Source: a virus. Taken from it: a stretch of DNA of 37,251 nucleotides. The number at the start of each line of letters is the position of its first letter. Positions within the stretch are counted from its first letter, which is position 1. Under the pieces are notes generated by a model. The model saw only the letters and a list, made by a program, of their open reading frames with translations, did not search any database and was not told the origin of the DNA. The translations under genes and the position numbers were made by a program. This document shows, piece by piece, positions 1 through 37,251 of the stretch. The stretch is from positions 1-37,251 of the IMG/VR virus record IMGVR_UViG_3300005467_000025. The stretch is one strand, 5' to 3'.

Positions 1-1
1 C

Positions 2-844
2 CGGCCGCGTGCACGGGTCATCCCGATGGAGACCCTGCGGGTCGGCTTCCCGAGCGTGGACTCCACCTCCAACGTCTCGTCCGTGTACGGCGGCATCACC
101 GGCTACTGGACGGAGGAGGGTGCGGCGCTCACGAACGTCTCTCCGTCCTTCGGCCGTGTCGTGCTGGAGGCCAAGAAGCTGACCATCTACACGGAGGTGC
201 CGAACGAACTTCAGGCGGACTCCGGGATCAGCTTCGACGCGCTGATCTCCCAGATGTTCCCGGAGGCGATGTCCTGGTATGAGGACGTGGCCTTCCTGTC
301 CGGCTCCGGCGTCGGTGAGCCGCTCGGCGCTCTGGTGGCCGCGAACACCGCGATGATCGCGGCGGCGGCGGAGTCCGGCCAGGCGACCGCGACCATCCTC
401 TGGGAGAACATCGTCCGGATGTACTCGCGGATGCTGCCCGCGGCGCTGTCCCGCGCCGTGTGGGTCGCCTCCATCGACACGTTCCCCCAGCTCGCCACGA
501 TGGCTCTGTCCGTGGGTACAGGCGGTAGTGCCGTCTGGCTGGGCACGGGTGGGGAAGGCGCTCCGCCGGTCTCCATCCTCGGCCGGCCGGTCCTCTTCAC
601 AGAGAAGACCAGCGTTCTCGGGACGCAGGGTGACATCTCGTTCGTGGACTTCGGCCACTACCTGATCGGTGACCGCCAGGCCATGTCCGCGATGTCCTCG
701 CCGCACTACAAGTTCGGTAACGACGTCACGGCCTACCGCATCATCGAGCGGGTGGACGGCCGGCCGTGGCTCCAGTCGGCCATCACGCCCAAGAACGGCG
801 GACCCACCCTGAGCGGCTTCGTACAGCTCGCCACCCGTCCGTAA
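2..844 (+). CDS. Major capsid protein, HK97 fold (5' end cut off)
   Basis: The reading frame is open from base 2, so the N-terminus lies outside the window; 280 residues are visible. Residues reading ARVIPMETLRVGFP followed by a WTEEGAAL segment and a P-domain-like strand region (TIYTEVPNELQADSG) are typical of the HK97-type major capsid proteins of actinophages. The C-terminus carries ILGRPVLFTEK and a GDRQAMSAMSSPHYKFGNDVTAYRIIERVDGRPW block, also characteristic. It forms the icosahedral shell. An ATG at 26 exists but falls inside the conserved domain and is not the true start. A large hairpin follows the stop codon. Family call is from pattern recognition. Confidence 0.88.
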   Translation, partial: RPRARVIPMETLRVGFPSVDSTSNVSSVYGGITGYWTEEGAALTNVSPSFGRVVLEAKKLTIYTEVPNELQADSGISFDALISQMFPEAMSWYEDVAFLSGSGVGEPLGALVAANTAMIAAAAESGQATATILWENIVRMYSRMLPAALSRAVWVASIDTFPQLATMALSVGTGGSAVWLGTGGEGAPPVSILGRPVLFTEKTSVLGTQGDISFVDFGHYLIGDRQAMSAMSSPHYKFGNDVTAYRIIERVDGRPWLQSAITPKNGGPTLSGFVQLATRP

Positions 845-858
845 CCACTCATGATCTG

Positions 859-915
859 CTACACCGCACGCGCCTCGGAAGAGGTCGCCTCCGCTACCGG
901 GCGCGTGCGGTGTAG
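859..915 (+). other. Large hairpin behind the capsid gene
   Basis: A perfect 16-bp inverted repeat (859-874 with 900-915) encloses a 25-base loop that itself contains a short GAGG/CCTC stem. There is no T-tract behind it, so it is not a standard intrinsic terminator. It lies 15 bases after the capsid stop and 70 before the next gene. It may stabilise the very abundant capsid message or reduce read-through. Confidence 0.6.
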
Positions 916-985
916 CTTCAGGCAAGATCCATCGGGCCAGCAGTAGCACCCTGGCCGCCCTATAGGAAAAGGGGTAAATCGCTAA

Positions 986-1408
986 ATGAGTTCTCAGGAA
1001 GGTCTGGGGCGCCTGTTCAACCTGGCGACTTCGGCCACCACGTCCGCGGTCCGCGCGAACCTTCAGAACTACTCCGGCGTGACCATCGTGCTGATCGGCG
1101 CGACCTCAGGCGCGGCCACCATCACGGAGGCCAACGCGGCGTCCGGCGGCACCTCGCAGAACCTAGCGAGTGGCGTGACCCGGTACTACACGCAGAACTC
1201 CGGCGTGTGGACCCAGGTCACGCAGGCGGCGGCGGCCACAGTCACCGCGGCCACGGGTGGCTTGCTGGCGGTCTACGTCAGTCAGGGCGCGCTGGCGGAC
1301 GGATTCAAGTACGTCGCCGCGTCGCACGCCTCCGGCAGCTTTGTCTACATCCTGCACGATTGCGACATTCAGCGCCGTCCCACCAATCTGATGGCGGTTA
1401 GCGCCTGA
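986..1408 (+). CDS. Small virion-associated protein, unknown
   Basis: A 140-residue protein rich in Ala, Thr and Ser, with alternating short beta-like segments (TIVLIGATSGAATI, GGLLAVYVSQGALADGFKYV). The start ATG has a purine-rich ribosome site (AGGAAAAGGGG about 10 bases upstream). It lies directly behind the capsid gene and shares one base (TGATG) with the next gene, so the two are probably translated together. Position suggests a head decoration or stabilisation protein, but I do not recognise a named family. Confidence 0.7.
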   Translation: MSSQEGLGRLFNLATSATTSAVRANLQNYSGVTIVLIGATSGAATITEANAASGGTSQNLASGVTRYYTQNSGVWTQVTQAAAATVTAATGGLLAVYVSQGALADGFKYVAASHASGSFVYILHDCDIQRRPTNLMAVSA

Positions 1409-1866
1409 TGGCCAGTTCGATTTCCGGCCGGGCCGTCCGGCTGAATCACTTCGGCGTCTCGGTGGCCCGCGCCGCGGGTAACCTGGCGCAGACCGGCAAC
1501 CTCACCCTGTTCAACATCGTGGGCGGCCGGATCATCCTGACCAACTTCGTCGGTGCCGTGACCACGGTCATTCAGGCACAGGCGGACGCGATCAAGTTCA
1601 CCTCGGTCAGTTCGGTGGGCAGCATCGCTACCGACCTGTGCGCCACGGTGGACGTCAACGCGGCGGCGGTCGGCAACCTCCTCGGCATCACCGGCACGCC
1701 GGCCAATGCCGCGGTGCTCGGTTCGGCCGTTCCGGTTCCCTCGCCGCGGCTCGTGCTACCGGTCGGGCTGATCCGCATGAACGCAGCGGCCAGCAACACC
1801 GGCCAGATGTCATTCGTCCTCACCTACATCCCGCTTGATGACGGCGCGACCGTCACCGCGGCCTGA
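1408..1866 (+). CDS. Small virion-associated protein, unknown
   Basis: A 152-residue, mostly hydrophobic beta-rich protein without cysteines except one, with an N-terminal RLNHFGVSVARAAGN segment and regular VGLIRMNA/MSFVLTYIPLDDG strands near the end. ATG overlaps the stop of the upstream gene by one base. It belongs to the cluster of small genes between capsid and connector and probably contributes to the virion surface or interior. Function is not identifiable from sequence. Confidence 0.68.
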   Translation: MASSISGRAVRLNHFGVSVARAAGNLAQTGNLTLFNIVGGRIILTNFVGAVTTVIQAQADAIKFTSVSSVGSIATDLCATVDVNAAAVGNLLGITGTPANAAVLGSAVPVPSPRLVLPVGLIRMNAAASNTGQMSFVLTYIPLDDGATVTAA

Positions 1867-1889
1867 CCGATCGAAGGGTAGGGGTAGCC

Positions 1890-2174
1890 ATGTCGGCCAC
1901 ACCCGGCGCGCAGACCACCACGCCGCAACGCGTGGCTACCTCCACCGCCCCCGCGACTCTGTTCGCGGCCACGGCCCGAGCGAACGCCCGGCACGTGTTC
2001 AATGAATCGGGCGTGGTGCTCTACGTGAAGTTCGGCGCCACGGCCAGCGCTACCGACTACACAGTGGCCATAGCCGCGAGCGGGTACTTCGAGTTTCCGC
2101 AACCCGTTTTCTCCGGCCAGGTGACGGGCACGCTGGCCAGCGGCACGGGCAACGCCCAGTGCACGGCCTACTGA
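1890..2174 (+). CDS. Small phage structural protein, unknown
   Basis: A 94-residue protein with an ordered pattern: a Thr-rich start, RANARHVFNESGVVLYVKFGATASATDYTV, then a GYFEFPQPVFSGQVTG end. This pattern (damage-tolerant beta sandwich with a YVKFG strand) recurs in small virion proteins of many tailed phages. A ribosome site (AGGGGTAG) precedes the ATG. Role in head or tail decoration is inferred from family feel and position only. Confidence 0.65.
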   Translation: MSATPGAQTTTPQRVATSTAPATLFAATARANARHVFNESGVVLYVKFGATASATDYTVAIAASGYFEFPQPVFSGQVTGTLASGTGNAQCTAY

Positions 2175-2186
2175 GGAGGTCACGCG

Positions 2187-2732
2187 ATGCCGCTGTACCC
2201 GAGCACCACGCCACCACTGTTCGGTCCACCCGATCACAATCTGGCTGGCTGGAGCTACGACCCGAGCGCCGCGCAGGGCGGGACGGTCCTGCCGACCGCG
2301 GGCACGTTGTTCCTCTCTAAGGCGAAGGCCGTCTCCCCGCTGATCACGAACGTGATCATTCATGTGGCCTCGGCGGGCGTCACGCTGACCGCGAACCAAT
2401 GCCTGGCCGCCCTGTTCTCCTCGGCCGGGACACTTCTGTCCGCCACTGCTGACCAGTCCGCCGCGTGGACTTCCACGGGTCTGAAGACCATGGCGTTGCT
2501 GACTCCACAGACCGTGCCGCTCGGGTACGTCTATGTGGGTTTCTATGCCAACGGGACTACTCTGCCGTCCCTGTCCCGCTCGGGAACCGTGTCCGCCCTG
2601 CTGGCCAATGCAGGGCTTTCGGCTCCGAGCCTGCGATTCGCATCGGCGGACGCCGGCTTGACCACGGCCATGCCCGGAACGCTCGGCGCACAGACCGCTA
2701 GCGCGAACACGTACTGGGTAGGACTGTCGTAA
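2187..2732 (+). CDS. Beta-rich virion protein, possible surface or receptor-contact protein
   Basis: 181 residues, start ATG behind GAGGAGGTCACGCG, an excellent ribosome site. It opens with a Pro-rich stretch (YPSTTPPLFGPPDHN) followed by repeated beta-strand-like segments such as VIIHVASAGVTLTANQCLAALFSSAG and GYVYVGFYANGTTLPSLSR, and ends in NTYWVGLS. Such folds are common in phage surface or adhesion domains. It is followed immediately by a tight hairpin. No specific family recognised. Confidence 0.62.
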   Translation: MPLYPSTTPPLFGPPDHNLAGWSYDPSAAQGGTVLPTAGTLFLSKAKAVSPLITNVIIHVASAGVTLTANQCLAALFSSAGTLLSATADQSAAWTSTGLKTMALLTPQTVPLGYVYVGFYANGTTLPSLSRSGTVSALLANAGLSAPSLRFASADAGLTTAMPGTLGAQTASANTYWVGLS

Positions 2733-2755
2733 GCGTGACGCGAATCGCGTCACGC
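2733..2755 (+). terminator. Tight 10-bp hairpin, possible terminator or mRNA-stability element
   Basis: A perfect 10-bp inverted repeat (2733-2742 with 2746-2755) has a 3-base loop and starts right after the stop codon of the upstream gene. It lacks a following T-tract, so partial attenuation or 3'-end protection is as likely as full termination. Confidence 0.5.
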
Positions 2756-2783
2756 ACTACGCAGGCATAGGAAGAGGGAACCG

Positions 2784-3131
2784 ATGGGAAAGATCAACGC
2801 TCGGGGTGAGGCGACCGCGGCTGGCATGACCGGCATCGTGCAGAACGCCGAGGGCAAGCTCTCCGAGCTCGACCCGTCACGCAGGCTGGACGGCACACCC
2901 GTGGACGGGTACGAGTCGGACGAGCGCGACTTCGAGGATTTCGAGAAGCGCGAGACGCCGGCCGGCCCGGACAGCGAGCCGCAGGTGGAGGAGCACGCAC
3001 AGGAGGAGATGGACGCGGCGAACGAGCGCGCGGCGAAGGCTCCTCTCAGCGATCGCATCGCCTCAGGGTCGACTGACTCAGAGGAGAAGCCGGTCAAGCG
3101 TGCGGCACGCGGCCAGGCGAGGGCGAAGTAG
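2784..3131 (+). CDS. Small acidic protein, unknown
   Basis: A 115-residue, highly charged, low-complexity protein. The centre is strongly acidic (ESDERDFEDFEKRE, EPQVEEHAQEEMD) while the last 15 residues are basic (KPVKRAARGQARAK). No hydrophobic core is apparent, so it may be largely disordered. Its place in the head gene cluster suggests an accessory head or assembly protein, possibly DNA- or capsid-interacting through the basic tail. No family recognised. Confidence 0.6.
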   Translation: MGKINARGEATAAGMTGIVQNAEGKLSELDPSRRLDGTPVDGYESDERDFEDFEKRETPAGPDSEPQVEEHAQEEMDAANERAAKAPLSDRIASGSTDSEEKPVKRAARGQARAK

Positions 3132-3137
3132 CGACCG

Positions 3138-3569
3138 ATGGCTAACGCGCTGTTCGGGCCTGCCGCCCAAGGTCTGCTCACGGGAGAGATCGATCTCGAC
3201 ACGGCCGCCATCAAGGCCGCGTTCGTGCGTGGCTACACCTTCGTAGCTACGCACAAGTTTGTCTCTGACGTGACCGGAGCGGGTGGCGTTCTGAACGGCA
3301 CGAGCGCGGCGCTGACCGGGCTCAATGTGAGCACGGCGGGCGTAGTGGACGCGGACGACACCACGGCGACCACGGTCGCCTCCGCTGCGAACCATAGCGT
3401 CCTGCTCTTTCAGGCATCCGCCGTGACGGGTGGCGCGGACGTGGCGGCCGGGGCGCAACGCCTGATCGCCTATCTTGACTCAGGGACGAGTCTGCCGATC
3501 CAGCCCGGTTCCGGCGCCACGGCCATCAACTTCGACAACGGCGCGAATAAGATCTTTAAGGTCGGTTGA
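3138..3569 (+). CDS. Small virion protein, unknown
   Basis: 143 residues beginning MANALFGPAAQGLLTGEIDLDTAAIKAAFVRGYTFV. The pattern of a short opening helix, then 'EIDLDTAAIKAAFV' and many Thr/Ala/Val strands ending in NFDNGANKIFKVG is one I associate with small conserved phage proteins of unknown role often encoded near tail genes. It begins six bases after the acidic gene and its stop overlaps the start region of the LamG/zinc-ribbon gene. Confidence 0.66.
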   Translation: MANALFGPAAQGLLTGEIDLDTAAIKAAFVRGYTFVATHKFVSDVTGAGGVLNGTSAALTGLNVSTAGVVDADDTTATTVASAANHSVLLFQASAVTGGADVAAGAQRLIAYLDSGTSLPIQPGSGATAINFDNGANKIFKVG

Positions 3570-3571
3570 CT

Positions 3572-4537
3572 GTGAGCCGGCTATTCAACGGTGGCGTGAG
3601 CGCGGATTCCATCACGTTCGCGGTCGGCAACGCGCCACCCGACGAAGGCCCCATCACGATGGCCGCGCTGGTCAAGCCTGCCACGGCGACCAACTGGCTT
3701 GGCTGGGTGATGGCCGGCATCGCGGGTGGGGCCAACATCTGGTCGATGCTCGTGTTCAATCAGAAGTGGTTCATCGAGCGCGACTTCAGTGCGGGCTCCG
3801 GCCCGTTCACCACGGACTGGTATTGGGCCGTGGTCACGAAGGCCAGCGGCAGCACGCTCCCCCGTTGGCATTTCAAGAACGTCACCACGGGCGGTGCGTG
3901 GTCGCACACGGACGCGGCCAACACCGTCACCGATGGCACCGGACCGATCACCTCGCTTCGGGTCGGCAACGATTCGGCCGGCAGCACCGGGGACGCGTGG
4001 CATGGCAACATCGCCGCGTGCGCGACGTGGACGTCCGCCCTGGCCGACCTCGCGGTGGAGGCCGCGTGCACCCTGGCCGCCAGCGACCTGGCCGCCGCCG
4101 CGCCGGGATGGATGGTCCGTCTCAACCAGGCCAACGTCGCCACTCCGGTCACGGACGACACCGGCGGTGGCGGAGACCAGACCGCCATCTCGGGCACGAG
4201 CGTGGACGCGGCGGAACCGCTCGGATGGTCGTACGCGCTGGCCACCTCGGTCTCTCCGACCGGTTTCGCGGTACCCGTCACGTTCGGCTCCCCGACCATC
4301 GTCACGCCGGCCGCACCCGTGGCGACCGTGCATCTCACCGGATCGTGGAATGGTCTAGCCGACATCGCTCGGCTCAATGCGCAGGAGGCGGAGCAGGAAC
4401 GCCGGGACGGTCCGCGCGCCTGCCCGGACTGTGGTGAGCCACTGGTCCGGAACCAGCGCACCGGCGTGCTCGGGTGCACCTTCGACGGGTGGACGTTCAG
4501 CGGGTCAACACCGCTGTTTGACGCCTTCAGCCTGTAG
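3572..4537 (+). CDS. LamG/concanavalin-like protein with C-terminal zinc ribbon
   Basis: About 321 residues. The start is probably GTG at 3572 (VSRLFNGG); a TTG at 3566 overlaps the upstream stop and is less likely. Residues up to about 180 have the strand order and motifs of a jelly-roll LamG-like domain (ITMAALVKPATATNWLGWV, ... SLRVGNDSAGS, AWHGNIAACATWTSAL). The C-terminus (about 280-310) holds a CPDCGEPL ... LGC ... DGW zinc-ribbon-like motif. LamG folds bind glycans or serve as virion adhesion modules; the metal knuckle may aid oligomerisation. Role as decoration or adhesin is inferred. Confidence 0.65.
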   Translation: MSRLFNGGVSADSITFAVGNAPPDEGPITMAALVKPATATNWLGWVMAGIAGGANIWSMLVFNQKWFIERDFSAGSGPFTTDWYWAVVTKASGSTLPRWHFKNVTTGGAWSHTDAANTVTDGTGPITSLRVGNDSAGSTGDAWHGNIAACATWTSALADLAVEAACTLAASDLAAAAPGWMVRLNQANVATPVTDDTGGGGDQTAISGTSVDAAEPLGWSYALATSVSPTGFAVPVTFGSPTIVTPAAPVATVHLTGSWNGLADIARLNAQEAEQERRDGPRACPDCGEPLVRNQRTGVLGCTFDGWTFSGSTPLFDAFSL

Positions 4538-4614
4538 CATGCTACTCGACAACTGAAGATCATTCTTTTCCCAACCGCGGTCCGAGGACCGTAGGACAGA
4601 ATGCGAGTCGACGG
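4538..4614. other. Short intergenic gap with small palindrome
   Basis: The 77-base gap between the LamG gene and the connector gene contains a 6-bp inverted repeat (4578-4583 with 4586-4591, loop of two). No promoter of the early-gene type is visible here. Confidence 0.4.
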
Positions 4615-5658
4615 GTGGGAGCCTGGTATACGACGCGTGAGGCTGTTGCCGCCTCACCGGACATCCGCGCGACTGCGTACGCCGCGGCGCAGCTTGATCG
4701 GGAGATCGAAAGCGCCTCGCGCCGGGTGGACCGTCTGTGCCACGTCCCCGACGAGGGTTTCGCTCCCACCACGGCCACCCGCTACTTCCCGTACCCGAAC
4801 TCGCAGCACGCGTTCACTGGCCGACTGTGGTTCGATCAGCATCGCCCCGTCTCGATCGACACGTTCACCGCGGGTGGCGTGACCATCCCTGCCACCGACT
4901 ACTTCCTTGAGCCGGTCAACGACGGACCGCCGTACACCTCGATTGAGATCGATCGGGCCTCGGCCAGCGCGCTGGCGATGAACTCCGGCACCTCGCAACG
5001 CTCCCTCGTGCTGGCCGGCACATGGTGCGCGTGCCGGGTGAACGAGGAGACCGCGGGCACCATCACGGCCGGCATCAACTCCTCCGCGGCCACCATGCCC
5101 GTCTCCCTCCGGGCGGGTGTGGGCGACATTCTGCGGATCGACAGCGAGCGGGTACGCGTTGTCGACAAGATGTGGTTGACGTCCGGCCAGACCGGCACGC
5201 TGACCGCGGCGAACAACGCGCAGTCGCTGGCCGTGTCCGACGGGACTGCGTTCGCGGTGGGCGAAGATCTTCTGATCGACGCGGAGCGTCTCTTTGTTAG
5301 AGACATCTCCGCCAACACGCTGATCGTGCAGCGGGCGTGGAGCGGCAGCACTCTGGCCGCCCACACGACTGCCACGATCTATCAAGCGCGCACGCTGGTT
5401 GTCTTGCGTGGCGCGTTCGGTAGCACGGCCGCCTCCCACTCGTCCGGCGCGACCGTGTACCGGCATGTACTGCCCGGACCGATCGAACAGCTCACCCGCG
5501 CGTATGCGCTGGACGGTTTCTTCCAGTCCGGCGCGGGTTGGGCGCGCACGGTCGGCCAGGGCGATAGCGAGCGCCAGGCGTCCGGCCGGGCGATCGCCGC
5601 CTTGGCTGAAGAGGTGTACGGCTCGTACGCGCGCAAGGGAAGGATGCGGGCGATATGA
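4615..5658 (+). CDS. Head-to-tail connector (adaptor) protein
   Basis: 347 residues from GTG 4615. The N-terminus (GAWYTTREAVAASPDIRATAYAAAQLDREIESASRRVDRLCH) and the ATRYFPYPN motif match the adaptor family of actinophage connectors (gp6/gp15-like). Residues about 145-285 hold repeated beta modules of the form 'GDILRIDSERVRVVDK' and 'GEDLLIDAERLFVRDI ... LIVQRAWSGS', which read like internal duplications. The C-terminal helix ends in a coupled ATGA overlap with the next gene. The adaptor bridges portal and tail at the head vertex. No convincing ribosome site precedes the GTG. Confidence 0.75.
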   Translation: MGAWYTTREAVAASPDIRATAYAAAQLDREIESASRRVDRLCHVPDEGFAPTTATRYFPYPNSQHAFTGRLWFDQHRPVSIDTFTAGGVTIPATDYFLEPVNDGPPYTSIEIDRASASALAMNSGTSQRSLVLAGTWCACRVNEETAGTITAGINSSAATMPVSLRAGVGDILRIDSERVRVVDKMWLTSGQTGTLTAANNAQSLAVSDGTAFAVGEDLLIDAERLFVRDISANTLIVQRAWSGSTLAAHTTATIYQARTLVVLRGAFGSTAASHSSGATVYRHVLPGPIEQLTRAYALDGFFQSGAGWARTVGQGDSERQASGRAIAALAEEVYGSYARKGRMRAI

Positions 5659-6029
5659 CCGTGATCCTCTCCGGCCCGGTCTTCGACGGGCGCGCGGCGA
5701 AGGCCTCCGATGACGCGCTGGAGGACTGGAAGCGGACATTGGCCACGGTCGGCGCGAGCATGGTGCGCAGCAACCTAAACATGGTGCTACGCCGCCAAAC
5801 GCCGTACTACCGGCTTCGGGTGGAGGCTCAGCCGGAACATCCCGACTGGAAGATCACCGACCAGGGTGTGATCTACGGTCCGTGGCTGGAGGGCACCGGC
5901 TCCCGTAACCGGACCACTCGATTCAAGGGCTACGCCACCTTCCGGCGTACCACGCAGCAGATCAACGCCCGGGCCGTAGCGCTCGGCCAGAACATCGTCG
6001 CTTGGTATGTGGACCGGGTGATGCAGTGA
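5655..6029 (+). CDS. Tail completion / minor capsid protein (HK97 gp10-like)
   Basis: 124 residues, ATG overlapping the upstream stop (ATGA). Motifs TPYYRLRVEAQPEHPDWKITDQGVIYGPWLEGTGSRNRTTRFKGYATFRRT are characteristic of the short head-tail joining proteins found between connector and tail terminator in actinophages. The Y-G-P-W-L-E-G-T core is the clearest mark. It probably acts in head closure. Its stop overlaps the next gene start (GTGA). Confidence 0.72.
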   Translation: MTVILSGPVFDGRAAKASDDALEDWKRTLATVGASMVRSNLNMVLRRQTPYYRLRVEAQPEHPDWKITDQGVIYGPWLEGTGSRNRTTRFKGYATFRRTTQQINARAVALGQNIVAWYVDRVMQ

Positions 6030-6484
6030 GCATCGACTCCCGCGCGCTGTTCAACGTGCTGACCGGCTACGCCGCGTCGAGTGGCCTCTTCGACTCTGTC
6101 ACCGGGCACGAGCCGAAGGCCGCACCGTCTCCCACGGGAGTGAGCGCGAGCATCTGGTGGGCCGGCACGGAGCCGATCCTGTCGTCCGGGGTGAACTCGG
6201 TCAGCGTGCGCGTGGAGTTCCAGTGCCGCGTCTACACCACGATGTTGCAAGAGCCACAGGACGACATCGACCCGCGGATCATGGATGCGGTGGACGTGAT
6301 GTTCACGGCGCTGATCGGTGACTTCGACTTCGGGTCGCAGGCGCGCTACGTCGATGTGCTCGGCAGCGATGGGGAACGGCTCCGCGCCGTGCCGGGCTAC
6401 CTCACGCAGGACTCGAAGGTGTTCCGCGTGGCCGACATCTTTGTCCCGGTCCTGGTCAATGACGCGTACGCGGAGGTGGCCTGA
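6026..6484 (+). CDS. Tail terminator protein
   Basis: Start taken as GTG 6026 because it overlaps the upstream stop by four bases; this gives 152 residues. Motifs SIDSRALFNVLTGYAASSGLFD at the start and RVEFQCRVYTTMLQEPQDDIDPRIMDAVDVMFTALIGDF in the middle agree with the gpU-like tail terminator proteins of actinophages, which cap the growing tail tube. It lies in the expected slot between completion protein and tail tube genes. The stop overlaps the next ATG by one base. Confidence 0.7.
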   Translation: MSIDSRALFNVLTGYAASSGLFDSVTGHEPKAAPSPTGVSASIWWAGTEPILSSGVNSVSVRVEFQCRVYTTMLQEPQDDIDPRIMDAVDVMFTALIGDFDFGSQARYVDVLGSDGERLRAVPGYLTQDSKVFRVADIFVPVLVNDAYAEVA

Positions 6485-7221
6485 TGGCCAAGCAGGGCGG
6501 CATGGGTGATCACTTCTACGTGGCGAGCAACGCGCTCGGTGGAGACGTGGGAAGCCTGACCAACGTGCACGGTGGCCCGAACCTTCAGGACGTCACGGAC
6601 ATCACGCAGAGCGCGTTCTCCCGGATCGGGCTGCTCCGTGACGGTGGGCTGACCGGTGCCATTTGGTTCAACCCTACCCGTGCGCACCTCGCGTTGCGCA
6701 CCCTGCCGACCTCCGACCAGATTGCCACGTATGGAGTCGGTCAGGCGGTCGGCAACCCGGCCGTTTCTTGCGTGGCGAAGCAAATCAACTACGACGGGAC
6801 GCGCGGCCAGGACGGTTCGCTCACCTTCGCGGTGGAGTGGCAGGCGAGTGCCGGGACCGGGCTGGAATGGGGCTTTCAGGCCACGGCCGGCATCCGCACG
6901 GACACCACGGCCACGAATGGCGCGAGCATCGACCGGACCGCGACGTACGCCTCTACGGCGTTCGGGCTGTCCGCCTATCTGCATGTCTTTGCGTTCACCG
7001 GCACGAGCGTCACGATTAAGATTCAGGACTCGGCCGACAACTCCAGCTTCGCAGACGTGGCCGGCGCGGCCTTCACGCTGGTCACCGGCGCCACCTCGGA
7101 GCGCATCACGATCGGCACCACGGCCACCGTTCGCCGCTACCTGCGTGTAATCACAACGGGAACGTTCTCTAACGTCCAATTCGTGGTCAACATCGTCCCG
7201 TACGAGGTGGCGCAGACGTGA
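6484..7221 (+). CDS. Tail tube-like protein with extra C-terminal beta domain
   Basis: 245 residues. The N-terminal part (about 1-125: MAKQGGMGDHFYV, DVTDITQSAFSRIGLLRDG, NYDGTRGQDGSLTFAVEW) is the tail-tube fold seen again in the 134-residue protein at 7784. A second domain of about 100 residues (LSAYLHVFAFTGTSVTIKIQ ... RRYLRVITTGTFSNVQFVVNIVP) resembles the Ig/discoidin-like decorations found on tail tube proteins. It is probably the major tail protein or a decorated version of it. ATG overlaps the upstream stop; a tiny membrane-protein gene overlaps its own stop. Confidence 0.75.
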   Translation: MAKQGGMGDHFYVASNALGGDVGSLTNVHGGPNLQDVTDITQSAFSRIGLLRDGGLTGAIWFNPTRAHLALRTLPTSDQIATYGVGQAVGNPAVSCVAKQINYDGTRGQDGSLTFAVEWQASAGTGLEWGFQATAGIRTDTTATNGASIDRTATYASTAFGLSAYLHVFAFTGTSVTIKIQDSADNSSFADVAGAAFTLVTGATSERITIGTTATVRRYLRVITTGTFSNVQFVVNIVPYEVAQT

Positions 7222-7307
7222 GAACCTTCTGGATCACTACGTTCTGGCTTGTGATCTGCGCCGGGTATGTCGTGTTCATCTGGTATCTGATCGGGGCGCT
7301 GCAATGA
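7218..7307 (+). CDS. 29-residue single-span membrane peptide
   Basis: GTG 7218 overlaps the stop of the tail-tube gene (GTGA). The 29 residues (VRTFWITTFWLVICAGYVVF then IWYLIGALQ) form one very hydrophobic span with an Arg near the N-terminus. Coupled position and strong hydrophobicity argue for a real gene. Its role is unknown; an effect on the membrane during late infection is possible. Confidence 0.55.
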   Translation: MRTFWITTFWLVICAGYVVFIWYLIGALQ

Positions 7308-7340
7308 CCCGTGAAATTGATGGGTCATAGCTGATGACCC
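7304..7340 (+). promoter_or_regulatory. Alternative hairpins covering a start codon
   Basis: The heptamer ATGACCC occurs at 7304-7310 and 7334-7340, and its complement GGGTCAT at 7322-7328 lies between them. The central copy can pair with either side. Pairing to the right (5-base loop) would bury the ATG of the next gene; pairing to the left (11-base loop), which overlaps the stop codon of the 29-residue gene, would free it. Translation of the upstream peptide could decide which pairing forms. Confidence 0.45.
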
Positions 7341-7780
7341 GCGAACCGTTCCGCATCCCTTCGCGCCTGCCCGTGGCGGAGGTCAAGACGTACGCCCTGG
7401 CCGCGCCGCAGGCCACTCATTTTCGCCGCGCCTCCTGTCAAGAAGTGGAGTGTGCGGAGTACGCCCGCGGGTGGCTGTCGATGATCGACGTGAGTACGCC
7501 GCTCGGCCAGAATCAGGCGTACTACATCCGGATGCGGTCCGGCCGGTCGTTCACGGCGAGTGAGGTGGACGGCATGGTGACCTTCTCCTTCCCGGCCGGC
7601 CAGCAGTGTTTCGCGCAGCACACTGTGCCGCTGGAGCGCGACCCGATCCTGTTCGTGCGCGGTGGGGACTGGCGCGGCAACCCGAGCGGATTCGTACGCC
7701 GGCACACGCGCGCCGAGGACTGGGTGGATGACTTCGCCACCCATCAACAGGCCATAGTCGATCAATTCGAGAAAGGATAG
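7334..7780 (+). CDS. Conserved actinophage protein of unknown function
   Basis: 148 residues. Recognisable pattern: AAPQATHFRRASCQEVECAE with two cysteines, GWLSMIDVSTPLGQNQAYYI, FPAGQQCFAQHTVPLERDPILFVRGGDWRGNP and HTRAEDWVDDFATHQ. I recall proteins of this build in many actinophage tail regions, always of unknown function. Three Cys and several His residues could bind metal. It sits between the two tail-tube-like genes, and its ATG is inside a possible regulatory hairpin. Confidence 0.72.
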   Translation: MTREPFRIPSRLPVAEVKTYALAAPQATHFRRASCQEVECAEYARGWLSMIDVSTPLGQNQAYYIRMRSGRSFTASEVDGMVTFSFPAGQQCFAQHTVPLERDPILFVRGGDWRGNPSGFVRRHTRAEDWVDDFATHQQAIVDQFEKG

Positions 7781-7783
7781 ATC

Positions 7784-8188
7784 ATGGCGAAGCAGGGAGG
7801 GTTGGGCTTCTCGATTGCGATCGATGACTCGGGAGGCGTGGCCAGGACCATCAGCAACGACATCACGAACTTCCAGTTCGCCACACCGCGCGGCGTTCAG
7901 GACGTCACCGGCGTGGACAGGAGCGCCATTGAGCGCCTACTCCTGCTGGCCGACTTCAGCATCACGCTGAACGGCGTGCACAACAACGCCGCCAACTTCT
8001 CGCACTCGGTGTTCAAGACCGTCCCGAGCACGAGCGTGAACCGCACTACCACACTGGTCATCTCCGGCCAGACGCTCGCGCCGGAAGTGCTCTACTCCGA
8101 TTACGCCGTGACCCGCGGCCAGGACGGTTCGCTCACCTGGTCGTCACCTGGCGTACTCGCGGACGGCACCGTACCTACTTGGTCCTGA
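7784..8188 (+). CDS. Second tail tube-like protein
   Basis: 134 residues beginning MAKQGGLGFSIAIDDSGG. It shares the opening MAKQGG, a DVTGVDRSAIERLLLLAD segment and the RGQDGSLTW motif with the N-terminal domain of the 245-residue protein at 6484, so the two are paralogues. It contains a single domain and no C-terminal decoration. It may be the true tube subunit, with the longer protein a decorated or initiating variant, or the reverse. It directly precedes the assembly chaperone block, the usual place of the major tail protein. Confidence 0.72.
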   Translation: MAKQGGLGFSIAIDDSGGVARTISNDITNFQFATPRGVQDVTGVDRSAIERLLLLADFSITLNGVHNNAANFSHSVFKTVPSTSVNRTTTLVISGQTLAPEVLYSDYAVTRGQDGSLTWSSPGVLADGTVPTWS

Positions 8189-8209
8189 TCGACAAACGGA
8201 GGCGAAACC

Positions 8210-8374
8210 ATGGCAGGACCGTCCTGGGGCAGTAGGCCGCCACCTCAGCGAGGCGGCGGTATCAACTTCGTGGGTTGGGCGATCGGGATAGCGGTACTGC
8301 TCCTGGTCGTCATCCCGCTGTTCCTGTGCTTCATCGTTGTTCCGCTCGCGGGCATCTTCTCGGGAGGCAAGTAG
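8210..8374 (+). CDS. 54-residue single-span membrane protein
   Basis: ATG 8210 follows a strong ribosome site (GGAGGCGAAACC). The protein has a polar Pro/Gly-rich start (GPSWGSRPPPQRGGG) followed by one long hydrophobic span (WAIGIAVLLLVVIPLFLCF). The next gene starts on its stop codon (TAGTG). It is one of several tiny membrane proteins in this genome; function unknown. Confidence 0.68.
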   Translation: MAGPSWGSRPPPQRGGGINFVGWAIGIAVLLLVVIPLFLCFIVVPLAGIFSGGK

Positions 8375-8796
8375 TGGGGCACAAGATCATCAGGACGATA
8401 TTCGTTCTGCACTTTGAGGACGGATCAGCGCTGGATGGAGCAACCGTCAAGGTTCGCTCGGTCAGCATGCGCAAGCTTCTGGAGATCATGAGGCTGGCCG
8501 AGACGCTCCACTCCCTGGGAGACCGGGCCACGGAGGACGTCGATGCCCTCTTCACGGCATTGGCCGAGCAACTCGTTTCCTGGGATCTGGAGGAGGAGGA
8601 AGGCACTCCCATCCCCTGCTCTGTGGAGGGGATGTACTCCTTGGAGTTCGATCTAGTTCTATCCATCGTGTTCGCGTGGATCGAAGGAGTTCAGTCCACT
8701 CCCGGCCCTTTGGGACCGAGCTCGAAAGATGGTTCGCGGTCGGAGCAGCCCCCGATTCCAATGGAGTCCCTGGCACCAAGCCCGGCGCTCTTATAG
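8374..8796 (+). CDS. Tail assembly chaperone, short form (gpG-like)
   Basis: GTG 8374 overlaps the upstream stop. The 140-residue product is acidic in the middle (WDLEEEEGTPIP) and has the helical build of actinophage tail assembly chaperones; it lies directly upstream of the tape measure gene, the defining position. Chaperones of this type wrap the tape measure protein before tube polymerisation. A canonical -1 slippery heptamer within the gene allows a longer fusion product. Confidence 0.75.
   Translation: MGHKIIRTIFVLHFEDGSALDGATVKVRSVSMRKLLEIMRLAETLHSLGDRATEDVDALFTALAEQLVSWDLEEEEGTPIPCSVEGMYSLEFDLVLSIVFAWIEGVQSTPGPLGPSSKDGSRSEQPPIPMESLAPSPALL
8706..8712 (+). other. Programmed -1 frameshift site
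   Basis: CCCTTTG fits the X-XXY-YYZ rule in the zero frame (codons CCT TTG after a C). After a -1 slip both tRNAs still pair in their first positions (CCC, TTT). The -1 frame is open both before and after the site and runs to a stop at 8939, overlapping the tape measure start, as in other gpG/gpGT systems. Confidence 0.65.
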
Positions 8797-8939
8797 AAGC
8801 GGAGTGGATCGTCGGGCTTTGTGAGCGCTTCTCCTGCCTACCGAGCGCGCTCATGGAGGAGGACGCGGCGTTGATCAGGATGGTGGGCATGGTGGACCGG
8901 GCGAGAAGGGAAGCGGGGGAGGTGGCCGATGCCGGGTAA
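8712..8939 (+). CDS. Tail assembly chaperone, frameshifted C-terminal part (gpT-like)
   Basis: This is the -1 frame extension used after slipping at 8706-8712. It adds 75 residues (starting GTELERWFAVGAAPDSNG and containing EAEWIVGLCERFSCLPSALMEEDAALIRMVGMVDRARREAG), giving a fusion of about 188 residues with the upstream 113. The helical C-terminal part typically recruits the tape measure protein. Its stop codon lies 10 bases inside the tape measure gene. No independent ribosome site is needed. Confidence 0.68.
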   Translation, partial: GTELERWFAVGAAPDSNGVPGTKPGALIEAEWIVGLCERFSCLPSALMEEDAALIRMVGMVDRARREAGEVADAG

Positions 8940-10584
8940 TGAGGTGGTCATCGTCATCCGCGGGCGCAATGAGATGCGCCGGACGTTCGATGACGTGCAC
9001 ACGGAGGCGGATCGCGCCGGAGATGACGCTGGCCGGACGTTCGGGGAGCGCATCGACCGGCGTTTCGCGGAGGTCGGCACGCGCATCCGCGAGCGCTTCT
9101 CCCGCTCCGGCCAGGACTCCGGGGATTCCTTCCGTACCGGCTTCTCCGGAAAACTCATGGCGCTCACGGAGAAGATCGGAGGAGCGCTGACCACTGGACT
9201 CGGTAAGATCGGCACCATTCTCCCCGGAGCGCTCGGGGATGCGGTCGGGAACCTGCCGCCCATGGGTCAGGCGATCGCGGGTGTGCTCGTGGCGGGCCTG
9301 GCCGTCTCGCTCGCGCCGATGATCGGCGCGGCCATCTCCGGTGCGGTCATGCTGGCGGTCGGGGGCGGAGTCCTGGCCGGCGGGATCGCGCTGGTCGCCA
9401 AGAACGCACAGGTCAAGTCCGCGTTCTCAAAGCTGAAAGACTCGCTCTTTGACCAGGACACGTCCACGATCGAAGACAAGATCAAGAAGGCTCAGGAACG
9501 GTACGCGAAGGCCGCGGCGCTCGGGTCGGCCAGCGGGATGAAGTCCGCAAAGTACGACATCGAGAAGGCGAAGACCGAGCTCGACAAGGCGCTCGTATTC
9601 AACACGTTGAATCGATCACTGCGTGACCTCGCTCAGCCGTTGGTCGCTCCGCTGGTCCGTGCCGCGAAGACGTTTTCGCAGGTCATCAGTGATCTCAAGC
9701 CGGACATTGGTCAGCTTTTCAAGACCGTGGCACCGATCATCGACAAGCTCGCGCCTGCGCTGGGTGACTTTTTCAAGAGCATGATGCCCGGGATCATGAA
9801 CGCCGTGAAGGGTAGCGTTCCGATCTTTAACACCTTGGCCGACAAGCTCCCGTTGATCGGATCTTCGCTGAGTGATTTTTTCAACTCGATCAGCGAGAAC
9901 GGGGATGATACCAAGCAGTTCTGGTCAGACCTTCTCACGGCCGTGGCCGGTCTGATCATCTCACTCGGAAAGATCATCTCTTTTCTCACGCGCTTCTACA
10001 GCGCCTGGCGGAACGCGATGGGCAATGCCATCCGATTCGTGCAGTCTCTCGCCATGGTGGCGCTCGAAGCCTTCGGGACGATCCTGCATGCCGCGGCGGA
10101 AGCCTGGGGTTGGATCCCCGGTCTCGGACCGAAGCTACGTGCGGCGGACGCGCGTTTCGCGGCCTTCCGGGACGGAGTCAACCGGAAGCTCGCCGGCATC
10201 CACGACAAGACCGTGAAGATACGCATCCTCCAGGTCTTCACTACGGTCGGTCACGCCGTGACCGATGCCGCGGCGCTCATTGCGTCCCGGATGGCGACCG
10301 GCGGCATCAAGGGTGCAGCCAGTGGTGCCACCTCCTCCGGCTGGACGTGGGTGGGTGAGAACGGTCCAGAGCTCGCCAAGCTGCCACCCGGTACTGCGGT
10401 ACGCAGCGCCGGGGACAGCCGGCGGATGGCCGGCCAGGGCGGAGCGACGCACGCAATCGTGCATTTCGAGGGAAGCGGGGACGCGGCCATGGACGCGCTT
10501 CTCCGGCTTCTGCTGTCGAAGGTGCGCATTGAGATCCGTGAGCGGTTCGGTGGGGACGCTCAGGCCGCGCTGGGGCGCGCCTGA
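8929..10584 (+). CDS. Tape measure protein
   Basis: 551 residues. Features: amphipathic N-terminal helices (residues about 15-60), hydrophobic Gly/Ala-rich segments around 95-165, long helices about 170-220 (KIKKAQERYAKAAALGSASGMKSAKYDIEKAKTELDKA is the core; split helices with A/K repeats), further hydrophobic segments near 340-390, and a Gly-rich end with TWVGENGPELAKLPPGTAV, a signature often seen at the C-terminus of tape measure proteins. The short length predicts a short tail, roughly 80 nm if the usual 0.15 nm per residue holds. It overlaps the chaperone frame upstream and the minor tail gene downstream by one base. Confidence 0.9.
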   Translation: MPGNEVVIVIRGRNEMRRTFDDVHTEADRAGDDAGRTFGERIDRRFAEVGTRIRERFSRSGQDSGDSFRTGFSGKLMALTEKIGGALTTGLGKIGTILPGALGDAVGNLPPMGQAIAGVLVAGLAVSLAPMIGAAISGAVMLAVGGGVLAGGIALVAKNAQVKSAFSKLKDSLFDQDTSTIEDKIKKAQERYAKAAALGSASGMKSAKYDIEKAKTELDKALVFNTLNRSLRDLAQPLVAPLVRAAKTFSQVISDLKPDIGQLFKTVAPIIDKLAPALGDFFKSMMPGIMNAVKGSVPIFNTLADKLPLIGSSLSDFFNSISENGDDTKQFWSDLLTAVAGLIISLGKIISFLTRFYSAWRNAMGNAIRFVQSLAMVALEAFGTILHAAAEAWGWIPGLGPKLRAADARFAAFRDGVNRKLAGIHDKTVKIRILQVFTTVGHAVTDAAALIASRMATGGIKGAASGATSSGWTWVGENGPELAKLPPGTAVRSAGDSRRMAGQGGATHAIVHFEGSGDAAMDALLRLLLSKVRIEIRERFGGDAQAALGRA

Positions 10585-13463
10585 TGGCCTTTCCGCAGAC
10601 GCCTCTCGCCATCAAGGCGGAGTTCTACCTGAACGGCGCATGGGTGGACGTCACGTCCCGCGTGCGGCTGGAGAACGATGTCGTGATCACGCGCGGCGCG
10701 TCCTCGGAACAGTTCGCGCTCAGCGCTCAGCAATGCCAGTTCACTCTGAACAACCGTGACGGGCTGTACTCCAACCGCAACCCGAACTCCATCTATTACG
10801 GGAAGATCGGGCGGAACACACCCTTCCGGATCGGCGTGACCGGCACCGGAACCTTCCTCGCGCTGCCCGGATGGCGGGCCGCATCGATCCGCACCGCGGA
10901 CAAGGCCGTTCTCGACATCACGGGCGACATCGACATCCGGGCGGACTTCCGGATGGAGCCGAACACCTGGCTTGTCGGCAATCGTCAGTCGTTCGTCCTG
11001 GCCGCCAAGTACCGGTTCACGGCCAGTAACAACCGGTCGTGGTTCCTAGCCGTCTCGGAGCAGGGCTACCTGCAATACCGCTGGTCAACCAACGGAACGG
11101 CCTTCACCACGGTCACGAGTACAGCGGCCATCGCTGCGGCCACGCTCAACAGCAGGATGGCCGTGCGGGTCACGCACGACGTGGACAATGGCGCGGCCGG
11201 CAACACGGTCACGTTCTACACGAGCGACACGATCGCGGGCACATGGACGGCGCTCGGTTCTGCCGTGGTCACGGCCGGAACGACATCCATCTTCAGTAGC
11301 AGTGCCGATCTTGAGGTCGGGTCGTACGACGATGACCTCAGCGATCCCGTGAACGGCATCGGTGTCCCGCCCTGCCGCTACTACGCGATGGAGTTGCGCA
11401 GCGGTATCGCGGGCACGCTCGTGGCGAAGATGGACGCCACGGCGCAGGCGGCCGGTGCGGTCTCCTGGTCGGATGGCCTCGGTACGCCCAACACGTGGAC
11501 GTGCAGCGGCGAGGCGTTCGTCACGGCCACGGACTACCGGTTCTGGGGGCAACTGCCGAAGCTGCCGACCAAGTGGGACACCTCTGGCCGCGACATCTAC
11601 ATGCCGGTAACGGGATCGTCCTACCTCCAGCAATTGACGCAGGGCAATAAGCCACTCAAGTCCGCGATGTTCCGTTACGTCACCCGTGAGCTCACCTCCA
11701 TCGAGGGGTACTGGCCGTTTGAGGACGGTAGTAACGCCGAGATGGCCGCGGCCGGCGTGACAGGCGGCCAGGCGGCAGCGGTCAACAACGTCAGCTTTGG
11801 AGTCGCCTCCGATCTGGCCGCTAGCGCGGGAACGTGCACCATCGACGGAACCACCTCGTACATCAAGGGGTTCTGCACGAACCTCGGCACGGGTGGCTCC
11901 GCCGAGAATTTCATGATCCTGTTCAAGTACCCGGCCGCGCTCGGGGCCGAGGTGGTTCTCGCCACCATCTACACCACGGGCACCGTGACGCGCTGGGAGG
12001 TGCGGGTCACCACAACCGGCTTCCGCCTGGTGGCGAAGGACGGGGACGGCACGTCCGTGCTGGACGCGACCACGGCGTACGGCGCGGGCATCTCCCCGAC
12101 CGCCTGGCTCGGCATCCAGCTCAAGGTGACAGTCTCCGGCGGCACGATCACCGGCACCCTCTCCTGGTATAACGTCTCCACGGTCAGTTCGGGGTTCTAC
12201 GCGGACGCGGTCAGTGGGTCGTTTGCCGGCTCACTGGGTAGATTCAAGAGCTTCACCATCACGAACAGTGGCGGCGGCCAGACCGGGCTACAGGTGGCGC
12301 ACGCCGTGATCACACGGCAGAGCGCACCGATGGTAGCTGGGAGCAACGTCTTTCATGCGGCCACGGCATGGGCTACGGAGTACGCCGGCCAGCGGTGGGA
12401 CCGGCTCCTGACCGAGGAGAGCATCCCGCATCTCGTCATCGGGGCGAAGGGCAACGCGTTCGGCTCCATCCTCGGGGACTCCCAGCAGATGGGTCCGCAG
12501 TCTGTGGCGCGGCTCGTGGACCTGCTTCAGGAGTGCGCGGACGCGGATCGGGCCATGATGTTCGAGCGCCGCAACTGGTTCGGCCTCGTGCTCCGTCTGC
12601 GCCGGGCGCTGCACAACCAGATCTCCCCGACGCTGGACTACTCGACCGCGGTCTTCTCCAACGAGCTGACGCCAACCCCGGATGACTCGACCATCCGTAA
12701 CGACGTGACCGTGTCTCGCCCCCTGGGGGCGTCCGCTCAGGCGACCAGGACGGTCGGACCGCTGAACACCTCCCGGCCGACGGTTGATCCGCAGGGTGTA
12801 GGCACATACGACGTGCCCTTGACGCGGAACGTGTATCAGGACAGCCAACTCCCGTTTCTCGCCCAATACGAGGTGCAGCTAGGCACCATCGATCAGGACC
12901 GCTATCCGTCGGTTCAGGTCAACCTCGCGCGGAACGTCTTCGTGGCGAGCTCCACGCTCACTACCGCGGCGAGTGGGCTGGACGTCGGGAATCCCTTCAC
13001 GATCACAAACCTTCCTGCGGGCCTGCCGCCGGACGCCATCGAGCTCTTGATTCTCGGCATCACGGAGCGCTTGCAGAACAAAGGCTGGGTGATCGACTGG
13101 AATACCGCCCCGTACGACCCCTACCGCGTCATCGACATGACCGCGAGCACGCTCGCCCGCTCGCGGATGGCGAGCGGGGATCTGAGCGGGTCATATACGA
13201 CCCTGGCCGCAGACATCACCTCCTCGGCCACCTCATTCACGGTGACCGGGACGGGCAAGCTCTGGGGCACGGCCGGCGGGAACTTCCCGCTCGATATCAT
13301 GATCGGTGGGGAGCGGATCACCCTGAGCGCGATCTCTGGCGCGTCGTACCCGCAGACGTTCACCGTCTCGGCCAGGAGCGTGAACGGCGTGGTGAAGGCG
13401 CACGTGACCGGGGACAAGGTGCAGATCGCGGACATCGGCTACATGACGCTGGGAGCGAGATAG
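10584..13463 (+). CDS. Large minor tail protein with two LamG-like domains
   Basis: 959 residues, ATG overlapping the tape measure stop. The N-terminus (IKAEFYLNGAWVDVTSRVRLENDVVITRGASSEQ) is the baseplate-type opening seen in actinophage minor tail proteins. LamG-like jelly-roll regions lie at about 95-260 and 370-570 (the second opens with SIEGYWPFEDGS). The later part (about 600-860) has tail-hub-like character, and the last 90 residues resemble the beta modules of the connector protein (GGERITLSAISG). It probably forms the tail tip and contacts the cell surface. No separate Dit and Tal genes are present, so this protein may combine both roles. Confidence 0.8.
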   Translation: MAFPQTPLAIKAEFYLNGAWVDVTSRVRLENDVVITRGASSEQFALSAQQCQFTLNNRDGLYSNRNPNSIYYGKIGRNTPFRIGVTGTGTFLALPGWRAASIRTADKAVLDITGDIDIRADFRMEPNTWLVGNRQSFVLAAKYRFTASNNRSWFLAVSEQGYLQYRWSTNGTAFTTVTSTAAIAAATLNSRMAVRVTHDVDNGAAGNTVTFYTSDTIAGTWTALGSAVVTAGTTSIFSSSADLEVGSYDDDLSDPVNGIGVPPCRYYAMELRSGIAGTLVAKMDATAQAAGAVSWSDGLGTPNTWTCSGEAFVTATDYRFWGQLPKLPTKWDTSGRDIYMPVTGSSYLQQLTQGNKPLKSAMFRYVTRELTSIEGYWPFEDGSNAEMAAAGVTGGQAAAVNNVSFGVASDLAASAGTCTIDGTTSYIKGFCTNLGTGGSAENFMILFKYPAALGAEVVLATIYTTGTVTRWEVRVTTTGFRLVAKDGDGTSVLDATTAYGAGISPTAWLGIQLKVTVSGGTITGTLSWYNVSTVSSGFYADAVSGSFAGSLGRFKSFTITNSGGGQTGLQVAHAVITRQSAPMVAGSNVFHAATAWATEYAGQRWDRLLTEESIPHLVIGAKGNAFGSILGDSQQMGPQSVARLVDLLQECADADRAMMFERRNWFGLVLRLRRALHNQISPTLDYSTAVFSNELTPTPDDSTIRNDVTVSRPLGASAQATRTVGPLNTSRPTVDPQGVGTYDVPLTRNVYQDSQLPFLAQYEVQLGTIDQDRYPSVQVNLARNVFVASSTLTTAASGLDVGNPFTITNLPAGLPPDAIELLILGITERLQNKGWVIDWNTAPYDPYRVIDMTASTLARSRMASGDLSGSYTTLAADITSSATSFTVTGTGKLWGTAGGNFPLDIMIGGERITLSAISGASYPQTFTVSARSVNGVVKAHVTGDKVQIADIGYMTLGAR

Positions 13464-13973
13464 ATGGTCGACACTAATCCCGAGGTCGGTGATCCGGTAT
13501 CGGCCGACTTCCTCGCCTACCTCACCCGGCCGCCGATCGTCCGGCTGATTCAAGTCACGGCGCAGTCGATTCCCAACGCGTCCTCAACCGCGCTGACCTT
13601 CGACTCGGGATCGGAGGACATCGACACACACAACTTCCATGACGTGGTCACGAACAACTCGCGCGTCACCCCGACCTCCGACTGGGCAGGCTACTACGAG
13701 GTCACGGTCACCTACGCGGCCAGCGCGAACACCGCCACGCAGCTCTACGCCGTGGTGGCCAAGAACGGCGTAGTTGTTCAGCCACTCACCAGGCAGACGC
13801 CGGCGGCCACCTCCGTGGCGAAGTCCGTAAACGCCATCGCCATCGTGTCGCTGAACGGGACGGGTGACTACGTGGAGGGTTGGGCCAACCAGAACTCGGG
13901 TGGCGCGCTCAACACGCAGGTAGGCGGAAGCATCAACTCCGTCCTCGAAGTCAAGTTCCTCCGGCCGCTGTAG
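13464..13973 (+). CDS. C1q/TNF-like minor tail protein
   Basis: 169 residues starting directly after the stop of the large tail gene. The middle and end follow a C1q-like jelly-roll pattern (GYYEVTVTYAASANTATQLYAVVAKNG, GDYVEGWANQNSGGALNT, SVLEVKFLRPL). Such domains trimerise and are frequent at the ends of actinophage tail fibres. A short N-terminal segment (DTNPEVGDPVSADFLAYL) is likely the attachment part. Probable receptor-contact or fibre protein. Confidence 0.72.
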   Translation: MVDTNPEVGDPVSADFLAYLTRPPIVRLIQVTAQSIPNASSTALTFDSGSEDIDTHNFHDVVTNNSRVTPTSDWAGYYEVTVTYAASANTATQLYAVVAKNGVVVQPLTRQTPAATSVAKSVNAIAIVSLNGTGDYVEGWANQNSGGALNTQVGGSINSVLEVKFLRPL

Positions 13974-13982
13974 GGAGACGCC

Positions 13983-14813
13983 ATGGGATGGGTCTTGGTC
14001 GCCAGTCTGGCGAGCCTGCGTGACGAGTTCGATGCGCTCGCGCCGGACCGCGATCGCGCATCGGACGGATCGATCGGGGACGCTGCGCATCAGGCGGAGC
14101 CGAGCGACCACAATCCGGATGACACGCCCGGTGTGGTCACGCCGTTCAGTGACCCTGACTCCATCCCCGAAGTGCACGCGATCGACGTGGACTCCGACCT
14201 CCGCAAGGCCGGGTGGTCGATGGGTCGCGCGGTGGACATCATCGCGGCCAGGCATCAGGCCGGTCTCGACAACCGGCTGCAATACATCATCTACAGCCGG
14301 AAGATCGCCTCGCGTTCCTGGGGCTGGACCTGGCGCGACTACACCGGCGCGGACCCGCATACGGGTCATGCGCACTTCTCGGCCCGGTACGGTAGTGGAT
14401 CTACGGGTAATCCTGAGAACGACGTGAGGCCGTGGGGCCTTCTGAAGGAGGACGACATGGACGCGACGGAGATGACCGCATGGGCGAAGTCCCCGGCCGG
14501 CCAGCAGGCCATCGCCGCGGCGGTCTGGGGAGCGAAGCCGTGGGCCAGCGACTACAGCACCGCAGTCGCGCTCCAGAACGGCTATCGGAACACCGTGACC
14601 GTCTCCACCGCGATCGCTCAGCTCGATCAGGTGGATGAGCAGGCGCTCGGAGCCGTGGTGGTCTCCGGCCTCCTCGATCCGCTAAAGGCCGCGATCCTGG
14701 CCGGTCTTCCGGAGGATCTGGACGCCGCGATGCATGCCGCGGTCGCGGAGAGCGTGGAGGCCGCCGTGGAGAACATCCGCCTTTCGGTTGTCCCCGCGCC
14801 CGTAACGGCGTAA
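13983..14813 (+). CDS. Endolysin, M15-like peptidase
   Basis: 276 residues behind a GGGAGACGCC ribosome site. Residues 41-52 (SDHNPDDTPGVV), 63-70 (EVHAIDVD) and 124-132 (DPHTGHAHF) are the metal-site motifs of phage M15-like D-Ala-D-Ala or L,D peptidases; H43, D68 or D70 and H129/H131 are the probable zinc ligands. The Gly-rich linker near 135-145 leads to a helical C-terminal part (about 155-276) that may bind cell wall or mediate oligomerisation. It degrades peptidoglycan at lysis, and two holin-like genes follow. Confidence 0.82.
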   Translation: MGWVLVASLASLRDEFDALAPDRDRASDGSIGDAAHQAEPSDHNPDDTPGVVTPFSDPDSIPEVHAIDVDSDLRKAGWSMGRAVDIIAARHQAGLDNRLQYIIYSRKIASRSWGWTWRDYTGADPHTGHAHFSARYGSGSTGNPENDVRPWGLLKEDDMDATEMTAWAKSPAGQQAIAAAVWGAKPWASDYSTAVALQNGYRNTVTVSTAIAQLDQVDEQALGAVVVSGLLDPLKAAILAGLPEDLDAAMHAAVAESVEAAVENIRLSVVPAPVTA

Positions 14814-14880
14814 TCGTTTGCTGACCTGCAAAGAGTAAGATCGAAAGCGCCACGCCTGGCGCGTGAAAGGCGGATCATGG

Positions 14881-15171
14881 GTGGGAACGACGCAACGGTC
14901 CGCCGCGCCTACCCGGCGTACGGTAACTCGGGACACTATCTCGTTTGTCCTCGGGTGGGTGCTGATCTTCCAGCAGGCGCTCTACGTCGATCCGTCCCGA
15001 GTGAACACAGCTTTCCTGATCCTGGCCGGGGCACTGGTGGGGGTTCCTCTCTCGGTCCCGGCCATCCTGGCAATCCGTGGCATTGGTATTACCGCATTGT
15101 CGGAGCAGCCTCCCTCCTCTCCCTCGCCTTCATCCTCATCTACTTCACCATCCGAGGCTGAGAGTGCCTGA
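14881..15171 (+). CDS. Holin-like membrane protein
   Basis: Start GTG 14881 is chosen because an AAAGGCGG ribosome site lies about nine bases before it; an in-frame GTG at 14863 would add six residues. The 96-residue product has a basic N-terminus (RRTVTRDT), two hydrophobic spans (FVLGWVLIFQQALYV and FLILAGALVGVPLSVPAILAI) and a Ser/Pro-rich tail. I recall this build in small membrane proteins next to actinophage endolysin genes. It is a likely holin or lysis modulator. It overlaps the next gene by eight bases. Confidence 0.68.
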   Translation: MGTTQRSAAPTRRTVTRDTISFVLGWVLIFQQALYVDPSRVNTAFLILAGALVGVPLSVPAILAIRGIGITALSEQPPSSPSPSSSSTSPSEAESA

Positions 15172-15481
15172 TCTTCCTGAGGACACCGGAGAACTCACGG
15201 CCGACCAACAGGTGACGATCCTCTGGTCGGCCGTCAACATGCTCCTGGCCGATCGCCGCTGGCGCGGGTGGCAGGTACTCCTGTCCGTGGCCGGCTACGT
15301 TCTGACGCTCGTGCTGGCCGTGGCCGTGGCGCAGCATTTCAATGACACCACGCAGCACAAGTTCTGCGCCGTGGTGGCGGCCAGCACTGCGCAGGGGGCG
15401 CCTCCGCCCACCACGGAGCGCGGGCGGAACGTGGCGCAGGCCATGCACAATCTGTCGGTTGAGCTGGGCTGTCAGCGGTAG
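15164..15481 (+). CDS. Second small membrane protein of the lysis cassette
   Basis: GTG 15164 overlaps the end of the upstream holin-like gene. The 105 residues contain an acidic N-terminus (PDLPEDTGELTADQQVTILW), one clear membrane span (VLLSVAGYVLTLVLAVAVA) and a hydrophilic C-terminus with two Cys. N-in topology would place most of the C-terminus outside. Together with the preceding gene it may form a two-component holin/antiholin pair; this is inferred from position. Confidence 0.62.
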   Translation: MPDLPEDTGELTADQQVTILWSAVNMLLADRRWRGWQVLLSVAGYVLTLVLAVAVAQHFNDTTQHKFCAVVAASTAQGAPPPTTERGRNVAQAMHNLSVELGCQR

Positions 15482-15551
15482 CCCCAGCTCCGCTAGAATC
15501 GGCGTGTGAGCCCAGCTCACTGCCTGGGGAGGCATCCGCTCGTCCACTACG

Positions 15552-15590
15552 AAAGAGGCGTCTCGCACGATTCGTGCGAGACGCCTCTTT
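15552..15590. terminator. Strong intrinsic terminator between convergent gene sets
   Basis: A perfect 19-bp inverted repeat (15552-15570 with 15572-15590) is followed by a T-run on the plus strand. It lies 70 bases behind the last late gene and 16 bases from the end of the leftward operon. It should stop rightward late transcription efficiently; the minus-strand T-run is only three bases, so leftward termination is weaker but plausible. Confidence 0.92.
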
Positions 15591-15605
15591 TTCTATGGTG
15601 CGCGC

Positions 15606-15896
15606 TCAGCGCGAAATGAGATCTTGCAGAGTCTCCGGGCGGCGCACGTCCGGATGCGCGTGCATCGGCATCGGGTGAAGCCGGCGGGTCTCCTCCCCAG
15701 CCCCGAGCGCATGGCGTGGCTTGTGTGACGCCGGAGGCTTCCGGCTGACCAGGAATGGCAGAACGCGGAGGAGGAGGCGCACGCGGCGTTGGAAGCGTCG
15801 CAGGTTGCCGCCTTCCTTCAGGTGCCACACGACAAGACCGGCCGCGATGACGCCCACGGCCGACAGCCACCAGAGGAGTGGGTACATGGGGCTCAT
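15606..15896 (-). CDS. Small membrane protein, last gene of leftward operon
   Basis: The start is ATG 15896, which overlaps the stop of the upstream gene (ATGA); longer in-frame starts would run through that gene. The 96 residues have one membrane span near the N-terminus (YPLLWWLSAVGVIAAGLVVW) and a basic cytoplasmic-type tail (LRRFQRRVRLLLRVLPFLVSR) followed by a His-rich stretch (LHPMPMHAHPD). Function unknown. It completes the DUF2637/FtsK operon. Confidence 0.62.
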   Translation of the reverse strand: MSPMYPLLWWLSAVGVIAAGLVVWHLKEGGNLRRFQRRVRLLLRVLPFLVSRKPPASHKPRHALGAGEETRRLHPMPMHAHPDVRRPETLQDLISR

Positions 15897-16396
15897 CTTC
15901 CCTTGCGACCACGGCAACCCTGGCAGTGGAGTCCGACACACGCTCCCGCGTGCCGCGCTCGATTGGCGCTGAACCAAACGAGCGCGAACGCGACACAGAG
16001 CATGGCTACCACATCCCGGTACATCCACGCCGTGATCACTGCCGCGGTCAGCCATGCGGCCAGGAACAAGCCGGCCAGGAGATACCACGGCCAGCGCGCG
16101 GGTGCCCGCTTGATCCGCCGGACCACAACGTAGGCACGGTTCGGGTACTCCGTGATCCCGCGGCCGAGCACCTCGACCTCCCCGCGCCGGACCGCGTCCG
16201 CCACGTACGCCCGGAAGGTGCGTACGGCGTAGCGGTTAGAGCTCTGCCAGAGCTCTTGTCCGGGAAGTAGTGCCGCCTGTCGGCGTACGCCGAGCGCGGC
16301 GCGTGCGCGTCTGGCCGGACTCAGCGCGCGCGGGTAGACCACTCCGAGTGCTGTCACCTTCGGCCGGGGGAGTGCCTGCGTCTCCTGCTCCTGCAT
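15893..16396 (-). CDS. Two-span membrane protein
   Basis: 167 residues from an ATG preceded by ACGGAGGCGAAG, a strong ribosome site. Residues 1-95 are soluble and rich in Arg (SPARRARAALGVRR, AYVADAVRRGEVEVLGRGITEYP); two adjoining spans follow (WPWYLLAGLFLAAWLTAAVI and DVVAMLCVAFALVWF); the end has a Cys/His cluster (CVGLHCQGC). Topology and operon context suggest a partner of the FtsK-like translocase at the membrane. No named family recognised. The gene overlaps the upstream WhiB reading frame by 161 bases. Confidence 0.66.
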   Translation of the reverse strand: MQEQETQALPRPKVTALGVVYPRALSPARRARAALGVRRQAALLPGQELWQSSNRYAVRTFRAYVADAVRRGEVEVLGRGITEYPNRAYVVVRRIKRAPARWPWYLLAGLFLAAWLTAAVITAWMYRDVVAMLCVAFALVWFSANRARHAGACVGLHCQGCRGRKGR

Positions 16397-16661
16397 TCTT
16401 CGCCTCCGTTAGTTGTTGATCCATTTCCTTGCGGAGCTTCCTCCGCTCAGAGGGGAAGAGTCCTCCGTAACACCCTCCCCAACTCCCTGCTGGGTTCTCC
16501 TCCCGGAGAACCCAGCTACGACAGTCCGGCCTAGCGGAGCATCCTCCGCAGAGACGGCGGGCGGCCGTCCGCTCCGGGAGCAGGCGCATGGAGCGTTCCA
16601 TGACCCGCGCTCCGGCTGGCGTCAGGCATGCTCCGCCGGTGAGATCGGGAGCGCGAGCCAT
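16236..16661 (-). CDS. WhiB-family iron-sulfur transcription regulator
   Basis: 141 residues. Cysteines C12, C38, C41 and C47 (C-x25-C-x2-C-x5-C) plus the GSWGGCYGG turn at 59-67 and the ERRKLRKE basic tail are the WhiB signature; WhiB proteins bind a 4Fe-4S cluster and act with the principal sigma factor. Phage WhiB proteins that repress host whiB genes are known (TM4). Residues 80-141 form an unusual Gly/Arg/Thr-rich extension that runs in another frame through the start of the next gene. It may control this operon or the host. Confidence 0.85.
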   Translation of the reverse strand: MARAPDLTGGACLTPAGARVMERSMRLLPERTAARRLCGGCSARPDCRSWVLREENPAGSWGGCYGGLFPSERRKLRKEMDQQLTEAKNAGAGDAGTPPAEGDSTRSGLPARAESGQTRTRRARRTPTGGTTSRTRALAEL

Positions 16662-16664
16662 CTC

Positions 16665-17156
16665 CTACCACCATCCCTGCTGAACGTTGATCCACACCAT
16701 CAGGCTCATGATGACCGCGGCCAGGCTCCATCGCATGACGGCGCGCGGGATCTTGTACCAGAGACCGAGTTTATCCCGCATCATCCGTTGCCACGCAGCA
16801 CGTTTAGGCGACACCCGGCGCAAATTGTAGAACGGTTGCTTACGCACGTTGTACACCGGCACGAGGAGCCAGATCCAGAGCGCCTCCTGAAACTTGCGGA
16901 ACCAGCGGATGTCGCACCGGATACCGGGCAGACGAAAGAAGCTCGGCTCTAGGTCAACCCAATCTTTTGGCATCGCCTGAAAACGCGTACTTCCTTTCAG
17001 ATGCTCCGCCTCGCGCAGCTTCCGTGAGTACGCCTCCCCGACGTAACCGAAATGCCGCCCGATGAACGGCCACCCCCAGAATGCGCCGGGCTTGCGGACA
17101 CGGAAGACGTAGCATCCGCAGTCCTTAGGCCGCCGCTTGCGCCTACGCCTGGCCAT
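16665..17156 (-). CDS. GIY-YIG domain protein with C-terminal membrane anchor
   Basis: 163 residues. After a very basic start (MARRRRKRRPK) come the GIY-YIG landmarks: Y16 (CYVF), G37-Y-V-G, R48-x2-E-H52, E91 and N103 (VPVYN). All key catalytic positions are present, so nuclease activity is plausible. The last 25 residues (AVMRWSLAAVIMSLMVWI) form a membrane span, which is unusual for this superfamily. In actinobacterial plasmids related small GIY-YIG-like proteins lie near transfer genes (from memory). It could nick DNA at the membrane for the adjacent translocase; this is inference. Confidence 0.7.
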   Translation of the reverse strand: MARRRRKRRPKDCGCYVFRVRKPGAFWGWPFIGRHFGYVGEAYSRKLREAEHLKGSTRFQAMPKDWVDLEPSFFRLPGIRCDIRWFRKFQEALWIWLLVPVYNVRKQPFYNLRRVSPKRAAWQRMMRDKLGLWYKIPRAVMRWSLAAVIMSLMVWINVQQGWW

Positions 17157-17325
17157 CGATTCGCCTGTTCTGATCGCGCCTCTGCCAGGTAGGCGATTCG
17201 ATCGGGACCGGGTAGTAGACCCATCTGTATTGAATCCTCACACCCATCACTCCGAATCGCTTTCCCAATCGGCTGGAGAACCTTCTGGCTGAGTTCTGAA
17301 GCTTCGCCCAGTCCTGCGTATTCAT
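17143..17325 (-). CDS. 60-residue basic protein
   Basis: ATG 17325 overlaps the stop of the FtsK-like gene (ATGA), and the gene overlaps the GIY-YIG gene by 14 bases, so it is embedded in the coupled operon. The product is basic (SARRFSSRLGKRFGV, WQRRDQNRR) with several aromatic residues. It might bind nucleic acid or the translocase. No family recognised. Confidence 0.58.
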   Translation of the reverse strand: MNTQDWAKLQNSARRFSSRLGKRFGVMGVRIQYRWVYYPVPIESPTWQRRDQNRRIDGQA

Positions 17326-19178
17326 CGCCGTTTCGCCACCCTTTCCGCGTGGCGCCTACGCGCCCATTCCGTCATCGCCACAGGGTCGTACCGATACCCG
17401 CTAAACTGGTCGCCTGCTACCGGCTTCGGGAACGAATCGTCACCATGCGAAGCGTTGCGAAGCACACGATGCGTGATACCGAGATGCGCCAACCCTTCCC
17501 AGAGATCGATTAGCTTCATCGGGCTGACGGGATGAGCCTCGATAGCCGGCGTTGCTTCAGTTGCTTCGCAAAGCAACTGATCCTCCAGCTCAATATCAAC
17601 ATCGGGCAGTTGCTTCGAGGATGGGTCGTAACTGGACGAGAGCGGCGAGAGCGGGTTGGGAGTTCCGCCCTGAGCGAACGCGCGAGCCTCACTGTCCGTG
17701 ATCAACGGAACTTGGTAGATCACGGCGTCACTCCCGATCACGGCCACCCATTGGCCGAGTTGATCCGGCTTCTTGGGAAAAGGCTTGATGTCCGGGCATA
17801 GCATCTTGCGCGTGTTGTCGCTATACCTGGCCAGGAATCTGACCTGGAAGGACTCGCGCAGATCGGCGTTACCGTTGGTGACCCTGGCCGAGAAACGCTG
17901 AGCCACCATGAACAGATACACGCCCAACTGCCTGCCCGCGAAATTGGCCACCATCAAGCCGCGCAACGCGGGCGACCTAAGCGGCATTGTCGCTCGCTCC
18001 TCCTGCTCCGCTGTGGCGCGCAGATTCATCCAGTAGTCGGCCAGAAGGGCGGCCGTGATATTCCATTCCTCGCAGACCACCAATACACGCGCCCGACCGG
18101 GAAGAGACAAATCAGAGGTATAGGCATCCTTGCGGATGTCGACCTCCTCACCGAGGCGGACGCACATGTCGTGAATGGCCGTGATATCGGTCAGGTACTT
18201 GACGCCGGGAAGCCCTTTCGCCCATTCGTGACTGACCGCTTTCCAGTCGAGCACGATCAGGCCCCAGCCCCAATGCAACGCCTGCATCGCAAGCCCTTTG
18301 ATGAGCTCGCTCTTTCCCGCGCCGGAGCCGGCCGACAACGCGAAGTGTGGAGAATCGTCCGTCATCCGCGCGTGCAGCGCCTCCCCACCCGCGGCCACTC
18401 CGAGGAACGGAACGAACTCCTCCGTGTCCTCGTAGTAGCGGGCCACGTCGCTCCAGACCACCAGGGACGGAGGGACCGGAGGAGCGGAGATGAGGACGCG
18501 CGGAGCGCTCCCCTCCGTCTGCCACTGGCCGACCATGCCGCGTACTCCCAGCTTGCTCCCGACCGAGGCGAGAAGTCTCCGCTTCACGCCCTCATCCGCT
18601 CCGGTGAAGGAGTGCGGGAGGAGGATCTCCACACTCCCTCCGTCCCGGTAGTTCTCGGGGACGTGCACGCTCCTGGCCGCGCTCCGTTCCGGGATGGAGC
18701 ACCCGAGGATGACGGAGGCGGAGCGTGCGATCGGGAGCACCTTCTCCTTCCGCCAGGAGCGCGCTCCCTCCACTACGAGCCAGCGGAGACTCCACACGCC
18801 CTCGCCGCGCGTGAAGTACGGGAGACGGTAGCCGAACTCGCGGCGGAGCCAGTTGAGAAGCCAACCCGCGGCCAGGAGCGCGGCCAGCAGGAGATGCCCT
18901 CCGAGGATCGTGCTCGCCCGCGCCCACCAAGGAAGCCGCACGCCGGCTATCCCTGCCAGCGCGAGCGGCGTGGTCAGCAGGAGCAGCACGATCACGTACG
19001 CTCCGCCGATCCGCCAGGCCGCGCGTGCCGCGCCGCGCATCCGCTCCCAGCGCATCATGTGGCCGGACGGATCAAGTGAACGCGTGGCCGGCCGCCAGAA
19101 GGTGGCGTCCGTGCGCCGCACGCCGTCCATCGGCCGGCCGGACAAAAAGCGGAACGCGAGCCGCGCGCCGCGGATCAT
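17322..19178 (-). CDS. FtsK/SpoIIIE (TraB-like) DNA translocase
   Basis: 618 residues from ATG 19178, which overlaps the upstream stop; a GTG 15 bases earlier is possible. Two membrane spans (about 57-79 and 87-109) are followed by the motor domain: Walker A GSGAGKSE at about 284-291, Walker B region LVVCEEWN near 370, and an AQRFSARV sensor region. The last 60 residues (LIDLWEGLAHLGITHRVLRN ... FSGYRYDPVAMTEWARRR) look like an AlpA/MerR-type helix-turn-helix. The protein should pump double-stranded DNA at the membrane. In Streptomyces plasmids TraB of this class transfers DNA between hyphae; with a DUF2637 gene in the same operon a similar role is likely here. Confidence 0.85.
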   Translation of the reverse strand: MIRGARLAFRFLSGRPMDGVRRTDATFWRPATRSLDPSGHMMRWERMRGAARAAWRIGGAYVIVLLLLTTPLALAGIAGVRLPWWARASTILGGHLLLAALLAAGWLLNWLRREFGYRLPYFTRGEGVWSLRWLVVEGARSWRKEKVLPIARSASVILGCSIPERSAARSVHVPENYRDGGSVEILLPHSFTGADEGVKRRLLASVGSKLGVRGMVGQWQTEGSAPRVLISAPPVPPSLVVWSDVARYYEDTEEFVPFLGVAAGGEALHARMTDDSPHFALSAGSGAGKSELIKGLAMQALHWGWGLIVLDWKAVSHEWAKGLPGVKYLTDITAIHDMCVRLGEEVDIRKDAYTSDLSLPGRARVLVVCEEWNITAALLADYWMNLRATAEQEERATMPLRSPALRGLMVANFAGRQLGVYLFMVAQRFSARVTNGNADLRESFQVRFLARYSDNTRKMLCPDIKPFPKKPDQLGQWVAVIGSDAVIYQVPLITDSEARAFAQGGTPNPLSPLSSSYDPSSKQLPDVDIELEDQLLCEATEATPAIEAHPVSPMKLIDLWEGLAHLGITHRVLRNASHGDDSFPKPVAGDQFSGYRYDPVAMTEWARRRHAERVAKRR

Positions 19179-19372
19179 GCCTGACCTCGCCACTCTTCAC
19201 GTGCGGCCTTGAGTGCCGCGCGACGCTCCGGATGTAGCAGGGGAAGACGCGCGGTCACGTAGATCGCATGCCGCACTAGCTCACTCAGGGCGAACCAGTG
19301 CGACCGGCAGGCGAGATAGCGATCAGGCACCTCGATCTGGCACTTCGGGGCGGGGCAGCGATGCGTCTTCAC
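19175..19372 (-). CDS. Small zinc-finger-like protein
   Basis: GTG 19372 overlaps the upstream stop (GTGA) and yields 65 residues. The motif CPAPKCQIEVPDRYLACRSHWFALS has the C-x4-C ... C-x2-H spacing of a small zinc finger type that I recall from actinobacterial plasmids and phages. The remaining part is helical and basic. Coupled by overlap to the FtsK-like gene. DNA-binding or protein-binding accessory role is inferred. Confidence 0.68.
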   Translation of the reverse strand: MKTHRCPAPKCQIEVPDRYLACRSHWFALSELVRHAIYVTARLPLLHPERRAALKAAREEWRGQA

Positions 19373-19950
19373 AGCTCGCTCCGTCCGGCGCGCAAGCGCT
19401 CGATCTCCTCGATGAACTCCAGAAGGATCATGCGCACATCGCCAGGAGGGCAGGTGCACGACATCGGCAGGCCGACGTCGCACGCGCCGCAGAGCGCGAG
19501 GAACGGCTTCGCTCGCTCGATGACGTCAAGCTCAACCTGAGGTTGAGGCTCCGCGCTCGGCATCGGCCACGTCACGCCGCCCCTTGCGATCTTGATCTCG
19601 GGAAGCGAGGACAGCCGGTCGATCGCCGACTGAAACTTCATCAAGGAGCGGTAGAGCTTCGTGCCCTTCATCCACGCGACCGGATCGGCGTTCCGCTCCT
19701 CCAGCACGCGCTCCCATTTGGCCCACACCTCATCCGGAGCACTCCGGTAAAGAGCGAGCTCGGCTGCCCCTAGCCTGGCCGCGCGATTCGTGGCCTCACG
19801 CACGAGCATCGCTGCGGCGTTCTGCCGGTGCGCCGGGTGCATGTCCTTAACACGCATCCATGCACTCTGGCCGGCCGACCACCACCATTTGCCTTGGCCG
19901 TAGAGAGCACGCAAGTCTATCGGCGGAGTGTCGTTCTTGGTCTTGGTCAT
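19369..19950 (-). CDS. Conserved plasmid/phage protein of unknown function
   Basis: 193 residues. The N-terminal motif WWSAGQSAWMRVKDMHPAHR with NAAAMLVREA resembles a short conserved unit (W..G....V.DM...H..N....L) that I associate with hypothetical proteins of actinobacterial phages and mobile elements. The C-terminal third contains a cysteine cluster (LCGACDVGLPMSCTCPPGD) likely to bind zinc. Both ends overlap neighbours by four bases. Function unknown. Confidence 0.65.
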   Translation of the reverse strand: MTKTKNDTPPIDLRALYGQGKWWWSAGQSAWMRVKDMHPAHRQNAAAMLVREATNRAARLGAAELALYRSAPDEVWAKWERVLEERNADPVAWMKGTKLYRSLMKFQSAIDRLSSLPEIKIARGGVTWPMPSAEPQPQVELDVIERAKPFLALCGACDVGLPMSCTCPPGDVRMILLEFIEEIERLRAGRSEL

Positions 19951-20150
19951 CGTGTCGCCTCCGCTAGCATGATTTGAGAAACGGTGATCTTGGGACGTTG
20001 GGAAGGGTGCGGGTAACGGTCGACGTTGCGAGCGAGAAGCTGACGCCGGTAGCGGTCCGCACTGTCGTGATCACTGAACGGGCCGAACGTCTCCACGGTG
20101 GTCCCGCGAGCAAGATCCTCCGTCACCTGCGTCACAACGTAAGTAGTCAT
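19947..20150 (-). CDS. 67-residue protein, unknown
   Basis: ATG 20150 overlaps the stop of the DUF2637 gene (ATGA); longer in-frame starts would lie inside that gene. The sequence (TTYVVTQVTEDLARGTTVET, FGPFSDHDSADRYRRQLLAR) looks like a small alpha-beta fold with a strand, turn and helix. It is coupled on both sides. No family recognised. Confidence 0.58.
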   Translation of the reverse strand: MTTYVVTQVTEDLARGTTVETFGPFSDHDSADRYRRQLLARNVDRYPHPSQRPKITVSQIMLAEATR

Positions 20151-20986
20151 CGGGTCGCCTCCTGACGGGTGGTCGCGCGGATGATGTCGATCAGTTCGGG
20201 GCGAACCTTCTCCGCGCGGGCGTCGAGGTCTGCGTTCGGGTTGTCGCGGAGCGTCCGGTACACCTTCCGGAGGCGCCCCTCCGTGGCCGGAGAGACCTCC
20301 GTGCGGGCGATGACCTCGGCACGCTCCACGCCATCGAGGATGAGACGCACGGCCTCGCTCTGGCGCGGGTCCACCTGGCCGCGTACCCGGCGCACCATGG
20401 GCAGGGACACTGGAGCCGGAGAGACGGGGGCAACGGCGCTCCACTCCCGGAGCGCCTCCTCCGGTGTATCCACAACGTTCTCCACAGTTGTGGATGACGG
20501 GGCGGGAGCGTCCTCATGCTCGATGGTGTGCGTATTTTCGCGCTCGATGATGGGAGCGAGCGTCCTCGCGCGGATGGCGAGGAGCGCGACCGTCCCGCCC
20601 ATCATCAGACCGTCGATGGCGAGCGGGCCGATCATGGCGGAGAAGGCGTCCTCCCCACCGAGGCGCATCAGACCGTGCAAGTGCTGGTAGCTGACCACGG
20701 CGGCCACCACGGACACCGGGACCATCATCACTGCGCGGCCGGCCAAGTCGGTGATCGTGCGTCGCCAGGCCACCCGTACGAGCACCTCGATACCCACGAA
20801 CAGCGCGAGCGGCCAGAAGACGGCCAGGACGACACGCAGCACGAGTCCGACAACGCTCGGCGTGAGGACGGTATGGGCCACGTTGCCGGTAACGGACGCT
20901 GCCGCGCCGAACGCGAGCGCGAAGCGCGCCCATCTACGTGAGGTCAGAACCTCTGCCTGACCTCTCTCCATGTCATTGATGATCAT
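20147..20986 (-). CDS. DUF2637 membrane protein (plasmid spread protein-like)
   Basis: About 279 residues. ATG 20986 is preferred, with GAAGG nine bases upstream; TTG 20995 is an alternative. Four hydrophobic spans fill the first 150 residues, and the motifs ASVTGNVAHTVL, YQHLHGLM and GPLAIDGLMMGGTVALLAIRAR are diagnostic of DUF2637. The C-terminal half is a soluble domain (VDPRQSEAVRLILDGVERAE ...) with helix-turn-helix-like character. DUF2637/Spd proteins accompany TraB in actinobacterial conjugative elements and help plasmid spreading. It is the first gene of the leftward ten-gene operon and follows an operator-containing promoter. Confidence 0.82.
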   Translation of the reverse strand: MIINDMERGQAEVLTSRRWARFALAFGAAASVTGNVAHTVLTPSVVGLVLRVVLAVFWPLALFVGIEVLVRVAWRRTITDLAGRAVMMVPVSVVAAVVSYQHLHGLMRLGGEDAFSAMIGPLAIDGLMMGGTVALLAIRARTLAPIIERENTHTIEHEDAPAPSSTTVENVVDTPEEALREWSAVAPVSPAPVSLPMVRRVRGQVDPRQSEAVRLILDGVERAEVIARTEVSPATEGRLRKVYRTLRDNPNADLDARAEKVRPELIDIIRATTRQEATR

Positions 20987-21084
20987 GATTGACAACCTTC
21001 GTGTCTGGGGAGACAGTTGTGTGAAGAGGTACCGCCGGAGGCGCCTAGCGTCGGTAGCGTCTGTCGCCCCCAGCGGGTTACGTC

Positions 21085-21115
21085 TAGTCTAACTCTGGAC
21101 TAGGTGGCAGGGCAA
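21085..21115 (-). promoter_or_regulatory. Promoter with operator A for the DUF2637/FtsK operon
   Basis: On the minus strand TTGCCC (21110-21115) and TAGACT (21086-21091) are separated by 18 bases. An operator copy (21085-21102, plus strand TAGTCTAACTCTGGACTA) covers the -10 box. The right half is identical to the consensus, the left half is diverged. The predicted transcript has a leader of roughly 90 bases before the DUF2637 start. Confidence 0.55.
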
Positions 21116-21116
21116 C

Positions 21117-21130
21117 CCTCCGGACGGAGG
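21117..21130 (-). terminator. Short hairpin behind the 67-residue gene
   Basis: CCTCCG and CGGAGG pair (21117-21122, 21125-21130) across two bases, just behind the stop codon at 21133 and just before promoter A. No T-run, so it is a weak terminator candidate separating two units. Confidence 0.35.
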
Positions 21131-21132
21131 AT

Positions 21133-21336
21133 CTAACCCCTGTCCGCGTGGTCAGCGGCATACTCCGCCGCGTCATTGAGCGTGTCGTATCGCTCCGTCC
21201 ACGTGCAGTCGCCGGGGGGCGCGAGCCGACCGTCGCTGTATGAATGCTCCACGCAGGTAGCGATGGTCTGACCATCTTCGGGATCGCTGGTCAGCTCCAC
21301 GTGAGCCGTCCGGCCGATCAGCATGAGTTTTGCCAT
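21133..21336 (-). CDS. 67-residue acidic protein, leaderless transcript
   Basis: ATG 21336 lies exactly six bases after the -10 box of its own promoter, so the mRNA should start at the ATG. The product (MAKLMLIGRTAHVELTSDPE, then YDTLNDAAEYAADHADRG) is acidic and probably a small beta-alpha fold. It has its own operator-controlled promoter and seems to be a single-gene unit, which suggests an early or regulatory role. No family recognised. Confidence 0.62.
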   Translation of the reverse strand: MAKLMLIGRTAHVELTSDPEDGQTIATCVEHSYSDGRLAPPGDCTWTERYDTLNDAAEYAADHADRG

Positions 21337-21342
21337 GCCTAT

Positions 21343-21374
21343 AGTCTCCTTCCTCGTAGTCCAGATGTCAACTG
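21343..21374 (-). promoter_or_regulatory. Leaderless promoter with operator B
   Basis: Minus strand: TTGACA (21366-21371), 17-base spacer, GAGACT (21343-21348), then ATAGGC and the ATG. The operator at 21357-21374 reads CAGTTGACATCTGGACTA, one mismatch from consensus. The promoter lies inside the end of the upstream 77-residue gene. Confidence 0.72.
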
Positions 21375-21601
21375 CGGCGGAGGAGTGGCCAGATGTAGTG
21401 GATCTCATACGTGGCTGGTACGCGCCACACCGGTCCCTCCGCGAGCTCGGCGCCGTTGTCCTCCGCGTACTGCACGGCCAGGGTCCGGAGCCACTCCATG
21501 AACTCGTCAAATGGCACGATGGGACCGAAAGGAACCATGAGGCTGGACTCATCTATCGTTCCGATCGGAGTATCGACCCAGCCCGCCTCCCAGCCATCCA
21601 T
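21368..21601 (-). CDS. 77-residue protein, unknown
   Basis: ATG 21601 overlaps the upstream stop by one base (TGATG). The protein is acidic and aromatic (MDGWEAGWVDTPIGTIDESS, then PFDEFMEWLRTLAVQYAEDN) and ends YIWPLLRRS. Its last codons overlap operator B. It is the final gene of the unit driven by promoter C. No family recognised. Confidence 0.6.
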   Translation of the reverse strand: MDGWEAGWVDTPIGTIDESSLMVPFGPIVPFDEFMEWLRTLAVQYAEDNGAELAEGPVWRVPATYEIHYIWPLLRRS

Positions 21602-21990
21602 CAGACGTCGGGAGGGGCAGCAAGATGCTCGGGCAACGTGATCCCGTAGTCGCGCCGAATCTCGGCCAGGGTGAGCGTGGATCCGCCGTAGATATACAAC
21701 GGGACATACCCTGGGTCAGTATCGTCCGCTCGCGTCCAGACGTCCCCCTCCCCGTCCGTGACCTCGCGCGGGAACTCGTCGCTTTCTGGCTCTGACGTAG
21801 CCGGGACGATGGCCGTCACGTGGGTCATGTTGACCATCACGCCGAGGTCATCCGTGACCCACTCGTCCCGGCCGATGATGATCATGCGGCTGACGATGGT
21901 GGACGTATCGAGCGTGAGCGCGACCGTCCCACCCGATCGCAGGCGCGCAATGTGCTGCCTGACATCCTCGGTCTCGTGTTTCGCGCTCAT
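21601..21990 (-). CDS. 129-residue protein, unknown
   Basis: ATG 21990 overlaps the stop of the upstream gene (ATGA) and is preferred over longer frames. The sequence alternates short beta segments (GGTVALTLDTSTIVSRMIII, WVTDDLGVMVNMTHVTAIVP) and ends in a helix (LTLAEIRRDYGITLPEHLA). It is strongly acidic in the middle. No known family. Position among small early genes suggests a host-interaction protein. Confidence 0.6.
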   Translation of the reverse strand: MSAKHETEDVRQHIARLRSGGTVALTLDTSTIVSRMIIIGRDEWVTDDLGVMVNMTHVTAIVPATSEPESDEFPREVTDGEGDVWTRADDTDPGYVPLYIYGGSTLTLAEIRRDYGITLPEHLAAPPDV

Positions 21991-22268
21991 GCGATCACCC
22001 GTGCCCTGATCCGCTGGAGGCAACGCCCGCACTTCGGGAGGGAGTCGGCCCGGTCGTACTCCGCCTGGTCGTTCGTGCCGAACCACTCCATAGGGAGTGA
22101 GCGACTCGTGAACTCCACCGGGTGGACGCCGCACATCGCGTCCCAACCGTCCGGATCTACGAGCGCGTGCAAGCTCTGGCCGGTCCCGAGGTAGCGCCAG
22201 GCGTACCGCGACTGAGCCTCGATCGCCTGATCGACCTTGTCGGGTTTGGTTGTCGTTGGTTTGGTCAT
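21987..22268 (-). CDS. 93-residue zinc-knuckle-like protein
   Basis: ATG 22268 stands behind AGGAGGCGAGAAGGC, a perfect ribosome site that is part of a small hairpin. The protein has a basic Thr/Lys-rich start (TKPTTTKPDKVDQ) and a Cys/His set (MCGVHP ... LPKCGRCLQRI) that may bind zinc. This pattern of CGxHP and CGRC occurs in small actinophage proteins as I remember them. Function unknown. Confidence 0.64.
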   Translation of the reverse strand: MTKPTTTKPDKVDQAIEAQSRYAWRYLGTGQSLHALVDPDGWDAMCGVHPVEFTSRSLPMEWFGTNDQAEYDRADSLPKCGRCLQRIRARVIA

Positions 22269-22273
22269 GCCTT

Positions 22274-22291
22274 CTCGCCTCCTGAGGCGAG
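22274..22291 (-). promoter_or_regulatory. Hairpin containing the ribosome site of the 93-residue gene
   Basis: CTCGCCT and AGGCGAG (22274-22280, 22285-22291) pair across four bases; the AGGAGG ribosome site of the downstream gene is inside. Folding would hide the ribosome site. It directly abuts the next, larger hairpin. Confidence 0.5.
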
Positions 22292-22339
22292 TCAAGCCGT
22301 GACCCTGCATCTCAGCGGAACGCAGGGTCACGGCTTGAC
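22291..22339 (-). terminator. 18-bp hairpin between early genes (terminator or attenuator)
   Basis: A perfect 18-bp inverted repeat (22291-22308 with 22322-22339) encloses 13 bases. It lies 13 bases behind the stop of the 227-residue gene on the minus strand. There is no T-run behind it. Strong folding suggests partial termination or protection of the upstream message. Confidence 0.6.
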
Positions 22340-22352
22340 ATCCTGATGGTGC

Positions 22353-23036
22353 CTACTTCGCCGCGCTCCGCTCGCGGTACCAGGTGAGCGCCTGTTGCTG
22401 CTGCTCTGGAGTCGGGTCGATCACGGCCCACGAGAACTGCGGCTTGGTCGGCTCCCGGCCCGCGGCTACGGCCGCCATGTACGCCGCGTAGATGCGCTCC
22501 GTGTCCTGCCAGGTCTCACCCTTGCGGTACCCGGCACCGGTCGGGCAGCGCTTCACCACACCCAACAGGAGCGGGAAGCCTGCCTTCAGGCACGCCTCCA
22601 GCTTCACCGTCATCGCCTTGCCGTACGTGTACCAGTCCTGCCAGGTGTACGGCGTGTCGAAGATCTGCGTCTCCTCGGGGAACGTCTTGCCCTCAACCTC
22701 CCTGGCCGGCGTGTAGACCTCGACCTTCCCGGTCCCGAGCACGGTCAGGTTGCAGACGTAGAAGCTCTGCTTCTGGCCGGGCTGATTGGGTACGGGCTGA
22801 TCTGCCAGCAGGCGAGTCGGCTCCAGCACGATCAGACGGCCGAGGATCTCCGGCCAGCGCGGACCGCGCGGGCCTCCGCCACCACCGACCGTGTCGGGTG
22901 TGGCGAACGGGTTGGCCTTCGGGTCCAGTGCGCGCGTGCCGGCCGCACTCACCGGCGTGGACGTGCCCTGCATGTTGCCATTGCTCTGCGGTTGTGCGGA
23001 TGCGGTGGCCGTTGCCGCCGCGTACGGGTCAGTCAT
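22353..23036 (-). CDS. Possible single-stranded-DNA-binding (OB-fold) protein
   Basis: ATG 23036 gives 227 residues; longer frames run into the tRNA-like element. A disordered start rich in Ala, Thr, Ser and Gln (about 1-60) precedes a folded core beginning WPEILGRLIVLEPTRLLADQ, with strands FYVCNLTVLGTGKVEVYTPA and KLEACLKAGFPLLLGVVKR; the end is helical with a Gln run. The order and the 'GRLIVLEPTR' opening resemble phage OB-fold ssDNA-binding proteins. The nearby helicase and nuclease genes support a replication or recombination role. Assignment is tentative. Confidence 0.5.
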   Translation of the reverse strand: MTDPYAAATATASAQPQSNGNMQGTSTPVSAAGTRALDPKANPFATPDTVGGGGGPRGPRWPEILGRLIVLEPTRLLADQPVPNQPGQKQSFYVCNLTVLGTGKVEVYTPAREVEGKTFPEETQIFDTPYTWQDWYTYGKAMTVKLEACLKAGFPLLLGVVKRCPTGAGYRKGETWQDTERIYAAYMAAVAAGREPTKPQFSWAVIDPTPEQQQQALTWYRERSAAK

Positions 23037-23039
23037 GCG

Positions 23040-23065
23040 AGTCCTGCTCTCTGTACGTGAGGACT
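23040..23065 (-). promoter_or_regulatory. Hairpin over the ribosome site of the 227-residue gene
   Basis: AGTCCT (23040-23045 on plus) and AGGACT (23060-23065) pair across 14 bases. On the minus strand the AGGA of the ribosome site for ATG 23036 is in the stem, so folding may limit translation unless the RNA is processed at the adjacent tRNA-like element. Confidence 0.4.
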
Positions 23066-23074
23066 GATCGCCTC

Positions 23075-23141
23075 GTGCGTGGACGGGATTCGGACCCGCA
23101 TGACCGGTCAAACCGGGCTCTACCAATTGAGTTACCACGCC
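23075..23141 (-). tRNA. tRNA-like element 1, anticodon loop shortened
   Basis: Minus strand. Acceptor GGCGTGG pairs with CCACGCA (first pair mismatched), the D arm ACTC-AATTGGTA-GAGC is normal, and the T arm has stem GCGGG/CCCGT with loop TCCGAAT. The anticodon stem CCGGT/ACCGG is a perfect 5 bp but closes a loop of only three bases (TTG). A forced reading with a 3-bp stem gives a 7-base loop with anticodon TTG (Gln). About 66 bases instead of 72-76. A functional tRNA is doubtful. Confidence 0.5.
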
Positions 23142-23232
23142 ACCTCGCTGCCAGGCGAGGCATCACCTCCGCGCTTCGGCTGCATCTGCCGTACTGGCAT
23201 ACGGCTTCCGCTACCTACGCTTCGGTGAACCG

Positions 23233-23301
23233 CTCCCCGCCGTGGAGTCGAACCACGTAACCACGCTGTGCGCTCAGCCTGGCCAGTCCATCCTGCGGGG
23301 A
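23233..23301 (-). tRNA. tRNA-like element 2, abnormal anticodon arm
   Basis: Minus strand. Acceptor TCCCCGC/GCGGGGA (7 bp, perfect) and T arm CGTGG-TTCGACT-CCACG (perfect) are clearly tRNA. The D arm is irregular, and the anticodon arm is a 4-bp GCTG/CAGC stem with a 6-base loop that lacks the conserved U33, so no anticodon can be assigned. Total about 69 bases. Confidence 0.5.
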
Positions 23302-23307
23302 TTGACA

Positions 23308-23338
23308 CCCCAGGGCTTTTGATACGGGAGCCCTGGGG
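23308..23338 (-). other. 10-bp hairpin between tRNA-like elements
   Basis: CCCCAGGGCT and AGCCCTGGGG (23308-23317, 23329-23338) pair perfectly around 11 bases. It lies between tRNA-like elements 2 and 3 in the non-coding transcript. Confidence 0.6.
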
Positions 23339-23408
23339 GCACAACCCGTGTCCGCTCTACATCCTCCGCACCTAACGGCCGTTAGACGCGGGGAATTGAC
23401 GGACTGCG

Positions 23409-23477
23409 TGGCTCCGGCCCGATTTGAACGGGCATCTCTCCGCCGGTTAGGGACTCTGCCTGTTGAGTTACGGAGCC
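23409..23477 (-). tRNA. tRNA-like element 3, no normal anticodon arm
   Basis: Minus strand. Acceptor GGCTCCG/CGGAGCC (7 bp), D arm ACTC-AACAGGCA-GAGT and T arm GCCCG-TTCAAAT-CGGGC are all perfect. Between the D and T arms there are 19 bases instead of about 23, and no 5-bp stem with 7-base loop can be drawn, so the anticodon cannot be read. Discriminator base is A; no encoded CCA. Confidence 0.5.
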
Positions 23478-24084
23478 TGGATGGGGGGGCGGCACGAAGG
23501 TTCGTGTCGCTACGAACCTCACTGAGCCGCGGGTGTTCTGAGAACTTCCTCCGCGCGGAGGCCGCCCCCGTCCGTTTGTTACCTCTGTGCAGTTGTGTTG
23601 CACCGGCCTAACCCGATACCGGCTCTCCGGACTCCCTGTACAAAGCCGTTACACTGTTACGTCCGGATTCCCTGGCTTGTCTGTGGAGAAGATCAAGGGT
23701 AGGACTGTGGTCTCATCCCGCGCATCCTGGCTTGCTCTACTCGGGTCGCTTCTCCCGGGAACCAGTCGCCTTGTGGCGCTGCCTAGCCCTGGCATCTACT
23801 CGCTTGCCCTACCCTTGATCCTCTGTTCAGTTGTGTCAGGCGGGATCTGGGTTCCTGGCAGCTACTCGCTGAGCGGTCCGCCGGTCTTCCAAGTAACCCA
23901 CCTCGCAGGGATCGCCCCAACGCCTCGCGGGTATCCCCGATCCTGGCTAGTCCTCCAGTAGCTTTCTCTTAGCGTGTTAACGGTCATCTCGGGTATCCCC
24001 GTGACGCCTTGCTCATGAGACCACGTTGGCCGGAGGCTCGTTCTAAGCGATTCCCTGTTTAGTTGTTCCTGCCTGACAAGACAA

Positions 24085-24116
24085 ACACTAGTCGGTGCTA
24101 GTCCAGTTGTCAACTG
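24085..24116 (-). promoter_or_regulatory. Promoter C with operator, for the non-coding RNA and downstream genes
   Basis: Minus strand: TTGACA (24108-24113), 17-base spacer, TAGTGT (24085-24090), a near-ideal promoter. Operator copy 24099-24116 reads CAGTTGACAACTGGACTA. Transcription would start about 24078 and run through the structured region into the 227-residue gene. Confidence 0.78.
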
Positions 24117-24124
24117 GAATCTTC

Positions 24125-24156
24125 GTGATTGAGACCATGATCATGGTCTCAATCAC
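24125..24156. repeat. Perfect 32-bp palindrome
   Basis: Positions 24125-24140 are the exact reverse complement of 24141-24156, with no spacer. It covers the stop codon of the nuclease gene (24149-24151) and ends 9 bases before operator C. As RNA it could end the nuclease transcript, although no T-run follows; as DNA it could be a protein-binding site. Confidence 0.7.
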
Positions 24157-25153
24157 TCCACTCCGCCAGCCTGGCGCGGGCAACACTGCGGCCGTAGCTA
24201 CGCTCATCCATGATCCGCCGGGCGAGCCTGGCGTTCTCCCACCCGCGCACGAGATCGGCTTTTCGTAGGCGCGGCCGGTCACCGTTGCTCGGCATGTGCA
24301 GCACCACGCCGCGCTCCTGGTTCACCAGGTGCCGTGGCCCGTGGGTGTAGTGAGCCTCCGTCGGGAGTAAGTCATTTACTCCCATAAAGCCGGCCGGTCG
24401 ATTGGCCAGCATCCACTCAGCGTGCGCGTAGGTGGCAAGCTGAATGTCCACCTCCAGCCACGTAAAGAACTCCGTGGCCTTGGTCTTAAGGTCGGCCATG
24501 AACCACTCGCCCGTACGCACATCCTCCAGAACGTCGTCAAACCGGCCGGCCGCGCGCACCTCCACATTGCGGACCACGCGCTCCTGCATGCCAGGGACGC
24601 GGCGGAGGTGGTTGGCGGCCAGGAGCTCCTCCAGTTGCTCTATCTGGCGCCTGACCTCCTCCGATCCGAACAGATCCCCCGAGGTGGCGCGCTCCTGCCA
24701 GGAGTCGTGACGGTTGATGCCCTTCTGGCGCGCCACGTTGGCACCCGCGGTCTGTTTCGCGCGCCCGACGATGGAGGAGTCGCGGTCCTTCCAGGTGCCC
24801 GTGATGGCGCGCCGGATGTCCGGATGATTCTTCAGTTTCTGGAAGTTCACTCCGTCCCGGAGTGCGCGCCGGATGAGCAGGCATGCCTCCTCATACAGGG
24901 AGACGTCCAGCGCCAAACCTACGAGCGCCTGCTCCATCTCCCAGATGTTCAGCGCCTCCGTGTCCACGAACGCGCCGGCCAGCCTGGTCACCCGAGTGAC
25001 GCCACGAGGCACCCAGTTCCCGGTGTCTGTCTTCGTGCCCTCCTCGCCCGGTAGGAGCGGCATGTGATACCGGCCGTTGTACACATTCCCGAAGCGCTTC
25101 TCCCGCTCCATCAGGTCGGAGAGCGCGCTCGCGGTAGCGAAAACGTCAGTCAT
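24149..25153 (-). CDS. PD-(D/E)XK nuclease, RecB/Cas4-like exonuclease
   Basis: 334 residues, ATG inside the end of the upstream gene. The C-terminal half carries the nuclease motifs: E198, D206 in AAGRFDDVLED, D221-L-K223 in FMADLKTK, and the Q238-x3-Y242 motif in VDIQLATYAHAEWML. This is the motif order of the RecB/Cas4 branch that is frequent in actinophages. The N-terminal half is helical and may bind DNA or a partner. It probably processes DNA ends in phage recombination or replication together with the SF2 helicase encoded three genes upstream. Confidence 0.8.
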   Translation of the reverse strand: MTDVFATASALSDLMEREKRFGNVYNGRYHMPLLPGEEGTKTDTGNWVPRGVTRVTRLAGAFVDTEALNIWEMEQALVGLALDVSLYEEACLLIRRALRDGVNFQKLKNHPDIRRAITGTWKDRDSSIVGRAKQTAGANVARQKGINRHDSWQERATSGDLFGSEEVRRQIEQLEELLAANHLRRVPGMQERVVRNVEVRAAGRFDDVLEDVRTGEWFMADLKTKATEFFTWLEVDIQLATYAHAEWMLANRPAGFMGVNDLLPTEAHYTHGPRHLVNQERGVVLHMPSNGDRPRLRKADLVRGWENARLARRIMDERSYGRSVARARLAEWSD

Positions 25154-25370
25154 GCTTGACCTCGCGTGCAGGCACGTGCTCGTGATCCGGCATCTTGACC
25201 AGCTCGAAGTTACGCGCTTGCCAGGCGGCCATCTCCTGGTAGGCGAGCTCGACTTGCACGGCCTGATCGTGCAGTCCGTACCGGGTGCACTCCCGGGCGT
25301 ACGCGGCCACGATGCCCGGCGCGATCACGTCTTTGGCCTTCAGAACAAAGACCGGCATCGGGTCAGTCAT
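25146..25370 (-). CDS. 74-residue conserved actinophage protein
   Basis: ATG 25370; the stop overlaps the nuclease start. The pattern FVLKAKDVIAPGIVAAYARECTRYGLHDQAVQVELAYQEMAAWQ, split as a strand followed by two helices, is one I remember in small actinophage early proteins. It ends in a charged His-containing tail. Function unknown; operon position links it to the nuclease. Confidence 0.66.
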   Translation of the reverse strand: MTDPMPVFVLKAKDVIAPGIVAAYARECTRYGLHDQAVQVELAYQEMAAWQARNFELVKMPDHEHVPAREVKHD

Positions 25371-25734
25371 TGGATGGCGCTTCGATCACCGTGAAGCCGG
25401 CCGCCTCCAGTGCCGCGGTGAGTACCCGGCGGACGGCCAGGTCGTGGCTCTGAGCGTCCAGCCACTCGGTACGCCTGGCCGCGTCCACCATGGCCGGCGT
25501 GATCGTGATGACGCGTTGCTTCGCGGCGAAGTGCGAGAACACGCTCGCGGCCACCCGCCCCCAGACCTCTTTCTCGTCCGCGGGGAGCTCGTACTGTTCC
25601 TCGCCTTGCGGAGACGTCCACGGAGGCAGGCCCATCGGTCCTACGGGCGTGTCGATCGTGCCCTCCATGCCCTCCACGTACCGCTCATAGGCGACCCTTC
25701 CGAGCGCCTCGATTATGTCGTCAGCCATCGTCAT
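25363..25734 (-). CDS. 123-residue protein, unknown
   Basis: ATG 25734 is chosen because GAAAGGGG lies about seven bases upstream; a TTG at 25752 would add six residues. The protein has a helical start (DDIIEALGRVAYERYVEGME), a Pro/Gly-rich middle (TPVGPMGLPPWTSPQG) and a helical end (TPAMVDAARRTEWLDAQSHD, then AVRRVLTAALEAAGFTV). It overlaps the next gene by eight bases. No family recognised; position suggests a replication accessory. Confidence 0.6.
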   Translation of the reverse strand: MTMADDIIEALGRVAYERYVEGMEGTIDTPVGPMGLPPWTSPQGEEQYELPADEKEVWGRVAASVFSHFAAKQRVITITPAMVDAARRTEWLDAQSHDLAVRRVLTAALEAAGFTVIEAPSND

Positions 25735-25770
25735 TTCATCGACCCCTTTCAATTATATATTTGATGTTGA

Positions 25771-27567
25771 TCAGTTTTGGCTCGCGCGCACCGTGCGCAC
25801 AAGCGGATCGATGCGCTCCGCCGCGATCACCCGGTCGATCATGTCGGTGAGCTCACCCTTGGTCAGGACCACCAGGCCATTGTTGTCTCGGGGTACGACA
25901 ATCCCGCGGTAGCCGGCCATCCGGAGCTGAGCCTCAGACGGCCCCTGCTTGCGCCAGGAGGCGGAACGGGTGGTCAGAGTCTTGGTGCCCACTCCGCCAC
26001 GCTCAATCGCCTCATCCTCGGCGTACGCCAGCGCCTCCTCCAGCGGCAACTCCCGGTACTGGGTGAGGCCAGCCTGCATCCGGCCCTTCTTGGTGCACCA
26101 CACGACATCCCAGAGCGCGCCCGCCTCCGTGGTGCGCTGAGCCAGGAACACGTACTGGTCGACTCCCGCGCTCATGTAGAACGTGCCATCCGGCGTCTGA
26201 TCCCACACCCGCGAACGGTGTAGCGGATCAAACTCCACGATCTCGGTCGGACCCTCGTGCGGCTGCACGTAGGTCGGGTCCGCGAACTCCGCCGCGGTCT
26301 GGCCGACCTCCTCAAGCTGAAGGAGCGCCTCCTCCATCTCCAGCAGGGAGAGCTCCTCATCCTCCACCTGCGAGAGCGGGCGCTCCGGAGAGAGGTCGAT
26401 CAGGGAGCGAAGGTCATTGTTCGCACCCGCGCCCACCACGTCCAGGATGAGCGCGCGCCCGCGCTCCGCGGCCGGCTTCGTGAGGTCTGGCCGGAGCACC
26501 CGGCCGACCATCTGCTGGTAGAGCGGAGCACTCTTGGTCGGCCGGGCGATGACCACCACATCGGCGTGTGGAGCGTCGAAACCCTCCGTCAGCACCATGC
26601 AGTTATGGACGACCTTGACATCCCCCGCGATGAAGCGCTTGAGGATCAGCTTGCGCTCCTCCTTCGGTAGACCACCGTGGATAACCGCAGACGGAATTCC
26701 GGCGTCCTCGAAAGCCTCGCTGCCGTGATACGCCGTCTCCACCAGCGGCCAGAACGCAATGCCAGCGCGAAGTTCTCCCGCTGCGTCTCGCGCCACCTCC
26801 GCGTATTTCTCCGCAATGATCTGCGGGGCGAACGTGCGCTCAAGCTCCTCCGCCAGTGAATTGTCACTGAAATCTCCCGCCACAGTCTTGACGTTGCGCA
26901 TATCCATGTCGGGAACGCGGACGCGCTTACCCACCACGTCCAGCAGATACCCGTGCCGGATGCCGAAGAGAATGTCCCGCCGGAAGGTGCACTCCTCCCA
27001 GACTGTGGAGAGCTTGCCCTTGTCCTCGCGCGCCAGCGTGGCAGTGAAGCCAGCCACCTTCACACGTGCATCGAACGCGCCGAAGTGCTCAAGGATCTTG
27101 CCGTACGTGTTGGAGCGCAGGGCATGGTGCGCTTCGTCAACGATGATCAGACCGACGTTACGGATCTGCGCGCGGCGCTTCTCGCTGGCCAGCGTCTGAC
27201 GCGAGGACACGATGATCTGCGCGTGAACTTGGTTCAGGCCAGCCTTGACGATTCCCACGGTCAGGTGAGGGTTGCGCTGCCGCGCCTTCCTGGCCGCCTG
27301 CTCGATTAGCTCGTCAGTATGCGCGATGACCAGTACACGCCTGCCCAGTCCGTACGCTTCCGCCAGCCCGTTGTGCGTGATCTCGGTACGCTCGATGCCA
27401 CCAGGCTTGACTCCAATGTCACCGACCCATGCCGACTCAAGCGCCGTGAACATCTCGGTCTTGCCGAGACCAGTTGCCAGCACGAGCGGAACGCGCGTGG
27501 CGCCCGTGTCCCATCGCGCGATGAGGTCGGTGATCCCGGCCTTCTGGTATGAACGCAGATGCTTCAC
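25771..27567 (-). CDS. SF2 DEAH-type helicase
   Basis: 598 residues. GTG 27567 overlaps the stop of the 66-residue gene (GTGA) and has AGGAGCG upstream. Motifs in order: Walker A ATGLGKTE (31-38), DEAH at 144-147, TAT at 175-177, and Q-x2-GR-x2-R at about 352-359 (QMVGRVLRP). This is the DEAD/DEAH-box Type III/UvsW-like layout of phage helicases. The region after residue 420 is an acidic extension (VEDEELSLLEMEEALLQLEE) with an unknown C-terminal domain. It should unwind DNA in replication, recombination or origin remodelling. Confidence 0.86.
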   Translation of the reverse strand: MKHLRSYQKAGITDLIARWDTGATRVPLVLATGLGKTEMFTALESAWVGDIGVKPGGIERTEITHNGLAEAYGLGRRVLVIAHTDELIEQAARKARQRNPHLTVGIVKAGLNQVHAQIIVSSRQTLASEKRRAQIRNVGLIIVDEAHHALRSNTYGKILEHFGAFDARVKVAGFTATLAREDKGKLSTVWEECTFRRDILFGIRHGYLLDVVGKRVRVPDMDMRNVKTVAGDFSDNSLAEELERTFAPQIIAEKYAEVARDAAGELRAGIAFWPLVETAYHGSEAFEDAGIPSAVIHGGLPKEERKLILKRFIAGDVKVVHNCMVLTEGFDAPHADVVVIARPTKSAPLYQQMVGRVLRPDLTKPAAERGRALILDVVGAGANNDLRSLIDLSPERPLSQVEDEELSLLEMEEALLQLEEVGQTAAEFADPTYVQPHEGPTEIVEFDPLHRSRVWDQTPDGTFYMSAGVDQYVFLAQRTTEAGALWDVVWCTKKGRMQAGLTQYRELPLEEALAYAEDEAIERGGVGTKTLTTRSASWRKQGPSEAQLRMAGYRGIVVPRDNNGLVVLTKGELTDMIDRVIAAERIDPLVRTVRASQN

Positions 27568-27764
27568 GAGTTCGCTCCTAGGACATCGCCCCACGTCCAG
27601 CCGTTTTCGAGGAGGAGGGCAACGGCTTCGCCTCCATCGCAGATACTCTCGGGTCCGCACCTGGCCGCGCGGCAAGCGGCCTTGATTACCATCTGCTCGC
27701 CTTTGTAAGCGCTACGCATCCGCGCGGCCATCGCCTCGAACTCTCTGATCTGTTCCGCCGTCAT
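27564..27764 (-). CDS. 66-residue protein at head of helicase operon, leaderless
   Basis: ATG 27764 is six bases after a -10 box, so the transcript should begin at the start codon. The sequence is helical (TAEQIREFEAMAARMRSAYK) with three cysteines (CRAARCGPESIC) that could bind metal, then EAVALLLENGWTWGDVL. The stop is coupled to the helicase start. No family recognised. Confidence 0.62.
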   Translation of the reverse strand: MTAEQIREFEAMAARMRSAYKGEQMVIKAACRAARCGPESICDGGEAVALLLENGWTWGDVLGANS

Positions 27765-27770
27765 GCCTCT

Positions 27771-27801
27771 AGCCTACCCCATCTAGTCCAGATGTCAACT
27801 A
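27771..27801 (-). promoter_or_regulatory. Leaderless promoter D with consensus operator
   Basis: Minus strand: TTGACA (27793-27798), 16-base spacer, TAGGCT (27771-27776), AGAGGC, ATG. The operator 27784-27801 is an exact copy of the consensus TAGTTGACATCTGGACTA. It drives the helicase-nuclease operon and overlaps the last codons of the upstream 199-residue gene. Confidence 0.8.
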
Positions 27802-28394
27802 GAGAAACGCTGCTGGTCGAGGTCGATGCGGTTGTCCCAACCGAGGAGTTCGATCGCCACATACTCCGCCGCGGCCAGTTGGATCAGGACGGGCGTGGCC
27901 GCGGGGATGTCGAGGATGCGCTCAGGGTCACCTCCGGGATAGTCCAGCCGGACGCGCGTGAGATCGTGCTCGATCGCCCCGTCATCCCAGTGCCGGCCAG
28001 TACCACCGTCCCGCACATGCCGGCCCTCCTGGGAGCAGGAGAGGACGCGCGCCTCCGGCGCTGTCTCCGTGTGCTTGATCGTGTCCCCGACCCGCACGTC
28101 CGCATAGGTGCGCGGATACCAGAAAAGCTCGGGCGGAGGGTCGGGCAGCGTCTCCACGGTGACCGTGACGCCGTACCGGCCGAACTCGTCCCCATAGCCA
28201 GATTCGCTCAGGGTGGCGATCGTGGACGGGCGCTCATCCGCGCCCGTCGCGGCCTCCCAATTGATCCGGACAGACATTCCCTCATGAGGGCTGCCCTCAA
28301 GTTCGATCGTGATGCGGTTCAACCACTCCACAACCGTGTCGATAATGAACCACGGCAATTCCTGCCGAATGTGCTCACGCTCCTCGGGGGTCAT
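27795..28394 (-). CDS. 199-residue protein, unknown
   Basis: ATG 28394 overlaps the upstream stop. The protein starts with a helical segment (TPEEREHIRQELPWFIIDTV) and continues with mixed strands, including GMSVRINWEAATGADERPST, VRVGDTIKHTETAPEARVLS and a LIQLAAAEYVAIELLGWDN helix near the end. Acidic overall. It ends the unit driven from 29619. Nothing identifies a function. Confidence 0.6.
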   Translation of the reverse strand: MTPEEREHIRQELPWFIIDTVVEWLNRITIELEGSPHEGMSVRINWEAATGADERPSTIATLSESGYGDEFGRYGVTVTVETLPDPPPELFWYPRTYADVRVGDTIKHTETAPEARVLSCSQEGRHVRDGGTGRHWDDGAIEHDLTRVRLDYPGGDPERILDIPAATPVLIQLAAAEYVAIELLGWDNRIDLDQQRFSS

Positions 28395-28774
28395 CGCTTA
28401 CGTCCCTCCTGGACGCGGACACGTGCATCCGTGAAAACCTCATACTTGTCCAGTTGAGCAATCCAAGCCGCGGGGATCTTCGCCTCCTCCAGCGCGATCG
28501 CCCATGCCGCCCACGTGCTCGGTCCGGCGTACCGAATGTCCACCACCCGCGGCCATTCCAGCGCGGCCAGCTTCTCGGCGGTCAGCCTCTCGCGTATCAA
28601 GCTGTTCGCCGCCCGGGGGCTGATCGCGCGGACGGCCGCAATGAAGTCATGCGGCGCGGCGTTCAGTGCGGCAACGGCAGCCATGAGCGCATCTTCGTTA
28701 CTTTGTGCAATCGGTAGGCCGAGCTCGTATATCTCTCGTGCCGCATCGATAACGGCACGCTCCTCAGGAGTCAC
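28391..28774 (-). CDS. 127-residue helical protein, unknown
   Basis: GTG 28774 overlaps the stop of the tiny membrane gene (GTGA) and has GGAAGGG six bases upstream, so it is preferred over ATG 28789. The product is largely helical (TPEERAVIDAAREIYELGLP, AMMAAVAALNAAPH-like repeats of Ala, RAANSLIRERLTAEKLAALE). It shares its opening TPEER with the next gene product, which may reflect a common short motif. Function unknown. Confidence 0.6.
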   Translation of the reverse strand: MTPEERAVIDAAREIYELGLPIAQSNEDALMAAVAALNAAPHDFIAAVRAISPRAANSLIRERLTAEKLAALEWPRVVDIRYAGPSTWAAWAIALEEAKIPAAWIAQLDKYEVFTDARVRVQEGRKR

Positions 28775-28878
28775 TGTCGTCCCTTCCATGTCTTAATGGC
28801 GCTGTCAATCAGAGCCGAGACGCCCACGATCACCTCAGCGATCAGGATGAGAAGCTGAAAGAACAGCGTCCAGCTCAC
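28771..28878 (-). CDS. 35-residue membrane peptide
   Basis: GTG 28878 overlaps the upstream stop (GTGA), and its own stop overlaps the next GTG. The product (VSWTLFFQLLILIAEVIVGV then SALIDSAIKTWKGRQ) has one hydrophobic span and a basic C-terminus. Coupling on both sides supports it as a real gene. Function unknown. Confidence 0.6.
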   Translation of the reverse strand: MSWTLFFQLLILIAEVIVGVSALIDSAIKTWKGRQ

Positions 28879-29057
28879 TTGTCCCACCCATCCAGCTCTA
28901 GCTCAACCTCTAGCTCAACCACCGTGGCCCAGTCGATGTCACACGTGCAGCCGAGCTCGTGGCCAAAGCAGAACGCGCACCCGGTGCAGGTGCACGGTTC
29001 GTACTCGCCGTGCGGGACGGCCTCACGCATCCGCCGCTCCCACTCCTCGCGTGTCAC
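28875..29057 (-). CDS. 60-residue cysteine-rich protein
   Basis: GTG 29057 overlaps the upstream stop (GTGA). Six Cys in a short stretch (PCTCTGCAFCFGHELGCTC) plus a His form likely zinc sites, reminiscent of DnaJ-like zinc fingers. The rest is acidic (ATVVELEVELELDGWDK). It lies among coupled early genes and may act as a host-factor binding protein. No family recognised. Confidence 0.6.
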   Translation of the reverse strand: MTREEWERRMREAVPHGEYEPCTCTGCAFCFGHELGCTCDIDWATVVELEVELELDGWDK

Positions 29058-29278
29058 TGATCACGCCCCGACCTACGGGCGGCCAGATAGTCGCCCGTGA
29101 GCGCCCCGATGGTGACCACCATCAGCACGCCGGCCGTGTAGACCGACACCCGGACGATCGTCCATAGGACCGAATCCCCGGTCAGGAAGGCGACCAGCGC
29201 GAGGAGGAGCACGAGGTAAGCGAGGACATCGAGTATCGCTTCACTCATCTTGTTGATCTTGCGATACGGGACTCTCAT
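29054..29278 (-). CDS. 74-residue two-span membrane protein
   Basis: ATG 29278 overlaps the upstream stop (TGATG). Two hydrophobic spans (AILDVLAYLVLLLALVAFLT and TIVRVSVYTAGVLMVVTIGA) are joined by a short loop, and the C-terminus is basic. It is the second gene of the leftward unit starting at 29619. Unknown role in the envelope early in infection. Confidence 0.64.
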   Translation of the reverse strand: MRVPYRKINKMSEAILDVLAYLVLLLALVAFLTGDSVLWTIVRVSVYTAGVLMVVTIGALTGDYLAARRSGRDQ

Positions 29279-29619
29279 CAGCCCACTACCTTGACGCTGA
29301 CCACGTTTGTGACCCGCGGAATGATGGACAGACCGGCACTGCCACGGAGGATCACCGAGTCCCCGGCCACGTATGCGGTGATCGAACGACCGCCACCCAG
29401 CCTGAACGTGACCCGCGGGTCCGCGCCCAAGCCGATCGGCAAATCGTCGTACGAGTTCAGAGTCGCCACCGACTCGTCGGGATCGGTCTTCAGGTGCGCC
29501 TCTCGTGCGCTCTCCTGCGATACACGGGCAATCCGGCGGCAGCGCTCAAGCTGCTCCCGTGCCCAGCGCGGGAGTCTGTCCTCACGTTCGTCACGCTCGG
29601 GGACCTCATGCAAGTCCAT
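29278..29619 (-). CDS. Conserved early actinophage protein
   Basis: ATG 29619 follows AGGAGG at seven bases; a GTG two codons earlier is less likely. 113 residues: a charged helical start (DEREDRLPRWAREQLERCRR), then SYDDLPIGLGADPRVTFRLG and a small beta domain ending in IIPRVTNVVSVKVVG. This pattern (helix, then 'LPIGLG...RVTFRL') is one I recall in many actinophage early regions, always without known function. It heads the leftward unit next to the RHH gene. Confidence 0.7.
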   Translation of the reverse strand: MDLHEVPERDEREDRLPRWAREQLERCRRIARVSQESAREAHLKTDPDESVATLNSYDDLPIGLGADPRVTFRLGGGRSITAYVAGDSVILRGSAGLSIIPRVTNVVSVKVVG

Positions 29620-29635
29620 GATCACACCTCCTCGG

Positions 29636-29653
29636 TAGTCCAGTCGCCAACTA
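29636..29653 (-). promoter_or_regulatory. Operator E upstream of the 113-residue gene
   Basis: Minus strand TAGTTGGCGACTGGACTA, two to three mismatches from consensus. The embedded -35-like box is TTGGCG; no good -10 box is visible 17 bases on, so the promoter is weak or positioned differently. Paired in inverted orientation with operator F. Confidence 0.6.
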
Positions 29654-29671
29654 CCTTAGACCTCCCGGAGG

Positions 29672-29704
29672 TAGTTGTCTACTGGACTACTGTACGCGTA
29701 GAGT
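29672..29704 (+). promoter_or_regulatory. Promoter with operator F for the RHH regulator
   Basis: Plus strand TTGTCT (29675-29680), 18-base spacer, TAGAGT (29699-29704). Operator 29672-29689 reads TAGTTGTCTACTGGACTA. With operator E it forms a divergent control region of the two first early units. Transcription would start about 80 bases before the RHH gene. Confidence 0.65.
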
Positions 29705-29791
29705 GGACAGCGAGCACCGGTACGCCAGTGCTCACGCATCACATGGTGCGCTCGCGCACCCTGCGCCGAGCGCGGAAGGAGGAACGAACGG

Positions 29792-30205
29792 ATGGCGACC
29801 AAAGAACAGTTCATGGTCAGCGTTGATGAGCTCATGCGGGATGAAGTAGACGCACTGCGCATCGTGCTTGGCGTGAGTCGGGCGGAGGTGGTCCGGCGCG
29901 CGCTCACACAGGGCGGCGTGATCGCCCTCAAGCGCGCGAACGTAGACCGCCTCGGCCGGCTTTACAACCTGGCCGAGGCGGAGGGTTTCTTGAGCTGGGG
30001 CGAGTACGTGCAAGCGTTGATCAAGGCGAGCCCCAAACTCTCTCCCAGCTTGGAATCGCTGGAGGGCCTGGCGCGCCTGAAGAGTCCGAACCGCGTCAAG
30101 GCGCCACGGCGCCGTAAGACGGTCGGCCTCGCCGCGGCCGCCATCGACGCACTGGAGGGCGAGACGGGCGAGCACGAGACGCCGCAACCCCCGGAAGCGG
30201 CCTGA
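29792..30205 (+). CDS. Ribbon-helix-helix DNA-binding protein, candidate repressor
   Basis: 137 residues; ATG behind AAGGAGG. The N-terminus fits the RHH (CopG/Arc/MetJ) fold: a short strand EQFMVSV (5-11) and helices ELMRDEVDALRIVLG and SRAEVVRRALTQGG up to residue 43. A middle helical part (ANVDRLGRLYNLAEAEGFLS) and a basic then acidic tail follow. RHH dimers bind short inverted TAG-like half-sites, which fits the TAGT...ACTA operators nearby. It is transcribed from operator F and is the best candidate for the phage master regulator, but this is inference. Confidence 0.72.
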   Translation: MATKEQFMVSVDELMRDEVDALRIVLGVSRAEVVRRALTQGGVIALKRANVDRLGRLYNLAEAEGFLSWGEYVQALIKASPKLSPSLESLEGLARLKSPNRVKAPRRRKTVGLAAAAIDALEGETGEHETPQPPEAA

Positions 30206-30381
30206 TCTCTGACCGCGTGGCTCATGCCTCATGACGCCGTCTGACCAGCACAATCGTCGGACAGGGTCCGGCAACACGCAGCAGACACGAACGACCGACT
30301 GTTCGTAAGCAACACGAACGGCGCGCTCCGCGAATAGCGCGCCGTTCATCATCGGGGGTCGACAAAACGGAGGCTACCATC
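30206..30381. other. Intergenic region before the primase gene, with repeats
   Basis: The 176-base gap holds two ACACGAACG direct repeats, an inverted GTTCGT, and a strong hairpin (see separate entry). No TTGACA-type promoter or operator is visible, so the primase gene may depend on read-through from promoter F. Confidence 0.45.
30316..30347 (+). terminator. 12-bp hairpin ahead of the primase gene
   Basis: GAACGGCGCGCT (30316-30327) pairs perfectly with AGCGCGCCGTTC (30336-30347) across eight bases. No T-run follows. It could attenuate transcription from the RHH gene into the primase gene, setting a low ratio of replication protein. Confidence 0.5.
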
Positions 30382-32610
30382 GTGACCTCGCCGTACGTAC
30401 TTAGTGACGATGAAGTACGCGAAGCGCTGAAAATAGCGCAAGAACTCATAGATGCCGGAATCCCCGTATTCGCGGCAGCGCCGGACCTGAGCAAACCGGG
30501 GCACTACCACCTTCCCGCGAAGTGGCAGCTCACCATGCCGGCTACCGTATGGCTGGAACGCTGGCAACCAGGATGGGCGCTCGCCGCGGTGGGAGGTGTG
30601 CGCGAGCTCACGAGTGGCGAGCTCGGCGGAGCCGACTTTCTCGACATCGACCCGCGGAACGGCGGAGATGCCTCCCTGGCCGAACTTACGGCGCATCGGC
30701 AGGTGCCGCGTTCCTTCGGCCGGCAGGCCACGCCGTCCGGCGGGACGCACGACATCATCTCCGCGACCGGTGAGCGTAAGGCCGTGGGATTCATGCCGGG
30801 TGTGGACCTACAGTCCGGCGCGCCGGACGGGACCGGCCGAGGCTTTGTGTGGATATCACCGACCGTGCGCCCCAGCAAGAGTGTGGAAGACTACGCAGAT
30901 GAGGACTCGATGCATCGAGTCCCCGTCTTGCGCCCGTACCGCTGGATCGAACGCCCGGACATGGATCAGTTGGCCGAATGGCGCGGGTCGGACGACTCCA
31001 CCGAGGGGATCATCGCGCGGGTCTACTCCGCCCGAGCGGCCAGGCGTACCGACGGGGATGGGAGCAGCGCTGCCGCAAGCAACGCGTACGGCGTTGCCTC
31101 ATCTCCCTTCGCGCTGCCGTCCCTCTCGGCCAGAGCGTTCACCGCGGCGGAGGCACAGGAGTTCTGCCGGCCGGCGTTGACCGCGCTACAAGCGGCCAGG
31201 GTCGGTGAAATCGAGGAGCGGTGTAACGCCGCGGCTGCCCAGCTCTCGCACTTCGTGCCGGCTATCTGGACGGCCGACCGGGCGATGGCCATTCTCCGGG
31301 CCTGCCTGGCCGAGACGGCGTACGACGAGAACCATCCGGCCAGCACGTGGACTGTGGAGAAGTTCCGCCCGGTGCTGACCGGGGCGCGCCCCGTGGCCGA
31401 CCCATGGAAGGCGACCCTTCGCGCCGAACCGCTCTCCCTGGCACCTGAGATCATTCCGGAGGAGCGGGGGGAGCAGTCTCGCGCGGACTGGCTGGAGGGC
31501 CAGATCCTCACGGCGGACGAGATCGCCGAGCGGCCGGCTCCCGTGCCGCTCGTGTACGGCCGGCTCAACATGAACAGTGAGGCGTGGATCATCGGGGCAC
31601 CCGGCTCGTTCAAGTCGTTCATCGCGCTGGACCTGGCCGCGCATGTGGCCGGCGGCCGGGAGTGGCACGGCCATCGGGTACGCCGGGAGCGGGTGCTCTA
31701 CCTGGCCGCGGAAGGTGCGGAGGGGATGACCCTGCGCGCTCGCGCCTGGCGGAAGATCCACGGTCCAATGGCCGGCGTGGACTTCCTCCCCCTCCCGATG
31801 CAGGTGACCAAGACGGAGGACTGGGCAGCCCTGGTGGAGGTGGCGGCCAGGCGGGGGTACGGCCTGATCGTGGTGGACACGCAGGCACGAGTCACGAAGG
31901 AGCTGGACGAGAACGCGGCCAGGGATGCCGGCATCTACATCGATGCGGTGACCGCCCTGCGGGTGGCCACGGGCGCGTGCGTCCTCACCGTCCACCACAC
32001 GGGGCGCAAGGGTGGGGACGCCCGTGGGTCCAGCGCGATCGACGGTGCGCAGGACTCGGAGATCAAGCTGGACCGGATCGTGCCGCGCTCCTCGATGCGG
32101 GTACGCCTACGGGACGACAAGCAGAAGGACATGGCGGAGGACATGGAGGGCGTGGAGCTCCTGCTTCAGGTGGTCGATCTCGGTACGGATCCGGAGACCG
32201 GCCAGGCGCTGTCTTCCCTTGTCGTGCTGACGGACGAGTACGTGGCGGCCGAGCGGGCAGGCGTGGCGGACGTGGATCACGGCCAGGTGGAGACCATCGG
32301 GGAGCCGGGACGCTGGACTCACGACTTGTTCGGTCACCAACGCCAGGAGACCAAGCGGCGGATCCTTCAGGTCTTGCGCGATGCGGGCGGCCAGGTGGGA
32401 CTCACGGAGGCCAAGACGCTGGCGCTCGTGGCCGAGAAGTGGCACGGCGGGAAGGTCGGCAACGGCGCGGGAGAGATCAAGAAGGCGAACTTCCAGACTT
32501 ACTGGAGTGACCTTCTCGTTCACGTCCTGCCGTCCGGAGAGTTCTTGATCTTGAATCCGAGCGGCGAGAAACGGGCCGTGAATCCGGCCGCGTGGGAATC
32601 GGACGAATAG
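30382..32610 (+). CDS. Primase-polymerase / RepA-type helicase replication protein
   Basis: 742 residues from GTG 30382, with ACGGAGG upstream. Residues about 1-200 are a prim-pol domain: D88-x-D90 in FLDIDPRNGG, SGGTH ending in H123, and D142 in GVDLQSG. Residues about 380-600 are a RepA-like hexameric helicase: Walker A GAPGSFKS at 405-412, LIVVDTQ with D499, and TVHHTGRKGG. The C-terminus (about 650-742) looks like a helical DNA-binding region. One protein thus combines priming and unwinding, as in plasmids and some phages that rely on host polymerase. An iteron cluster follows directly. Confidence 0.86.
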   Translation: MTSPYVLSDDEVREALKIAQELIDAGIPVFAAAPDLSKPGHYHLPAKWQLTMPATVWLERWQPGWALAAVGGVRELTSGELGGADFLDIDPRNGGDASLAELTAHRQVPRSFGRQATPSGGTHDIISATGERKAVGFMPGVDLQSGAPDGTGRGFVWISPTVRPSKSVEDYADEDSMHRVPVLRPYRWIERPDMDQLAEWRGSDDSTEGIIARVYSARAARRTDGDGSSAAASNAYGVASSPFALPSLSARAFTAAEAQEFCRPALTALQAARVGEIEERCNAAAAQLSHFVPAIWTADRAMAILRACLAETAYDENHPASTWTVEKFRPVLTGARPVADPWKATLRAEPLSLAPEIIPEERGEQSRADWLEGQILTADEIAERPAPVPLVYGRLNMNSEAWIIGAPGSFKSFIALDLAAHVAGGREWHGHRVRRERVLYLAAEGAEGMTLRARAWRKIHGPMAGVDFLPLPMQVTKTEDWAALVEVAARRGYGLIVVDTQARVTKELDENAARDAGIYIDAVTALRVATGACVLTVHHTGRKGGDARGSSAIDGAQDSEIKLDRIVPRSSMRVRLRDDKQKDMAEDMEGVELLLQVVDLGTDPETGQALSSLVVLTDEYVAAERAGVADVDHGQVETIGEPGRWTHDLFGHQRQETKRRILQVLRDAGGQVGLTEAKTLALVAEKWHGGKVGNGAGEIKKANFQTYWSDLLVHVLPSGEFLILNPSGEKRAVNPAAWESDE

Positions 32611-32634
32611 GTACAAACACGTTCAGGACAGACA

Positions 32635-32671
32635 CTGTCCTGATCATGGAAAATTTCCATGATCAGGACAG
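32635..32671. repeat. 18-bp inverted repeat with single-base centre
   Basis: Positions 32635-32652 are the exact reverse complement of 32654-32671, with one A in the middle; the core is GGAAAATTTCC. Each arm contains one TCAGGACA/TGTCCTGA iteron. The AT-rich centre could be the unwinding or nicking point. Confidence 0.75.
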
Positions 32672-32775
32672 TCATCAGGACAAGATCACTAGACGCTTCA
32701 GGACAAGATCAGGACACGCTCTGACCTGCATCTGGACAAGATCAGGACATCATCAGGACATCGCTCGCTAATCCA

Positions 32776-32819
32776 TCAGGACGTGTGCCCCCGACCTTAG
32801 GAGGGGGCACGTGTCCTGA
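32776..32819. repeat. GC-rich hairpin with iteron arms
   Basis: TCAGGAC/GTCCTGA outer arms and GTGCCCCC/GGGGGCAC inner arms (32785-32792, 32803-32810) form a two-part stem with a two-base mismatch. It ends the iteron cluster and may also stop transcription from the primase gene. Confidence 0.6.
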
Positions 32820-32874
32820 AGCGTCCGGAAGCCTGAAGCCGGAAGACGGAGGGGCAAGATCAAAAAGTCGAGAC

Positions 32875-32903
32875 TTGACGTGCGTTAGACACCCGAGGAA
32901 GCT
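32875..32903 (+). promoter_or_regulatory. Leaderless promoter G without operator
   Basis: TTGACG (32875-32880), 17-base spacer, GAAGCT (32898-32903), ATAGGC, ATG. The layout and the CTATAGGCATG end match promoters B and H, but the bases right of the -35 box do not fit the operator. This gene may escape the common repressor. Confidence 0.6.
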
Positions 32904-32909
32904 ATAGGC

Positions 32910-33224
32910 ATGACGAGTCCAAGATCACGACGGTCCCGGAAGTACTTGGTCGGGATGCTCGACCCGAGCGTGGCGCCACGTCTCGCGCCGGCCATGCGTG
33001 CCGTGCGTGCACTCCTGGCCGATGGGCGGTGGCACGAGTACAAGACGCTTGCCGATTGCGCGCTGGGTGCGTCCGACGTCAAGTACGAAACGATCCGCGG
33101 GACGCTGGGCACGCTCGTCCGCGAGGGCATGGTCGAGAAGCGCGGCGAGTACGCCTACGGCACACACGAGGACCACCGCGAATACCGCCTGGCCGACTGG
33201 CCCCTACCGGAGGTGAAGTCATGA
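32910..33224 (+). CDS. Winged-helix DNA-binding protein next to the origin
   Basis: 104 residues, predicted leaderless. A basic start (SPRSRRSRKYLVGML) is followed by a winged-helix pattern: AMRAVRALLADGRWHEYKTL, DVKYETIRGTLGTLVREGMV, then a beta wing (EKRGEYAYGTHEDHREYRLA). Its gene is immediately beside the iteron cluster and has its own promoter, so it may bind the iterons as initiator or copy-control protein (inference). It is coupled to the next gene by an ATGA overlap. Confidence 0.7.
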   Translation: MTSPRSRRSRKYLVGMLDPSVAPRLAPAMRAVRALLADGRWHEYKTLADCALGASDVKYETIRGTLGTLVREGMVEKRGEYAYGTHEDHREYRLADWPLPEVKS

Positions 33225-33622
33225 CCCGAGAGGACCTGGCCGACCTCCTGCGTGTAGCGCACGAAGCTCTGGCCGCAGTGGCAGCTCTGGCCGACCGCAT
33301 TCAGACGCTCGCTGACGAACGGGCCCTGACCGTAGGGTCGGAGGCCGCGGAGCCGCTGGGCGCTCAGAATGGCTCTCAGGCCGTTTCCGGTGCCGAGCGT
33401 GCGTTCATCCGGCGGTTCAACGACCTTCAGGCCGCGCGGACCGCGGGCAACGGCGGCGAGTTCGATCCAACCTTCGGCGCGTGGCAAGAGGTCATCGATC
33501 AAGATCACGAAGAGGCGATCTTCCTCGACCGTCTGCGCGCCGCGGTCCTACACGGATCGGCGCGTGAGGTTCCGCCTCCGCCGCGCGGCTTTAGGCTGCC
33601 GCGCGACATCATCGGAAAGTAG
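33221..33622 (+). CDS. 133-residue helical protein, unknown
   Basis: ATG 33221 overlaps the upstream stop (ATGA); longer frames would run through the winged-helix gene. The first 40 residues are a long Ala-rich helix (TREDLADLLRVAHEALAAVA, ALADRIQTLADE). Later parts contain AFIRRFNDLQAARTAGNG and a basic, Pro-rich end (VPPPPRGFRLPRDIIGK). It may be a coiled-coil partner of the winged-helix protein. No family recognised. Confidence 0.6.
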   Translation: MTREDLADLLRVAHEALAAVAALADRIQTLADERALTVGSEAAEPLGAQNGSQAVSGAERAFIRRFNDLQAARTAGNGGEFDPTFGAWQEVIDQDHEEAIFLDRLRAAVLHGSAREVPPPPRGFRLPRDIIGK

Positions 33623-33650
33623 TTGACATCCGGACTAGATCAGGTAGGCT
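33620..33650 (+). promoter_or_regulatory. Leaderless promoter H with operator
   Basis: TTGACA (33623-33628), 16-base spacer, TAGGCT (33645-33650), ATAGGC, ATG. Operator 33620-33637 reads TAGTTGACATCCGGACTA, one mismatch from consensus. It starts the small-gene unit that runs to RusA. Confidence 0.8.
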
Positions 33651-33656
33651 ATAGGC

Positions 33657-33863
33657 ATGATGAAGTTGAGCAGGGCCGCAGAGGACGCACTTGTGAACGC
33701 CTCCAGCTCGCGGCAGGGCGCCGTGCTCCCCGAGATGTCCGCCGGCGTTGCTGCTGAACTCGTGAACGCCGGTCTCATTGGTGGCGAGTACGGCCTCACG
33801 CGTAAGGGCACGGTGGAGCGCGAGCGGGTTGTCACGAAGCGACTGGAGGAGGCGTTCGGATGA
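33657..33863 (+). CDS. 68-residue winged-helix-like protein, leaderless
   Basis: ATG 33657 is six bases after the -10 box. The sequence (SRAAEDALVNASSSRQGAVL, AAELVNAGLIGGEYGLTRKG, TVERERVVTKRLEEAF) resembles the short winged-helix proteins that read 'aL..aGlig.e.gLT..G'. It probably binds DNA or a regulatory partner. Coupled to the next gene by ATGA overlap. Confidence 0.66.
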   Translation: MMKLSRAAEDALVNASSSRQGAVLPEMSAGVAAELVNAGLIGGEYGLTRKGTVERERVVTKRLEEAFG

Positions 33864-34069
33864 GTGCGATGAAGTGGACTCGCGTAGCGGCCGGCTTGTA
33901 TGAGTCCGGCCGCTACACGATTAGGCAGGGACCACGGCCGGGGCGCTTCTGGGTACTGCGGTTCGGTGGAAGCGTCTTCGGGCTCAAGACGCCGTGCCGC
34001 TTTCCGACAGTCCGGGAGGCGAAACAGGCCGCCGAGATCGACAGACGCAAGCGAGAGGAGACCACATGA
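33860..34069 (+). CDS. 69-residue protein, unknown
   Basis: ATG 33860 overlaps the upstream stop. The product (KWTRVAAGLYESGRYTIRQG, RFWVLRFGGSVFGLKTPCRF, PTVREAKQAAEIDRRKREET) looks like a small three-stranded sheet plus a helix, a layout often seen in phage proteins of unknown role. It is followed by a coupled membrane peptide gene. Confidence 0.62.
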   Translation: MSAMKWTRVAAGLYESGRYTIRQGPRPGRFWVLRFGGSVFGLKTPCRFPTVREAKQAAEIDRRKREETT

Positions 34070-34212
34070 GTGGGGCGGTCCTGCTCTGGGTGGCCTTCGG
34101 CCTGCTCCTGGCGATGCTGGGGGCAGGCTTCGCCGTCTCCCTGATCTCGGCCAGGCGCGAGATGGATGATGCCATTCGCATGCTGCGAGAGAGGCGTGAG
34201 CGAGATGAGTGA
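34066..34212 (+). CDS. 48-residue single-span membrane protein
   Basis: ATG 34066 overlaps the upstream stop (ATGA). The span (AVLLWVAFGLLLAMLGAGFA) is followed by a charged helix (SARREMDDAIRMLRERRERD), so the C-terminus likely faces the cytoplasm. Function unknown. It overlaps the RusA gene by eight bases. Confidence 0.62.
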   Translation: MSGAVLLWVAFGLLLAMLGAGFAVSLISARREMDDAIRMLRERRERDE

Positions 34213-34750
34213 GTCGATCGCGGAGATGTTCATTTCCGGCCGGCCACGCACGAAGGGCAGTCTCGCGCCACTCCCCGTGCGGGACGGCCGCGGGAAGCTG
34301 CGGATCACTATGCACGACACGCCGGAGAGCGAGACGTGGAAGCGGACGATGATCGCGGCCATCCGCTGTGAGTGCAAGATCATGCCGCGCGTGGCGGGAC
34401 GCAAGATCGTGGGTTTTGATCCGGAGCCGTACCCCGGTCCCGTGGACGTGACCGCCGTCTTCGCCTTCGACCGGTCGATGTCCGTCAACGGTGGGCCGGT
34501 ACCGTCGCACGCCGGGGACTTCCCTGAGGCTGAAGACATCGGGGACGTGGACAAGCTTCTCCGCAACCTCTTGGACGCGCTCACTCAGTCCGGCCTGATC
34601 AAAGATGACCGGCTTGTCATCTGGACGTCCGCCGTCAAGATCTGGACTGCGCCCCTGAGTCTCTACGCGCGGGCCGGCGTGTCCCTGTGCGTGACCCCCA
34701 CCAAGGGATGGCGCGCGGAGAGCCTGAGCGAGGAGCGGGCCGCGTCGTGA
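34205..34750 (+). CDS. rusA: RusA-like Holliday junction resolvase
   Basis: 181 residues from ATG 34205. The RusA signature GDVDKLLRNLLDALTQSGLI followed by KDDR is present (about 112-135), with the aspartates that bind metal. The N-terminus ISGRPRTKGSLAPLPVRDGR is also typical of the family. RusA cuts four-way junctions, which phages use to resolve recombination or to prepare branched DNA for packaging. It is coupled to neighbours on both sides. Assignment is firm at the family level. Confidence 0.85.
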   Translation: MSESIAEMFISGRPRTKGSLAPLPVRDGRGKLRITMHDTPESETWKRTMIAAIRCECKIMPRVAGRKIVGFDPEPYPGPVDVTAVFAFDRSMSVNGGPVPSHAGDFPEAEDIGDVDKLLRNLLDALTQSGLIKDDRLVIWTSAVKIWTAPLSLYARAGVSLCVTPTKGWRAESLSEERAAS

Positions 34751-35157
34751 GGTACGCACTGTTTCCCGAGAGCGATCTCGCGCACGAGCGCTCGATGGCG
34801 CCGTATGCACCCGCGGTTACCTCGTACCCGGCGCCAGAGGTGACCTCGCGCGATGGCGTCGAAGGGCCGAGCAAGCGTGCCGTGGAGAGCCTCCGGAAGG
34901 CCGCGGAGGCGCACGGGTGGAGCGTCGTGGTCACCTACTCGCGGGGATGCTTCCCGCACGCCAGGACCGGCCGGCCCGGCGCCGTCAAGGACGTCCTCGC
35001 GGTCCGGATGTACCGACCTGGTCGCCAGGCCGTAGCGGTCTACTCAGGCGGACCGACGTGGAGCTGGGGCACCCTGGCCGCCTGGGACCTTCCGCCGGAA
35101 GGCCTGCCGACCTTCTACGATTCGATCACGCGGTTCATGGATGAGGTGGTGGGATGA
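34747..35157 (+). CDS. 136-residue protein, unknown
   Basis: GTG 34747 overlaps the RusA stop. A short disordered start (SMAPYAPAVTSYPAPEVTSR) precedes a domain reading SKRAVESLRKAAEAHGWSVV, VTYSRGCFPHARTGRPGAVK, DVLAVRMYRPGRQAVAVYSG. The order helix, strand, then 'D..AVRM' strands resembles an endonuclease-like or DNA-binding fold, but I cannot name it. Neighbouring RusA and terminase genes hint at DNA processing. Confidence 0.6.
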   Translation: MRYALFPESDLAHERSMAPYAPAVTSYPAPEVTSRDGVEGPSKRAVESLRKAAEAHGWSVVVTYSRGCFPHARTGRPGAVKDVLAVRMYRPGRQAVAVYSGGPTWSWGTLAAWDLPPEGLPTFYDSITRFMDEVVG

Positions 35158-35270
35158 AGGGACGCGTGCTGACGGTCGCTGAGGCGTTCGTCATGATCAT
35201 GGTGCTCGCGTTCCTGACGTCCGGCGTGGTCGCCTTCGTGTGGATCGTGTTCGAGGTTGTGCGTAATTGA
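35154..35270 (+). CDS. 38-residue single-span membrane protein
   Basis: ATG 35154 overlaps the upstream stop (ATGA). One span (AFVMIMVLAFLTSGVVAFVW) fills most of the 38 residues; the N-terminus is basic. It is another member of the set of tiny coupled membrane proteins of this genome. Confidence 0.6.
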   Translation: MKGRVLTVAEAFVMIMVLAFLTSGVVAFVWIVFEVVRN

Positions 35271-35288
35271 TCAAAATGATGGTGACTA

Positions 35289-35765
35289 ATGACGGATCAT
35301 GACGGGGCGCGGCGCGGCCTGAGCGACCGTGAGGCGGAGATTTATCGCCTACGTGTGGTCAACAGGCTCACGGAGCGCGAGATCGGGGAGCGGTTCGGGA
35401 TCACCCAACCGCGCGTCTCGCAAATCCTCACGGAGATACGTCGCCTTCTCCCGACACCCGACCTGGCCGCCGTGCGCGCGGAGGCGCTCGCGCTGCACGA
35501 ACAGGTGCAACGGATGGCGCTGGAGCTCGCGGAGATGGAAGGCGCCCCGGTCACGGCCGGCAAAGATGGCGTCATCGTCCGTGATCCGGAGAATGGCGAT
35601 GCCGTGGTCCGTGACTACGCCGGCCGGATCAACGCGCTCAAGCTGGCGCTGGAGGCGGACCGCGAGATCCGCAGGCTGTTGGGCGCGGACGCGGCCTCAA
35701 AGGTGGAGAGCACAGCTACGGTCAAGTACGAACTCGCGGGCATCGACCCTGAAGCCTTGAAGTAG
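35289..35765 (+). CDS. Terminase small subunit-like DNA-binding protein
   Basis: 158 residues. The N-terminal part is a helix-turn-helix (LSDREAEIYRLRVVNRLTER, EIGERFGITQPRVSQILTEI), followed by a long helical region (VRAEALALHEQVQRMALELA, RINALKLALEADREIRRLLG). HTH plus coiled-coil directly before terL is the standard build of the small terminase subunit, which recognises the packaging site. The separate leaderless gene between it and terL is unusual. The alternative is a sigma-like regulator. Confidence 0.7.
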   Translation: MTDHDGARRGLSDREAEIYRLRVVNRLTEREIGERFGITQPRVSQILTEIRRLLPTPDLAAVRAEALALHEQVQRMALELAEMEGAPVTAGKDGVIVRDPENGDAVVRDYAGRINALKLALEADREIRRLLGADAASKVESTATVKYELAGIDPEALK

Positions 35766-35766
35766 C

Positions 35767-35798
35767 TAGTTGACATCTAGACTAGTTACCGGTAATGT
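35767..35798 (+). promoter_or_regulatory. Leaderless promoter I with operator, ahead of terminase
   Basis: TTGACA (35770-35775), 17-base spacer, TAATGT (35793-35798), seven bases, ATG 35806. Operator 35767-35784 reads TAGTTGACATCTAGACTA, one mismatch from consensus. It is the strongest looking promoter in the window and may lead into the late genes. Confidence 0.82.
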
Positions 35799-35805
35799 AC
35801 TGGTC

Positions 35806-36012
35806 ATGACGGAGAGCGCGAGCACCAAGCAGAATCTTACGGTCGGTCGTAGCACCACTGTTCATGTCGCATTCGGTGACCTTCCCCGCTGTGACACCGG
35901 TAGTGGGGCGCGTGGTGGCTCCAGCCGCAAGACCTCCGCCGCGGTGACCTGTAAGCGATGCCTCAAGATCGTGCCCACGGCCAATAGCCGGGTGACTAAC
36001 CTGATCACGTGA
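35806..36012 (+). CDS. 68-residue Cys-containing protein, leaderless
   Basis: ATG 35806 stands seven bases after the -10 box. The protein has a polar start (TESASTKQNLTVGRSTTVHV) and three Cys (LPRCDTGSGA ... AAVTCKRCLKI) that may form a small zinc site. It is coupled to terL by a GTGA overlap. Such short proteins with 'CxRC' motifs are common in actinophages, function unknown. Confidence 0.62.
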   Translation: MTESASTKQNLTVGRSTTVHVAFGDLPRCDTGSGARGGSSRKTSAAVTCKRCLKIVPTANSRVTNLIT

Positions 36013-37251
36013 CCGCTGAGATCATCGAGCGCCGCATCTCACTACGAGGCGCGGCGCTCGCGGTCATGCATGACCGGTCGCCTGAAGTCTTGCTCTGCGG
36101 CGCGGCGGGTACGGGCAAGTCGTATGCCGCGTTGACCAAGATCCACATGATGATGCTGGCCACGCCTGGCGCGCGAGCGCTCATGGTGCGCAAGACGGCG
36201 GTCAGCCTGACACAGACCGGCCTGGTGACGTTCCGGGAGCAAGTGCTGACCGAGGCGCTGAAGACCGGCCTGGTGAAGTGGTATGGCGGCAGCGCGGAGC
36301 AGCCTGCCGGCTACCGCTACTCGAACGGCCGCTACTCGAACGGCAGTTACTCGAACGGCAGCTTCGTGGCCGTGGGTGGGATGGATCAGGCCGCGAAGAT
36401 CATGTCGTCTGAGTACGATGTCATATTTTGTCAAGAAGCGACTGACCTCACGGTCACCGATTGGGAGTCGCTGTCATCCCGGCTTCGCAACGGCAAGATC
36501 TCATTTCAGCAGCTCCTGGCCGACTGCAACCCCCAGCACCCGTCCCACTGGCTGCATAAACGCTGCCAGGACGGTGCGACCAGGTTGCTGACCTCGCTAC
36601 ACGAGGACAACCCGCGGATCGCCAGTGATGACGGCACGCTGACCGAGTACGGGCGAACGTACATCGCGCGTCTCGACTCGCTGACCGGCGTTCGTAGGGA
36701 GCGCTTGCGGTACGGGCGGTGGGCGGCGGCGGAGGGCATCATCTTCGACGCCTGGCGTCCCGAGGTGCACTACAGCGACCGTAAGCGCCTGCCGCAGGAG
36801 TGGCCGCGCATCTGGGGCGTGGACTTCGGGTACACCAATCCGTTCGTGTGGCAGATGTGGGCGCGGGATCCGGACGGCCGGCTCTGGCTGGAGAAGGAGA
36901 TCTACCGGACGCAGACGCTCGTGGTCGATCATGCGAAGGCGATTCTTGAGGTGGTCACGGTGAACAAGGACCGCGGACGATGGATGTACCCGAAGCCCGA
37001 GGCGATCGTGTGCGATCACGACGCGGAGGACCGGGCGACGCTGGAGCGCGAGCTCGGGATGGGCACGGTGGCCGCATGGAAGGGCGTGTCAGACGGCATT
37101 CAGGCGATGCAACGCCGACTGATCGTGCAGCCGGACGGCAAGCCGCGCATGTTTGTACTGCGCGACTCGCTCGTGTCCCGGGATGCGTCCCTGGCCGAAC
37201 GTGGCCGGCCGGTGTGCTTCGGTCAGGAAGTCGAGGGTTACGTGTGGAAGC
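36009..37251 (+). CDS. terL: Terminase large subunit (3' end cut off)
   Basis: GTG 36009 overlaps the upstream stop; 414 residues are visible before the window ends. Walker A GAAGTGKS (31-38), Walker B region DVIFCQEATD (D137-E143), a GGMDQAAKIMSSEYD motif, and the nuclease domain with GVDFGYTNPF (D272) and CDHDAEDR (D336, D338) are all present. The protein packages DNA into proheads through the portal and cuts the concatemer. Three near-identical 15-bp units (36315-36359) encode repeated YSNG in the ATPase domain. Portal and other head genes should lie just beyond the edge. Confidence 0.92.
   Translation, partial: MTAEIIERRISLRGAALAVMHDRSPEVLLCGAAGTGKSYAALTKIHMMMLATPGARALMVRKTAVSLTQTGLVTFREQVLTEALKTGLVKWYGGSAEQPAGYRYSNGRYSNGSYSNGSFVAVGGMDQAAKIMSSEYDVIFCQEATDLTVTDWESLSSRLRNGKISFQQLLADCNPQHPSHWLHKRCQDGATRLLTSLHEDNPRIASDDGTLTEYGRTYIARLDSLTGVRRERLRYGRWAAAEGIIFDAWRPEVHYSDRKRLPQEWPRIWGVDFGYTNPFVWQMWARDPDGRLWLEKEIYRTQTLVVDHAKAILEVVTVNKDRGRWMYPKPEAIVCDHDAEDRATLERELGMGTVAAWKGVSDGIQAMQRRLIVQPDGKPRMFVLRDSLVSRDASLAERGRPVCFGQEVEGYVWK
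36315..36359 (+). repeat. Three tandem 15-bp units within terL
   Basis: Units at 36315-36329, 36330-36344 (identical) and 36345-36359 (first codon differs) encode RYSNG, RYSNG, SYSNG. In-frame slippage duplication inside a conserved gene. Confidence 0.85.

Follow-up and report, generated by a model that had tools for sequence, protein, structure and literature searches.

A conserved operon resembling plasmid transfer modules in a group of integrase-less, probably actinobacterial phages

A ten-gene operon in a tailed-phage genome is supported, by homology and conservation, as a putative plasmid-type transfer or spread module for double-stranded DNA, with a predicted membrane-anchored, conjugation-type motor and a DUF2637 membrane protein at its core. 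In its complete form, this reading holds that the module belongs to an integrase-less actinophage and would carry phage DNA through cross-walls or from hypha to hypha, a proposal that we make tentatively and at a probability just short of even. The stretch analysed, hereafter the window, is the IMG/VR virus record IMGVR_UViG_3300005467_000025 (37,251 bp). That it is phage DNA is certain from its major capsid, tail, tape-measure and TerL genes. Its first base lies inside the major capsid gene and its last inside TerL, the span between them holding the tail, tape-measure and helicase/primase genes, so that the portal segment is absent from the record. An actinomycete is the probable host, since among cultured phages the closest TerL proteins come from Thermobifida phage P1312 (57%) and from Streptomyces phage Dagobah (50%); mycelial growth of the host is likewise presumed. 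A nearest-DNA search of the window against cultured phages gave no match, and tRNA and Rfam scans of the window and of its relative G003 were empty. Another metagenome contig matches the window at 99.99% over 16.3 kb, operon included, which makes it unlikely that the operon is an assembly artefact.

An earlier sequence-only reading of this DNA had described ten overlapping genes as a plasmid-transfer-like set. The operon is confirmed as real: all ten ORFs were found on the minus strand between positions 15606 and 20986, most neighbours overlapping by a few bases. The operon and its flanking signals are as follows.

15552..15592, no strand assigned: perfect inverted repeat AAAGAGGCGTCTCGCACGA..TCGTGCGAGACGCCTCTTT, a probable terminator from the sequence, 3' of the last operon gene
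15606..15887, minus strand: 93-aa single-TM protein, final gene of the operon
15893..16396, minus strand: g9, a 167-aa protein with two TM segments, conserved in four relatives
16236..16661, minus strand: WhiB-family protein (Pfam 2.6e-6, four conserved Cys)
16665..17156, minus strand: GIY-YIG-like protein of 163 aa (motif only), with a C-terminal TM helix
17143..17325, minus strand: 60-aa protein directly after the motor
17322..19178, minus strand: predicted FtsK/TcpA-type DNA translocase, 618 aa from ATG, with two TM helices, a RecA-like motor and a C-terminal HTH-like domain
19175..19372, minus strand: 65-aa Cys/His-rich (zinc-finger-like) protein, weak phrog_18063 match
19369..19950, minus strand: 193-aa protein with a partial homologue in G002 (48% over 100 aa)
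19947..20150, minus strand: 67-aa protein without homologue in the relatives compared
20147..20986, minus strand: DUF2637 protein, 279 aa, with an N-terminal TM bundle and a C-terminal HTH-like tail
21080..21125, minus strand: probable operon promoter, operator-like TAGTCCAGAGTTAGACTAG (weak match)

The order DUF2637, motor, GIY-YIG-like protein, WhiB and g9 is invariant in five distinct phages, namely the window, G003, G002, G371 and G372, while the order of the other five window genes is not conserved. Some of the latter nevertheless have counterparts: the partial G002 homologue of the 193-aa protein sits upstream of the G002 DUF2637 gene, a similar Cys-rich gene comes before the motor gene in G002, and small genes of comparable size occupy the place after the motor in G002 and G371. 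The announced zinc-finger protein is kept as a Cys/His-rich 65-mer, its family match being only weak. G003 is a complete circular assembly with a 127-bp end repeat, and its identity to the window amounts to 86% for the capsid protein, 67% for the GIY-YIG-like protein and 49% for the motor. G002, G371 and G372 have the operon and the replication genes in common with the group and a different virion module, the five phages together thus representing two virion modules. Across this synteny, the motifs are intact at 41-67% identity. In the comparison of G371 with G372, dN/dS was 0.03 for the motor and 0.11 for both the GIY-YIG-like protein and WhiB, comparable with the capsid and tail genes (most structural genes lie at about 0.02-0.1), which denotes strong purifying selection; DUF2637 (0.35) and g9 (0.42) are looser.

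The motor carries two N-terminal TM helices, also kept in its relatives, and intact, invariant Walker motifs, and it presents the features of a membrane-anchored ATPase of the FtsK/SpoIIIE fold. Its Pfam and NCBIfam matches are only weak. The best fold match of the predicted structure (pLDDT 79) is TcpA (E 1e-13), followed by FtsK, with SIR2-HerA and HerA-NurA among the weaker ones, and TcpA also ranked first in a sequence profile search. The C-terminal helical domain is conserved in both sequence and model, its PrtN/MerR-like fold matches being weak. By tblastn, 57 actinobacterial plasmid records were matched, of which 54 are from Streptomyces, at 31-37% identity among the matches listed. Among phage records, Dagobah gave the single match, and its motor counts only 309 aa without TM helices; Dagobah and its relatives retain this short soluble form, which shows that a member of the motor family need not be membrane-anchored to serve a phage. 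The tree of the motors places the window copy with those of G002 (L007) and G003 (L008) in a long-branched clade with 100/100 support, and the phage copies overall are interspersed among chromosomal and plasmid copies. The motor had been proposed to be FtsK/TraB-like, and a membrane-anchored conjugation-type motor is indeed what was found; its type is rather that of pRL2-11 and TcpA, for no sequence relation to Tra of pIJ101 was detectable (E 0.12). A clt-like repeat array next to the motor was absent when clustered 8-mers were sought in the window; the recognition sites need not, however, look like those of TraB. A clt candidate CGGAGCAG in G371 and G372 was rejected, as it consists of repeated Glu-Gln codons inside a small ORF.

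The membrane protein at the head of the operon was correctly attributed to DUF2637: it matches phrog_2342 at 1e-15 and scores 22.2 bits in Pfam, slightly below the cut-off of 22.8, which the G002 orthologue exceeds. Its orthologues share 53% (G003) and 41% (G002) identity with it. It is a Spd-like membrane protein adjoining the motor, arranged as in the plasmid pRL2, and its organisation is SpdB2-like; no sequence homology to SpdB of pIJ101 was found. A tblastn search with DUF2637 against phages and plasmids returned nothing, so that the plasmid DUF2637 proteins are recognised by annotation or profile only.

The two partners downstream of the motor set the phage module apart. WhiB identity is secure, with four invariant Cys and the turn G-S-W-G-G, in agreement with the family pattern of four Cys and G-x-W-G-G. 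For the GIY-YIG-like protein, the assignment is at motif level only: the motif residues G14, Y16, Y38, G40, R45, R48, H52, E91 and N103 are invariant in the five phages and the TM tail is there as claimed, but neither a Pfam nor a fold match was obtained, the structure predicted from three sequences having a pLDDT of 42 and a fold search with it being empty. No match to this protein was found in plasmid and phage records, and no GIY or WhiB homologue lies beside the genome or plasmid motors examined. GIY and WhiB next to the motor were found in this phage group only. Overexpression of the phage protein WhiBTM4 is reported to disturb septation (PMC6282962).

As to regulation, several genes of the window and of G003 have upstream of them an 18-bp element TAGTTGACATCTGGACTA, in many cases with a TAGNCT-like box behind it. 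In G003 and G002, this element also stands before the operon that DUF2637 opens, and the TAGTTGACA-type sites there are clearer than in the window. No such element was found before the operon in G371 and G372. For part of the group, this shared upstream sequence suggests that the phage itself controls the operon, which would then not be a foreign insert.

Outside the operon, the window contains what is predicted to be a plasmid-type origin with its initiator, in the form of three neighbouring features.

29792..30205, plus strand: ribbon-helix-helix protein of CopG type, encoded shortly before rep, with conserved counterparts in G003 and G371
30382..32610, plus strand: replication protein with an AAA_25 (RepA-type) helicase and an N-terminal Prim-Pol-like part
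32622..32820, plus strand: iterons ATCAGGACA and a conserved hairpin, beside rep

The iterons were rightly noticed beforehand: TCAGGACA occurs in 9 copies that form the densest 8-mer cluster of the window, and ATCAGGACA, allowing at most one mismatch, has 26 matches against about 7 expected, 11 of them within 32622..32820. A Prim-Pol/AAA helicase gene followed by iterons is present in four of the five phages (TGTGCACA in G003, CACTCCGG in G371 and G372), the contig of the fifth, G002, stopping before rep. As G371 and G372 have the iterons and the Rep C-terminus in common while the rest of Rep differs strongly, the C-terminus is likely the part that binds the iterons.

No tyrosine or serine recombinase was detected in any of the five phages, in line with the integrase having been reported as not visible, whereas eight other motor-bearing records, used as a control of the search, do carry one. 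ParA, which is not universal in phage-plasmids, was not found in the phage group, and no recognised repressor was found either. A circular replicon in host assemblies, which the sequence-only reading had led one to look for, did not appear: a scan of GTDB contigs with three phage motors gave no close motor and no copy of the group, a second scan with a broader motor alignment gave distant relatives only, and 347 genomes of one order held no GIY match and only distant motors, such an empty search being weak evidence. The absence of ParA, of a recognised repressor and of any copy in the genomes searched tells against a plasmid state, and the group may live either as plasmid-prophages or lytically. 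A plasmid-like prophage moving without virions, as had been suggested, is a possibility, although neither ParA nor a clt-like array turned up, and the genomes searched held neither an episome nor a lysogen.

Several known systems resemble the module in part. In the Streptomyces linear plasmid pRL2, DUF2637 lies directly upstream of pRL2-11, a putative transfer motor, and the motors of pRL2 and of the window share 34% identity over 479 aligned residues, but the pRL2 cluster is without phage genes, and neither GIY nor WhiB has a homologue there. Further instances of the DUF2637-motor pair are found in seven Micromonosporaceae loci (Micromonospora) and in other motor-bearing phage contigs, including the integrase-bearing G006. 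The idea of a plasmid-transfer set stands for this core, which corresponds to a plasmid cassette, and does not extend to the whole operon: gene order is kept for only five of its ten genes, and GIY and WhiB are specific to the phage group and no component of plasmid transfer systems. The DUF2637-motor pair was recovered on plasmids and in prophages, the five-gene order in the five phages only. Motor-bearing actinobacterial prophages and AICEs (G004, G006, G007, G009 and G013) have a homologous motor with a DUF2637 or other membrane-protein neighbour but, unlike the window group, they carry integrase and Xis-like HTH genes and no GIY or WhiB homologue. The window module, which lacks an integrase, is not an AICE, and it is at most a putative member of the TraB family and part of a putative phage-plasmid. 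TcpA of the Clostridium plasmid pCW3, the top structural and profile match, is the conjugation coupling ATPase of that plasmid; pCW3 requires further tcp genes, and none of these was recognised in the window. As for plasmid-type replication in phages, some cluster A mycobacteriophages have ParABS, and we know of no conjugation-type motor in them. Their extrachromosomal forms replicate in plasmid fashion (PMC7157519), as is predicted here, and actinobacterial extrachromosomal temperate phages have been described as almost exclusively those of cluster A and the singleton pZL12 (PMC7157519). A precedent is pZL12, which is reported to be a Streptomyces phage-plasmid that carries transfer genes (PMC3583192). 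Like its relative pSLE1, it is a plasmid-phage, and its FtsK-like gene has genes for membrane proteins as neighbours (gp71-73), as here, but unlike the window it measures 90 kb and has ParAB and an annotated integrase/recombinase; its FtsK-like protein was rejected as a homologue of the window motor, no sequence relation being detectable. Finally, the rolling-circle plasmids pSVH1 and pIJ101 of Streptomyces likewise combine an FtsK-like dsDNA motor, TraB or Tra, with Spd membrane partners (PMC4170104) and place an HTH at the motor C-terminus (PMC3583192), which recalls the putative HTH-like domain of the window motor, whereas the window shows no sequence relation to Tra or SpdB of pIJ101 and clt/TRS repeats were not found in it.

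In pSVH1, the membrane protein SpdB2 binds DNA and is an interaction partner of TraB (PMC4170104). By homology and topology, the window would encode a comparable dsDNA pump at the membrane whose partner has a DNA-binding-like tail, and we infer that it works like a TraB/TcpA transfer module. The two-TM motor would assemble into a pump, shaped as a ring and seated in the host membrane or cross-wall; phage DNA would be selected by the HTH-like domain at the motor C-terminus, and the DUF2637 protein, with its DNA-binding-like tail, would act as the SpdB2-like partner of the motor. The membrane-tethered GIY-YIG-like protein may cut or resolve DNA at the pump, WhiB may adjust host septation or development, and the small membrane proteins may assist the pump. 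In this way, the pump could pass replicated phage genomes on to adjacent compartments or hyphae with no need of virions, in either a plasmid-prophage or a lytic setting.

The main rival to transfer is a lytic use within one cell, in which the translocase would anchor or move phage DNA, the GIY-like protein process it and WhiB reprogram the host; variants include completing entry, clearing closing septa of DNA and segregating genomes into prespores. We regard it as a serious possibility of clearly less than even probability. It agrees with the absence of integrase and ParA, with the position of the operon in the early region, close to the genes for helicase and exonuclease, with its promoter type in G003 and G002, which is that of other early genes, and with the lack of lysogens in the genomes searched. 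Restriction of the genes to strictly lytic phages had been named as what would tell against transfer, and half of this was observed, the five-gene order having been seen only in integrase-less phages. The plaque-forming Dagobah, with its soluble motor variant, points the same way, but the window motor is still anchored in the membrane, ends in an HTH-like tail and has DUF2637 as its partner, as in the plasmid cassette, all of which the Dagobah form is without, and the rep gene, iterons and CopG-type gene look plasmid-like.

A device for superinfection exclusion or DNA degradation, in which a HerA/FtsK-type ATPase and a membrane nuclease would destroy incoming or host DNA, appears improbable. 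Its ATPase and nuclease-like genes are close together and co-conserved, SIR2-HerA and HerA-NurA do figure among the weaker fold matches, and a phage WhiB can alter host physiology (PMC6282962); the best matches are nonetheless TcpA and FtsK rather than defence HerA, the nuclease assignment is at motif level, and DUF2637 is the partner of a plasmid cassette. That the operon would be plasmid cargo of recent acquisition, serving the phage in no way, is very hard to credit: the DUF2637-motor cassette is common to plasmids and integrated elements, but useless cargo is disfavoured by the synteny in five phages with motifs intact despite the divergence, by the strong purifying selection seen in dN/dS, and by the separate, strongly supported clade of the phage motors on its long branch.

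What is new is the five-gene phage module, the fact that phages with two types of virion and no integrase share it, and the constraint acting on it. The boldest form of the transfer reading, that a family of integrase-less actinophages spreads in two ways, by virions and by direct dsDNA pumping through cross-walls and from hypha to hypha with a conjugation-type motor to which a membrane nuclease and WhiB were added, is rather unlikely in our estimation. Phage spread in multicellular, cross-walled bacteria is poorly understood, and the finding that phages without an integrase conserve, under strong selection, a motor of conjugation type offers a testable case for the combination of virion release with plasmid-style spread. 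If transfer proved true, the GIY-like protein and WhiB may count among its new components, the actinobacterial phage-plasmid continuum would be widened, and a single infection could colonise the mycelium from inside.

The 18-bp repeat TAGTTGACATCTGGACTA includes a -35-like TTGACA; a -10-like box together with a start codon often comes next, at most about 35 bases downstream. The copies of the repeat likely form a common promoter/operator regulon. Besides, the conserved gene directly upstream of TerL encodes a candidate regulator.

Window 21357, 24099, 27784, 29636, 33620, 35767: 18-bp element
G003 (complete related phage) 2944, 3676, 6040, 10564, 12175, 15759, 17495: 18-bp element
Window 35289-35765: 158-aa protein, HTH like sigma-70 region 4
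Window 23100-24140, minus strand: gene-poor stretch with tRNA-like pieces

This last stretch spans about 1 kb devoid of clear protein genes, and its equivalent position in the related phage G002 holds a canonical tRNA-Trp (L026 3604-3689). No tRNA was detected by ARAGORN and Rfam in the window or in G003. Several degenerate, tRNA-like cloverleaf fragments lie within the stretch.

Regarding the DNA translocase motor, a short version of 309-323 aa lacking the TM region occurs in phages, where it constitutes a separate clade. A locus from Micromonospora parastrephiae combines DUF2637, motor, a tyrosine integrase and a capsid homologue (27% against that of G003, over 301 aa). Judging from its gene content, this locus may be an integrated element bearing a capsid gene, or a phage satellite.

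L003 2547-3476 (Dagobah, a Streptomyces phage); L016, L017, L020, L021, L023: short motor
L066 11869-13200: DUF2637/motor locus with a capsid homologue, M. parastrephiae
G371 (L101 3036-5237) and G372 (37492-39738): rep regions compared

The related phages G371 and G372, otherwise closely similar, share the Rep C-terminus and the iterons, but Rep diverges strongly between them in its N-terminal portion and its middle. Their Rep is a mosaic replication protein, and this mosaicism could possibly represent an incompatibility switch.

Follow-up and report, generated by a model that had tools for sequence, protein, structure and literature searches.

Operator copies and genes of the early region

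The window, which is the whole stretch of viral DNA analysed here (37,251 nucleotides), carries eight copies of an 18-bp element and a gene for a small ribbon-helix-helix (RHH) protein. The record is a fragment ending inside the terminase gene, which comes after the gene 35806-36012; gene calls are our own. In our opinion the element is, on its sequence features, almost certainly an operator, and its copies are listed as such. Their positions had been proposed by a sequence-only reading of this DNA, and a direct check against the window sequence confirmed all eight.

21085..21102, minus strand: operator copy, 4 mismatches; covers the -10 of a promoter directed leftward and lies 98 bp upstream of the gene that starts at 20986
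21357..21374, minus strand: operator copy, 1 mismatch, TTGACA; directly before the small gene 21133-21337
24099..24116, minus strand: operator copy, 2 mismatches; TTGACA-N17-TAGTGT
27784..27801, minus strand: exact operator; TTGACA-N16-TAGGCT; leaderless ATG 6 nt on, gene 27564-27764
29636..29653, minus strand: operator copy, 3 mismatches; adjoins the ribosome site of gene 29278-29619
29672..29689, plus strand: operator copy, 3 mismatches; holds the -35 of a rightward promoter, TTGTCT-N18-TAGAGT
29792..30205, plus strand: RHH protein, 137 aa, Pfam RHH_1; proposed repressor
33620..33637, plus strand: operator copy, 1 mismatch; TTGACA-N16-TAGGCT; leaderless ATG, gene 33657-33863
35767..35784, plus strand: operator copy, 1 mismatch; TTGACA-N17-TAATGT; leaderless ATG, gene 35806-36012

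The exact 18-mer occurs once in the window, at 27784. At up to 3 mismatches there are seven copies, against 0.01 expected by chance, and permuted versions of the consensus average 0.07 sites at up to 4 mismatches. None of the eight copies lies in a gene, apart from overlaps of 7 bp at most. Six of them carry the exact right half, CTGGACTA, and the other two (33620 and 35767) deviate from it by one letter each; TTGACA is exact in five. The outer arms TAGT/ACTA are indeed inverted, as had been claimed: over the eight sites 94% of arm positions pair, against 57% when all nine positions are counted. Three copies also contain a stop codon of the upstream gene (TGA at 21357 and 27784, TAG at 33620), and downstream of the 24099 copy about 1 kb passes without called genes before the gene at 22353.

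Each copy had further been said to overlap a -35 or -10 box. This holds at most of them. Four copies (24099, 27784, 33620 and 35767) include the -35 TTGACA, with 16-17 bp between it and a TAnnnT -10, and these are all the promoters of the form TTGAC-N16-18-TAnnnT in the window. At 21357 TTGACA is present and the -10 is weak (GAGACT); the 21085 promoter, read by eye on the minus strand, is TTGCCC-N18-TAGACT. The 29672 copy probably holds also the -35 of a leftward promoter (TAGACA-N17-TAAGGT, by eye). The picture differs at 29636, where no TAnnnT was found behind the copy, which by eye sits over the leftward promoter's start region instead. TTGACA-like and TAnnnT hexamers with their customary spacing are those of host sigma-70/SigA-type promoters.

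The same arrangement is seen beyond the window. In eight records taken together, a TAnnnT -10 follows at 15-19 bp in 49 of the 59 site entries, compared with 1.2% of random positions, and 27 of these 49 also show an open-frame ATG or GTG 3-10 nt behind it. This count left out G003, which has another spacing, as well as G001 42860 and two G006 sites inside called genes (11375 and 15055); it added G002 30232 (5 mismatches) and took 21085 on both strands. The best reading of these sequences is that a dispersed operator sits inside host-sigma promoters, which are often leaderless.

Conservation of the element in related phages

In nine records, 71 of 78 sites lie in noncoding sequence or reach no more than 8 bp into a called gene, while coding sequence makes up 81-93% of these records. 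G001, G011 and G012, which are near relatives, retain the right half CTGGACT(A/G). Both results favour an operator, by the comparisons that the sequence-only reading had itself put forward. In more distant phages the right half is a different one (CTGTATGA in G002, CCGAGTGA and others), so that it is phage-specific; in G002, G004 and G005 it is constant within each phage. At 21085, and likewise at G001 20088, the -35 is lost and the arms and CTGGACTA are retained. This indicates that the right half is conserved for its own sake.

A de novo ranking of 18-mers places this type of element first in all six whole records of 37-43 kb with a neighbouring RHH gene (the window, here also G000, and G001 to G005). 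A composition-corrected count was used, plain repeat counting being swamped by G+C-rich codon repeats. Among shorter stretches the element is ranked first in L192 and not in G006, L195, L197 and L199.

The form of the operator varies. G003 operators have a different spacing, and the arms of G004 and G005 are barely inverted (17%). In L192, whose site reads CAGTTG-N6-CAACTG, and in L195 and L197 the constant part consists of the outer arms only; the arm-pairing lists of these three and of L200 include weak matches inside genes, and the seeds used for arm pairing were themselves inverted, which favours symmetry. G006 operators rest on by-eye seeds; three of the five operators are noncoding, and the one ahead of its RHH gene shows 4 mismatches and falls within a called gene. 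L200, which starts inside the primase gene, carries operator-like sites of its own; the L199 consensus gave nothing convincing in L201, L202, L203 and L206.

Certain relatives appear to be without the element. G007 has terminase and helicase in common with the window, but no RHH match; no such motif is among its top repeats, and its one promoter match is unrelated. Neither Thermobifida phage P1312 (first 50,000 of 60,284 bases) nor Streptomyces phage Dagobah, both relatives by terminase, shows it. For the early region 20800-37251, a search of GenBank phages gave no close match at the DNA level. A 17-letter pattern scan of IMG/VR returned 33 stretches, which is by a rough estimate about the chance yield for 16 fixed letters. 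They were rescanned at 4 mismatches and L009, L022, L028 and L032 were taken further; L022, with matched proteins 100% identical, is the window itself or a twin of it. L014, L020, L021, L033 and L037 have two or three matches each, with a weak protein match in L037 only.

The RHH protein

The N-terminus of the protein encoded at 29792-30205 matches Pfam RHH_1 over residues 9-40 with 25.9 bits (cut-off 20.5). Homologues are present in G001 to G006, L192, L195, L197 and L199 (the last by eye). Among these, RHH_1 scores 22.1 bits in G002 and 18.8, under the cut-off, in G001; it gives no match in G003, G004, G006, L192 and L199, whose proteins were assigned by homology or by eye. A profile of nine sequences recovers these ten records plus the window, 11 in all, and nothing else in the 31 sources searched. 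It has no match in the primase relatives L200-L206, the Streptomyces loci L112-L114 or the records G007-G014. Homologues were not found in GenBank phages, and single-sequence and two-sequence scans of IMG/VR gave none beyond G001. A Dagobah gene annotated as Arc-like, at the divergent junction of that phage, is not matched by the profile.

In all 11 records with the gene an operator-like site, weak in G006, lies within about 130 bp before it, and in the window its divergent promoter region carries two operators. The G004 and G005 proteins are identical, so these two records are not independent. Given this placement and the homologues, we consider the RHH protein the probable binder of the operator, a prediction made from sequence.

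Structure prediction lends no support. An AlphaFold2 monomer model (7 sequences, pLDDT 70) has helices only and no strand, with pLDDT 55 over the first ten residues. A fold search with it gave no PDB match at E 0.001, and a PDB sequence search with the protein returned only one weak antitoxin (E 0.46). We took the positions of the outward strand residues to be those of Arc. On that assumption the window and G001 have the triple Q-M-S and CTGGACT in common, as L192 and L199 have Q-Q-L and the arms CAGT/ACTG. Seven phage groups, compared in 21 pairs with arms set by hand and G003 left out, give a rank correlation of nil (Spearman -0.01) between change in the three outward residues and change in the arms, and we therefore do not claim covariation.

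Presentation of the hypothesis

Enrichment of the sites, their noncoding placement and the phage-specific right halves support the dispersed operator proposed at the outset. We go further and propose that it is the operator of a phage-wide regulon with the RHH protein as repressor, a reading to which we give a probability of about 0.6. The left half would serve as the -35 hexamer of strong promoters for the main host sigma factor (at 21085, as the -10 hexamer on the other strand), while a phage protein, most likely the RHH protein, would read the right half and the outer arms. Early promoters would fire upon entry; as RHH protein accumulates it would occupy the operators and shut the early units off together, limiting its own synthesis through the operators at its divergent promoter region. 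What the sequences show is the number of the sites, their place and promoter context, their conservation within each phage, the phage-specific right halves and the linkage to the RHH gene. From there we infer the identity of the binder, its repressing action and the timing. One switch at the early promoters here, and the same switch in other letters in relatives, suggest a single small virus protein able to turn the early genes off jointly.

Alternative explanations

The operator may be real and its reader another protein, which we regard as rather unlikely. The candidates would be a sigma-region-4/HTH protein (35289-35765), the winged-helix protein (32910-33224), which had been suspected together with the RHH protein, or a repressor encoded in the unsequenced part. 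The first matches sigma-70 region 4 with 31.7 bits (cut-off 24.1) and has homologues in G001, G002, G003, G006, G011, G012 and G013. However, its gene directly precedes the terminase gene, as expected of a small terminase subunit, and there is no match in G004 and G005, both of which have operators and the RHH protein. G001-G014, several of which are short records, have no homologue of the winged-helix protein; of the two original suspects the RHH protein is favoured by its place and its own homologues. Since the record is incomplete, ending within the terminase gene, there is room for a repressor elsewhere; the window queries were 30 nonstructural genes, four of them in the wrong frame, and a regulator absent from the window would thus escape detection.

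It is unlikely, in our view, that the system provides temperate-phage immunity, where a repressor, like those of Cluster A mycobacteriophages and SPbeta, silences early promoters in the lysogen and prevents superinfection. Immunity systems do have dispersed operators of phage-specific sequence, according to excerpts of PMC6550527 and PMC10516654. The suggestion that our operators may also give immunity is nevertheless not supported: no tyrosine or serine integrase (PF00589, PF00239) and no ParA-type ATPase (PF13614) was found in 12 records, window included, all possibly incomplete, and early shut-off is on that ground the likelier role. Maintenance by some other mode may still exist. In addition, a genome scan with a helicase alignment reached at best 39% identity among the matches listed, hence no close prophage is among them.

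We hold it very improbable that the RHH protein activates, or both activates and represses according to its level. The archaeal-virus RHH protein AvtR does so by concentration (excerpts of PMC5569661). But the promoters here are near consensus, and our sites lie across their -35, -10 or start point, which fits exclusion of RNA polymerase. Finally, that the element is nothing but a strong extended host promoter, with no phage regulator, is hardly credible. A consensus -35 in the left half and, at most copies, a good -10 speak for it. Against it stands the right half, a spacer sequence that most phages keep constant, that differs between phages and that persists at the two sites that have lost the -35.

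Comparison with known systems

The phiC31 c repressor acts on conserved inverted repeats, operators dispersed over actinophage early promoters; it is not known to be an RHH protein, and phiC31 is temperate. The RHH phage repressors Arc and Mnt of P22 act at one locus.

Stoperators of Cluster A mycobacteriophages (L5, Bxb1) resemble our operators in being many short repressor sites across the genome that vary between phage groups along with the repressor. As far as the excerpts of PMC6550527 go, they are 13-bp asymmetric sites, 20-30 per genome, mostly off promoters, and block elongation. The window sites are not of this type: they are about 18 bp long, mostly with inverted arms (94%), and lie inside promoters, with an RHH-type gene here and no integrase in the 12 incomplete records.

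AvtR (AFV6) and SvtR (SIRV1) are likewise virus-coded RHH regulators with several genome sites. In the excerpted text of PMC5569661, AvtR has eight potential sites and SvtR its own plus three others, and the own gene is repressed. They differ in having archaeal hosts and promoters, AvtR being two fused RHH motifs, whereas here we deal with a tailed phage, bacterial sigma promoters and an operator built into the -35. In SPbeta a dispersed promoter element (SPBRE) was also first noticed in the sequence and is read by a single master repressor, MrpR; by the excerpts of PMC10516654, the fold of MrpR is that of a tyrosine recombinase, and SPbeta is a temperate phage. The 17-bp repeats of Cluster O mycobacteriophages form a dispersed dyad in phages without integrase, with the binder unknown in the excerpts of PMC4351075. 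About a third of them lie inside genes and show no close linkage to translation starts, unlike our sites, which are predominantly noncoding and mostly form promoters.

Implications of the hypothesis

If the hypothesis is true, a bacteriophage-wide regulon run by an RHH protein would have been found without any isolate. The operator would mark early units, small leaderless genes of unknown function among them, and these would be candidates for host take-over or counter-defence. Approximately seven natural versions of the operator, six with an RHH homologue seen, would form a set for studying how RHH strands read DNA. More tentatively, we suggest that an uncultured, probably lytic clade of high-G+C tailed phages may use one RHH protein as a global early switch, with an 18-bp plan fused to the host -35 and arms exchanged to give private regulons; closely similar phages could then silence one another with no lysogeny involved.

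Placement of the element in the window

The sequence-only reading placed the 18-bp element at eight positions, and all eight coordinates proved correct on the window's sequence. The window, 37,251 bases long, is a virus record of IMG/VR whose end falls inside the terminase gene; its early part, 20800-37251, is without a close DNA match among 50,697 GenBank phage records. The copies are as follows.

21085: 4 mismatches to the consensus; covers the -10 box of TTGCCC-N18-TAGACT, minus strand (by eye)
21357: the TGA within its TTGACA serves as stop codon for the upstream gene
24099: supplies the -35 box TTGACA, with a TAnnnT box 16-17 bp on
27784: the only exact consensus match; -35 and TAnnnT boxes as at 24099, its TGA again the upstream stop codon
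29636 and 29672: a pair with a divergent promoter on either side; the rightward promoter leads to the gene of the ribbon-helix-helix (RHH) protein
33620: boxes as at 24099; its leading TAG is the upstream gene's stop codon
35767: boxes as at 24099

Seven copies differ from the consensus at no more than 3 positions, where shuffled sequences would give 0.01, and permuted versions of the consensus find on average 0.07 window sites at 4 mismatches. By our own gene calling, which gives 59 genes and 89% coding sequence, all eight are intergenic or overlap a gene by no more than 7 bp.

In detail the copies differ: 24099, 27784, 33620 and 35767 supply a -35 box, 21085 instead covers, by eye, a -10 box, and the pair 29636/29672 sits between promoters. 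A search of the 37 kb for TTGAC-N16-18-TAnnnT returns four promoters, and all four are element copies. At 27784, 33620 and 35767 an ATG follows 6-7 nt past the -10 box, so that the transcript would be leaderless. Across eight records a -10 box accompanies 49 of 59 site entries, versus 1.2% of random positions, and in 27 of those 49 a start codon lies 3-10 nt behind it. Separately, TTGACG...TATAGGCATG at 32875-32912 resembles an early promoter that has no operator; it precedes the winged-helix gene 32910-33224, which might therefore escape the switch.

Operator versions in related phages

Records of the same clade were gathered by an IMG/VR pattern scan and by protein scans with terminase, helicase and primase alignments, which gave virus records G001 to G014 and the stretches L192, L195, L197, L199 and L200. 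A composition-corrected de novo count of all A+T-containing 18-mers, blind to the element, puts an element of this kind at the top in the window (G000) and in G001 to G005; in the short G011 and G012 it takes first or second place, and in 15-22 kb stretches of further relatives it comes first in L192 and third in L200. It is not top-ranked in G006, whose version we spotted by eye, nor in G007-G010, G013 and G014, and it falls outside the first three in L195, L197 and L199.

Operator sites by record: sites that fall outside genes or reach no more than 8 bp into one; inverted positions in the outer arms (the site lists behind the percentages take in weak hits, and some of the seeds are inverted already)
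G000: 8/8; 94%
G001: 10/11; 93%
G002: 11/11; 50%
G003: 17/18
G004: 8/9; 17%
G005: 7/9; 17%
G006: 3/5; 75%
G011: 4/4
G012: 3/3
L192, L195, L197: 85-90%
L199: 75%
L200: 85%

In nine records 71 of 78 sites fall outside genes or share at most 8 bp with one, where noncoding sequence makes up 7-19% of the whole. As for the right half, the near relatives G001, G011 and G012 keep CTGGACT(A/G). Distant ones swap it behind a TTGAC-type left half, for CTGTATGA in G002, CCGAGTGA in G004 and G005, TTGACGA in G006 and CACCAACAG in L200, yet it is constant within G002, G004 and G005. Site placement and right-half conservation both favour the operator reading. Most versions have their outer four letters inverted at the two ends of the 18 bp, but those of G002, G004 and G005 do not; in L192, L195 and L197 constancy is limited to the outer arms CAGT/ACTG. 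In G003 the half-sites are TAGTTGACATG; their spacings include an inverted arrangement over 28 bp and a direct one at 31-32 bp.

The RHH protein as candidate binder

The RHH protein (29792-30205) matches Pfam RHH_1 above the cut-off. Homologues occur in G001-G006, L192, L195, L197 and, by eye, L199; a profile built from nine homologues picked out these 11 records (the window among them) and gave no hit in the 20 further sources searched (G007-G014, L110-L114, L200-L206). All 11 records carrying the gene have an operator-like site within about 130 bp before it, that of G006 being weak and inside a called gene. When 30 nonstructural window genes (four in the wrong frame) were used as queries, those matched in all of G001-G006 were the RHH protein, the primase-helicase, the DEAD helicase, the nuclease 24149-25153 and the RusA-like protein, and the RHH protein is the only regulator-like one among them. 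G004 and G005 lack a match to the HTH protein 35289-35765, and the winged-helix protein is matched in none of G001-G014. Three results speak against the RHH protein as the binder: its monomer model has no strand and the fold search gave no match, the distant homologues go unrecognised by Pfam, and the strand residues do not statistically track the operator arms.

Neighbouring regions

An iteron-like cluster (32611-32830) follows the primase gene 30382-32610. TCAGGACA occurs nine times, on both strands, within 32611-32909, together with a perfect inverted repeat and a terminator-like hairpin. At the equivalent place G001, G002, G003, G005 and G006 each have a repeated octamer of their own (TTGTGCAC, TATCCGCC, GTGCGTAC, CACTCCGG and TCCGTGCA, respectively), and by eye CTGACCTGC is common to five of six such regions. 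The cluster is probably a replication origin with phage-specific iterons. In L203, a distant primase relative, 33-bp units form a tandem array at about 6672-7118.

Behind the operator promoter at 24099 about 1 kb of the minus strand (23055-24098) is without called genes; it holds a single weak tRNA match (23075-23141, 30.4 bits), and ARAGORN finds no tRNA there. A noncoding early RNA is possible, because an operator promoter of G001 likewise lies 632 bp ahead of the next called gene. A perfect 32-bp palindrome (24125-24156, by eye) between operator 24099 and the end of gene 24149-25153 is likely a terminator dividing two leftward units. The minus-strand region 17322-20986 encodes a HerA/FtsK-like protein (below the Pfam cut-off) and a DUF2637-like protein (just below it), both with homologues in G001, G002, G004 and G005; these are gene types known from actinobacterial conjugative elements.

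Proposed mode of action

Inverted repeats are known for the phiC31 repressor, and dispersed phage operators are an already known kind. Examples are the Cluster A stoperators (PMC6550527), R4-type stoperators of Streptomyces phages (PMC10276819), the 13-bp repeat set of Rhodococcus Cluster CA phages (PMC5721134), SPBRE with MrpR in SPbeta (PMC10516654) and the 17-bp dyads of Cluster O phages (PMC4351075); in archaeal viruses the RHH proteins AvtR and SvtR have several genome sites (PMC5569661). Judged by titles and the beginnings of abstracts, we met no bacteriophage RHH repressor with dispersed operators in the open-access literature.

Neither integrase (two families) nor ParA was found in 12 incomplete records, and no close prophage is among the genome-scan matches listed; for these reasons we favour early shut-off in lytic growth rather than lysogenic immunity. 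The early promoters are strong host-sigma promoters that should fire unaided, and RNA polymerase would be shut out by a protein occupying the -35 box, the -10 box or the start point. Having two operators in its divergent region, the RHH protein would keep its own production in check and turn off the early units at roughly the same level.

Follow-up and report, generated by a model that had tools for sequence, protein, structure and literature searches.

The window analysed here is the whole of IMG/VR virus record IMGVR_UViG_3300005467_000025, with a length of 37,251 bases. An exact end repeat of 10-399 nt is absent, and the record begins inside a major-capsid-like gene and ends inside the large terminase gene, which is why we have treated it as a fragment. 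Judged by its predicted genes, the source is a tailed phage with tail and terminase genes of its own; as major capsid, tail and large-terminase genes are all encoded in the window, it falls outside the PICIs, which are satellites without full virion genes. Among the matches listed, the closest relatives of the large terminase belong to Thermobifida phage P1312 (57%) and to Streptomyces phages, suggesting that the host is probably an actinobacterium. A nucleotide search with positions 25000-37251 against phage records returned no near match. The rightward genes start with rep (30382-32610, plus strand), which encodes a predicted initiator helicase of 742 residues and is followed by a gap of 299 bp up to an ATG at 32910, by small ORFs, and by a RusA-like and a sigma-region-4-like gene. 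The latter starts about 2.5 kb downstream of the repeats in this gap, in a place where a small terminase might lie, and the large terminase gene about 3.2 kb downstream of them.

An iteron array directly behind rep

The gap behind rep carries an array on the plus strand (32623-32819) of nine exact TCAGGACA octamers, seven direct and two inverted, along with two near-copies, TCTGGACA at 32731 and TCAGGACG at 32776, just as the first-pass annotation of this DNA had described. The first iteron stands 13 nt past the rep stop codon, so that the iterons lie immediately 3' of the initiator gene, as they do in origins of the SaPI/PICI type. In the whole window the octamer occurs ten times, the tenth copy being a stray at 12836, where 1.12 occurrences are expected; the maximum among 100 shuffles was seven, and none reached ten. 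A scan for local 8-mer clusters ranks TCAGGACA first in the window with nine copies within 300 nt, while 8-mers outside the array and not overlapping it reach at most four. For the 250 nt behind rep, a count of nine was reached by none of 200 dinucleotide shuffles and by none of 731 other windows of 250 nt. With the near-copies included, the direct spacings are 40, 12, 23, 11, 22, 11, 11 and 23 nt, and seven of these eight take the values of 11-12 or 22-23 noted earlier, that is, one or two helical turns, the exception (40) being the one that spans the 5' palindrome. This phasing is consistent with a period of 11-11.25 bp and is only moderately significant (permutation p = 0.015). A non-iteron motif, CTGACCTGC, lies in the middle of the array (32721-32729, plus strand) and has two occurrences in the whole window.

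Two palindromic elements accompany the iterons. The 5' palindrome (32634-32672) consists of perfect arms at 32634-32652 and 32654-32672, one nucleotide apart, which hold an inverted iteron pair and meet in the core GGAAAATTTCC at 32648-32658. The 3' GC hairpin (32776-32819), a candidate priming hairpin, has 17-nt arms that are 88% complementary, an apex CCTTAGG at 32795-32801, and an iteron pair at its arm ends. Both elements had been noticed before, and both are present; the first, however, has arms of 19 rather than 18 bp and is located inside the 5' part of the array. Folded as single-stranded DNA and compared with shuffles, the palindrome reaches a z of -9.9 and the GC hairpin a z of -6.0. 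A search of Rfam gave no match near the gathering score, five microRNA models having been fitted to the hairpins far below threshold.

Among 40-mers sampled every 20 nt, A+T content reaches at most 60% within the array, and the maximum of the window, 70%, is found elsewhere. The most A+T-rich 40-mers (up to 70%) lie at 25731-25786, near the border of two leftward ORFs. In 32301-33200 we found no exact DnaA box in either of two consensus forms, and a single site with one mismatch, which overlaps an iteron near-copy. The first-pass annotation had likened the region to iteron plasmids; given this result and a Rep that is a helicase initiator, these are not the closest comparison. It had also suggested looking for a switch in GC skew at the repeats. 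The skew minimum is found between divergent operons at about 29.0-30.5 kb, at a distance of some 2-3.5 kb from the repeats, and because it coincides with these operons and is off the repeats, it cannot be assigned to the latter and is unusable as evidence for an origin here.

The Rep protein

AAA_25 is the sole Pfam family above cut-off in the window's Rep (residues 377-544, E 3.3e-34). A profile of the Rep family built from 26 relatives finds RSF1010 RepA (1g8y) with an E of 2.9e-12, other matches being no better than 0.18, and Foldseek returns the same structure as the top hit for the Rep model (E 3e-10). By sequence profile and by predicted fold alike, the helicase core is thus of the RSF1010 RepA family. 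At the N-terminus, a match to Prim-Pol (PF09250) scores 16.7 bits, under the Pfam cut-off of 22.8, and we regard this region as putatively primase-like. Toprim and SF3 families are not matched at E values up to 0.1, and neither DUF927 nor D5_N/Primase_Cterm, the helicase families described for the Reps of two SaPIs, comes above cut-off; a search of NCBIfam gave no family. While AAA_25 is matched by all 26 relatives, other domains appear in some of them only (at E 0.01: Prim-Pol in seven, PriCT_2 in five, Toprim in four and HTH_IclR in two), and all four relatives that match Toprim also match AAA_25. From this patchiness, the primase part of the protein looks exchangeable.

The AlphaFold model of the whole Rep is of modest confidence (mean pLDDT 66). 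Modelled alone, the C-terminal domain of 121 residues reaches a pLDDT of 75 and shows the order helix-helix-helix-strand-strand. VIA-align matches this model to winged-helix proteins, the best being the winged-helix region of a cullin (Z 8.4, rmsd 2.3, 70 residues aligned), where a Z near 8 may reflect a common arrangement. Foldseek returned nothing for the domain at an E of 0.001 or lower, the best value being 0.2. Among the matches listed by these fold searches we recognised no origin-binding family, which is no argument against one. The model supports a winged-helix fold for the C-terminal domain, with the understanding that such models bear on fold and not on function.

Recurrence of the array among Rep relatives

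A tblastn search with Rep gave matches in 1284 records of phages and 19 of plasmids, none reaching 60% identity, from which we examined 16 named records (15 phages and one plasmid). Five of the 16 carry an array directly behind the gene, namely Rhizobium phages RHph_N65 and RHph_X2_25, EBPR siphovirus 5, the terminase-bearing Caenibius plasmid p1 and Burkholderia phage BcepGomr, the array of the last being weak (four copies of an A/T-only 8-mer together with a CCCCTTTAGGGG hairpin). The other 11, Shagrat, Dove, CaiB, GB2A, Daisy, phi674, TPA2, SummitAcademy, HSE2, SF5 and Vibrio 1220, have fewer than four copies behind the gene. The Caenibius plasmid (Caenibius sp. WL, 38 kb; L009 in our numbering of loci) combines a terminase gene with a Rep whose iterons lie 3' of it, and may be a phage-plasmid or else a phage genome that was deposited as a plasmid.

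Searches of viral and genome contigs with single-protein patterns confirmed no close relatives, and the relatives described below came from an alignment query. This query was built from four Reps, those of the window, L004, L005 and L009, all of them array-bearing, and the best 80 of 551 confirmed IMG/VR candidates were used, such that the sampling leans towards array-bearing seeds. A second query gave four loci, three of which were on contigs found already. The resulting 93 sequences (84 loci, eight named records and the window) include 91 with the 3' end of rep, which form 59 clusters at 70% identity, and their Reps are 30-52% identical to that of the window in the best local segment. At least four copies of one 8-mer occur in the 250 bp 3' of rep in 30 of 59 clusters, and at least five in 24. 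In 29 of the 30 array-bearing clusters this count exceeds that of every other window of the locus, and upstream of rep at least four copies were found in one of 54 testable regions. The first-pass annotation's view that tailed phages of this type seldom have such an architecture is therefore not supported: with the array in 30 of 59 sampled clusters, and with its position and symmetry kept, it is not unusual for phages that have such a Rep. Conversely, since 29 of 59 clusters fall below four copies, Reps with a RepA-type helicase can do without such an array.

When two later named phages are added and BcepGomr is entered with its count of four (61 rows), arrays are found with 30 of 46 Reps of at least 600 aa, compared to two of 15 shorter ones, one of these being cut by a contig end. 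Mapped on the Rep tree, the array label changes 13 times, versus 20.5 for shuffled labels. Absence of the repeats in relatives that keep Rep had been named beforehand as evidence against an origin; in the supported clade of eight rows that includes the window, seven carry an array, and the origin reading is not refuted by this check. In the remaining row, L012, the hexamer ACTTTG is present six times within the 300 nt that follow rep and twice in the other 4,954 nt, a count that was made post hoc. A RusA-like gene is likewise downstream in L010, L012, L014 and L015. The 104-aa winged-helix gene, which the first-pass annotation had put forward as a partner, is not supported in that role, as tblastn at E 0.01 against the relatives' loci finds it in L014 only and not in the closest relative, L010, despite the array there. 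Displaced 8-mer clusters were seen in two further loci, about 623 nt behind rep in L022 (TCCGGAAA, eight copies) and 3.5 kb behind it in L077 (CGAACCTA, seven copies), and are perhaps origins that have moved.

A related arrangement was found in Escherichia coli. One cluster (L058) has a Rep of 468 aa and an array of AAAGTGGG, and its helicase region finds a partial match in 1581 of 5426 E. coli genomes, covering at least 80% in 105 of these. In E. coli strain 504239, positions 4130-13418 (L102) form a compact island beside a tRNA-Pro gene, which carries the same 3' array as L058 and encodes an integrase, HTH regulators, a RepA-family helicase, an SSB, a major capsid protein, a decoration protein and a small terminase, a gene set that we take to be that of capsid-forming PICIs. 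Helicases of the RepA family followed by a 3' array are thus shared between phages and at least one satellite-like element.

A common layout with changing iterons

The 30 arrays have a common layout: the median start is 17 nt past the rep stop codon, an inverted pair of neighbouring iterons is present in 29 of 30 (with up to one mismatch; a count without control), and 67 of 157 same-strand spacings measure 10-13 nt. The letters, on the other hand, follow the lineage, with CACTCCGG in L010, GCGTTGCA in L013, CCTGTGCA in L015, GTCCAGCA in L020, and CGGAAG- or CGGAGA-like iterons in the group with Rhizobium phage and Caenibius members. By eye, a GGA core can be seen in the window, L010, L014, L020 and the CGGAAG group, and not in L011 or L013. 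That each lineage has iterons of its own is what would be expected if array and Rep co-evolve. The mid-array motif CTGACCTGC is common to the window, L010, L011, L020 and L014 (in L014 on the reverse strand), and thus occurs in five of 59 clusters, compared to five of 1454 control windows (uncorrected p 5e-6). A second shared word, ACCCGCAGAAA, lies between iteron blocks in L009, L060 and L090, placed like CTGACCTGC.

Hairpins with an arm of at least 10 and a loop of at most 12 were found behind rep in 34 of 59 clusters versus 106 of 1454 control windows (p 6e-22), this strict test having replaced a looser one with loops up to 40 (47 of 59 versus 177 of 472 sampled control windows). An apex of the form CC-n-GG, a pattern picked post hoc, is present in 21 of 59 clusters versus 20 of 1454 control windows. 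Hairpins are common in loci without an array too (13 of 29, versus 21 of 30 with one, in the strict test; 9 of 29 versus 12 of 30 for the CC-n-GG apex), so the association between the two is not strict. In the window, L011, L013, L004 and L016, an iteron pair of the locus itself forms the end of the 3' hairpin or flanks it, even as the iterons differ between loci.

Discussion

We conclude that the 299-bp gap behind rep very probably holds the replication origin of this phage, to which Rep itself would bind. The direct basis for this is the anatomy of the array, its statistics, the helicase family of Rep, and the recurrence of the layout behind remote Rep homologues, which also lends support to the first-pass annotation's proposal that the Rep gene is directly followed by an origin of the iteron type. 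Place, size and symmetry are kept while the letters follow the lineage of the neighbouring initiator, which is how a Rep-specific origin would be expected to look. Mechanistically, the predicted C-terminal winged-helix domain of Rep would bind the direct iterons, one per turn and on one face of the helix, and bound Rep would nucleate the assembly of RepA-type helicase domains into a ring. Strand opening could follow in the spacers or in the 5' palindrome, at its AT core or close to it. Both hairpins would then be exposed as single strands, on which the N-terminal primase-like region may load or prime, and replication would pass to host proteins. The inverted iteron pairs could also bring Rep molecules together and so limit firing. 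Considering the RepA-type helicase and the division of labour among three proteins in RSF1010, we propose by analogy that this one Rep may do the work of RepC, RepA and RepB', with the hairpins as candidate sites at which priming would take place.

Could the array instead be an operator with no role as an origin, through which either the 104-aa protein or Rep would control the downstream operon? In favour of this are the position of the array, with rep on one side and the next gene (32910) on the other, the small size of the 104-aa protein, and the inverted pairs, which fit repressors. However, L010 keeps the array where the 104-aa gene was not found, a search of 32300-33300 for promoters of the sigma-70-like type found none, and copies spaced by one turn across 200 bp would exceed the needs of an operator. 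We therefore consider this very unlikely, noting that an array acting as origin could also let Rep regulate its own gene. A terminator, or a packaging or recombination site that resembles an origin by chance position, has an even smaller chance of being correct. A GC hairpin directly behind a gene, and sigma-region-4-like and large terminase genes at about 2.5 and 3.2 kb downstream, would suit such a reading, yet the hairpin at 32776-32819 has no T-tract behind it as an intrinsic terminator would, a T-tract follows only three of 48 hairpins in the family, the single terminator-like match in 32300-33300 is on the minus strand with 0.6 expected, and the arrays of relatives, too, sit directly behind rep. 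Least probable of all is a parS-like partition centromere of a plasmid-like prophage. A precedent exists in the Cluster A mycobacteriophages Miko and Rachaly, where five direct repeats that immediately follow repA are described as a parS locus (PMC7157519). Against this reading stand the tracking of the helicase gene by the repeats across relatives and the lack of any ParA, ParB or integrase family among those proteins of this incomplete fragment that were scanned with Pfam or PHROGs.

Returning to an origin bound by Rep, the fixed place of the array and the lineage-specific iteron letters could make origins predictable in many uncultured phages, and could open the specificity between Rep and iteron to study across tens of natural pairs; the terminal hairpin offers a concrete candidate site of primer laying. 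It is possible, though we advance this tentatively and with some doubt, that these loci represent a widespread and as yet unnamed class of phage origins. Its initiator would be a RepA-type helicase with a winged-helix reader of its own and an exchangeable primase module, acting on a self-origin made up of lineage-specific iterons, inverted pairs and a GC hairpin whose recurrent apex would be an ssi-like priming site. Such a replicon would amount to a one-protein RSF1010, possibly copying the leading strand only, in tailed phages and some satellites. In a literature search by title, which covered few subscription journals, we recognised no earlier description of this array in phages with a RepA-type helicase.

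Comparison with known systems

Several replicons share parts of this design. An unrelated initiator, of the RepA_N type, is reported to bind iterons in a satellite (PMC7145576). In pRN1, a stem-loop directly 3' of the primase-helicase gene is described as required for replication, and the pRN1 family and the stem-loop origin of Bordetella phage BIP-1 resemble the present locus in combining a primase-helicase-winged-helix protein with a 3' stem-loop (PMC4234260); for one family of such primases, the cited work suggests that a C-terminal winged helix may read the plasmid origin (PMC5862659). Unlike the window, with its RepA-type helicase and iteron array, pRN1 and BIP-1 have an SF3 helicase and one large stem-loop without iterons. 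The helicase of P4 alpha is of the SF3 type as well, a type that was not detected in this Rep. P4 alpha is similar in that, as described, primase, helicase and winged-helix origin binding reside in one protein and the origin contains repeats, whereas its primase is of the Toprim type (PMC4234260), which was not detected in this Rep either.

The likeness to the oriV of RSF1010 (IncQ) lies in the RepA helicase family, the iterons, and hairpins near the origin as possible primase sites. There, according to the cited accounts, RepC binds the iterons, RepA unwinds, and RepB' primes beside the ssi hairpins (PMC4234260, PMC4434180). These are three separate proteins, whereas here the helicase and a predicted DNA-binding domain are part of one polypeptide; moreover, ssiA and ssiB are given as 40-nt elements bound by RepB' (PMC4434180), while the repeated core in the window is 8 nt.

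As with the array here, the SaPI and PICI origins are described as lying immediately 3' of the initiator gene and as having many short iterons (PMC7581432, PMC6092414). In SaPIs, the C-terminal domain of Rep is reported to recognise iterons directly downstream of its own gene (PMC7581432), and plasmid maintenance by a rep-ori segment is described for an E. coli PICI (PMC6092414). The differences are that the two SaPI Reps described are helicases of the DUF927 or the D5_N/Primase_Cterm type (PMC7581432), compared to RepA/AAA_25 here; that PICI origins are described as having two iteron sets around an AT-rich region, where the window has an array and then a terminal GC hairpin; and that a PICI is a satellite island, while this record is a tailed phage with tail and terminase genes. 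Taken together, the closest design is the rep-ori of SaPIs and PICIs, and RSF1010 is the system that shares the helicase family.
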